Below, in pieces: positions 1-36,673 of a DNA stretch of 36,673 nucleotides (positions within the stretch are counted from its first letter, which is position 1; every line of letters starts with the position of its first letter). Where the stretch lies: the NCBI GenBank assembly GCA_015491935.1, contig WGGB01000112.1, forward strand, positions 1 through 36,673, written 5' to 3'. Source of the stretch: Alteromonadaceae bacterium. Its GTDB lineage: Bacteria; Pseudomonadota; Gammaproteobacteria; Enterobacterales; Alteromonadaceae. The position numbers and the translations under genes were made by a program. The notes beneath the pieces are model-generated. The model saw only the letters and a program-made list of their open reading frames with translations. It was not told the origin of the DNA and did no database searches.

Positions 1-118
1 CATAAAATGGAATTTCACTAAATTTTTAGTTAATAAAGAAGGCAAAGTGATCAAACGTTTTGCGCCAACCGTAAAACCTGAAGCATTAACGGCAGATATT
101 GAAAAGTTGTTGAAATAA
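1..118 (+). CDS. Glutathione peroxidase, C-terminal end (partial)
   Basis: Only the last 38 codons are in the window, read from base 2 to the TAA at 116-118. The translation contains [20 protein letters not shown] followed by a lysine/leucine-rich end. This is the conserved C-terminal strand and helix of thiol/glutathione peroxidases of the BtuE/Gpx type, which reduce peroxides with thioredoxin or glutathione. The Trp-Asn-Phe-Thr-Lys-Phe motif is a family signature and includes the catalytic Trp-Asn pair. The catalytic Cys/Sec and Gln lie upstream of the window, so I cannot say which residue is used. A strong terminator follows at 243-273. Confidence 0.85.
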
Positions 119-242
119 TACCAGTTTCATTAATTAAGTGACCTACTTTATACGCAGGAAAAATTGCCAAGAACAAGGCATTTATTTTAACAAGTAGCAA
201 TGAACACTTAGTTTGTGAGATTGGTATTATCCCTTTAATATT

Positions 243-273
243 AAAAACCGATAATGATTTATCGGTTTTTTTT
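243..273 (+). terminator. Rho-independent terminator after glutathione peroxidase
   Basis: A 12-bp stem (AAAAACCGATAA, 243-254) pairs perfectly with 259-270 around a 4-base loop and runs into eight Ts. The flanking A and T runs would also allow it to act in the other direction. It ends the peroxidase transcript and insulates the lactate/crotonase operon. Confidence 0.85.
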
Positions 274-316
274 GTTATGCTAGTCAATAACTGGTACGAC
301 CAAAAAGAGAATCACA

Positions 317-1135
317 GTGCAAGCTCGCCTACAATTAACCATTAATAATAATATTGCTGTTGTTACCCTAACAAGAGCGGATAAGCACAACGCTTTAGAT
401 ATGGCGATGTTTTATGCTATTGATAACGTGATCAAACAAATTTATAAAAATAAAACTATCCGAGCTGTTATTTTAACGGCTGAAGGTGAAGATTTTTGCA
501 CAGGTCTTGATGTTAAAGCCATTATGAAATCACCGAAAAACAGTCTTAAATTACTGTTTAAATGGTGGCCTACGCAAGCGAATTTAGCGCAACGGGTATC
601 AACAGCATGGAAAAAATTACCCATGCCAGTTATTGCTGCCGTACAGGGTCGTTGCTGGGGCGGCGGTTTGCAAATCGCCCTAGGAGCCGATATTCGTTTT
701 GCCACTAAAGACAGCAATTGGGCTATTATGGAAAACCGCTGGGGACTTATTCCTGATATGGGCGGAACCTTGGCATTTAAAACCTTAATGTCGCAAGATA
801 TAGCGATTGAATTAGCAATGAGCGCTAAACAAATTAGCGGTGAGCAAGCTAAAGCCTATGGTTTAATTACCCATTTATCTAACGACCCTTTAAGTTCGGC
901 ACATAACTTAGCGCAAGAGTTAATTCAAAACTCACCCGATGCTAATGCGGCAATTAAAAAGTTATTACGAAAAAGTTGGTGGTCTAGTGCTGCAATGACA
1001 TTATTGCGCGAAAGTTATTATCAAATTAGAGTCTTATTAGGAAAAAATCAGCGTATTGCGGTACAGCGGCAATTATCCAAAAATACGGATAAACCAGTAC
1101 ACAAGAAGGATTTTTTACCAAGAAAATTCACATAA
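317..1135 (+). CDS. Crotonase/enoyl-CoA hydratase family protein
   Basis: 272-aa soluble enzyme of the crotonase superfamily. The start is GTG at 317, preceded by an AAGAGA ribosome site at 304-309. Both oxyanion-hole segments are visible: GEDFCTGLDV near residue 57 and GRCWGGGLQIALGADIRF near residue 111. The first catalytic Glu of true enoyl-CoA hydratases (in GGGCE-type motifs) is replaced by Gln. The second is kept (MENRWGLIPDMGG), and an Asp follows at the position used by dienoyl-CoA isomerases. It is therefore probably an isomerase or other crotonase activity rather than a standard hydratase, and the substrate is unknown. lldD follows 15 bp downstream, so the two genes are probably co-transcribed. 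Family assignment is firm; the reaction is not. Confidence 0.88.
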   Translation: MQARLQLTINNNIAVVTLTRADKHNALDMAMFYAIDNVIKQIYKNKTIRAVILTAEGEDFCTGLDVKAIMKSPKNSLKLLFKWWPTQANLAQRVSTAWKKLPMPVIAAVQGRCWGGGLQIALGADIRFATKDSNWAIMENRWGLIPDMGGTLAFKTLMSQDIAIELAMSAKQISGEQAKAYGLITHLSNDPLSSAHNLAQELIQNSPDANAAIKKLLRKSWWSSAAMTLLRESYYQIRVLLGKNQRIAVQRQLSKNTDKPVHKKDFLPRKFT

Positions 1136-1150
1136 AATGAGTTATTACGC

Positions 1151-2332
1151 ATGAATAAAAGCCTCAACATTGCCCCTGCAAATATACATGATTATCGGCG
1201 CTTGGCTGAAAAACGCTTACCACGACAATTATTTGATTATATTGACGGTGGCTCATATCAAGAAAATACTTTAGTTGAGAATGTAAACGCTTTTAAAAAT
1301 ATCCATTTGCGACAACGTATTCTACGAGATGTTGCTAATATAGACACTAGTACAACATTGTTTAATGAAAAATTAGCCATGCCGATTGCACTTGCTCCTG
1401 TGGGATTAGCTGGCTGCTTTGCGCGCCGTGGTGAAGTTCAAGCCTTAAAAGCGGCTCAGCAACATAATATTCCATTTTGTTTATCTACTGTGGGTATTTG
1501 TAGCATTGAAGAATTACAACAACACAGCAATAAAGAATTTTGGTTTCAGCTTTATGTGATCCGTGATCGCAGCTATGCGATAAAATTATTACAAAAAGCG
1601 AAACAAGCGGGTTGCAAAACCTTAGTGTTAACCGTTGACCTACCCGTATTAGGTGAGCGATATCGTGATTTGCGCAATGGTTTAAGCGCGAATAAATCGT
1701 TTTTCGGTGCATTTAAACGCGGTATCGATATTGCTAGCCATCCTCGCTGGGTTTGGGATGTTGCTATAAAAGGACAACCATTAGTGTTTGGCAATTTAAC
1801 GGATGCAGTACCTAATGCCACTTCGTTAGATGATTTTAAAGCTTGGGTTGATAGTCAGTTTGATCCCAGCATGACATGGCAAGATATCACTTGGTTACGA
1901 GATCATTGGCAAGGTAATTTAGTGATAAAAGGCATAATGGATAGTGATGATGCCAAACAAGCGATTAATGTGGGTGCCAATGCGATTGTGGTTTCTAACC
2001 ACGGCGGTAGACAACTTGATGGCGTAGCCGCGAGTATTACCGTATTGCCCGACATAGTAAAAGTAGTGAATAAACAATGTAAAATATTAGTCGATGGTGG
2101 TATTCGTAGTGGTGTTGATGTGGTTAAAGCATTGGCCTTAGGTGCAGATACCTGCTTATTAGGTCGAGCTTGGGCGTATGCATTGGCGGCAAGAGGAGAG
2201 CAAGGTGTCACCAATATGCTTACTACGGTAAATAATGAAATACGTGTTGCCATGGCATTAACGGGAGTGAATAAAGCCACTGATATAAATAGCAGTATTT
2301 TATACCAACTTGAAAAATATAGTGGCAAATAA
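1151..2332 (+). CDS. lldD: FMN-dependent L-lactate dehydrogenase (cytochrome)
   Basis: 393 aa, close to the 396 aa of E. coli LldD. It oxidises L-lactate to pyruvate and passes electrons to the respiratory chain at the inner membrane. The N-terminus carries the expected DYRRLAEKRLPRQLFDYIDG segment with the Tyr/Asp/Gly-Gly pattern. ALAPVGLAG and FQLYVIRDR form part of the FMN pocket. The catalytic His is at about residue 284 in SNHGGRQLDG, with the substrate Arg at 287. GIRSGVDVVKALALGAD binds the FMN phosphate. Other FMN alpha-hydroxyacid oxidases are possible, but the resemblance to LldD runs the whole length, including the central loop (HPRWVWDV). No lldP or lldR lies beside it; its partner is the crotonase gene upstream. 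Confidence 0.92.
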   Translation: MNKSLNIAPANIHDYRRLAEKRLPRQLFDYIDGGSYQENTLVENVNAFKNIHLRQRILRDVANIDTSTTLFNEKLAMPIALAPVGLAGCFARRGEVQALKAAQQHNIPFCLSTVGICSIEELQQHSNKEFWFQLYVIRDRSYAIKLLQKAKQAGCKTLVLTVDLPVLGERYRDLRNGLSANKSFFGAFKRGIDIASHPRWVWDVAIKGQPLVFGNLTDAVPNATSLDDFKAWVDSQFDPSMTWQDITWLRDHWQGNLVIKGIMDSDDAKQAINVGANAIVVSNHGGRQLDGVAASITVLPDIVKVVNKQCKILVDGGIRSGVDVVKALALGADTCLLGRAWAYALAARGEQGVTNMLTTVNNEIRVAMALTGVNKATDINSSILYQLEKYSGK

Positions 2333-2404
2333 CAACAGATTAACGGTAACTACTCAGCACCTAAATCCGTTTTATTTTTAACGACCAAAAAATAAACTGA
2401 CAAT

Positions 2405-2425
2405 CGAACTCTACACTAGGGTTCG
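2405..2425. terminator. Hairpin between convergent lldD and priA
   Basis: A 9-bp stem with one T-G wobble and a 3-base loop (CGAACTCTA / TAGGGTTCG) lies in the 117-bp gap between two converging genes. On the plus strand it is followed only by CTTTA, so the U-tract is weak. The position and stem quality suggest a shared or partial terminator. Confidence 0.5.
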
Positions 2426-2449
2426 CTTTATGCTAATTAGCTAAAATAA

Positions 2450-4675
2450 TCACCACGATAAATCTTGTGGATCAACATCTAACGACCAACGTACTTTATT
2501 GTGCCACGGGTTATCTTTTATATTATTCAGCAATTGCTTAATACCACGATGTAAATCGCGACGTTGTTTAGCTTGAATAATTAAATGAAAACGATATTTC
2601 CCTGCTTTTTTCTCCATTGCTGCTGGAATAGGTCCTGCGAAGGCGCACCCCGTTAATGCTTGCTCGGTTAAGCTACGTAAAAACTTTTCAGGATAGCTTG
2701 GATAATTAGCTTCTGCACGAAACAGTACTTGATACGAATGGGGTGGCAACAATGCTAATTTTCGTTCACTTAATGCTTGTACGGCAAAATGATGATAGCC
2801 ATTATTCACTAAATCTTGTAATAGCGGATGTTGTGGATAGTTAGTTTGTACTAGCACTTTACCCGGTTTACTCGCGCGTCCTGCTCTACCACCCACTTGG
2901 GTAAGTAATTGTGCCATTTGTTCGCTAGCACGAAAATCGTAACTAAATAATGCACCATCAACATCTAATACAGCGACTAAAGTCACATCAGGAAAATGAT
3001 GCCCTTTCGCTAGCATTTGCGTACCAATTAATAATTGATGTTTTTTATCACTCACTTCTTGTAAGAGTTTTGCTAGCTCTCCTTTGCGTCGGGTGCTATC
3101 ACGATCAATGCGTACTGCACTGTATTCACTAAACATTTCAGCTAAACGTTGTTCAAGTTGTTCAGTACCTTGCCCTAAGGGTAATAAACGCACACTGCCA
3201 CATTGGCTACATTGTCTTGGCACGCGTTTTTGACTACCACAATGATGACATATCAATAAACGCTGTCCTTGATGCAGCGTATAAGGCTTATTACAACGTC
3301 CACAACTAATAATGTCGTGACATTCTTGGCAGCTTACTGCTGGAGCAAAACCGCGACGATTTAAAAAAATTAACACTTGCTCATCGCGCGCTAAGGTTTG
3401 TGCTATTTCATGGACTAAACTTGCTGACAAGCCTTGTTCAACTTGTTGCACCGCCATATCTATTAACTCAATTTTAGCTTCAACACTTTTACCAGGGCGC
3501 TTTAATAATTGATGATGATGATATTTGCCTGATAGCGCATTATGTAACGTTTCTAAGCTAGGTGTCGCACTACCTAATACGATAGGAATATTTAATTGCC
3601 GCGCGCGCAAAATAGCAATGTCGCGACCATGATAACGAAAACCATCTTGCTGTTTTAACGAACCGTCGTGTTCTTCATCAACAATGATCATACCCGCATT
3701 AATTAAAGGCGAAAATATTGCTGAACGTGTACCGATAATAATCGCGGCACTACCTTGTTTAGCTGCTAACCAAGTTTGCAATCGCTCACTATTATTTAAA
3801 CCTGAATGATGTAAATAAATAGGTAAATTAAAGCGTTTTTCAAAGCGACTTAACGTTTGTGGCGTTAATCCTATTTCGGGTACTAACACGAGTACTTGTT
3901 TATTTTGTGCTAACACCGACTCCATAATTTGCAAATAAACTTCAGTTTTACCGCTACCCGTTATCCCCTCAATTAAATGACACGAAAACTCAGTTAATTT
4001 TTGCGTAACACTGCTAACCACTAACGCTTGCTCTACCGTTAAGGCGTGTTTATCATCTGAATTTAATAATTTGTCTTGCCATGCAAACGCTTGAGGAATG
4101 AGCTCTTTGGCCACAATAAATTGTTTATCTGCCAAAGCATTTAATTGTGTTTTTGTATAATTTAATGCCCGTAATTCTGTCCAAGTGATGCCTTGATGTT
4201 GGCAAATTATTTTATATAACTGTGCTTGCTTTGGTGAGCGCTTGGCTAACTTAGCCAAAATATCTGTTAGTGAATTTTCATCCTTATGACTGCTCTCTTG
4301 TTCATTAACACAAGCTTGCCAAACTTCAACTTTTTTAATATCAACACTATCAACCTGTCGCAATAACACAGGCAAGGCTTGGCTAATAACATCACCTATA
4401 GGGTGATGATAGTAATTGGCACATTGCTGTAAAAATTTAAGTTCAGCGTCAGAAAAACTATGCTCATCTTGCTGTCTGGCAATAATCGCTTTGACTTTGT
4501 TAGCATCAAATTCACAACTGTCGCTAATCGCAATAACTACCGCCACTAATTGACGGCCAGCAAAGGGCACCACCACACGCTCACCAATATTAATACTTGG
4601 TTCTTGTAAATTAGCGGGTAATTTATAGGTAAAAAGTTGTCGCATAGGTACAGGAACAGCAACTTGTACATACAT
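2450..4675 (-). CDS. priA: Primosomal protein N' (replication restart helicase PriA)
   Basis: About 741 aa, a superfamily 2 3'-to-5' DNA helicase that recognises stalled forks and loads DnaB through PriB/DnaT. The N-terminal DNA-binding domain opens with MYVQVAVPVPMRQLFTYKLP. Walker A is GSGKTEVY near residue 240, and the Walker B/DEAH-type box is VDEEHDGS. The zinc domain has paired cysteines (CQECHDIISCGRCNKP, then ICHHCG and CSQCGS). The C-terminal motifs GTQMLAKGHHFPDVTLV and QVGGRAGR are intact. I prefer the ATG at 4675, because it matches the family N-terminus and has a GAAG motif just upstream. A GTG at 4702 would add nine residues. All motifs look functional. Confidence 0.95.
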   Translation of the reverse strand: MYVQVAVPVPMRQLFTYKLPANLQEPSINIGERVVVPFAGRQLVAVVIAISDSCEFDANKVKAIIARQQDEHSFSDAELKFLQQCANYYHHPIGDVISQALPVLLRQVDSVDIKKVEVWQACVNEQESSHKDENSLTDILAKLAKRSPKQAQLYKIICQHQGITWTELRALNYTKTQLNALADKQFIVAKELIPQAFAWQDKLLNSDDKHALTVEQALVVSSVTQKLTEFSCHLIEGITGSGKTEVYLQIMESVLAQNKQVLVLVPEIGLTPQTLSRFEKRFNLPIYLHHSGLNNSERLQTWLAAKQGSAAIIIGTRSAIFSPLINAGMIIVDEEHDGSLKQQDGFRYHGRDIAILRARQLNIPIVLGSATPSLETLHNALSGKYHHHQLLKRPGKSVEAKIELIDMAVQQVEQGLSASLVHEIAQTLARDEQVLIFLNRRGFAPAVSCQECHDIISCGRCNKPYTLHQGQRLLICHHCGSQKRVPRQCSQCGSVRLLPLGQGTEQLEQRLAEMFSEYSAVRIDRDSTRRKGELAKLLQEVSDKKHQLLIGTQMLAKGHHFPDVTLVAVLDVDGALFSYDFRASEQMAQLLTQVGGRAGRASKPGKVLVQTNYPQHPLLQDLVNNGYHHFAVQALSERKLALLPPHSYQVLFRAEANYPSYPEKFLRSLTEQALTGCAFAGPIPAAMEKKAGKYRFHLIIQAKQRRDLHRGIKQLLNNIKDNPWHNKVRWSLDVDPQDLSW

Positions 4676-4840
4676 TACTGCTTCGGTAAAGCTGTTAGGC
4701 ACTAAATCGTCAATAATAATTACCGCTTTAAAAATAAAACTAATAGTGTGTATTTTGACTTGTTATTTATCTTAAGTCTATTGGTTGCCTCAAGGATAAA
4801 ATAAAGCCTACATTATTTTTGTTGCTTTTTTAAACTTCGC

Positions 4841-4869
4841 TTGTAGTTTGGCTTGTGATCTATTAGAAT
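4841..4869 (+). promoter_or_regulatory. Probable sigma-70 promoter of rpmE with GC-rich discriminator
   Basis: A TTGTAG -35 box (4841-4846) is separated by 17 bp from a TAGAAT -10 box (4864-4869). It is followed by TCGCGTC before the likely start near 4876. A G/C-rich discriminator after the -10 box is typical of growth-rate and stringently controlled promoters of translation genes. The leader to rpmE would be about 115 nt. Confidence 0.55.
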
Positions 4870-4962
4870 TCGCGTCCATTAATTTTTAATATCGTATGGT
4901 GCTTGATTGAATTATTAACGGTTTTGTTCGCAAATCGGTTAATAAACATATTCAGATCAGGT

Positions 4963-4985
4963 GGCGATACGCCTTTATACAGAGG
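4963..4985 (+). promoter_or_regulatory. Leader hairpin and ribosome site of rpmE
   Basis: A small GGCG-ATA-CGCC hairpin (4963-4973) lies just upstream of the AGAGG ribosome-binding site (4981-4985) and the rpmE start. L31 is reported to repress its own mRNA translation through the leader in enterobacteria. That this hairpin plays such a role here is only an inference from position. Confidence 0.35.
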
Positions 4986-4990
4986 TTCCC

Positions 4991-5203
4991 ATGAAAGAAG
5001 GTATTCATCCTAAATACGTAGAGATCAAAGCAACTTGTTCTTGCGGTAACGTTATTATTACTCGCTCAACTGTATGTAAAGACCTTCACTTAGACGTATG
5101 TTCTGAGTGTCACCCTTTTTACACTGGTAAGCAAAAAGCGGCTGAATCAGGTGGTCGTGTTGATAAATTCAACAAACGTTTCGCCGTATTGGGTAAGAAG
5201 TAA
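4991..5203 (+). CDS. rpmE: 50S ribosomal protein L31 (zinc-binding type)
   Basis: 70 aa, the same length as E. coli L31, and part of the large ribosomal subunit near the inter-subunit bridge. The protein opens [12 protein letters not shown] and contains the CSCGN and CSEC pairs (four Cys at about residues 16, 18, 37 and 40). This is the zinc-binding L31 form rather than the zinc-free paralogue used under zinc starvation. HPFYTGKQK and [11 protein letters not shown] are conserved rRNA-contacting segments. The ATG at 4991 is chosen because it matches the family N-terminus and sits 5 bp after AGAGG; an upstream in-frame extension is not family-like. It is monocistronic, with its own promoter and terminator. 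Confidence 0.97.
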
Positions 5204-5225
5204 TTCTAATCCATTAGAAACGACT

Positions 5226-5250
5226 AAAGCGCCTTTATGGCGCTTTTTTT
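5226..5250 (+). terminator. Rho-independent terminator of rpmE
   Basis: A perfect 8-bp stem AAAGCGCC / GGCGCTTT with a 5-base loop runs directly into a T-run that ends at 5250. Confidence 0.93.
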
Positions 5251-5345
5251 ATGTCTGCCATTTAATTTTTCTTTAAACCTTTTTACGCCATACTACGTCT
5301 AATCTTTTAACTATAACCTTAAACTTCAACTTTTGAGATATTTAC

Positions 5346-5974
5346 TTGGCTAACAGTAATGTAATTGTAGCAAACAAGCATAAAGCAGTAGATGCTTTGC
5401 CTGAAATGCGGCAGCAAAACTGGATAAGTTTAGCGCAACAAGGCGATCAATCGGCATTTCATCAGATTTATTTATTACACCATAAACGTGTTTACGCGTT
5501 ATGTTGGCGTCTACTCGCGGATAAGGACAGCGCCGAAGATGTTTGCCAAGAGGTCTTTGTACAACTGTGGCAAAAAATAGCGAATTTTCGTGGTGACAGT
5601 AAGTTTAGTACTTGGTTGCACAGTGTTACTGCAAATATAGCGTTAGGACACGTGCGTAAAAATAAAAACTGGTTACAGCGAGTATTTTCAATCGAAGAGC
5701 AACTCATCGAGCAATACTCTAATGACGATATAACAGAACAAAACTCTGATCATGAGCTTACACGGTTAGACCGACACATTCAGCGTTTACCAGAACGTGC
5801 CAGAATTGTCTTTGTTTTGTATTGTTTGCAGTTGAAGGCTATCGCCATGAAGAAATAGCAAAAATGATGAATATTGCAGTCGGCTCAAGTAAATCACAAT
5901 ATCACCGAGCACGCAGCTTACTACAAACCAGTTTAACCACTGAATCGAACCAGTCTTTGGCAGGTCAATTATGA
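5346..5974 (+). pseudogene. ECF RNA polymerase sigma factor, frameshifted in region 4
   Basis: The first 157 codons encode a sigma-70 ECF factor. Region 2 is clear (DSAEDVCQEVFVQLWQKI, FRGDSKFSTWLHSVTANIAL), as is the start of region 4 (LPERARIVFVL). The frame then ends at TAG 5856-5858. The expected continuation, FAVEGYRHEEIAKMMNIAVG plus a region-4 helix with SSKSQYHRAR, lies in another frame from about 5825 to the TGA at 5972-5974. Removing five bases (TATTG, 5820-5824) restores a normal ECF sequence, so a 5-bp insertion is the simplest explanation; a sequencing indel is possible. The restored stop overlaps the next start (ATGA), as expected for a sigma/anti-sigma pair. The long frame starts at TTG 5346; an ATG at 5406 is also plausible. 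As read, the protein lacks the -35-binding helix. Confidence 0.85.
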
Positions 5975-6537
5975 ACAATTCAACACAAAATACAGCAGCA
6001 AACGAACAAGAATTGCAGCAACATTTACAACAACTGCCAAAAGAATTAACACCTGAACGTGATTTATGGTCGGGCATTGAACGCGCGATTAATGAGTCTG
6101 CGTGTGAAAATACGGGTCTAAAAAAGCACAATACAGTCGTTAAACTAGCTCTATTTAAAACACCACTTGCCTGGACCGCTTCAGTTATTGTTGCCGTATT
6201 ACTTGCTACGCAATTAAACAGTTGGCAGCTAAATCAACATAAAATACCTACCGCCCAAACGCAACAACTAGGTTTTGATGCAGTCAGTTTTATTCAACAA
6301 AACTTTAATCAACAAAAACATAGTTTATTAGTCAGTTATGGCAACCCCGATATAAAACAGCTACCAACAAAAATGCAGCAAGAATTACAACTGCTAGAAA
6401 ATGCACAAATAGAAATAAGCCAAGCATTAGCGAAAGATAAAAATAATCAAAATTTACTCAATTTATTGCAATGGACACAACAACAAGAACTCAAACTTAT
6501 TGAACAATTATATCGCCCTCGTTGGCAATCAATTTAA
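5971..6537 (+). CDS. Putative anti-sigma factor, single-pass membrane protein
   Basis: 188 aa. The N-terminal cytoplasmic part (about 1-60) contains LPKELTPERDLWSGIERAI, a motif I associate with small membrane proteins encoded beside ECF sigma factors. One hydrophobic segment lies at about 66-84 (LAWTASVIVAVLLATQL). The C-terminal part is rich in Gln/Leu and probably helical in the periplasm. No zinc-binding HxxxCxxC motif is present, so it is not a classic ZAS anti-sigma. The ATG overlaps the stop of the restored sigma reading frame (ATGA), which implies translational coupling. If the sigma gene is truly broken, this protein would have lost its partner. The anti-sigma role is inferred from topology and position. 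Confidence 0.7.
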   Translation: MNNSTQNTAANEQELQQHLQQLPKELTPERDLWSGIERAINESACENTGLKKHNTVVKLALFKTPLAWTASVIVAVLLATQLNSWQLNQHKIPTAQTQQLGFDAVSFIQQNFNQQKHSLLVSYGNPDIKQLPTKMQQELQLLENAQIEISQALAKDKNNQNLLNLLQWTQQQELKLIEQLYRPRWQSI

Positions 6538-6574
6538 CTAAAACAATTATTTACCAAAATAAAGGAACAACATC

Positions 6575-7540
6575 ATGAATATTGTCACTAAAATAGTAAA
6601 ACCAAGCCTTGTCATTATCGCTAGTTTTTTAACCTTAACGGCATTAGCAGGCGAAAAAGTTGATAAAAAATTATCTGTTGATACTAACAGCAATATCACC
6701 ATAGAAAATGTTCGTGGCAAGGTGACCATTAACGGTTGGAATAAAAATGAAATAACCGTTACTGGCGAATTGGACGAAAAAGCTGAGAAATTTATCTTTG
6801 AAAAAACCGACAATGGCATATTAATTAAAGTCGTCACGCCACGCGATATCGGACATGGTAGTTACTCCGATGAAGATGGCTCAAATCTAGTGATTAATTT
6901 ACCCAAAAATGCGCGAGTAAATTTTGATGGCATTTCTACTGATGTAACCGCTAAAAATTTACAAAAAGCTAGTGAAATTAAGACCATTAGTGGTGATGTT
7001 ACTGTTGAAAACTTAACAGAACGAATAGATATATTAACCATTAGTGGCACAATACAAACAAACAAAATCAAAGGGAAAATATCACTGAATTCTGTTAGTG
7101 GCGACATAATTGATAATTATTCTCAAGGTCGATTAAAGCTTGAAGCGGTAAGTGGAAATATTAAAGTAAACTCTGCGGCGACTGTAGTTTCGGCGCGAAA
7201 TGTCAGCGGTGAAATTAATTTAACATTACAAAAAGTAGATGAATTAAATTTAGACACTGTGAGTGATGATGCCACGGTGTCATTAAGTCTAAATAATAAT
7301 GGTGTCATAAAAGCGAATAGTGTTAGTGGTGACATTGCGTTATATTTTCAAAATAATGTGCAAGCAAGTTTTCGTTTAAACAGCAGTGTTAACGATAATA
7401 TTATAAATGGGTTAACCAACAAAAAAGCGAAGACAGCAAAATATGGTCCTGGCGCTAGCTTAGATTTTGAAACAGAAAATGGTAGTGCCTCAGTGCGTAT
7501 CAATACCGTTTCAGGCGATATTAAAGTCGCTAAAAAGTAA
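6575..7540 (+). CDS. DUF4097-family exported beta-repeat protein
   Basis: 321 aa with a Sec signal peptide at about 1-25 (cleavage near ALAG). An AAAGG ribosome site precedes the ATG. The mature part is a stack of short beta repeats of about 20 residues, most starting with Ile/Val-Ser-Gly-Asp/Glu/Asn. I count about eight copies between residues 130 and 321, ending VSGDIKVAKK. This is the DUF4097 pattern, a right-handed beta-solenoid-like fold. The function is unknown, and such genes often sit with ECF sigma/anti-sigma pairs, as here, where it lies 37 bp after the anti-sigma gene. It is probably a periplasmic or surface sensor/adhesin-like partner of that regulatory pair. Confidence 0.82.
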   Translation: MNIVTKIVKPSLVIIASFLTLTALAGEKVDKKLSVDTNSNITIENVRGKVTINGWNKNEITVTGELDEKAEKFIFEKTDNGILIKVVTPRDIGHGSYSDEDGSNLVINLPKNARVNFDGISTDVTAKNLQKASEIKTISGDVTVENLTERIDILTISGTIQTNKIKGKISLNSVSGDIIDNYSQGRLKLEAVSGNIKVNSAATVVSARNVSGEINLTLQKVDELNLDTVSDDATVSLSLNNNGVIKANSVSGDIALYFQNNVQASFRLNSSVNDNIINGLTNKKAKTAKYGPGASLDFETENGSASVRINTVSGDIKVAKK

Positions 7541-7571
7541 AGCTTTCATAAACATTATATTGCTACAACAG

Positions 7572-7607
7572 GGCTTGTTGAGCGGCTAACAACCGAATCA
7601 GCAAGCC
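7572..7607 (+). terminator. Possible hairpin between the DUF4097 gene and dnaB
   Basis: GGCTTG (7572-7577) pairs with CAAGCC (7602-7607), extended inward by TGA/TCA after one mismatch. It has no T-run, so it is at best a weak terminator or an mRNA structure upstream of dnaB. Confidence 0.3.
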
Positions 7608-7693
7608 ATGAATTGTTAAATTTCACCATACCTTTTAAGTCAATAATCTGCTACATTACCCTCAATAAAATTTCAGTATTCATGGGTTAATAA

Positions 7694-9148
7694 ATGGCCG
7701 CGCAACAATCGCCACAATTTAAAAAAAATGCAGGCAAAGGCTTCAACAAAAATTTTAATAACAGTAATAAAAAAGCGGATGACCAACAAGTCAATGATAT
7801 AAAAATACCGCCGCATTCGCTGGAAGCAGAACAGTCTGTTTTAGGTGGTTTACTGCTTGATAATCAAATGTGGGATCGTGTTAGTGAGGCGGTAGTTGCG
7901 CAAGATTTTTATACCCGTTCACACCGTCTTATTTTTGAAAGTATCGGCGCATTAATCGAATCAGGCGATCCGGTCGATTTAATTACTCTTTCAGAAACGC
8001 TTGAAAACGAACAAAAACTCGATGACGCAGGCGGTTTTGTTTATCTTGCTGAAATGATGAAAAATACGCCAAGTGCTGCCAACATTGCCGCTTATGCCGA
8101 TATTGTTCGTGAACGTGCGGTAACCCGTGAAATGATTGCCGTTGCCCACGAAATAGCCGAGGCAGGTTTTGATCCACAAGGTCGTGATAGTGCTGAATTG
8201 CTCGATTTTGCTGAAACACAAATATTTAAAATTGCAGAACAGCGAGCAAGTAAATCAGAAGGTCCTGAAAATATTCATAGTGTGTTAGAAAAAACGATTG
8301 ATCGTATTGAAAAACTTTATCAACAACCACACGATGGTATTACGGGTGTATCAACAGGTTTTTCCGATATAGATAAACTTACCGCGGGCTTACAACCGTC
8401 TGACTTAATTATTGTTGCGGCCCGTCCATCAATGGGTAAAACCACTTTTGCAATGAACTTAGCCGAAAATGCCGCAATGATGGAAGAAAAACCAGCACTT
8501 ATTTTTAGCCTAGAAATGCCTGCAGATCAAATTATGATGCGTATGCTTGCCTCTCTTGGTCGTATTGACCAAACCAAAATAAGAACAGGGCAATTAGACG
8601 ATGAAGATTGGGCGCGTTTATCATCAACCATGGGGCTGTTAATTGATAAAGGTAAAATGTTTGTTGATGACGCCGCTGGTTTAACGCCAACCGAAGTACG
8701 CTCACGAGCGCGTCGGGTTTACCGCGACAACGGTGGTTTGTCGATGATCATGATCGATTACTTACAACTAATGCGAGTACCTGCGTTAAGCGAAAATCGT
8801 ACCTTAGAGATTTCAGAAATATCACGCTCATTAAAAGCCCTTGCCAAAGAATTACAAGTACCTGTTATTGCCCTTTCGCAGCTTAACCGTAGCTTAGAAA
8901 GCCGCTCAGACAAACGCCCAATGAACTCAGATTTACGTGAATCAGGGGCGATAGAGCAAGATGCCGATTTGATCATGTTTATTTATCGTGATGAGGTCTA
9001 TAACGAAAATTCTGAAGATAAAGGCACTGCTGAAATTATTATTGGTAAGCAACGTAATGGGCCTATTGGGCGCGCGCGCTTAACGTTTCAAGGTCAATAT
9101 TCTCGTTTTGATAATTACGCAGGTCCAAAAGTATTTGAAGAAGACTAA
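7694..9148 (+). CDS. dnaB: Replicative DNA helicase DnaB
   Basis: 484 aa, slightly longer than E. coli DnaB (471) because of a Lys/Asn-rich N-terminal extension of about 30 residues. It is a hexameric 5'-to-3' helicase that drives the replication fork. The N-terminal DnaG-interacting domain begins at PPHSLEAEQSVLGGLLLDN. The RecA-like domain has Walker A ARPSMGKTT at about 243-251, FSLEM just after it, Walker B MIMIDYLQLM, and the H4 region with SQLNRSLESRSDKRPM and DLRESGAIEQDAD. The arginine finger region GKQRNGPIG is intact and no intein is present. alr follows after 6 bp, a common arrangement in this group. Confidence 0.97.
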   Translation: MAAQQSPQFKKNAGKGFNKNFNNSNKKADDQQVNDIKIPPHSLEAEQSVLGGLLLDNQMWDRVSEAVVAQDFYTRSHRLIFESIGALIESGDPVDLITLSETLENEQKLDDAGGFVYLAEMMKNTPSAANIAAYADIVRERAVTREMIAVAHEIAEAGFDPQGRDSAELLDFAETQIFKIAEQRASKSEGPENIHSVLEKTIDRIEKLYQQPHDGITGVSTGFSDIDKLTAGLQPSDLIIVAARPSMGKTTFAMNLAENAAMMEEKPALIFSLEMPADQIMMRMLASLGRIDQTKIRTGQLDDEDWARLSSTMGLLIDKGKMFVDDAAGLTPTEVRSRARRVYRDNGGLSMIMIDYLQLMRVPALSENRTLEISEISRSLKALAKELQVPVIALSQLNRSLESRSDKRPMNSDLRESGAIEQDADLIMFIYRDEVYNENSEDKGTAEIIIGKQRNGPIGRARLTFQGQYSRFDNYAGPKVFEED

Positions 9149-9154
9149 TCATTG

Positions 9155-10303
9155 ATGACTAACGGCAAAAAGCAAACAGCAAGCAAAGCTATTATTACAG
9201 CAACAGCAGTGATCGACAGCCAAGCTTTACTGGCAAATTATCAGCAAATAAAAAGGCTTGCTCCACAGAGTAAAATACTTGCAGTACTTAAAGCCAATAG
9301 CTACGGACATGGTTTAACCCGTATCGCAAAATTATTAGCCAAAAATACGGGTGTCGATGCCTTTGGTGTAGCCCGTTTAGGTGAAGCCTTATCATTACGC
9401 GCAGCAGGTATAGTACAACCCATTGTGCTACTCGAGGGTGTTTTTAATCCAGATGATTTACCCGTAGTTGCCGTTAACGATTTACAAATAATCATACATA
9501 ATCAAGAACAAATGGATGCCTTGCTTGATGCATCCCCTTTAAAATTATTCTACAAACAAATAAAAGTTTGGTTAAAAATAGATACAGGTATGCATCGTTT
9601 AGGTATTGCTAGCAAAGATTTTGATAAGTTTTACCAACAAATACAATTATCAATTAATGTCGATACTCCACTCACTTTAATGACTCATTTAGCCTGTGCT
9701 GATGATCAAAAAGATGACACTACTAAGAGACAATTAGCCCTATTTGAACAACTAACCAACCAGCTAAAAGACCCCAAATCATGTGCTAATTCAGCGGCTA
9801 TTTGCGCTTGGCCACAAAGCCACTATGATTGGTTAAGACCTGGTTTAATGCTTTATGGAGTATCACCTTTGGCTGGTGCCGATGATGATGAAAATCAAAG
9901 TGCAACAACCTTAGGCTTACGCCCCGTAATGACACTGCAAGCCAGCCTTATTGCGCTACGCCAAGTTAAAGCAGGAGAAAGTGTCGGCTACGGCGCAAAC
10001 TGGACAAGCAAACACAACACCACCATTGGCATTATCGCCATAGGATATGGTGATGGTTATCCTCGCCATGCTGAAAATGGCACCCCTGTACTTATTAATG
10101 GTCGTATTGTACCTTTGGTTGGACGCGTTTCAATGGACATGATCACCGTTGATTTAGGTAAACAAGGCATTGATAATATTGGCGATATTGCTACGCTTTG
10201 GGGCAAAGGTTTACCCGTAGAAATTATCGCAAAACACGCCAGCACTATTCCTTATGAATTACTCTGTAATATAAAATCGCGCGTGCAGATTAAAGAAATT
10301 TAA
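9155..10303 (+). CDS. alr: Alanine racemase
   Basis: 382 aa, a PLP enzyme that makes D-alanine for peptidoglycan. The PLP-binding lysine is at about residue 46 in AVLKANSYGHG. The second catalytic base is Tyr at about 279 in SVGYGANW. The C-terminal domain has GYGDGYPRH and GRVSMDMITVDL. Start: ATG at 9155; the TTG codon just before it would add one residue and is unlikely. The gene begins 6 bp after the dnaB stop, so it is probably co-transcribed with it. It has no signal peptide and so appears to be the cytosolic biosynthetic enzyme rather than a periplasmic broad-spectrum racemase. Confidence 0.95.
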   Translation: MTNGKKQTASKAIITATAVIDSQALLANYQQIKRLAPQSKILAVLKANSYGHGLTRIAKLLAKNTGVDAFGVARLGEALSLRAAGIVQPIVLLEGVFNPDDLPVVAVNDLQIIIHNQEQMDALLDASPLKLFYKQIKVWLKIDTGMHRLGIASKDFDKFYQQIQLSINVDTPLTLMTHLACADDQKDDTTKRQLALFEQLTNQLKDPKSCANSAAICAWPQSHYDWLRPGLMLYGVSPLAGADDDENQSATTLGLRPVMTLQASLIALRQVKAGESVGYGANWTSKHNTTIGIIAIGYGDGYPRHAENGTPVLINGRIVPLVGRVSMDMITVDLGKQGIDNIGDIATLWGKGLPVEIIAKHASTIPYELLCNIKSRVQIKEI

Positions 10304-10447
10304 AAATATAACCACTCCAGCTAAAACTCGCCTTGTTAAGTCACGCTAAAATATACCGGTTCAACTGCGTTTAAAACTTATACTACTAAGCTGCTTGCTT
10401 ATCTAAAAACCGCGTTATAGAAACCTAAAATTTAAAATTAAGACTTT

Positions 10448-10477
10448 TTGACAAACATTTACATTTCAATCTTAGTA
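10448..10477 (+). promoter_or_regulatory. Possible promoter of the TPR/apbE pair
   Basis: A perfect TTGACA (10448-10453) sits in an A/T-rich 239-bp gap, about 90 bp before the TPR gene. The -10 box is poor (TTAGTA, 10472-10477, 18-bp spacing). No other feature was seen in this gap. Confidence 0.35.
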
Positions 10478-10542
10478 ATGTTAATTAATTGATAATACTA
10501 TTAACTAAATTAAAATTTACGATAAATTAAAAGGACATTAAG

Positions 10543-11589
10543 ATGCGACGTTTTACTCTATTATTGCTTTGTTCCACCTTGCTAGTTACTACTATTGGTT
10601 TTTCTAGCATAAGTTTTGCCAAGCAAACTGATGACACTTACACGCTTGTAAACAACGACTCGATACAAATAAACAATGCGGTAAATTTATACCATCAAAA
10701 TAAATTAAAAACAGCTAAAAGCTTATTTGTAGAAATACTCAAAGCGGATAAAAAATCACTCGATAGCCTAGTCTATTTAACCCGTATCAACGCAAAGCAA
10801 AAAAACTTTGACGATGCTGAAGATCATATAAAAGCAGCACTAAAACTCGCCCCCAACAATGCCTACGTAGAAAATTTAAGTGGCAAGATTTATGGTGCTA
10901 TTGCCCAACGAGCCAGTATCTTTAGTGCGTTAGGTTATGCCAAAAAATGCCTGAAAGGTTTTCGTAAAGCGGTGGAGTTAGCGCCAGAAAACATTGAATA
11001 TCAACAAATGTTGATCAGTTACTATATTGGCGCACCTAGCATTGCTGGTGGGGATGAAAAACTAGCCATGCAACACGCTAAAGCCATTAATAAGCTCGAT
11101 AAAAAGCAAGGTTACATTGCTATTGGTGAAGTGTTATTAGCACAAGAAAATAATGAAGCATTAGCGCAACACCTTGCCAAGACACCTACAAACATCCAAA
11201 ACGATGCCAAAGTATTACTCAGTAAAGGCTTTATTTATCAAAAACAAAAAGACTATCCCCAAGCGTTAACGCAGTTTCAACACGCCGCCGATAATGCTAT
11301 AGAAACCGATGAAGACTCAGTGCAGATAAAATATCAAGCGCTTTATCAACTCGGTAAAACCAGTGATATTGGCAAGCAACAGCTAACTCAAGGTATTGCG
11401 GCATTAACACAATTTATTGAACAAGCACCAAGCGGAAATCAACTTGCCAGTAAAGAGTGGGCGCAATTTCGTTTAGCCAATTTAATTGCCCAACAAGGCG
11501 ATAAAAACAAAGCTAAATCCTTATATCAATTAGTTGCTAAAAATACCAAAGATGAAAATCTAAAAGATAAAGTAGAAGATTTGTTATAA
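10543..11589 (+). CDS. Exported tetratricopeptide-repeat protein
   Basis: 348 aa with a signal peptide of about 26 residues (cleavage near SFA-KQ) and an AAAAGGA ribosome site before the ATG. Several TPR-like helix pairs are visible, for example around 55-110 (LYHQNKLKTAKSLFVEIL, then FDDAEDHIKAALKLAPNNAY), a Pro/Gly-rich insertion SYYIGAPSIAGGDEKLAM near 160, and more repeats to the C-terminus. It is a periplasmic scaffold of unknown partners. It lies about 100 bp before apbE on the same strand. The large locus to the right also contains TPR scaffold proteins, so this gene may belong to it, but that is inference. Confidence 0.75.
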   Translation: MRRFTLLLLCSTLLVTTIGFSSISFAKQTDDTYTLVNNDSIQINNAVNLYHQNKLKTAKSLFVEILKADKKSLDSLVYLTRINAKQKNFDDAEDHIKAALKLAPNNAYVENLSGKIYGAIAQRASIFSALGYAKKCLKGFRKAVELAPENIEYQQMLISYYIGAPSIAGGDEKLAMQHAKAINKLDKKQGYIAIGEVLLAQENNEALAQHLAKTPTNIQNDAKVLLSKGFIYQKQKDYPQALTQFQHAADNAIETDEDSVQIKYQALYQLGKTSDIGKQQLTQGIAALTQFIEQAPSGNQLASKEWAQFRLANLIAQQGDKNKAKSLYQLVAKNTKDENLKDKVEDLL

Positions 11590-11686
11590 AGAACGAAAAT
11601 AAAAATACAATTAACTAGATATTTATCATATTCAATGGTCATAATGTCACGATGGTTAAATATTCTAGTCAAAGAGTTTAATTTTT

Positions 11687-12670
11687 ATGTTAAAAAACTA
11701 CGTTGTTTTTATTGGTATTTTACTTTGTAGCCAACCTGTTGCTGCCAAATGGTTTAAAAACAGTTTTAAAGTGATGGGCACACAAGCGCATCTGCAATTT
11801 TGGTTAGATGATAACAGCGTTGATAGTCAACAAAAATCTCACCAGTTAATTGCTGCGGTACAAGCTGAAATGCAGCGTATTGATGAGGCGATGAGCCCAT
11901 ATAAAGCGACAAGCGAACTCAGTTTAATTAATACGCAAGCCGCGCAAAAACCCTTAGTGATCAGCGCTGAATTATTTCAGCTTCTACAAATTTCAGAAAA
12001 AATATCACAATTAAGCCAAGGGGCATTCGATATTACCTATGCCTCTATCGGCTATCAATACGACTACCGCCAAAAGCAACGCCCGAATAAAACAGCGATA
12101 AAAAAAGCATTGTCGGCTATTGATCACAGCGCAGTACAACTCAACGAGCAAAAATCCACTGTCTTTTTTAGCCATAAGAATGTCAAAATTGACTTAGGCG
12201 GCATTGCCAAAGGCTATGCTGTAAAAAGATGTTTAGCCATACTTAAAGCAGCAGGCATAAAGCATGCGCTAGTTAATGCTGGTGGTGATACGGGGTTATT
12301 AGGCGATAGGCACGGCAGACCTTGGTATGTTGGCATAAAGCATCCTCGAGCTGAAGATAAAATGGCGGTAGAACTGCCATTAATCAATGAAGCCATTTCA
12401 ACCTCAGGAGATTACGAACGCTATTTTATTGAAGATGGCGTGCGCTATCATCATATTATTAACCCACAAACAGGCGATTCAGCAAGAAAAGTGGTCAGTG
12501 TCTCTATTATTGGCAAAGATCCCACCTATGTTGACGCGCTATCAACCACTATTTTTGTCAAAGGATTAGCCGCAGGAATGAAGCTGATCGACAGCCTGCC
12601 CGAGTTTGAAGCGATTATCATTGATAATGAACAGACCTTGCATGTATCAAAAGGCTTGCGACAACAGTAA
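11687..12670 (+). CDS. apbE: FAD:protein FMN transferase (ApbE)
   Basis: 327 aa with an N-terminal signal peptide (cleavage near VAA-KW, residue 20), so it is periplasmic. ApbE transfers FMN from FAD to a Thr/Ser of target proteins. Diagnostic motifs are all present: MGT at 30-32, DEAMSPYKATSELSLIN at 66-82, DLGGIAKGYAV at 169-179, GGDTG at 199-203, STSGDYERYF at 238-247, HHIINPQTG at 255-263 and DALSTT at 283-288, where the acidic residue binds magnesium. No obvious Nqr/Rnf target gene is next to it. ApbE genes are often found with DUF4266, DUF3570 and TlpA genes, which lie about 10 kb to the right, so it may serve that system. Confidence 0.93.
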   Translation: MLKNYVVFIGILLCSQPVAAKWFKNSFKVMGTQAHLQFWLDDNSVDSQQKSHQLIAAVQAEMQRIDEAMSPYKATSELSLINTQAAQKPLVISAELFQLLQISEKISQLSQGAFDITYASIGYQYDYRQKQRPNKTAIKKALSAIDHSAVQLNEQKSTVFFSHKNVKIDLGGIAKGYAVKRCLAILKAAGIKHALVNAGGDTGLLGDRHGRPWYVGIKHPRAEDKMAVELPLINEAISTSGDYERYFIEDGVRYHHIINPQTGDSARKVVSVSIIGKDPTYVDALSTTIFVKGLAAGMKLIDSLPEFEAIIIDNEQTLHVSKGLRQQ

Positions 12671-12762
12671 GCTAATATTTATCTTTTAGCTGTTGACTCA
12701 TCACGATAAATCTTATAGCTGTCGAGCTACAAAAATAACAAACCTGTAGGTCGATGCTTACG

Positions 12763-12810
12763 TTACATGGATGTAATTTATTAGAGAATGCAGGATGCAT
12801 ATTCTCCTGC
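12763..12810. repeat. Tandem palindromic intergenic repeat between apbE and the DUF1501-like gene
   Basis: Two adjacent inverted repeats lie between converging genes. The first is TTACAT-GG-ATGTAA (12763-12776). The second is GAGAATGCA-GGA-TGC..ATTCTC (12784-12806), with an overlapping alternative stem GCAGGA / TCCTGC (12790-12795 with 12805-12810). ATGGAT and GCAGGATGC in the loop regions look like the dispersed structured repeats of marine gammaproteobacteria. It may also slow transcription from both sides, though there is no T-run. Confidence 0.45.
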
Positions 12811-12838
12811 TTGACAACACTATAATTTACACTAAAAC

Positions 12839-14416
12839 TTACACTATCGGTTGAAACGCGGTTAATGAGTCAAGCATGGCACTGCCACCTAAGCCTTGTT
12901 TGGGTGCTACTGTGGCAAAGTTACCTTGCTCGCCATGTAATGCCATATAATTAAGTAACACGGTATCAACCAACAAATTAACATTATTGGCTGACGGTGC
13001 TGAAGCGGTATCAACCGAGGCATCAGCGCGCATAAAGCCTATTTGTTGCTGCATTGCCATTTGTTCAGGCGTTGCGCCCATCAGTTGTGGTTTTCCATTA
13101 GGATTAAACACTAAAAAGAATGCTGCGCCTGTTGATGAATTATCGCCAGTCCATTCGCCTTTACCACGGCCATTAACCGAGTCATCTATACGACCATTAC
13201 TCGCTACCGAACCATCACTAAACACATACATCATTAGCGGTTGATTACGACGCGCAGCATATTCAAGACAAGCGCCCATGCAGCGACCCGCACGTAAATC
13301 GCGTAACTCACCTGTAGCGCGATCACCAGTATGATAATCAAAGCCGCCCATGGTTATGGTGCCAGCGCCCGAAAAGCCATTAACCACTAATTTCATAATT
13401 GAGGCAGTCTTTCTAAATTCAGACTCACCATCAAATTCAGCTTGGCTAAAGATGCCACTATCACCCACAATGTCGGCATCTAATTCAGGGTTTAAGGTTG
13501 AAGGATCGCCAAAACGATCCGCCAAGTCTGCACTTTTAACATAACCACAATTAACCAGTGTTTTTATTAACGCATCACGACTTAATTTAGTATCTACCGC
13601 CGTTAATTTTTGCGCGCTTATGCGTTGAATACTTTCCATCACCGCGACGGAATCTTTTTGTGATAACAGGCTAAATAAATCGCCGACATCAACCAAGCCA
13701 GTAACATCGGACGGACGATCGACTTTGGTTGGCCGTTTGGCTAAATCGATAAAATTAACCGCCGACATGGAATTGCCGCCTGAGTCGGTGTTTCTTGAAC
13801 CTGTTAACGGCATTAACGATCCATCTGCACCTGCGGCAGCAATGGCATACATAGGGTTTTGCGGGTTGTTACTGGTGTCATTATCCGAACGATTAGGAAT
13901 AACTGCGCCGTTAATTAGCGCGGCAGTTGCAGGCGACACTTTTTCTAAAATACCGCGTAAAAAAGCCGAATCAGAATGAAAGGCAAGCCCTAAATCGGTG
14001 TTAATAAAGTCAGAGGTATTAGTAGCGTTATTAACCACTGCAGGCGACATATCACCCGGTAAACCTAGTTTGCTATAGCCTGCGGTCGATAAAAAATCGA
14101 GTTGTCCACCCACGCCACCAACCAGCACGTTAGAGCCAGCAATATTAGCGCCTCCCGCTAAATCAAAACTAATAAAAGGAATTTTGCCTGCACCTTGTAT
14201 GCTTATACCACAGGAGTCCCTTAACGCTTGTAAATCAGGCGAAAGTTCGGCATGCGCTTTATTGGGATTCGCCAATAAACTATAGAGCGACAAACCAGCT
14301 AGCGCAGTGCCACCTTTACGTAAGCCCGAGGTAATAAAGTCTCGACGCGTCATCGGTTTACTGTGATCAGCAAACAGCAACGGACTATCAGGATGCATGT
14401 TTTTAAATGATTTCAT
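12839..14416 (-). CDS. Tat-exported DUF1501-like protein
   Basis: 525 aa. The N-terminus has a twin-arginine signal, TRRDFITSGL at about 23-32, followed by a hydrophobic stretch and AHA, so the folded protein is exported by Tat. The body contains the segments ISFDLAGGANIAGSNVLVGG near 85 and GGFDYHTGDRATGELRDL near 370, then MYVFSDGSVASNGRIDD. These resemble the sulfatase-like DUF1501 proteins, where a D-x-H segment and an FSDFGR-like segment recur. I call it DUF1501-like rather than a proven member. It is the last gene of a leftward three-gene unit after two c-type cytochrome proteins, an arrangement that recalls paired DUF1501/cytochrome genes of Planctomycetes. The ATG at 14416 has an AAGGTAAT ribosome site. 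Confidence 0.7.
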   Translation of the reverse strand: MKSFKNMHPDSPLLFADHSKPMTRRDFITSGLRKGGTALAGLSLYSLLANPNKAHAELSPDLQALRDSCGISIQGAGKIPFISFDLAGGANIAGSNVLVGGVGGQLDFLSTAGYSKLGLPGDMSPAVVNNATNTSDFINTDLGLAFHSDSAFLRGILEKVSPATAALINGAVIPNRSDNDTSNNPQNPMYAIAAAGADGSLMPLTGSRNTDSGGNSMSAVNFIDLAKRPTKVDRPSDVTGLVDVGDLFSLLSQKDSVAVMESIQRISAQKLTAVDTKLSRDALIKTLVNCGYVKSADLADRFGDPSTLNPELDADIVGDSGIFSQAEFDGESEFRKTASIMKLVVNGFSGAGTITMGGFDYHTGDRATGELRDLRAGRCMGACLEYAARRNQPLMMYVFSDGSVASNGRIDDSVNGRGKGEWTGDNSSTGAAFFLVFNPNGKPQLMGATPEQMAMQQQIGFMRADASVDTASAPSANNVNLLVDTVLLNYMALHGEQGNFATVAPKQGLGGSAMLDSLTAFQPIV

Positions 14417-14527
14417 AATATTACCTTGGTCTTACTTTATTAATTTCTCAACGTCTAACTTTATTAGTCATGCTAAACAAAGCTTGTCTTAGCGCATTTA
14501 TTCAGTATTTATACGTAAACTCTCAAA

Positions 14528-16963
14528 CTATTGAATTAGCATTACGGCACTAGCGAGTACCGCAGTACAACTCGCTTTCGCGATCGTTTTAGTGCGTTCG
14601 CCCGTACAATTATTGCTGCACACTGCCAAACGAGTGATCAAATTATCAAGCTCGGTATTTACCAACGTTTTTTGTGGCTGCGAGGCTACGTTTAACGGCA
14701 TTAACTTATCAACGAGCGGCGTTAATAAGTTGCTGCGCGTACTCGCCGACAAAGCTACACTTGGCGGCTGAGTAAAATCGACATTAGGAAACCAGTTTGT
14801 GCGAATAGCACTATCTTCTACCGCCGCATTACAATAACTGATCGCTAATTGGGTAATGCCCATTTGCTGAGCCGAAATAAAGGTTTCGATATTTTTAACG
14901 CTCGGTAACTGTCGTTTCACCAATTGATAGGTCGTAAAAACATTACTATTACTTTGCGCTACACCCGTTAACTCGCTCATGCTGTGATTAATTTCAGCAA
15001 AGTTTCGCAGACCTATTTTCGCGCTTTTAGTGCTTGCTGGTTCTTCAGCAGGAATGGCAATTTCCCCAGACACGACAACATTGCTGTGTTCACCAAGCTG
15101 CTCAAAGGTAAGAAAAAATTCGTCTTGCTCGACGCCCTTTTCAATACCAACAATGGTGCCTAGCGAAGATAAACTAAACGGTTGCGTTAAATTTTGGCCG
15201 CTATTTATCGTCATATCAACATTAGAATACGCCTGCCCTTGCACGCTTTCTTTACCATTTAAACCAATACGCAAAGCTTTAAGCGCAAAGGCTTTGCTGA
15301 CATCGGCGCCGTCAAGGTTAACCAAAGCTGCCGAGCTAAATAAATAGCTGTAATTATCAAATTGACTGACTTCAAACATCACATAAGTATTCGGTAATTC
15401 AATCAAATCACCAATGGAAAACAGCAAAAAGAATTTTTCGCCAACGCCAACCTCGTAGTTTTGACTAATTTGCTCGGCCGTTAAGGCGCGATTATAAATC
15501 GCCAGTAAGCGTACATCTCCTTGCCAAACATGATTATTAGACGCCTCTTTACCTAAAATAAGTGCAAAACTATCATCCCATGATGCCAGCGGCGCAATCG
15601 TTTCGTCGTTCACCGCAATTAATTGACCATTAACAAATATGTTTCGTCCTTTGTTCGCATCATAGGTGATCACTACATGTTGCAAGGTGGCTTGTAATAC
15701 TTCATCGGCATCAGGCGTACTTAACGCGGGATCGCCATTGCCGTTGGAATTTTCGCTGCGCAGCATAAAGTCGTAGTTATATTGCGTTTGTCCTAAGGTA
15801 AAGTTACGCTCGTTGTCACCCGCCGAATAGCTAATAATGCGCGCAGGCCCTTCTTGTACTACATTGCTTGGCGTTAACCATGCTTCAACAGAAAATTCGC
15901 CAGTAGAGGTAATTAAATCATGCAATTTTTTACTGCTTGCCGTGCTTGCTTGCGCTTTCGCGTTGTTAAATGACAAGCCCCAACTGCCTAACCAGCTATA
16001 GTCACCGCTTAAATTTAAATTAGCCGCAGGTGATATGCCCGAGGTATCGTAAGCGATATTACCCTCACCTGTTTTAAATTGATAAAGAGCAATAACGTCT
16101 GATTCAAAACGACCACCACTCGAGGCGACAATACCGTCTGACAAGCGTAATGATTTAGACACCACCATGTCAGGCGATATTGCATCTAATGGGATACCAT
16201 CACTAAAAGCGGTGATCGCCGCTTCCATTTCATTACTGTTACTTTGACAATCATTCCAGCAATTATGAAACTCGTTACGGAGTCGCAACACCAAGCGCGA
16301 GGTCGCAGGATCATCTAAATTAATCACTCGTTTTGCCGCCTGATAGGCTTGTTCGACATCGGCACTGGCAAAAAATGGCGCTTGCGCAAAATCAGAAGAT
16401 TCATTGTGACAGCCCGAACAATATTCACTAACCACAGGGTAAACCTGTTGTGCAAATAAGCTGTTATCGGCAGGAAAATTTTTGCTTGCGCCCGGTTCTC
16501 TAATAGTTGGCGCGGTTAAATCTATGGTATTAGCAACGCTAACACGCTCGTCAGCCCATAACTTGATCCATTGCGTCATGGTTTCACCACAGGCACTAGC
16601 ACTGGCTAACCAACAATTATGGCCGCCCGATACTTTTTCAACTAAACGAGAAGCCGCAGGATTTGTTAAACTGACTAACGGATTAGTTGCCGCATAAGCG
16701 TCATTAACGTTATTACGGCTAGCAAAATATGGCGCTTGAATGCCCTCAGTATGGCAAGCACCACACTTATCGCTAGTAGAAATATTATCCCACAGCGATA
16801 CTTTGTATTTTTGAATATCTTCTGTTTGCGCAGCAGGACCATTATATTCGCTGGTTTGCGGCTCTTGCGGAGGTGGTGGATTCGATTTTACCTCACCACC
16901 GCCACAAGCCACTAATAAGCTTACTAACGCCGCAGAGATTAATAATTGTATTTTGTTGTTCAT
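14528..16963 (-). CDS. Two-heme c-type cytochrome lipoprotein with LamG domain
   Basis: About 811 aa. The N-terminus is a lipoprotein signal (SLLVAC, Cys at residue 20) followed by a Pro-rich linker. Two covalent heme motifs, CGACH at 67-71 and CSGCH at 182-186, each lie in a related module. Each module ends with a HNCW segment and further Cys, so the region looks duplicated. From about 290 to 480 is a LamG/concanavalin-like domain (IALYQFKTGEG, FSVEAWLTPSN, LQHVVITYDANKGRNIFVNG, RLLAIYNRALTAEQI), probably sugar- or surface-binding. The C-terminal third is not recognised. Of two adjacent ATGs, the one at 16963 has better spacing to GGAG. The start region overlaps the stop of the preceding cytochrome gene (TAATG), so the two are coupled. 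Confidence 0.8.
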   Translation of the reverse strand: MNNKIQLLISAALVSLLVACGGGEVKSNPPPPQEPQTSEYNGPAAQTEDIQKYKVSLWDNISTSDKCGACHTEGIQAPYFASRNNVNDAYAATNPLVSLTNPAASRLVEKVSGGHNCWLASASACGETMTQWIKLWADERVSVANTIDLTAPTIREPGASKNFPADNSLFAQQVYPVVSEYCSGCHNESSDFAQAPFFASADVEQAYQAAKRVINLDDPATSRLVLRLRNEFHNCWNDCQSNSNEMEAAITAFSDGIPLDAISPDMVVSKSLRLSDGIVASSGGRFESDVIALYQFKTGEGNIAYDTSGISPAANLNLSGDYSWLGSWGLSFNNAKAQASTASSKKLHDLITSTGEFSVEAWLTPSNVVQEGPARIISYSAGDNERNFTLGQTQYNYDFMLRSENSNGNGDPALSTPDADEVLQATLQHVVITYDANKGRNIFVNGQLIAVNDETIAPLASWDDSFALILGKEASNNHVWQGDVRLLAIYNRALTAEQISQNYEVGVGEKFFLLFSIGDLIELPNTYVMFEVSQFDNYSYLFSSAALVNLDGADVSKAFALKALRIGLNGKESVQGQAYSNVDMTINSGQNLTQPFSLSSLGTIVGIEKGVEQDEFFLTFEQLGEHSNVVVSGEIAIPAEEPASTKSAKIGLRNFAEINHSMSELTGVAQSNSNVFTTYQLVKRQLPSVKNIETFISAQQMGITQLAISYCNAAVEDSAIRTNWFPNVDFTQPPSVALSASTRSNLLTPLVDKLMPLNVASQPQKTLVNTELDNLITRLAVCSNNCTGERTKTIAKASCTAVLASAVMLIQ

Positions 16964-16965
16964 CA

Positions 16966-18240
16966 TTAATCTCCCATACAATAATTGCCAATTTCAGCAA
17001 ACACACGTTTGAGCTGATAGGCGTTTTGTTTAAAAGACTCGGTAGTGTTACTAATTTGCATTAAATCTGCGACGCTTTCGGCATCACGTAAACACACAGT
17101 TTTAAAAACTTTTTTCACTTGGCATTGGGCAAACGCTTGGCTGTTGGCGAGTTCTTCACCTAACGATTTTATGCCTGATCCTTTACCGCTTAGCGCTTGC
17201 GACCAGCCTAATTTTTGATTATTTCCTGCACGCCAATAATTTTGCCATTGATCATCTACGGTTGAAAAACCAAACGGAAAGGTGGTGGCATTATGATGAT
17301 ATTTACTTTTTACTCTCGTACCTGTTTTAGCATCAATCTCGCCAACCTTATTATAAGCAATAGCACCTCTCTCACCATCAGGGTCTGCATCTTCATTAAA
17401 ATCGTAATCATAATAAGCAAAGGCTTGTGCTAACGGATCCATGCCACTGTGACAGCCGACACAATTGTTTAGAAAAATACGACTGTCTCCGCCAGGGCTA
17501 CGGCTAACATCTTGACGAATTCTGTCTACCGCGCGGGTGTTATCTTTTAAAGCTTCTAAATCAGTACACAATTGATTTTTTAGGGTAAATTTAAGCATAG
17601 CGCGATTAGTGCCTAGCGAGAAAAACGCTTTCGCCGCCGCTCTACTGGTTAACACACCCGCAGTGGCTGAACTAGGCAAACCATTTAAACTTGATTGCGT
17701 AGTACGGACTAAATTATCGGCTAAATTAACAAACTGTTTTTCTAACGCTTCATAGTGATCATTATTGTTTTTATTATAACTAGGGATATTAAGCTCAGCT
17801 TTACCGATATACACCATGTCGGCTTGCAATATTTCTCTAAAATCCACATCATCACGAACCACACCGATGATGGTGGCACTGTAATCATTAAGTGGCGCAA
17901 AAATATCTTGGTCTTCATTTGTCCACGGTGTCGCAAATAACTTTAATTGCGTGCTGTAAAAGGCAGGATTTTCCATCGCTTTGTAGGCGGCTTCTAATGG
18001 TTTGTTATTATCAAGCAAATTAGTCATTGCAACTAAGGTCGCCGCCGAGGCTGGCACGCCCGTTAAGCGATCATGTAGGCGTTTTGCTTGTTCTAAGGTG
18101 GTCGCCGTCGCACCAGTTTGCCAAAGCAATAATGTGACAAATAACATTGCCGCATGGCTGTATTTGCCGACAATATGTAAGTATGATGATTTTTTAGCTA
18201 ACAACAATATATTGTTTGTGCGACAAAATAACATTTTCAT
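16966..18240 (-). CDS. Exported one-heme c-type cytochrome-like protein
   Basis: 424 aa. A hydrophobic segment at about 29-46, ending in ATATT, acts as a Sec signal after an unusually long N-terminal region. A single heme c motif, CVGCHSGMDPL, is at 260-264. It is followed by an acidic stretch and by several Cys (AQCQVKKVFKTVC, NYCMGD) near the C-terminus. The segment LTSRAAAKAFFSLGTNRAML before the heme and the sequence GMDPLAQAFAYYD after it resemble planctomycete-type cytochrome proteins of the DUF1585/DUF1588 group. I am not certain of the family. It is the first gene of the leftward unit, with a very strong ribosome site just upstream of the ATG. Confidence 0.75.
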   Translation of the reverse strand: MKMLFCRTNNILLLAKKSSYLHIVGKYSHAAMLFVTLLLWQTGATATTLEQAKRLHDRLTGVPASAATLVAMTNLLDNNKPLEAAYKAMENPAFYSTQLKLFATPWTNEDQDIFAPLNDYSATIIGVVRDDVDFREILQADMVYIGKAELNIPSYNKNNNDHYEALEKQFVNLADNLVRTTQSSLNGLPSSATAGVLTSRAAAKAFFSLGTNRAMLKFTLKNQLCTDLEALKDNTRAVDRIRQDVSRSPGGDSRIFLNNCVGCHSGMDPLAQAFAYYDYDFNEDADPDGERGAIAYNKVGEIDAKTGTRVKSKYHHNATTFPFGFSTVDDQWQNYWRAGNNQKLGWSQALSGKGSGIKSLGEELANSQAFAQCQVKKVFKTVCLRDAESVADLMQISNTTESFKQNAYQLKRVFAEIGNYCMGD

Positions 18241-18244
18241 ACAG

Positions 18245-18252
18245 CCTCCTTT
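18245..18252 (-). promoter_or_regulatory. Strong ribosome-binding site of the leftward cytochrome gene
   Basis: AAAGGAGG, a near-perfect Shine-Dalgarno sequence, lies 4 bases before the ATG at 18240. It fixes the start despite the long n-region of the signal peptide. Confidence 0.8.
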
Positions 18253-18468
18253 GAAAATATTTTAAGCAGCGAATAATGGAACCATTGATAATAGCATATC
18301 GTTTAAGCACAAGAAACAAAGCTATTTTAAGCAAATAATTCAAACTATTATATAAGAATAAACTCACAAGCTTCACCAAAACAGTCTAATTATGCCCATG
18401 ACAAAATGTCTTTATTTAGCTGTTAGTGTTATCTTAAAAATAAAAACAGTTGAAAATCTGCTCAGAGA

Positions 18469-18482
18469 TGACAATAATGTCA
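18469..18482. promoter_or_regulatory. Operator-like palindrome
   Basis: TGACAATAATGTCA is a perfect 5-bp inverted repeat with a 4-base spacer. It lies just upstream of the probable promoter of the rightward operon. Such spacing suits a dimeric activator or repressor. No regulator gene for it is visible in the locus. Confidence 0.35.
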
Positions 18483-18557
18483 GTTCGATTTTATTAACAC
18501 CACATTGTTATATTTGTCACATCAACGACCACTTTGAATAATGTTGGGGAAGCCACA

Positions 18558-21233
18558 ATGCCGAAATTAAGCTTTATCGGATGCTATTTTTTATTGTTCA
18601 TTATTACTGGCTGTAATAGTGGCACCAGCATAAAAGATGAAAAAGCAGACCCTGTGTTAGTCGAATATCCCGTTGTTTATATTGAGCGTGATCTTGCTAG
18701 TACTGTACAAGATGGCGAACAAACCTTAGCTCAGTTTCCTGCACGTGATCCTGCTAAATTTAACGCTGGCGCTAATCTTTTCTTCAAAAACAATGCCTTT
18801 GCAGATTCTCCTATAACAAATTTAACCGCCAGCTTATTTGGCGAAAATCAGCGCATTGATGTGCGCGATTTAACCGTTTCAGACGATGGTCAACAATTTT
18901 TAGTGTCTATTCGCGCTCCAGAAATTGAAAATGCCGACGACAACGAGCAACCACGCTGGAATATTTGGCATTATCAACTTGCCACTAAAACGCTAACGCG
19001 AGTGATCAGCGACGATGTTATTGCCGAGCAAGGCGATGACTTAATGCCTGCTTTTTTGCCCGATGGTCGTATTATTTTTGCCTCAACTCGTCAGCGTTTA
19101 TCACGCGCAATATTACTCGATGAAGGTAAACCGCAATACACCGCATTAGGCGAACGCCAAAATAAATCGACTTTCAATATTCATATTATGAACGCCGACG
19201 GCAGCAATATTAAGCAATTAACCTTTAATCTCAGTCACGATTTTTATCCTCTGGTTTTACAAGACGGCCGTATTTTATATAGTCGTTGGGATGCTATGGG
19301 CGGCGATCATGGCATTAATCTTTATCGTATGAACCCCGATGGTACTGATAACCAATTAGTGTTTGGATGGCATTCCCATCAATTAGGTGAAAATGGGAAA
19401 AACACTAACATAGACTTTGTTAAAGCTCAGCAATTACCCAACGGTGATATTTTTATGTTACTAGGCGGTGAACAAGCTAATAGCTATCAGAAAAAACCCG
19501 TTGTCATAAATATTGCTGAATATAGTGATAATCAGCAAGCTATTGGTGAATACACTGCCTCGGCAACAACAGCAATTACCGATTTAACCCTAAGCAATAA
19601 TTTTAACTTTAACTTTTTTAACAAAGTATCGGCATCAGGTCGTCTTAATTCATTATTTTCCTTACCCGACAGTAGCCAACGCTTTTTATTGAGTTGGGAT
19701 TTATGTCGCATTATCGACAATGGCGTGACTAAAGCGTGCGGTCAATATACTCCTGAGCAACTTGCCGAGTTGCCCTTAGCGCCACCTTTATATGAACTAT
19801 GGTTATTTAATCAGGTTGATAACACTCAGCAATTAGTAGCGACTACCACTCAAGGTAAAATATTAACCGAAGCTGTGGTAATGCAACCCTCTGAGCAACC
19901 GAAAGCGTTTATTAAAGATAAAACCATAGGTAATGAATTAGATGCGCAACTTGCCAACGAATTAGCTGCCGCTATCGATATCCGTAGTGTCTATGATTTT
20001 GACGGCCAAGACAGCACCATTACCGCTAATAATCCTCAAGGCATAAAAACATTAAGCGATCCTTCATTAACGCCAGCAGCAAATTTACCCGCCCGTTTTC
20101 TCCGCGTGGTGCGTGGTGTCCCTATGCCGCCACGCGAAGTGAGAAGAGTAAAAGGATCTGATTTTGGTCGTAGTCGTAATCAACTAATGCGAGAAATTGT
20201 TGGCTATGCGCCGATTCAACCTGATGGTTCAGTAAAAATAAAAGTCCCGGCCAATATTCCATTAGCATTGAGCGTGTTAGACATTAACGGCCAGCGTATT
20301 GGTGGTCGCCATCGCCAATGGATCACCCTAAAAGCAGGCGAAACCCTGCAATGTAATGGTTGTCATAGCGCTAACAGTCAATTACCGCATGGTCGCAGCG
20401 ACGCACAAGCAGCCTCAATTAATGCTGGAGCAATCCTAGGTGGTTCACCGTTTACTCATGCCACTAGCAACATTATTCCCGAGCAAGGACAAACCATGGC
20501 ACAAGCCAATGCCATGGTTAATGGTTTAACCTCGTTAACGGCGGATATTCGTTATCAAGATATATGGACAGACACGCAAGTTTCGCCGCTTAATCCAAGT
20601 TTTAGCTATGCTTATAGTGATTTAAGTAATGCTAACCCCACAGGTAGCAGCTGTTTTGCGCAATGGAATAGTTTTTGTCGTCTGCAAATTAATTATGTTG
20701 AACATATCGCACCCTTATGGGCGTTATCACGTCAAGTTATTAATAGTAGTACGCAAGAATTAATCAGCGATAACACGTGTATCGCCTGTCATGCCACCAT
20801 AGACAGCGATGCCCTTACACAAGTCCCCGCAGGTCAGTTAGATCTTTCTGCGGCGCCGTCGAGCGACAATCCTGATCACCTTATAAACTATCGCGAGTTA
20901 CTGTTTAACGATGCTAAACAAGAGTTAGTTGATGGCATATTGGTTGATAAACTGATCGAACTACTAGATGATAACGGCAATGTGGTTTACCAAGTCGATG
21001 TAAATGGCGAACTAATTTTAGATGCTGATGGCAACCCGATCTCCGTATTAACCACCATTAATATTCCGCCAATATTATCGACCAACGGCGCACATGGGAG
21101 TAAACGATTTTTTGACTTATTTACTACGGGCACACATCAAAACAGCTTAACGCCAGCAGAATTAAAACTATTAGCCGAGTGGTTAGATATTGGCGGGCAA
21201 TATTATAATACGCCATTTTATCAACAAGATTAA
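18558..21233 (+). CDS. HzsA-related propeller/diheme cytochrome lipoprotein
   Basis: 891 aa. It has a lipoprotein signal with lipobox ITGC (MPKLSFIGCYFLLFIITGC). The ATG at 18558 is preceded by GGGGAAG. The N-terminal half carries PD40/TolB-like propeller blades, for example LMPAFLPDGRIIFASTRQR and MNADGSNIKQLTFN. The C-terminal half has two heme c motifs: CNGCH at 599-603 and CIACH at 741-745. It ends LTPAELKLLAEWLDIGGQYY. The whole layout matches proteins related to hydrazine synthase alpha subunit (HzsA), known in anammox planctomycetes but with many homologues of unknown role elsewhere. Nothing else here suggests anammox metabolism. As the first gene of the rightward operon it may be the surface redox component. 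Confidence 0.85.
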   Translation: MPKLSFIGCYFLLFIITGCNSGTSIKDEKADPVLVEYPVVYIERDLASTVQDGEQTLAQFPARDPAKFNAGANLFFKNNAFADSPITNLTASLFGENQRIDVRDLTVSDDGQQFLVSIRAPEIENADDNEQPRWNIWHYQLATKTLTRVISDDVIAEQGDDLMPAFLPDGRIIFASTRQRLSRAILLDEGKPQYTALGERQNKSTFNIHIMNADGSNIKQLTFNLSHDFYPLVLQDGRILYSRWDAMGGDHGINLYRMNPDGTDNQLVFGWHSHQLGENGKNTNIDFVKAQQLPNGDIFMLLGGEQANSYQKKPVVINIAEYSDNQQAIGEYTASATTAITDLTLSNNFNFNFFNKVSASGRLNSLFSLPDSSQRFLLSWDLCRIIDNGVTKACGQYTPEQLAELPLAPPLYELWLFNQVDNTQQLVATTTQGKILTEAVVMQPSEQPKAFIKDKTIGNELDAQLANELAAAIDIRSVYDFDGQDSTITANNPQGIKTLSDPSLTPAANLPARFLRVVRGVPMPPREVRRVKGSDFGRSRNQLMREIVGYAPIQPDGSVKIKVPANIPLALSVLDINGQRIGGRHRQWITLKAGETLQCNGCHSANSQLPHGRSDAQAASINAGAILGGSPFTHATSNIIPEQGQTMAQANAMVNGLTSLTADIRYQDIWTDTQVSPLNPSFSYAYSDLSNANPTGSSCFAQWNSFCRLQINYVEHIAPLWALSRQVINSSTQELISDNTCIACHATIDSDALTQVPAGQLDLSAAPSSDNPDHLINYRELLFNDAKQELVDGILVDKLIELLDDNGNVVYQVDVNGELILDADGNPISVLTTINIPPILSTNGAHGSKRFFDLFTTGTHQNSLTPAELKLLAEWLDIGGQYYNTPFYQQD

Positions 21234-21246
21234 TAACTTAAAATTT

Positions 21247-22008
21247 ATGATTAACACTAAAATAAAATTTATTAGTCCCCTTATTTGGGGCATTGCTTTA
21301 CTCGCCAGCACTAATGTATGGGCTGATGCGACAACAGACTCCAAAGCTGCCCTATTGCATGTTGATGTGCCTTTTGTTGAACTCCATTCAGGCCCTGGCA
21401 TCGGCTATCCAGTTATTAATGTGATTGAACAAAACGAGCAAATAAGCGTATTAATCAAACGTACTTCTTGGCTAAAAGTTAAAGACAGGCGCGGTATTGA
21501 AGGCTGGCTATTAGAAAGTGAATTATTAGGGCTAAGTCAGGGTGGCAAAAAAATATCATCAACACCACAATGGCAAAGCTTTCAAGAGCACGATGTTGAA
21601 GGTGGTGTAATGTATGGCGATTTAGCGGGCGCTAATTTTTACAATATTTATTTTGGCTATGCTTTTACCCCTATATTTAGCAGTGAAATATCGGCAGGCA
21701 AGGCCTTAGGCAACATTTCTGACAGTAATATTTATGAAGCTATGTTGATCAGTCAACCTTTTCCAGAGTGGCTAGTTATTCCTTACATTGGCGTTGGTGC
21801 AGGCATTATCGACACCACGCCACATAGCGTTTTAGCCGATGCAAAAAAACGCAAGAGTACATTAATGAGTGCCGCTGTCGGCATTAAATATCACTTAGCG
21901 CGTAATTTTTTATTGCGCGCAGAATATAAATTCTCGTTGGCACTAACCGATCGAGATAAAAATGAAGAGATCAACACATGGAAACTAGGTTTCAGCGTAT
22001 TTTTTTAG
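21247..22008 (+). CDS. SH3-domain plus outer-membrane beta-barrel protein
   Basis: 253 aa with a signal peptide (cleavage near VWA-DA, about residue 27). Residues ~32-95 form a bacterial SH3 domain (FVELHSGPGIGYPVINVIEQ, then SWLKVKDRRGIEGWLLESEL), typically peptidoglycan-binding. Residues ~110-253 alternate hydrophobic and polar strands (VMYGDLAGANFYNIYFGYAF, FLLRAEYKFSLAL) and end in Phe (LGFSVFF), a BAM-type signature. I take it as a small outer-membrane barrel tethered to the cell wall. The ATG at 21247 follows the HzsA-like stop by 13 bp; it is chosen because it gives a proper signal peptide. The 3' end overlaps the next gene by 31 bp. Confidence 0.78.
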   Translation: MINTKIKFISPLIWGIALLASTNVWADATTDSKAALLHVDVPFVELHSGPGIGYPVINVIEQNEQISVLIKRTSWLKVKDRRGIEGWLLESELLGLSQGGKKISSTPQWQSFQEHDVEGGVMYGDLAGANFYNIYFGYAFTPIFSSEISAGKALGNISDSNIYEAMLISQPFPEWLVIPYIGVGAGIIDTTPHSVLADAKKRKSTLMSAAVGIKYHLARNFLLRAEYKFSLALTDRDKNEEINTWKLGFSVFF

Positions 22009-22646
22009 CAGCAAAATTAGCAACAATAGTTTTAATATCAAATAGTTTACTCTTTACACCTGTCGTTTTGGCGAGTGAAAATGATAACACTTCGGTACAA
22101 GTGAAAGCCGATGTAGAACGACGTGATGTTCTCGTTGACGTTTTAGACACCGAAAACATCGAAATAGGCGTACAAGCTGGGCTTATTTCCATTGAAGATT
22201 TTGAAAGCAGCACTTGGCTGAGCGCACACTTGGCGTATCACATTAGTGAATACTTTTACGTTAAAGCACGCTACGGACAGGCTACAGCAGGACAAACGAG
22301 TTTTGAACGCTTAGTTAATTCTGCGCCGTTATTAACCGACAAACAACGTCATCTCAGTTATTATGGCCTTAATATTGGTTATAACTTAATGCCTGGTGAA
22401 ATATTTCTTGGTCGAGATTTTGCCTTTAACAGCGTGTTTTCTGTCGAACTTGGCGGCGGTACCACTAAGTTTACCGGCGATAATAATTTTACCGTTAACT
22501 TAACCACCAATTATCGGGTATTTCTTAACGATTGGATCGCTTGGGATATTGGTATGAGCGATTACATTTTTGATACTCAAATTACTGGCGCTTCAAAAAC
22601 CACCCATAATCTGAATTTTATCACGGGATTTTCAGCTTATTTTTAA
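21978..22646 (+). CDS. Outer-membrane beta-barrel protein (OMP_myx_plus-like)
   Basis: 222 aa with a signal peptide of about 32 residues (ending VLAS). Strand pattern includes IEIGVQAGLISIEDFESSTW, LSAHLAYHISEYFYVKARYG and LSYYGLNIGYNL, and the protein ends LNFITGFSAYF with a C-terminal Phe. The layout matches small outer-membrane barrels found in Myxococcus and some gammaproteobacteria beside TolQ/TPR clusters. A TGASKTT segment in the last extracellular or periplasmic turn slightly resembles ApbE flavinylation motifs (see findings). It overlaps the preceding SH3/barrel gene by 31 bp, and GAAGAG upstream could be its ribosome site. Confidence 0.78.
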   Translation: METRFQRIFLAAKLATIVLISNSLLFTPVVLASENDNTSVQVKADVERRDVLVDVLDTENIEIGVQAGLISIEDFESSTWLSAHLAYHISEYFYVKARYGQATAGQTSFERLVNSAPLLTDKQRHLSYYGLNIGYNLMPGEIFLGRDFAFNSVFSVELGGGTTKFTGDNNFTVNLTTNYRVFLNDWIAWDIGMSDYIFDTQITGASKTTHNLNFITGFSAYF

Positions 22647-22700
22647 CGATAACACGAAAAATCTAAAGCAATAAAAGCAAAGTAAACAAAGGTTCACCGC

Positions 22701-23216
22701 ATGATAAAAACTATTTTAGCGAAAAATTTCTACCGTAAGCTCTCTCTTGTGCTGGTATTGATGTTGTCAGCTAATGCACACGCCTTAACCGTAGGTGAAA
22801 AAGCACCCGACTTTACTTTAAAAAGCATGGCAGGTAAAAACCTTAATTTAGTCGAACAGCGTGGCAATATAATTTTAATTAATTTTTGGGCTTCGTGGTG
22901 CGCACCTTGCCGAACAGAAATGCCTGAATTACAAGCATTACAAGAAAAATACCAAGACTTAGGCTTTTCAGTATGGGCCATTAATGTTGAACAAGAAAAT
23001 CAAGCAGGAAGAAAATTTCTTGCTGATTTAACACTAACTTTTCCGATATTTTTTGATGCTAAAAATACCTTATCTGCAACGTACCAAGTTGCCGCGATGC
23101 CAACTTCAATCATTGTTGATCGCAACGGCATAGTCCGCTTTATTTTTAGAGGTTATAAAAGTGGCTACGAAAAAAAATACGCTAAAGCCATAAAACAGCT
23201 GATTAGAGAACAATAA
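22701..23216 (+). CDS. TlpA-family periplasmic thioredoxin
   Basis: 171 aa with a Sec signal peptide (cleavage near AHA-LT, residue 28). Thioredoxin fold with active site WCAPC (Trp66, Cys67, Cys70) in NFWASWCAPCRTEMPEL and the cis-Pro loop AMPTS. TlpA-like proteins are periplasmic thiol-disulfide reductases used in cytochrome c maturation, copper-site assembly and related tasks. It overlaps the following DUF4266 gene by one base (TAATG). That makes the Cys-Gly-Cys tail of DUF4266, and the many CxxCH apocytochromes of this locus, plausible substrates. This is inference from context. Confidence 0.92.
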   Translation: MIKTILAKNFYRKLSLVLVLMLSANAHALTVGEKAPDFTLKSMAGKNLNLVEQRGNIILINFWASWCAPCRTEMPELQALQEKYQDLGFSVWAINVEQENQAGRKFLADLTLTFPIFFDAKNTLSATYQVAAMPTSIIVDRNGIVRFIFRGYKSGYEKKYAKAIKQLIREQ

Positions 23217-23479
23217 TGAAATCGTTGCGGATATTGATAATAATCAGGAAAAATTGGCTAAAACTGTTGATCCTTTTTACGTTGGCGAATTTAACAGGCT
23301 GCGCCTCGCTTGATATAAAACCTTGGGTCAAACCCTATCAGCGTCAACATTTAGCCGACAAAATAATGACTAAGAGTCGCCATCCTATTGCCAATATGCA
23401 TATTTCTCATGTTTATGAAGCAAGAGAATCAGCGCGTGGCGCAGAAGGAACAGGAGGCGGTGGTTGTGGCTGTAACTAA
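23216..23479 (+). CDS. DUF4266 lipoprotein with C-terminal Cys-Gly-Cys-Asn tail
   Basis: 87 aa. It is a lipoprotein: LTGC with the lipidated Cys at about 29. The core contains IKPWVKPYQRQHLADKIM. The tail is a Gly-rich stretch ending GGGGCGCN (Cys84, Cys86). I recall this Gly-rich end with CGC plus Asn as typical of the DUF4266 family. Such a small lipoprotein with an exposed vicinal thiol pair could bind metal, be cross-linked or serve as a redox relay. The function is unknown. It starts on the last base of the tlpA-like gene and its 3' end overlaps the DUF3570 gene, whose ribosome site lies inside its Gly codons. Confidence 0.88.
   Translation: MKSLRILIIIRKNWLKLLILFTLANLTGCASLDIKPWVKPYQRQHLADKIMTKSRHPIANMHISHVYEARESARGAEGTGGGGCGCN
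23452..23457 (+). promoter_or_regulatory. Ribosome-binding site of the DUF3570 gene
   Basis: AGGAGG, made by the Gly-Gly codons of the DUF4266 tail, lies 8 bases before a GTG at 23466. This decides the start of the DUF3570 gene; upstream in-frame ATGs would give a poor signal peptide. Confidence 0.7.
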
Positions 23480-24605
23480 ACTTAAACTATTAATTTTACT
23501 ACTTTGTTGGCTCACCATTAATAGCAGCCATGCAGCGGTGTTAGCTCCTGATCGTGCCGATGTACTTTATCATAATTATCAAGGCGGCGGCATGAAAATT
23601 GACGGTCCTGCTATTTTACTGCGCAAAAAAGCCACCGAATCCGTCGCCGTTAGTGCTTATTATTATGTTGATATGATTTCATCGGCCTCAGTCGATGTAA
23701 TGAGTACTGCCAGCCCATATAGTGAAAAGCGTAATGAAGCGCAGTTAGGCGTGGAATATTTACGCAATAAAACGCTAATGAGCATGAACTTTAGACAAAG
23801 TGATGAAAGTGATTATTTAGCGAAATCGATCAGCGTTAATATTTCGCAAGACACCTTTGGCGATTTAACCAATTTAAGCATGGGCTTATCATTTGGTGAC
23901 GATCAAGTAATGCGCAACGGAGATGATAACTTTAACGAACAAAGTAAACATTACCAATTGCGCGTGGGTATTAATCAAATATTAACCACCAACTTAAACG
24001 CCAATCTATCCTTTGAAGCCATTACTGACCAAGGCTACTTAAATAACCCTTATCGCACCGTAAGATACATAGACAACACATTGCCCGCTGGTGTCGGCTA
24101 TCAAGTTGAAGTTTACCCCAATACCCGTAACTCGTTTGCAGGAAAATTTTCAATGAGTTATTTTTTACCTTATCGCGCCGCGTTATTTTTTAATTACCGT
24201 TATTTTTCTGATAGTTGGGATATTAATGCCGACGATATAGAACTAGGCTACCGCCACCCATTGAATAAATCGTTAGAGCTAGAATTTAAAGTACGCTATT
24301 ACCAACAAAGCCAAGCCAATTTTTATAATGACTTATTTCCTTATCAAGACGCACAAAACTTTTTAGCTCGCGATAAGGAACTTAGCGATTTTAACGATTT
24401 TACCGTTGGCGCAGGCGTAACTTATACACTACCAGCACGATTCTCTTTTGGTGATTGGCGCTCTGAAGCCACTTTACAGTGGGATTACATTGATTTTACC
24501 TACAATAATTTTAGAGATCCGACAGCTGAAGGTGGCATTGGTAACGAACCTTTTTATGGGTTTTCGGCCAATGTTATACGCATGTTTTTTAGCTTATATT
24601 TTTAA
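23466..24605 (+). CDS. DUF3570 outer-membrane beta-barrel protein
   Basis: About 379 aa from GTG 23466, with a clean signal peptide (cleavage near SHA-AV). The mature start, APDRADVLYHNYQGGGMKID, and the strand AVSAYYYVDMISSASVDVMS are typical of DUF3570. The rest alternates strands of a medium-size barrel (FSMSYFLPYRAALFFNYRYF, LEFKVRYYQQSQANFYNDLF) and ends RMFFSLYF with a C-terminal Phe. DUF3570 and DUF4266 genes commonly neighbour each other, as here, with a 14-bp overlap. The barrel may carry the DUF4266 lipoprotein or its ligand across the outer membrane; this is a guess from linkage. Confidence 0.88.
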   Translation: MAVTKLKLLILLLCWLTINSSHAAVLAPDRADVLYHNYQGGGMKIDGPAILLRKKATESVAVSAYYYVDMISSASVDVMSTASPYSEKRNEAQLGVEYLRNKTLMSMNFRQSDESDYLAKSISVNISQDTFGDLTNLSMGLSFGDDQVMRNGDDNFNEQSKHYQLRVGINQILTTNLNANLSFEAITDQGYLNNPYRTVRYIDNTLPAGVGYQVEVYPNTRNSFAGKFSMSYFLPYRAALFFNYRYFSDSWDINADDIELGYRHPLNKSLELEFKVRYYQQSQANFYNDLFPYQDAQNFLARDKELSDFNDFTVGAGVTYTLPARFSFGDWRSEATLQWDYIDFTYNNFRDPTAEGGIGNEPFYGFSANVIRMFFSLYF

Positions 24606-24634
24606 CTTTTTTATCATTTAGCCAAGGTTTATTT

Positions 24635-25192
24635 ATGCTCCTCAATGTAAATGTTTACTCACTTTTTGTAAAATCCGTTAAAGTTTTTGCCTTGAGCACA
24701 CTGTTTTTTTCCACCGTTAATTTTGCCGATAACAGCCAACAACCGCAATCATTGGCAAATAATTTAGAACAAGTAAAAAGTGCGGTATTAAAACTTAATC
24801 GCGAACTCTTCATTTTAGAAGAAGATTTATTATTTCCCGCCAGCACGCAAGTAGCGGTTTTTGTGTCGGTTGATATTGGTCGTTTTTTTGCGTTAGACAG
24901 TGTTGAATTAAAAATTGATAGTAAAGATGTCAGTGGCTTTTTATATACCGACCGCCAACGCAAAGCGCTAGAAAAAGGCGGCATTCAGCGTATTTATCTC
25001 GGTAACTTAAAAACAGGAAAACACCAATTAACCGCAATTTTTACTGGCGTTGACAATGACGGCAGAACCATTAAACAAGCGGTAACGCATCAGTTTAACA
25101 AAGACGATGACGCTAAAATGATCGAATTAAAAGTTGAAGATAACGTTGCTAATTATCGCGCGGCAATTCATGTTGAAGAATGGGCGTTGTAA
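24635..25192 (+). CDS. Exported protein of unknown function
   Basis: 185 aa with a signal peptide (about 1-31, ending NFA-DN). A short helical region (LANNLEQVKSAVLKLNREL) follows, then a beta-rich part with VAVFVSVDIGRFFALDSVEL and GGIQRIYLGNLKTGKHQLTA. This is reminiscent of an immunoglobulin-like fold; I do not recognise a family. It has an AAGGTT ribosome site and sits between the DUF3570 barrel and the first large TPR protein, 6 bp before the latter. It is probably a periplasmic component or chaperone of the same apparatus. Confidence 0.7.
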   Translation: MLLNVNVYSLFVKSVKVFALSTLFFSTVNFADNSQQPQSLANNLEQVKSAVLKLNRELFILEEDLLFPASTQVAVFVSVDIGRFFALDSVELKIDSKDVSGFLYTDRQRKALEKGGIQRIYLGNLKTGKHQLTAIFTGVDNDGRTIKQAVTHQFNKDDDAKMIELKVEDNVANYRAAIHVEEWAL

Positions 25193-25198
25193 ATTATT

Positions 25199-27454
25199 AT
25201 GCGTTGTTCTGTTAACTTACTCGTTGTTATTGTGCTTTTACTTGCTACAGCAAGCGCAACGTGTGTTGCTCAAGCCCAACATCAAGTCCCACACAATAAC
25301 CAATTAACCAGTAAGCATGATGGTGCTGAGTTTAAAAACAAACTCTATCGCCAAGCATTGTTTTTTTATTTTTCAGGCAATTATGCACAAGCCTTACGAC
25401 AAATCAGTATTAATAATCAACGTTTTAATGCTAACACGGCAAAAAGCGATGTATTTAACGCCGGCTTACAAGTGTCGATGGGGTTACAGCAACAAGCTAG
25501 CAAAAGTCTACTTGCCATTGCTGCACAGCAATCTCAAAAGCCAACAACCAGAAAACAAAAAAATGATGGCAGTAAGTCGGCAACCTCGCCCGATGAACTG
25601 CTGCTCATTGCCTTATTACAACTGAGCGGACAACAAGTTGAGCAAGGCAATAATCGCCAAGCACAACAAACCTTAGCCAAAATAAAACAAGTTTCATCGG
25701 CTTATTACCAACAATATTACACCTTAAATCAACTTGCTTACTGGCCTGCTGCGCCAGAACACTTAGCACCAATATCTTCTACTAACAAGTCAGCAAAAAG
25801 TAACCCTGAGAATAATAGCGCTCCGCTTAGCTCTCCTTATATTCAAGTTAACCAAGCTCTGTGGCTTATCGAAAACCATGACTACCAGCAGGCAGAAACT
25901 CTTTTATTAGCGGTAAAAAATCAACAACCTAAGTCTGCTAAAATTACCTTTTGGCAACAGCTGTTTAGCCCCTTTGCGGGACAAGATGAAAACGATATCG
26001 CTAATACCAACTCACAAAATGATTCAGACAATGACACGCAAATTCAGCAGCAAGCTATCGCCGATTATGCGCAGTTATTACTGGCACAAATGTATATTAA
26101 ACAGCAACGCTATACTGACAGTTTCGCTACCTTAAAATCTTTTCCGCAACACAGCTCTTACAGTGAATCGGCGTTATTTTTATTTGCTTATGCGGCGCAA
26201 AAAACACAACACTACGAGCTGGCAATAACGTTATTTGATTTATTACAACAACAATATCCTTATTCAAATTTAGGTTGGCAAAGTGCGCTATTAAAAGCCT
26301 CGCAAATGGCAGAGCAACATCAGCAAAACACTTCAGTACCAGACACTTTACAAGATGGCTCTTTACAAGAAAAGATGACCACAGCAGAAAGAGAAAAATT
26401 ACTCAGTCAAAGTCTGCTTAATTACCAACAGGTAGCAGATTTTTTTAAGCATAAATTAAATGACTTAACCCGCTTTGAACAAGCTTTTTTAACAGCGGAT
26501 AACTTACTAACATTTTCCGCCAAAGTTGCTAGTTCGACTAGCCAAGAACCAGCCCAGCAACAGCTAGCCAACAAAGATATTATTGATCAATTAACGGCCG
26601 TTACGCCCTATCAAACCAATTCACCTTGGCTACAAAAAGCATTACAAAATCCAGCTCTTAAAGGCGATTACCAATATTTAACTGAATTCGATATACTCAC
26701 TCGCCATTTACAGCAACAACAAAATAAAAATCAATGGCTTAATTATACTTTAGCGCTAAACAAAAGCAGACAAGATAATATTTTTGGCGCCCAGCAGCAA
26801 CAGCCGATATCAGCGGTTATTAGTAAGCTTAAAGCACGCAGAGATCAACTTGCCGAGATGCTAAATATCGCCGAGCAGCAACAAAAATTGCAGCTGTTGG
26901 CTAACGCTAAGCAACAAAAATGGCTTCAAAGCATCACCAAGGGTGAAGAGGCGCTCACTATTATAAAGACACAACGCAATATCACTCACTATCAAAAAAG
27001 ATTACAACGCATTAAAGGTGTATTGCAGTGGCAACTCAGCCAGCAATTTATACCGCGTTTATGGCAACACAAAACCCAGCTTGCCGTTATTGATAAACAG
27101 CTAGCGCTTGCCCAAAAACAACAACAAAAGTTTACGCGCCTTGCTAACGCCCATCAGTCATTAAGCGCAATGGCACAGCGTCAACAAAAAGCGACCGTTA
27201 AACTCAACGCTTTAGTGAAAAAGATCCCGCAAATCACCGCTAAAGCTAACCAACAAATAAAAGCTCAAGTACAAGTATTTATAAACCAACAACGTGCGCG
27301 GTTAACCGCTAATTTATTAACCGCTCAACATGCGATAGCGACCATCCTTGAAAAAATGTCCTCTGGTACACAACAAGTTACAACGACAAAGGTGCCGCCG
27401 CTAGCTCTACCAAAGCAAGAGATACTAGAGCAAACAAAGAGTGAGGGCTTATAA
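25199..27454 (+). CDS. Large Gln-rich periplasmic TPR/coiled-coil protein
   Basis: 751 aa with a signal peptide (ending near AQA). The N-terminal part has TPR-like helix pairs (LYRQALFFYFSGNYAQALRQ, YAQLLLAQMYIKQQRYTDSF, LAITLFDLLQQQYPYSNLGW). From about 530 onward it is mostly Gln/Lys/Ala-rich and likely coiled coil (LAEMLNIAEQQQKLQLLANA, LALAQKQQQKFTRLANAHQS). No catalytic motif is visible. It is probably a scaffold bridging inner and outer membrane components. It overlaps the next TPR gene by one base (TAATG), so the two are coupled. In the Myxococcus Glt machine TPR proteins of this kind connect the motor to the outer membrane; I infer a similar role. Confidence 0.75.
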   Translation: MRCSVNLLVVIVLLLATASATCVAQAQHQVPHNNQLTSKHDGAEFKNKLYRQALFFYFSGNYAQALRQISINNQRFNANTAKSDVFNAGLQVSMGLQQQASKSLLAIAAQQSQKPTTRKQKNDGSKSATSPDELLLIALLQLSGQQVEQGNNRQAQQTLAKIKQVSSAYYQQYYTLNQLAYWPAAPEHLAPISSTNKSAKSNPENNSAPLSSPYIQVNQALWLIENHDYQQAETLLLAVKNQQPKSAKITFWQQLFSPFAGQDENDIANTNSQNDSDNDTQIQQQAIADYAQLLLAQMYIKQQRYTDSFATLKSFPQHSSYSESALFLFAYAAQKTQHYELAITLFDLLQQQYPYSNLGWQSALLKASQMAEQHQQNTSVPDTLQDGSLQEKMTTAEREKLLSQSLLNYQQVADFFKHKLNDLTRFEQAFLTADNLLTFSAKVASSTSQEPAQQQLANKDIIDQLTAVTPYQTNSPWLQKALQNPALKGDYQYLTEFDILTRHLQQQQNKNQWLNYTLALNKSRQDNIFGAQQQQPISAVISKLKARRDQLAEMLNIAEQQQKLQLLANAKQQKWLQSITKGEEALTIIKTQRNITHYQKRLQRIKGVLQWQLSQQFIPRLWQHKTQLAVIDKQLALAQKQQQKFTRLANAHQSLSAMAQRQQKATVKLNALVKKIPQITAKANQQIKAQVQVFINQQRARLTANLLTAQHAIATILEKMSSGTQQVTTTKVPPLALPKQEILEQTKSEGL

Positions 27455-30400
27455 TGACTCATTTTGCTATTAAAGCTAAAGCGGTTAAGGCTATGCACAT
27501 TATTAAAAAGCGTCATTTTTTCCGCTACCTCAGCTTATCTTTTAGCTGCATACTGTTATTAGGTTGTTTAAGTACGCCAACTCAAGACAACGAACCACAG
27601 CAAACTAACGCAAGAGCAACGCTCGCTGACTTGGCGGCTAAGGCAAACGCCAAAACAAGCGCCCAACAAAGTGCCGCACGTGCATTAGATAAACAGCAAC
27701 GCGCAAAAAAACTTGCGGCTATTTATCAATCCATTTTAACGCTCGAACCTGATACCAAAATAAGAAGCAAGGTTGAATACCGTCTCGCGCAAATTAACAC
27801 CCAACGTTATGAAAATTCGGCGGATGAAGAACTCAACGCCAGCAACATAGCTAAAAATGAACAGCAATTACAACAACTGATTAATCAATATCGCAATTTA
27901 CTACAACATCACCCTGATAGCGCTAACAATGAATTTGTGCAATATCAATTAGCCAAAGCATTAGACTTACAAGGTAAAACCAGTGCGAGTTTACTGGAAA
28001 TAAATTCATTACTTGCGCATTACCCAAACAGCCCTTATGGCGTAGAATTAAACTTTAGACGCGGTGACATTTATTATAATGCACAAAATTACCACGCAGC
28101 ATTAAGCGCTTATAACAAGGTTATCAACGCAGCCAACAATGACAAATACCTGCTTAATAGTCTGTATATGTCGGGCTGGTCGTTATTTAAATTAAATCGC
28201 TTACTTGATGCCGACAACGCTTTTATGCGCGTTTTTGAAACCATTATTGCGCAAAACAAACAGTTGCCTACGGCAGAAAATTTTAGTTTTGACAAGCTTA
28301 GTAGTGTCGGCAAAAGCTTAGCGCAAGACAGCCAACGAGTATTAAGTATTTCGTTAAGCCAACAGCAACAAGCAAAGTCGCTAGTTAAATTAATTAAAGA
28401 CAATAAAGCATTACCCCATTTAGCACTATATCAGCATTTGTTATTTCAAAATTTAGCAAATTTTTTACTGAAAAAAGAATTACCTCAAGATGCCGAATTA
28501 ACTTATCAAGCTTATATTGAACTTGCGCCTAATAGCCTATGGGCAGCACGTTTTTCACTTAATTTATTAGCCTTGTATCAACAGCAAGGTCAGTTTGCTT
28601 TGCTCGATAAATTAAAAAACAACTTTGTTAGTCGCTATGGCATTGGCAGTATCTTTTGGCAACAAGCTTCACAAGCGCAACAAAATGAATTATTGCCGCA
28701 CATACTCAGCTTTAGTTATGCGCACAGTCATCGCTTATACGCCAAAGCACAGCAACTTGCTCAAGGTAAAAACAGAGTAAAATATTTTAAAATGGCGGCG
28801 GCGGCTTTACATAGCTATTTACTACATGCTCGTTTAGCTCAGGCGCAACAGCTAGCAAAACTCAGTGAAAGGCAATATACAAAGCCGCAAGAGCGCTTAC
28901 AACACGATTTATTACACAATGAATTTTTATATGCTGAAGCGAATTTTGCCGCCAAGCAATATCAACAAGCCTTAACTAGTTATAAAACCATTGCTTATCA
29001 ACCTTTATCGCAAAACGCCTTAGTAAACAAAAAAGCGCAAAACGATGGCGCTTTGTCAAGCTCGTGGAAACAATTACAACAAAAAGCCGCGTATGCCACG
29101 ACAGTAACTATTAGAAAATTATTGCTTAATGCTGACGCGAAAAAAACAGCTGATGATGTTGAATATTCACAATTAATTAGCCAAAGAAATAAGCTCGATA
29201 AGCGCTTTATATTCAGCTATCCGCAAGACTCTCGTGCATTAGTACTCGCCAGCCACGCAACTGAATACAGTTTTGCTAATAACGACCACGCTGCTGTGGA
29301 AAACTTTAGTAACTTTATCTTAAAGCATTATCAAATTAAGCAACTATCACCTGCTCAAGAGGGCTTACAAAACAAAAGAGCAGTAAAAATATTTCCAGCC
29401 AAAGCGTTGAAACAAATAAACATTGCCAGCCAACTACAAGCGCATAGTTTGTATAAACAAAAACGTTATCCCGAGGCCGAATTCGCTTACGATTTAGCTT
29501 TAGACTACGTTAATAAAAAACAAAAAACTTGGGCAGAAATGCGCAATTTACTAGCGTCTTGTATTTATTTTCAAGGACAAGCATTAAAAGTAAGCCAACC
29601 GCAATTAGCGGTACAGCACTTTTTACGTTTAGGTAAAATTATTCCTGAATCAAGCTACAGAGTTACTGCCGAATTTGATGCGGCAAACTTATTATTGGCT
29701 CAGCAACATTGGCAACAAGCGGTTACGGTATTGCGCGCCTTTAAACAGCATTATCCCAAACACAAATACAGCGCTACCATTCCCGCTAAATTGGCAAAAG
29801 CATACACCGGCTTAAAACAATGGAATTTAGCTGCCGAACAACTACTGATCATGGTAAGTAGAGAATCCTCAAAAGAATTACGCCGCGAAGCACAATACAC
29901 CGCCGCAGAGTATTATCTTAAAGCAGGAAAAACAGCAAAAGCCCTCAACACTTTTAGAAGCTATGCACACACTTACCCAGAACCTTTTGCCGTTGCGCAA
30001 GAAGTACGTTTTAAAATGAGTGAGTTTTATCAACAAAATAGCGAGGCCAACAAGCGTTATTATTGGTATCGCAAAATACTCAGTTTTCATAAAAAACAAT
30101 CGACCAAGCCCAACACATTAATCACTGATCGCGAAACATTTTTAGCCTCTACCGCCGCCTTGGGTTTAGGACAAGCGCACCAACAAAGCTTTAAGTGGAT
30201 AAAATTAAAAGCACCTTTAAAGAAAACGTTAAAGCGCAAACAACGCGAAATGAAAAAAGCGATTGGCTATTATCAACAAGTATTAGCACTTAAATTAGCT
30301 AACTTTGTGCCGCATGCCACATATAACTTAGCGATGCTTTATCAACAATTAGCGCAAGATGTTTTACATTCGCAGCGGCCAAAAAATCTCGACGATCTGG

Positions 30401-30609
30401 CACTGGAAGAGTACGACATTGTGCTAGAAGAATTAGCTTACCCTTTTGAGGAAAAAGCCATCGACATTCATGTGAGTAATACCCAACGCGCTTGGCAAAA
30501 TATTTATGATCAATGGGTTGCTAAAAGTTTTGCTGCACTGGCAAAATTATCACCCGCGCTTTATGACAGAAAGGAGCCGATGCCTGATGTTATCGACGCT
30601 ATTTATTAA
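27454..30609 (+). CDS. Very large TPR lipoprotein
   Basis: 1051 aa. Lipoprotein signal with lipobox LLGC (Cys at about 38) after a long n-region. An alternative ATG at 27493 would shorten it. GAGGG lies just before the first ATG, which I keep because of the coupled TAATG. Many TPR-like repeats run through the whole protein, for example YQLAKALDLQGKTSASLLEI, LNFRRGDIYYNAQNYHAALS, YPEAEFAYDLALDYVNKKQ and AKLAKAYTGLKQWNLAAEQL. It is Gln/Ala/Lys-rich like its neighbours. The repeat architecture resembles the large TPR proteins of gliding-type machines. The next gene starts inside its last codons (23-bp overlap). Confidence 0.8.
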   Translation: MTHFAIKAKAVKAMHIIKKRHFFRYLSLSFSCILLLGCLSTPTQDNEPQQTNARATLADLAAKANAKTSAQQSAARALDKQQRAKKLAAIYQSILTLEPDTKIRSKVEYRLAQINTQRYENSADEELNASNIAKNEQQLQQLINQYRNLLQHHPDSANNEFVQYQLAKALDLQGKTSASLLEINSLLAHYPNSPYGVELNFRRGDIYYNAQNYHAALSAYNKVINAANNDKYLLNSLYMSGWSLFKLNRLLDADNAFMRVFETIIAQNKQLPTAENFSFDKLSSVGKSLAQDSQRVLSISLSQQQQAKSLVKLIKDNKALPHLALYQHLLFQNLANFLLKKELPQDAELTYQAYIELAPNSLWAARFSLNLLALYQQQGQFALLDKLKNNFVSRYGIGSIFWQQASQAQQNELLPHILSFSYAHSHRLYAKAQQLAQGKNRVKYFKMAAAALHSYLLHARLAQAQQLAKLSERQYTKPQERLQHDLLHNEFLYAEANFAAKQYQQALTSYKTIAYQPLSQNALVNKKAQNDGALSSSWKQLQQKAAYATTVTIRKLLLNADAKKTADDVEYSQLISQRNKLDKRFIFSYPQDSRALVLASHATEYSFANNDHAAVENFSNFILKHYQIKQLSPAQEGLQNKRAVKIFPAKALKQINIASQLQAHSLYKQKRYPEAEFAYDLALDYVNKKQKTWAEMRNLLASCIYFQGQALKVSQPQLAVQHFLRLGKIIPESSYRVTAEFDAANLLLAQQHWQQAVTVLRAFKQHYPKHKYSATIPAKLAKAYTGLKQWNLAAEQLLIMVSRESSKELRREAQYTAAEYYLKAGKTAKALNTFRSYAHTYPEPFAVAQEVRFKMSEFYQQNSEANKRYYWYRKILSFHKKQSTKPNTLITDRETFLASTAALGLGQAHQQSFKWIKLKAPLKKTLKRKQREMKKAIGYYQQVLALKLANFVPHATYNLAMLYQQLAQDVLHSQRPKNLDDLALEEYDIVLEELAYPFEEKAIDIHVSNTQRAWQNIYDQWVAKSFAALAKLSPALYDRKEPMPDVIDAIY
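30571..30576 (+). promoter_or_regulatory. Ribosome-binding site of the short TPR lipoprotein gene
   Basis: AAGGAG lies 10 bases before the ATG at 30587, inside the end of the large TPR gene. No comparable site precedes the alternative ATG at 30611, so 30587 is preferred. Confidence 0.55.
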
Positions 30610-31402
30610 TATGAGTAGAAGTACACGCCTAAGCAAAGCACTAGTACTAAGTTTGTTAGTACTAACAAGCGCGATTATGCAAGGTTGTTCAAGCCTTAGC
30701 GAAAAAGAGCTATCGTCTGATAAAGAATTACACCATTTAGGCAAAGATATTGTTGATATGGTAACAGTTGACAACAAACAAACGCCATCAGCCAATGAAG
30801 CATCAAGCAATAAATCAGCAAAGAATGAACAGCTAAGTCCGACAGCAACAGCAATTAAAAATTTATATCTTGAACAGCAAGCAAACAGCAAAGTAAGCGC
30901 GGCAAGTGCCGCTAACTTTAAAGCCGCATTAACCCTGATGCACGCTAAAAAATGGCAAAAGGCGCAGCAATTATTAGACAAAATTATTGCTCAGCAACCT
31001 GAACTTAGCGGTAGTTATGTAAACAAAGCTTTAATTTTTATGCAGCAAAAACAATTAGTCGCAGCAAATGAACAGCTGATTAAAGCGATTACGGCAAACC
31101 CATTAAATCCTTATGCACACAATTTACAAGGACAAATAGCACGATTACAAGGCAACTTTAGCTTAGCCGAAAAAAGCTATCGCCAAGCACTCACTATATG
31201 GCCTCAATACTCACAAGCACAGTTAAATATGGCGATTTTATTAGAGCTATATCGTGGCCAGTTAGTCAATGCTAAAAAACATTATCAAGCGTATCTGAAA
31301 ATAAAACCGCAAGATAAACAAGTACAACGTTGGTTGGCAGGACTTAATATAAAAATAAAACGCGCGGGCACAACTACAATTAACGTGAATAAAAAACATT
31401 AA
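30587..31402 (+). CDS. Short TPR lipoprotein
   Basis: About 271 aa. A hydrophobic stretch (ALVLSLLVLTSAIMQGC, Cys at about 34) gives a lipoprotein signal, though Met-Gln before Gly-Cys is not an ideal lipobox. Residues after a Ser/Asn-rich linker form two to four TPRs: FKAALTLMHAKKWQKAQQLL, YVNKALIFMQQKQLVAANEQ, AHNLQGQIARLQGNFSLAEK and AQLNMAILLELYRGQLVNAK. This single TPR domain plus lipid anchor is like GltE-type outer-membrane TPR lipoproteins. Start choice: ATG 30587 with an AAGGAG site; ATG 30611 is an alternative with a better n-region but no ribosome site. Confidence 0.75.
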   Translation: MLSTLFINMSRSTRLSKALVLSLLVLTSAIMQGCSSLSEKELSSDKELHHLGKDIVDMVTVDNKQTPSANEASSNKSAKNEQLSPTATAIKNLYLEQQANSKVSAASAANFKAALTLMHAKKWQKAQQLLDKIIAQQPELSGSYVNKALIFMQQKQLVAANEQLIKAITANPLNPYAHNLQGQIARLQGNFSLAEKSYRQALTIWPQYSQAQLNMAILLELYRGQLVNAKKHYQAYLKIKPQDKQVQRWLAGLNIKIKRAGTTTINVNKKH

Positions 31403-31420
31403 CGCAAGGAGCAAGCCATT

Positions 31421-31741
31421 ATGATTAAATCCACAACGCACTTTGTGCTGTTAGCACTGTTGTTTAGCGGTGTTTTTACCGTTAAAGCCTCGGCAAGTGA
31501 TAGTAAAAATAATAAAAAACCGTCACAAACCATGACCATAAATAGTAAAATAAAAGGTTCGCAGCAACAACCTAAGGTCTTGTATATCATGCCTTGGCAA
31601 GGTATAAAGACTCCCATAGTGGTAAAAGGTAAAACCATGAATTTAACTCTGCCAAGCTTTAAACCCATTAATCCTAAAGTGTTTAAACAGCAAGTTAGTG
31701 ACTTTAACAAACAACAACAATTAAATAATAAAGGAAAATAA
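31421..31741 (+). CDS. Small exported protein next to the TolQ gene
   Basis: 106 aa with a signal peptide (ending ASA-SD, about residue 26). The mature part is basic and contains INSKIKGSQQQPKVLYIMPW followed by a hydrophobic/Pro segment and a charged C-terminal helix. The QQPKVLYIMPW segment looks like one I have seen in small proteins beside TolQ/ExbD genes, but I know no function. AGGAG precedes the ATG. The TolQ-like gene begins 1 bp after the stop, so its product is probably a periplasmic partner of the motor. Confidence 0.65.
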   Translation: MIKSTTHFVLLALLFSGVFTVKASASDSKNNKKPSQTMTINSKIKGSQQQPKVLYIMPWQGIKTPIVVKGKTMNLTLPSFKPINPKVFKQQVSDFNKQQQLNNKGK

Positions 31742-31742
31742 A

Positions 31743-32399
31743 ATGAGCTTTTTTGACAGTATAGTTGCCTTTTTACAAAACGGAGGCACCTTTATTTACC
31801 CCATTGCGCTCGTATTAGTGTTAGGTTTAGCAATCACCATTGAACGCTGGTTATATTTAAGCTCGATACAAGGGGTCAATAAAAAGGCCTTCACGTTAAT
31901 TCAAAACGCCTTAAAAACGGGCGATATCTCGACCATAGACCATCATGCAAAAAGTAACGATGCACCAGTATTAAATGTTTTAAAGTCGGGCATATCGCGC
32001 TTATCAGACGATAGCCGTCGCGAAGATGTAGAATATGCGATGGAAGAAACTATTATGGAATATATGCTAAGACTAGAAAAACGCACACCGTTTTTAGCAA
32101 TATTAGCTAACATTGCCACCTTGCTCGGTTTACTCGGCACTATTATGGGGCTTATTGCTGCTTTCTCTGCTGTGGCTAATGCTGATCCCGCCGAAAAAGC
32201 CAACTTGCTATCGGCAAGTATCTCGGTGGCGATGAATACCACCGCCTTTGGTTTGATCACCGCTATTCCGCTAATTTTATTTCATTCGGGTTTACAAACT
32301 AAAACCGCAACTATTACCGATTCATTAGAAATGGCAGGTATAAAGCTATTAAATACTCTGTCTTTTAATAAACAAACAGGTACAAGCCGAGGCGAATAA
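31743..32399 (+). CDS. MotA/TolQ/ExbB-family proton channel protein
   Basis: 218 aa, three transmembrane segments: about 15-35 (FIYPIALVLVLGLAITIERW), about 110-135 (FLAILANIATLLGLLGTIMG) and about 155-180 (SISVAMNTTAFGLITAIPLI). These include the conserved GLLGTIMGLIAAF helix and the Thr-rich AMNTTAFGL helix that lines the proton path. ExbB/TolQ/MotA proteins form a pentamer around an ExbD/TolR/MotB dimer and use the proton motive force to do work in the envelope. Two ExbD-like genes follow directly, 2 bp downstream, so this is the stator of a Tol/Exb/Agl-like motor. Confidence 0.93.
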   Translation: MSFFDSIVAFLQNGGTFIYPIALVLVLGLAITIERWLYLSSIQGVNKKAFTLIQNALKTGDISTIDHHAKSNDAPVLNVLKSGISRLSDDSRREDVEYAMEETIMEYMLRLEKRTPFLAILANIATLLGLLGTIMGLIAAFSAVANADPAEKANLLSASISVAMNTTAFGLITAIPLILFHSGLQTKTATITDSLEMAGIKLLNTLSFNKQTGTSRGE

Positions 32400-32401
32400 T
32401 A

Positions 32402-32926
32402 ATGAACATTCGTCGTCGCCAAAAACCAAAAACAGAAAGCGAACTTGATATCACTTCATTTATGAATTTAATGATCGTGTTAGTGCCGGTGCTATTGCTG
32501 AGTTTGGTTTTTTCACAAGTAAGAATTTTAAACTTACAATTACCGATCATGGCAAACACAGCGCAGCCATTAGATAAAACCAAGAAAAAGGTTTTAGAAT
32601 TAGTGATCACTAAACAGCATTTAACACTGAATTATCCTGCAGGGGTGTTATTAAAACGTTTTAATGTTACCGACCATGGTTACGATTTTTCAGCGTTATC
32701 GGTTTATTTGCAAGATTTAAAATTAACTTTTCAGCAGCAAAAAATAGAAAAAAACAACATTGTTATTTTACTAGCACCCGACATTGATTATCAAACCATA
32801 GTTTCGGCAATGGACACAGTACGCTCGTTTAAAGCGGTGGTAGCGGCAAATTTAGTCGATGCAGAATTATTTCCGCTGATTTCACTAGGTGACGCGCCAA
32901 TTAAGCAAACAGGAGCGCAGCAATGA
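32402..32926 (+). CDS. ExbD/TolR-family protein lacking the transmembrane Asp
   Basis: 174 aa. A short basic N-terminus leads into one transmembrane helix, DITSFMNLMIVLVPVLLLSL, and then a periplasmic domain. In ExbD/TolR/AglQ-type proteins the helix carries an essential proton-binding Asp (motif FIDVMLVLL). Here the aligned residue is Asn22 (FMNLMIVLV). The next gene encodes a second ExbD-like protein in which the Asp is present. The pair suggests an asymmetric heterodimer. The stop overlaps the next start (ATGA). The family call is firm; loss of proton binding is inferred from alignment by eye. Confidence 0.87.
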   Translation: MNIRRRQKPKTESELDITSFMNLMIVLVPVLLLSLVFSQVRILNLQLPIMANTAQPLDKTKKKVLELVITKQHLTLNYPAGVLLKRFNVTDHGYDFSALSVYLQDLKLTFQQQKIEKNNIVILLAPDIDYQTIVSAMDTVRSFKAVVAANLVDAELFPLISLGDAPIKQTGAQQ

Positions 32927-33453
32927 AGCAATCGCCTAAAGCAAAACGCTTAGCCAGACACTACAAAAGAATGAACTCCGCCAGCAAACTCAACCTTGTG
33001 GCGTTAATGGACATCTTTACCATTTTAGTGTTTTTTCTTATTGTTAATCAGTCAGAAGTTAGGGTATTGCAAAATATAAAAGAGATAAATTTACCTGTTT
33101 CTATCGCCGATAAATTACCCGAAGAAAACTTAGTGATCACAGTATTAAATAATCGCGTATTAATTCAAGATAAAGTAGTTTGGCAACAAGCCCAAAAGGC
33201 AACATCATTAAGCCAAGCACAAAGTAAAAAACTTACCCGCGCGTTAAAAAACGAATTAAATTACCAAGCCAGCCGCCGCGCTAAATTATCAAAAAGTGAA
33301 CTCAAAAAAGGTCGTGCTGTTACTATTATTGGTGATGCAGCAACGCCTTATGTGGTGTTAAAACAAATTATCGCCGCCTGTGCTAACAGCGACTATCGTA
33401 ATGTTTCACTCGCAGTTAAGCAAAATGCTAAAAACAAGCAGCGTGAGGGTTAA
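32923..33453 (+). CDS. ExbD/TolR-family protein with the transmembrane Asp
   Basis: 176 aa. It has a basic cytoplasmic N-terminus (about 22 residues) and one transmembrane helix, LNLVALMDIFTILVFFLIVN, with Asp30 at the proton-binding site. The periplasmic domain contains NLVITVLNNRVLIQDKVVWQ and a terminal segment TIIGDAATPYVVLKQIIAAC, as in ExbD/TolR. It overlaps the preceding ExbD-like gene by 4 bp, and the AgmX-like gene begins 2 bp after its stop. It is the likely force-generating partner of the TolQ-like channel. Confidence 0.9.
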   Translation: MKQSPKAKRLARHYKRMNSASKLNLVALMDIFTILVFFLIVNQSEVRVLQNIKEINLPVSIADKLPEENLVITVLNNRVLIQDKVVWQQAQKATSLSQAQSKKLTRALKNELNYQASRRAKLSKSELKKGRAVTIIGDAATPYVVLKQIIAACANSDYRNVSLAVKQNAKNKQREG

Positions 33454-33455
33454 TC

Positions 33456-34427
33456 ATGAGCAGAGTCCATGCGATTAATCCTAATGACTTACCAGACCTT
33501 GATGATTTTTTATCATCGAGCGCGCAAGATAAGAGTTTCAATAAAATTCTTGCTATTTTACTGCTGGGCTACCTTGTTGTTGCCGTGGTGGTTCCCTTTA
33601 TTGAACAAGTAAAAATCCCTCGCGAAATTAAAGAGCGTCCGTCAGCACAACTTGCCAAAATAATGCTTAAAGAAAAGCAATTACCCTTGCCGAAAAAAGT
33701 AAAACCAAAAGTAAAAAAGCCCATAAAAAAAGTCAAAGCAAAAACTAAAAATAAGAAAAAAACTAAACCTAAAGAAAAATTAAAACAACCAACACCTGTA
33801 AATAAGAGTGAGTTAGCCAAAACTAAAGCGCATTCATCGGGTTTAGCAACTATGAAAGACGAACTGTTTGCCATGCGCGAAGCATTTACCGTAACGCCAG
33901 TAGCAAGCACAAAATTAAATAACAGCAAGAGCAAAGCGACCACAATCAAAAGAAAATTACTCGCCGCCGCAACCAATAAGCAAAGCAGCCAATTAACACA
34001 AGCACAACTAAGCAAAACCGTTGCTAGCGATGCCATCAGCACAAAAAACACTGAGCAGATCCGCCTCGGTAAAGAAGAAATACTCGCCGACAACAACGTG
34101 TTAGCAGCAAACGACAACGATGCAAAATCGTCATTAGCTCAACGCTCTGAAATGAGCTTACGACGCACATTAGAAAGCCATAAAGCGCGACTTTATGCGC
34201 TTTACAATCGGGCGTTAAGAAAAGACCCTTTGCTAAAAGGCAAGGTATTATTTGCCATAGAAATACAGCCCAATGGCAACATTAGCCACGTTAGCATTAA
34301 GTCGAGTGCCTTAAACAATGCCAAGCTAGAACGGCAACTCATCGTAATACTACGCAGAATTAAATTTCCAGTGGCAGACGTTAGCGTAATGACCACAATA
34401 TGGGCGATAGATTTTTTACCGAATTAA
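33456..34427 (+). CDS. TonB/AgmX-like energy-coupling protein
   Basis: 323 aa. A cytoplasmic N-terminus is followed by one transmembrane helix at about 31-50 (ILAILLLGYLVVAVVVPFIE). Then comes a Lys/Pro-rich stretch (about 85-115), typical of periplasm-spanning TonB linkers, and a linker rich in Asn/Ser/Lys/Ala. The C-terminal domain at about 235-323 (LRRTLESHKARLYALYNRAL, GKVLFAIEIQPNGNISHVSI) matches the AgmX/PglI-type or TonB-like tail. In Myxococcus, proteins with this tail (GltG/GltJ) link the AglRQS motor to the Glt envelope complex. It is the last gene of the operon and probably carries the motion or energy from the TolQ/ExbD motor to the TPR proteins and barrels. Confidence 0.85.
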   Translation: MSRVHAINPNDLPDLDDFLSSSAQDKSFNKILAILLLGYLVVAVVVPFIEQVKIPREIKERPSAQLAKIMLKEKQLPLPKKVKPKVKKPIKKVKAKTKNKKKTKPKEKLKQPTPVNKSELAKTKAHSSGLATMKDELFAMREAFTVTPVASTKLNNSKSKATTIKRKLLAAATNKQSSQLTQAQLSKTVASDAISTKNTEQIRLGKEEILADNNVLAANDNDAKSSLAQRSEMSLRRTLESHKARLYALYNRALRKDPLLKGKVLFAIEIQPNGNISHVSIKSSALNNAKLERQLIVILRRIKFPVADVSVMTTIWAIDFLPN

Positions 34428-34669
34428 TTTTTGTTCATAGTACTCAAGCTAACTGTGTTTTATACAGATCCATCATCTTCCGCCTTTCCACCGCAAGTAC
34501 TGAAAATAAATCTGTATTCGTGGGAGAGAATGAATTTAAAGTTATAAGTTGTTGATATAAATCTTATATAAATTTAAGGTAGGAAATGTTAAATTTTTAA
34601 TGGTAGAAGTATTTTGCATAGATTGAGGAATTTTTCTACCTAATAAGCTATGTTTTTAAAGGACTCTCG
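34428..34669. other. Gap before the cassette-like lipoprotein gene
   Basis: 242 bp, A/T-rich, no gene seen. It holds an inverted repeat ATACAGAT/ATCTGTAT (34462-34469 with 34510-34517) and a second, GGTAGAA/TTCTACC (34602-34608 with 34634-34640). A GTTAAAT at 34588-34594 fits the integron core GTTRRRY but could be chance. Confidence 0.4.
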
Positions 34670-34987
34670 ATGAAATACTTAGGGTTAATTCCACTTTTCT
34701 TATTGGCTGGTTGTCAATCTACTTCAACTTTTTGTGAAAAGGAGCCTGAATCAAATTTATGCAACCAAAAAACTTATCACTACAATACAGATCAGGCACT
34801 CAAGGAATTTGAAACGAAGAAATCAAAGAAAGCCTTTGCTTTAGGGAAAACTGAAGATGGATGGGAGTTTTATGGCTACTCTGAAGGTTATAGATCTAAA
34901 AAGAAAGCTAGCAAACGTGCTCTTGAAGAATGTCAAAAAAGGTTGGATAAACATGGATCTAAAAATAAATGTGAGGTTATTCTTTAG
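34670..34987 (+). CDS. Small lipoprotein of unknown function, possible integron cassette
   Basis: 105 aa. Lipobox LAGC (MKYLGLIPLFLLAGC) and an AAAGGA ribosome site. The mature protein has Cys residues near the start and a core AFALGKTEDGWEFYGYSEGY followed by SKKKASKRALEECQKRLD. I recognise no family. It is preceded by a 242-bp A/T-rich gap and followed 4 bases after its stop by an attC-like half-site, so it looks like a mobile gene cassette rather than part of the operon upstream. Confidence 0.75.
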   Translation: MKYLGLIPLFLLAGCQSTSTFCEKEPESNLCNQKTYHYNTDQALKEFETKKSKKAFALGKTEDGWEFYGYSEGYRSKKKASKRALEECQKRLDKHGSKNKCEVIL

Positions 34988-34991
34988 CAAA

Positions 34992-35025
34992 ACATAACAA
35001 GAATTTAAAGCGGGACTACTAACAG
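34992..35025 (+). other. attC-like half-site of an integron cassette
   Basis: ACATAAC (fits the attC R'' box RYYYAAC except for one base) followed by AAGAATTTAAAGCGGGACT and a short CTAACAG tail. The spacing and the GGGACT motif match the 5' half of the chromosomal integron attC sites of Vibrio-type elements as I recall them. The matching right half is missing; the IS3 fragment begins directly after it, at about 35029. Confidence 0.5.
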
Positions 35026-35028
35026 TTT

Positions 35029-35289
35029 GATCGGTGGTGAAAATTCTCATTTTAATAAGTTTGGTGCATATTTTTCTTCAACACCTGAATTAGGATAATA
35101 ATGCCGTTTTTTAGGTCGGATAGCTAACACCCCCGCTTGTTTCATTAAACGTGCTGTTTTGTATAAACCAAGGGGATATCCTTGGTCAACAAGCTCTGCT
35201 CGTATACGTCGTTTACCATAACTATTGCCTGAATGATCAGAAGCTTGTTTAATCAGCCCAAGTAATATCTGTTCGACAGGGGTTGTCAA
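35029..35289 (-). pseudogene. IS3-family transposase (OrfB) N-terminal fragment
   Basis: Fragment of about 80 codons. It reads SYGKRRIRAELVDQGYPLGL, then an RLMKQAGV..RPKKRHYYPN segment and EEKYAPNLLK. This is the helix-turn-helix (HTH_21) part before the DDE domain of IS3-group OrfB. Reading then hits TGA where family members have Arg, followed by EFSPPI, which continues the IS3 pattern to about 35029 and is then lost. The catalytic DDE domain is gone. The 5' end is cut by the ISAs1 fragment near 35283. It is not functional. Confidence 0.8.
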
Positions 35290-35735
35290 AAAGCAATAGC
35301 GAAGAAATAGATAAGGGACATGGTCGAGTAGAGCACCGTCGTTATTGGCTTACAGAAGATTTAAGTAGCATTAAAGACTTAACCTCTAAATGGGCTGGAT
35401 TAAAAAGTGTCGGCATGGTTGAGTCACATCGGCACATAGGCGATAAAGTGACGATTGATAGACGCTATTTTATTTGTTCACTAAAAGAGACAGATGAATT
35501 ATTTTCTAAGGCTGTACGCCGTCACTGGAGTGTAGAGAATGAACTTCACTGGGTACTTGATGTGAGTTTTAGGGAAGATGACAGCCGCATTCGCAGAGAA
35601 AATGGTGCTGAACATATAGCTACAGCACGACATATCACGTTGAATATGTTGAGACAGGAAAAAACATATAAAAAAGGGATAAAAGCTGCGCTAGATAGTG
35701 ATTATGTTGAAAAAGTACTGTCGACTGTTTTTTGA
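35283..35735 (+). pseudogene. ISAs1-family transposase C-terminal fragment
   Basis: About 150 codons, equal to the C-terminal part of ISAs1-group transposases: DKGHGRVEHRRYWLTEDLS, VTIDRRYFICSLKETDELF, RRHWSVENELHWVLDVSFRE and HITLNMLRQEKT. The Trp-Ser-Val-Glu-Asn motif contains the last acidic catalytic residue. The N-terminal half (including the first Asp residues) is absent, so it cannot transpose. The fragment begins exactly where the reverse-oriented IS3 fragment ends. Confidence 0.85.
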
Positions 35736-35754
35736 CCGCTATGTTCTTACCCTG
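35283..35754 (+). mobile_element. Truncated ISAs1-family element with its right end
   Basis: Includes the transposase fragment and 19 bp downstream. The sequence ends ACCCTG at 35749-35754, which fits the CAGGGT-type terminal repeat of ISAs1-family elements in reverse. The left end and the first part of the gene are missing. Confidence 0.6.
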
Positions 35755-36101
35755 TTGAGGCTGTAAAAATTAGCTAGGTGATGATCGCCAGACGCATACT
35801 GTTGACGGGGATCATCAATGACAGAAAAACACGCAGCCATAGATTTTCTAAGTGCTTGAATTTTGATTTTTCCTAAAACTGCTGTACAAACTCAATTGTA
35901 TAGTGTCAAACATCCAGCATTTTGCAAGTTTTAATACCACCCAACAGGTAAGACCTGTATTTTGCTGCTATTTGCTGCGAAAACCCTATAATAAGCAACT
36001 AAATCTGAAAAAAAATAATTTTTAGCACAATTTAAGTTGAAATATTTTATTTTTGTGCAAAGATAAAGCATAAACAAAAATTAACGGTAATATATAAACA
36101 A
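35755..36101. other. Gap between the insertion-sequence remnants and aroQ
   Basis: 347 bp. It holds an inverted repeat TGATGATC/GATCATCA (35779-35786 with 35810-35817) directly before a 13-codon frame MTEKHAAIDFLSA (35818-35859). That frame looks like the start of another transposase or a remnant, but I cannot place it. Further right are ACAGGT-AAG-ACCTGT (35944-35958) and the aroQ promoter. Confidence 0.45.
35987..35992 (+). promoter_or_regulatory. Probable -10 box of the aroQ-accB operon
   Basis: A perfect TATAAT with no ideal -35 box (nearest TTGCTG at 35962-35967). A 6-bp inverted repeat, ACAGGT-AAG-ACCTGT (35944-35958), lies just upstream and may bind a regulator. The leader to aroQ would be about 100 nt. 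Confidence 0.45.
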
Positions 36102-36554
36102 ATGTCTGCAAAGTTTAACGTTTTAGTGCTAAATGGGCCTAATTTAAATATGCTAGGTAAGCGTGAGCCAACAATTTATGGTTCGCAATCGCTTGACGAT
36201 ATAATGTCAAGATTAAGTGCTAAAGCTCAACCATTAAACATCAACTTAACACATTTACAAAGTAATGCCGAAGTTGAACTGCTTAATATTATTCATCAAT
36301 CTTATCAACAGGTTGATTTTATCATTATTAATCCAGCAGCATTTACTCATACTAGCGTAGCATTACGTGATGCGTTATTGAGTGTAGATATTCCCTTTAT
36401 TGAAATCCATATTTCTAACGTGCATACACGCGAAAATTTTAGACAACATTCTTATTTGTCAGATATTGCTCAAGGCGTTATTTGCGGCTTGGGCATAAAC
36501 GGCTACGAGTATGCACTATTAGCGGCACACTCATTTTTAACAACAAAAATTTAA
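36102..36554 (+). CDS. aroQ: Type II 3-dehydroquinate dehydratase
   Basis: 150 aa, the usual length. It dehydrates 3-dehydroquinate to 3-dehydroshikimate in the shikimate pathway, as a dodecamer. The active-site lid has [17 protein letters not shown] with Arg21 and Tyr26. The base and substrate contacts lie in [16 protein letters not shown] and [14 protein letters not shown] (His103, Arg110, Arg114). The gene precedes accB by 33 bp, the standard aroQ-accB-accC order of gammaproteobacteria. Confidence 0.96.
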
Positions 36555-36587
36555 TAATTATCCTCGATATAACTATAAGGTATTGCA

Positions 36588-36673
36588 ATGGACATTCGTA
36601 AAATAAAAAAATTAATTGAGCTGGTAGAAGAATCAGGCATTAATGAATTAGAAATTTCTGAAGGTGAAGAATC
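36588..36673 (+). CDS. accB: Biotin carboxyl carrier protein of acetyl-CoA carboxylase (N-terminal start, partial)
   Basis: The first 28 codons are in the window: [20 protein letters not shown] followed by LEISEGEE. This is nearly identical to the N-terminus of E. coli AccB, the biotin carrier of acetyl-CoA carboxylase in fatty-acid synthesis. The ATG at 36588 has an AAGG ribosome site 7 bases upstream. The biotinylated Lys lies beyond the window. Confidence 0.93.

Follow-up and report, generated by a model that had tools for sequence, protein, structure and literature searches.

The gammaproteobacterial core complex of the Agl/Glt family is described, in the available text of Luciano et al. 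(2011; PMC3169522) and Wartel et al. (2013; PMC3858216), as aglRQS together with gltC, gltD, gltE and gltG. Its function is stated there as unknown, and since 2011 it has been an orphan motor that is conserved and proton-driven by homology. The core cluster of Gammaproteobacteria also carries an extra gene that is absent from Myxococcales (PMC3169522, available text). Moreover, DUF3570 proteins are known substrates of the flavin transferase ApbE, and their genes cluster with those for ApbE, a thioredoxin and DUF4266 (Meheust et al. 2021; PMC8238504, available text).

The locus analyzed here joins both of these known modules to a heme arm, in a set of approximately 20 genes, conserved among many marine bacteria, that combines a proton-driven motor, a relative of the one behind bacterial gliding, with outer-membrane heme and flavin proteins. 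Since the motor corresponds to a core complex already in the literature, the novelty lies in its partner and not in the motor. A full-text literature search, supplements excluded, returned no description of the combined motor and redox system, and likewise none of the heme arm (the HzsA-like, LamG, monoheme and Tat proteins). A preliminary description of this DNA had stated that its author knew of no described system of this kind; our search bears this out for the combination, whereas the motor half had already been reported (PMC3169522, PMC3858216, available text).

Layout of the locus and its motor half

The window, by which we mean the whole 36,673-nt stretch to which all coordinates refer, comes from an Alteromonadaceae bacterium (GCA_015491935.1, contig WGGB01000112.1). 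A leftward heme arm of three genes faces a rightward arm of 15 genes, DUF4266 counted, in which the largest gap is 54 bp (Table 1). The genes named in the preliminary description are all present where it placed them, and the rightward unit is indeed nearly gap-free, with 15 genes instead of the 14 that it gave. Its extent took in both arms; the ApbE gene lies just outside and was overlooked, and the flavin part, ApbE with DUF3570 as its likely substrate, went unrecognized.

Table 1. Features of the locus in the window, with the matches or patterns on which each assignment is based.
Feature	Position	Strand	Basis
ApbE FMN transferase	11687..12670	+	Pfam ApbE 269.5 bits
Tat-exported protein, probably alkaline-phosphatase-superfamily fold	12839..14416	-	RRxF pattern, weak fold matches
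LamG diheme lipoprotein	14528..16981	-	Laminin_G_3 83.5 bits, two CxxCH, lipobox
Monoheme exported protein, PSCyt3/PSD2-like	16966..18240	-	Pfam below cut-off, one CxxCH
Divergent intergenic region between arms	18241..18533		293 bp
HzsA-like diheme lipoprotein, beta-propeller and HZS-alpha middle domain	18534..21233	+	HZS_alpha 55.4 bits, PD40
SH3 domain and outer-membrane barrel	21190..22008	+	SH3_3, OMP_b-brl; likely start ~21247
Outer-membrane barrel, OMP_myx_plus family	21978..22646	+	TIGR04565, 155.7 bits, E=1e-45
TlpA/ResA-type periplasmic thioredoxin	22701..23216	+	Family matches, WCxPC
DUF4266 lipoprotein, C-terminal CGC	23216..23479	+	PF14086 73.4 bits
Divergent DUF3570, predicted 16-strand outer-membrane barrel	23388..24605	+	PF12094 134 bits; true start probably ~23466
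p185, exported, 185 aa, first gene of motor set	24635..25192	+	Alignment; also in standalone motors
Exported TPR-like protein	25199..27454	+	ANAPC3 18.5 bits, below cut-off; order conserved
Large TPR lipoprotein	27454..30609	+	TPR_6, TPR_14
TPR lipoprotein, GltE-like below cut-off	30506..31402	+	TPR families; likely start ~30611
p106, small exported protein, 106 aa, before TolQ	31421..31741	+	Conserved position
TolQ/ExbB-like proton channel (AglR-like)	31743..32399	+	MotA_ExbB 102.4 bits; conserved core helices
ExbD-like subunit without proton-binding Asp (ExbD1)	32402..32926	+	ExbD 39.3 bits
ExbD-like subunit with proton-binding Asp (ExbD2)	32923..33453	+	ExbD 51.3 bits
GltG-like force transducer, AgmX/PglI C-terminal domain	33456..34427	+	NF033768 56.6 bits, cut-off 40

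The assignment of the motor to the Agl/Glt family, made in the preliminary description, holds in gene content. The TolQ-like protein and both ExbD-like proteins score above their Pfam cut-offs. The proton-binding Asp is invariant in ExbD2 (72 of 72 distinct rows), and the same site in ExbD1 is Asn in 67 rows and Ser in 5. The transducer reaches 32 bits with the full GltG model, for which the cut-off is 650. Two clear TPR proteins and a weak one may correspond to GltC, GltD and GltE; the sole model match among them is GltE on a TPR lipoprotein, at 31 bits against a cut-off of 225, and an NCBIfam scan, considered also for the group A genes of the Myxococcus gliding machinery (gltA, B, F, H-K), matched only GltE, GltG and GltJ, each below cut-off. 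No family matches p106 above cut-off, and either p106 or p185 may be the extra gene of the core cluster. As read from the sequence, the TolQ-like ring and the asymmetric ExbD pair make up an inner-membrane proton channel, accompanied by the AgmX/GltG-tail transducer, TPR lipoproteins, three predicted outer-membrane barrels and a TlpA/DUF4266 thiol pair.

Two other assignments of such motors were set aside. With the Zorya defense system, the TolQ-like protein gives only weak ZorA matches (best E 5e-4), and the two ExbD, the AgmX and the two TPR proteins give none. The AgmX matches L151 and L154, where TPR751, TPR1051 and p185 have no match in the stretches concerned and the surroundings look to us like type VI secretion loci, were rejected as the same system and used as outgroup. 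A tree of the motors, from which AgmX of L048 and L052 is missing because their stretches end, rejects the grouping of redox-linked motors as one clade apart from standalone ones (AU p 2.5e-41). Standalone motors L144, L152 and L156 nest beside a redox-linked one, which we read as loss or duplication of the partner and not as a separate motor lineage.

The preliminary description had also assigned one control region to both arms. What we find there is the divergent gap only, and promoter-like matches across 12600-32500 are fewer than in shuffles (35 versus 52.8). Patterns for FNR, Fur-like, ArcA, CRP, OxyR, LexA, NsrR-like, RpoN and strict sigma-70 sites were tried in 56 divergent gaps, yielding 8 NsrR-like, 6 Fur-like and 2 or 0 of each of the others, with none in the gap of the window. 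An inverted repeat in the window, TGACA-N4-TGTCA, recurs only in the nearest relative and was dropped as a regulator site.

Flavin and heme proteins

On phylogenetic and positional evidence, the ApbE is dedicated to the locus system and belongs to the set. Locus-associated ApbEs (18, including that of the window) form a clade separate from 28 ApbEs of DUF3570 clusters. Members of this clade lie near the Tat gene in the window and in 6 of 12 left flanks read (the remaining 6 comprise 3 that are short and 3 from genomes with ApbE beside the motor), and on the motor operon in 17 of 20 stretches examined. No ApbE match occurs within the stretches read for five standalone motor sets (0/5), and none was found on the motor contig of G017 or at L211 and L212. 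In the window itself, the gene is situated beyond the left arm, on its far side from DUF3570.

The likely substrate of this ApbE is the DUF3570 protein. Its model (pLDDT 86.7) predicts a 16-strand outer-membrane barrel, and it carries two candidate flavin-acceptor serines at sites that read SSAS and STAS in the window. The A-S pair is invariant at both sites (16/16 aligned), and a few orthologues read SGAS or TGAS at the first site (L047, L050, L052, L053) or SGAS at the second (L043, L056); the window protein departs from the two-site [ST]GA[ST] pattern that defines the ApbE-DUF3570 module. Strand counting in the predicted model places the sites outward, and the prediction is thus of an outer-membrane barrel with outward flavins. 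If this is true, the barrel would be a route for covalent flavins onto the cell surface. The neighboring thiol proteins keep their cysteine motifs, with WCxPC in 92 of 93 distinct thioredoxin rows (the sole miss, L041, being another locus type) and the CGC end in all 93 distinct DUF4266 rows. No DsbD family was matched among the window proteins scanned.

Five c-type heme sites are distributed over three exported proteins. Counted in distinct orthologue rows from L037 onward, as are our other motif counts over distinct rows, two CxxCH are retained in the LamG lipoprotein (74/75) and in the HzsA-like lipoprotein (87/88), and one in the PSCyt3/PSD2-like protein (81/81). The label "HzsA-like" is apt for the domains, since HZS_alpha matches and PDB 5c2v is found at E=1e-5, and not for the enzyme: the NCBIfam model of the hydrazine synthase alpha subunit scores 40.2 bits with a cut-off of 800, and hydrazine synthesis was rejected on this score.

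Of 57 distinct orthologues of the Tat protein, 54 show the pattern RRxF. DUF1501 is a member of the alkaline-phosphatase superfamily. The earlier label "DUF1501-like" is rejected as a family assignment, with Pfam DUF1501 absent from 20 of 20 members scanned and no match in a PDB sequence search; what survives is the superfamily, suggested by the fold of a poor model (pLDDT 59.9) with weak matches to alkaline-phosphatase folds, sulfatases among others. The protein thus probably has such a fold.

Linkage of motor and redox genes across genomes

Identical gene order was found in Shewanella, Colwellia, Thalassotalea, Ferrimonas, Catenovulum and others, so the arrangement is more than chance. In 45 of 80 loci, the motor genes follow immediately to the right of DUF3570 (L106, L117, L121, L125, L131 and L135 among these 80 were excluded from the search for a motor elsewhere), and in 16 of 26 other loci examined a motor lies no more than 30 kb from the cytochrome/Tat arm. 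There are at least five arrangements of motor and redox genes, including a motor right of DUF3570 and one to the left after Tat/ApbE. For example, the motor is co-directional with the cytochromes and ApbE in Microbulbifer, divergent from the cytochromes in G360 and convergent in L045. In genomes of the Rheinheimera/Arsukibacterium type it lies between DUF3570 and the PSCyt/Tat genes in 12 of 14, the Tat gene being 2-4 kb beyond the stretch at positions consistent with one contig.

The two parts also co-occur, by Fisher tests that ignore shared ancestry. Within the order, every genome that carries the divergent DUF3570 has the AgmX tail above cut-off (22 of 22), versus 8 of 175 others, and the tail is likewise above cut-off in 2 of the 28 genomes where only other DUF3570s exceed theirs. 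This count left out G152 (identity 25%, TGAS sites of the canonical kind, and HzsA unmatched over the stretch retrieved) and G176 (a 48-residue match under cut-off); PSCyt and HzsA were both seen in 18 of the 22, the window included, and G017, G127, G058 and G023 are partial. In the class (274 genomes), a motor tail accompanies the Tat protein in 32 of 35 genomes versus 29 of 239 without it, and a further set, overlapping the 22 genomes of the order, pairs redox arm and motor tail in 34 of 36.

There are exceptions. One single-contig genome has a split HzsA and lacks the motor, and the AgmX match is absent despite redox genes in G199, G212, G224, G257 and G290, with apparent joint decay of motor and redox genes in G257. 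Motor sets without a redox arm (L145, L152, L153, L156) indicate that the motor also has another use or partner. Distances can be large, exceeding 1 Mb on one contig in G059, G173 and G014, and amounting to 0.35 Mb in G267 and ~0.1 Mb in L126. An HzsA match was not found in the G258 locus, and in the stretches read from G436, G267 and G324 the redox set consists of the three-gene Tat/LamG/PSCyt arm alone.

The preliminary description had proposed that independent occurrence in related genomes would speak against its reading. The outcome is mostly favorable to it: motor and redox genes remain linked in five or more different gene orders and, when apart, mostly co-occur in the same genomes. On this comparative evidence the union of motor and redox arm is not accidental. 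The earlier reading of a single trans-envelope machine gains from this linkage and from the Agl/Glt content; it needs amending in that redox-free motors occur and the flavin part was missing from it.

Proposed mechanism, alternatives and known systems

We think it probable that the locus encodes a single trans-envelope machine, driven by protons, with a flavin/heme redox complex of the cell surface as its cargo. The genomic comparisons give good support to motor and redox parts being a single system, and we infer that the motor acts on the redox complex. ApbE would attach FMN to one or two DUF3570 serines in the periplasm, prior to insertion, and the barrel would then bear flavins on an outward-facing loop, beside the heme lipoproteins, to make a surface redox complex. 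Through the AgmX-type protein and the TPR lipoproteins, the motor would exert proton-driven force on this complex, a transmission modeled on Myxococcus Agl-Glt and Agl-Nfs, and the complex would thereby be positioned, moved or kept working at the cell surface. Under this mechanism, the redox complex would be the cargo of this gammaproteobacterial branch of the core complex. Surface hemes and a dedicated flavinylation pair are thus a candidate cargo for the orphan motor that suggests its task, and one open to testing in cultured Shewanella, Colwellia and Microbulbifer.

A stronger version, which we regard as doubtful, is that inner-membrane proton force mechanically runs outer-membrane redox chemistry, with the motor cycling the flavin barrel and heme lipoproteins conformationally or positionally. 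If true, electrons would cross, or work would be done at, a membrane without energy of its own, and much of the Agl/Glt core in Gammaproteobacteria would have this as its native role. We know of no example of a power-driven outer-membrane redox complex.

Alternatively, the locus may encode a Ton-like import or export machine in which the AgmX tail pulls on an outer-membrane barrel, with flavins and hemes serving to reduce or free the imported substrate, such as a metal. Flavinylation modules elsewhere are linked to iron uptake (PMC8238504, available text), and the AgmX tail is weakly TonB-like, although its 16.7 bits with the TonB C-terminal model TIGR01352 (cut-off 27.1) leave it outside the TonB energizers. 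We find this unlikely: TonB-dependent receptor families are unmatched in the window proteins scanned, the Fur-like pattern occurs in just 6 of the 56 divergent gaps, and the first strand of the modeled DUF3570 barrel would start no more than ~10 residues past the probable mature N-terminus, which leaves no space for a plug.

No better in our judgment are the prospects of a surface polysaccharide machine, in which the barrel and a sulfatase-like Tat protein would handle a polymer bound by LamG, hemes and flavins would oxidize or cross-link it, and the motor would spread it, as in the Agl-Nfs spore coat. The DUF3570 model matches PelB (Z 21.1), the polysaccharide secretin 4y25 (PgaA; 20.9) and BcsC (18.0). 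However, 16-strand barrels look alike whatever their cargo, and the same model matches BamA (21.9) and CymA (18.1). A LamG domain is present, Agl-Nfs does move a glycan (PMC3858216, available text), and sulfatases are among the matches of the Tat model, but that model is poor and polysaccharide synthesis families are unmatched in the window proteins scanned.

We give little credence to the idea of two independent systems, adjacent through shared conditions, in which a Tol-like motor serves general envelope upkeep and the redox arm has no need of it. The redox-free motor sets and the genomes in which the parts lie far apart are what this idea predicts. Nevertheless, the redox arm is seldom seen without a motor tail, as the three co-occurrence counts attest, and ApbE, which serves the redox arm, is often on the motor operon. 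Finally, a Myxococcus-like gliding apparatus, which the AgmX/PglI tail, TPR proteins and AglRQS-like motor might evoke, is very improbable, since motility was deemed unlikely for the core alone (Luciano et al., PMC3169522, available text) and the Glt gliding models that matched are all below cut-off.

The locus differs from each of the systems that it resembles. The hydrazine synthase alpha subunit (5c2v) shares the middle domain and two heme sites, whereas the locus protein falls far below the enzyme cut-off and has another gene context. MtrCAB-type outer-membrane conduits use deca- or multiheme cytochromes, whereas the three heme proteins here carry at most two CxxCH each. All four protein kinds of the ApbE-DUF3570 module (PMC8238504, available text) are present and linked, but the DUF3570 proteins of this locus type belong to a distant subfamily (most score 90-144 bits, compared with 416-586 for canonical ones of the order) with sites reading [ST][GSA]AS and xxAS, the thioredoxin is of AhpC/TlpA type instead of PF13899, and the whole is linked to a motor and cytochromes.

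On the motor side, the TPR-TolQ-TolR-TolR-vWA clusters (2025, PMC12204202) likewise combine TPR proteins, a TolQ-like protein, an unlike TolR-like pair and a tethered transducer; theirs is a vWA protein and that of the locus an AgmX-tail protein, and redox genes, present here, are unmentioned in the available text of that report. In Myxococcus Agl-Nfs, a proton-driven AglRQS-type motor also moves a surface complex, but its cargo is the glycan-linked Nfs complex, whereas the cargo candidates here are redox proteins (PMC3858216, available text). With the Agl-Glt core, likewise gammaproteobacterial, the locus shares a clustered TolQ-like protein, two ExbD-like proteins, an AgmX/PglI-tail transducer and TPR proteins. 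Cytochromes and flavins receive no mention in the main text of PMC3169522, and it is this heme and flavin redox set, together with ApbE and p185/p106, that the locus adds to that core.

Arrangement of the locus

The window is contig C112 of a 3.2-Mb assembly of 296 contigs (C, L and G numbers denote contigs, loci and surveyed genomes), and among the matches listed its closest named relative by DUF3570 is the Alteromonadaceae MAG NORP200 (87%). A preliminary description had proposed a two-arm locus, and open reading frames and family searches bear out both arms, except that the right arm holds 15 genes, not 14 (see table). Directly right of the locus, ORF 35283-35735 looks like the C-terminal region of a transposase of the ISAs1 type. 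Near the left end (5346-5858) is a small protein with a sigma-70 region 2 match.

Features of the locus in the window, and motor sets elsewhere that have no adjoining redox arm
Feature	Position	Orientation or spacing	Basis
ApbE gene	11687-12670	convergent to Tat gene	
Left arm: monoheme PSCyt3-like protein, LamG diheme lipoprotein, Tat protein		leftward	ORFs, family searches
Divergent gap between arms		293 bp	
Right arm, 15 genes		rightward, gaps of at most 54 bp	ORFs, family searches
Right arm genes 1-6 (redox part): HzsA-like diheme lipoprotein, SH3-barrel, OMP_myx barrel, TlpA-type thioredoxin, DUF4266, DUF3570			
Right arm genes 7-15 (motor): p185, three TPR proteins (one weak), p106, TolQ-like, two ExbD-like, AgmX-tail			
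ExbD1, in right arm	32402-32926		
p185-to-AgmX motor set, Microbulbifer	L145:4695-15198		
p185-to-AgmX motor set	L152:4964-13995		
p185-to-AgmX motor set	L156:6091-15092		

Linkage of the motor to the redox genes

Within the order, 17 of 20 stretches around DUF3570 genes hold both PSCyt and HzsA genes, and nine have the motor as the immediate right-hand neighbour of DUF3570, as in the window (L037, L040, L042, L044, L047, L048, L050, L052 and L053, ends that ran off being read from further sequence), though p106 was unmatched in L052. When 84,980 species were scanned, each represented by one genome, at least 580 relatives of the window's DUF3570 emerged. In the best 80 of these, the motor is directly right of DUF3570 in 45, less than 9 kb of right-hand sequence is available in eight, and 27 have no motor there. 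We traced 26 loci further, namely 24 of the 27 (all but L106, L121 and L135) plus two of the eight with little right-hand sequence, L101 and L108. The motor proved to be within 30 kb of the cytochrome/Tat arm on one contig in 16 (L098, L103, L104, L105, L108, L109, L111, L113, L114, L115, L120, L123, L124, L127, L133 and L136), although the DUF3570 gene of L105 is on a different contig. It is about 40 and 95 kb away on the locus contig in L128 and L126, respectively, and on another contig in six (L100, L112, L116, L118, L132 and L134). Searches of the MAG loci L101 and L119 matched neither AgmX nor TlpA.

The arrangement itself varies. Microbulbifer carries PSCyt, LamG, Tat, ApbE, p185, TPRs, TolQ, ExbD, ExbD and AgmX on a single strand. 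In Rheinheimera and Arsukibacterium AgmX is followed by PSCyt, and, judged from positions only, 12 of 14 such genomes tested have the Tat gene 2-4 kb farther along that strand; the exceptions are L099 and L130, whose Tat gene is located elsewhere or on a different contig. Cytochromes and motor are divergent in G360, and DUF3570 and motor convergent in L045. Because closeness is kept through at least five gene orders, we read motor and redox arm as being under selection for joint function. Twelve loci of Rheinheimera, Arsukibacterium and kin (L090-L097, L102, L107, L110, L122) seemingly hold a single-strand system from HzsA to AgmX, then PSCyt and Tat. In Colwellia maritima (L078), HzsA, LamG, p185 and others are each split into several ORFs, through decay or sequencing errors.

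Co-occurrence across genomes points the same way. Among 197 genomes of the order, the AgmX tail exceeds the cut-off in 30 and divergent DUF3570 is present in 22; the tail is present in 22/22 genomes with divergent DUF3570 versus 8/175 others (Fisher 7e-23, ignoring shared ancestry), and, as a control, in 2/28 other genomes with some DUF3570 over the cut-off (G139, G089). Among 274 genomes of the class, the Tat protein (E 1e-20 or better) occurs in 35, the tail in 61 and both in 32 (Fisher 1.7e-21, again ignoring shared ancestry). Three genomes have the Tat protein and no tail. The G224 copy is a fragment at a contig edge, and that of G290 is on a 19-kb contig in a fragmented assembly. The third, G257 (L181:438-7797 and L182:4754 on), is a one-contig genome with HzsA in two ORFs, and the 50 kb read there lacks the motor as well as the run from SH3-barrel to DUF3570. 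Redox genes and motor seem to have decayed together in it, although the split in HzsA could be a sequencing error. Its ApbE and Tat genes are about 17 kb apart. Across the phylum, 4/249 genomes have the Tat protein, all four in the window's class.

Other observations speak against a single machine. Motors also stand alone, in L152, L153 and L156 from genomes without divergent DUF3570 and as a second copy (L145) in Microbulbifer G197, and motor and redox arm are separated by more than 1 Mb in G059, G173 and G014 and by 0.35 Mb in G267. Within the stretches read, G436, G267 and G324 have only the three-gene Tat/LamG/PSCyt arm, and the HzsA search found no match at the G258 locus. A single clade of redox-linked motors was rejected by a tree of TolQ, ExbD, ExbD and AgmX. 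TolQ-ExbD-ExbD-AgmX sets without TPR genes occur in L151:1-14963 and L154:4991-19948, whose surroundings we take from their sequence to be type VI secretion loci; an AgmX-type motor in such a setting merits separate study.

ApbE as a link between the arms

The ApbE proteins of these loci form one clade of 18 rows (96/86), and 28 ApbEs beside other DUF3570 genes group apart from it (100/97). Clade members lie near the Tat gene in the window, G020, G105, G006, G031 and G090, and no more than 6 kb from it in G172. Others are part of the motor operon in G059, G173, G014, G003, G013 and G029, as also in Thiodiazotropha G222, Chromatiales MAG G210, Microbulbifer G197, Gilvimarinus G206 and Pseudomaricurvus G220. 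ApbE is likewise on the motor operon in 17 of 20 further stretches, excepting L193 (a short contig end), L211 and L212. Five genomes of the order in which PSCyt and HzsA are seen have a motor that is distant or on a separate contig (G059, G173, G014, G013, G029), and in all five ApbE is with the motor; the motor contig of G017, a genome only partly seen, has no ApbE. No ApbE match was found within the stretches read around standalone motors L144, L145, L152, L153 and L156, the last ending 0.5 kb past AgmX. These positions therefore indicate that ApbE, a redox-arm enzyme, is in most cases inherited alongside either that arm or the motor linked to it. The window's genome also encodes a canonical DUF3570 accompanied by a separate ApbE (G000:C267:10896-13073, L019) and a third ApbE on contig C66, which has a very long branch in the ApbE tree and is perhaps the Nqr one; there are perhaps three flavinylation systems in this genome.

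Predicted function and known systems

The proton-binding Asp is present in 72/72 distinct ExbD2 rows, and ExbD1 has Asn (67/72) or Ser (5/72) at this site and never Asp, so that the pair is asymmetric, a predicted axle with a single proton site. The TolQ core helices are conserved, and in Myxococcus the aglQ substitution D28N abolished proton conductance (cited in PMC3858216). Residues and homology together support a proton-driven system.

Heme and cysteine motifs are also constant among distinct rows: two CxxCH heme motifs in 87/88 HzsA and 74/75 LamG proteins, one in 81/81 PSCyt, the CGC end of DUF4266 in 93/93 and thioredoxin WCxPC in 92/93. The DUF3570 model is a 16-strand barrel (pLDDT 86.7) whose structural matches are outer-membrane barrels, PelB and BamA among them; the word "barrel" is absent from the main text of PMC8238504. 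Two candidate flavin sites, A69 S70 and A77 S78, are invariant in 16/16. Both fall within loop 69-79, which connects strands 3 and 4 and which strand counting from periplasmic N- and C-termini would put outside. Since the motif glycine is often Ser or Ala, flavinylation of DUF3570 is only likely. For the Tat protein the predicted structure is of low quality (pLDDT 59.9), but the 50 VIA-align rows listed for it (Z 8.2-9.6) are all, as we recognise them, of the alkaline-phosphatase superfamily. Cofactors, lipoboxes and the barrel model suggest a surface redox role.

That redox arm and motor constitute one system is well supported. In the openly licensed literature, where most subscription journals are absent, neither the heme arm nor its union with the motor and flavinylation module turned up in any description, and to that extent the preliminary claim of an undescribed combination stands. 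The locus is a conserved union of known modules. ApbE, DUF3570, DUF4266 and thioredoxin are a flavinylation module, and a Chlorobium DUF3570 is a demonstrated ApbE substrate (PMC8238504). The second half of the locus has the same gene content (TPR proteins, TolQ, ExbD, ExbD, AgmX tail) as the Agl-Glt "core complex", which is clustered in Gammaproteobacteria and whose function there was termed unknown (Luciano et al., PMC3169522; likewise Wartel et al., PMC3858216). Given the linkage, and by analogy with Agl-Nfs, the motor may act on the surface redox complex as Agl does on Nfs.
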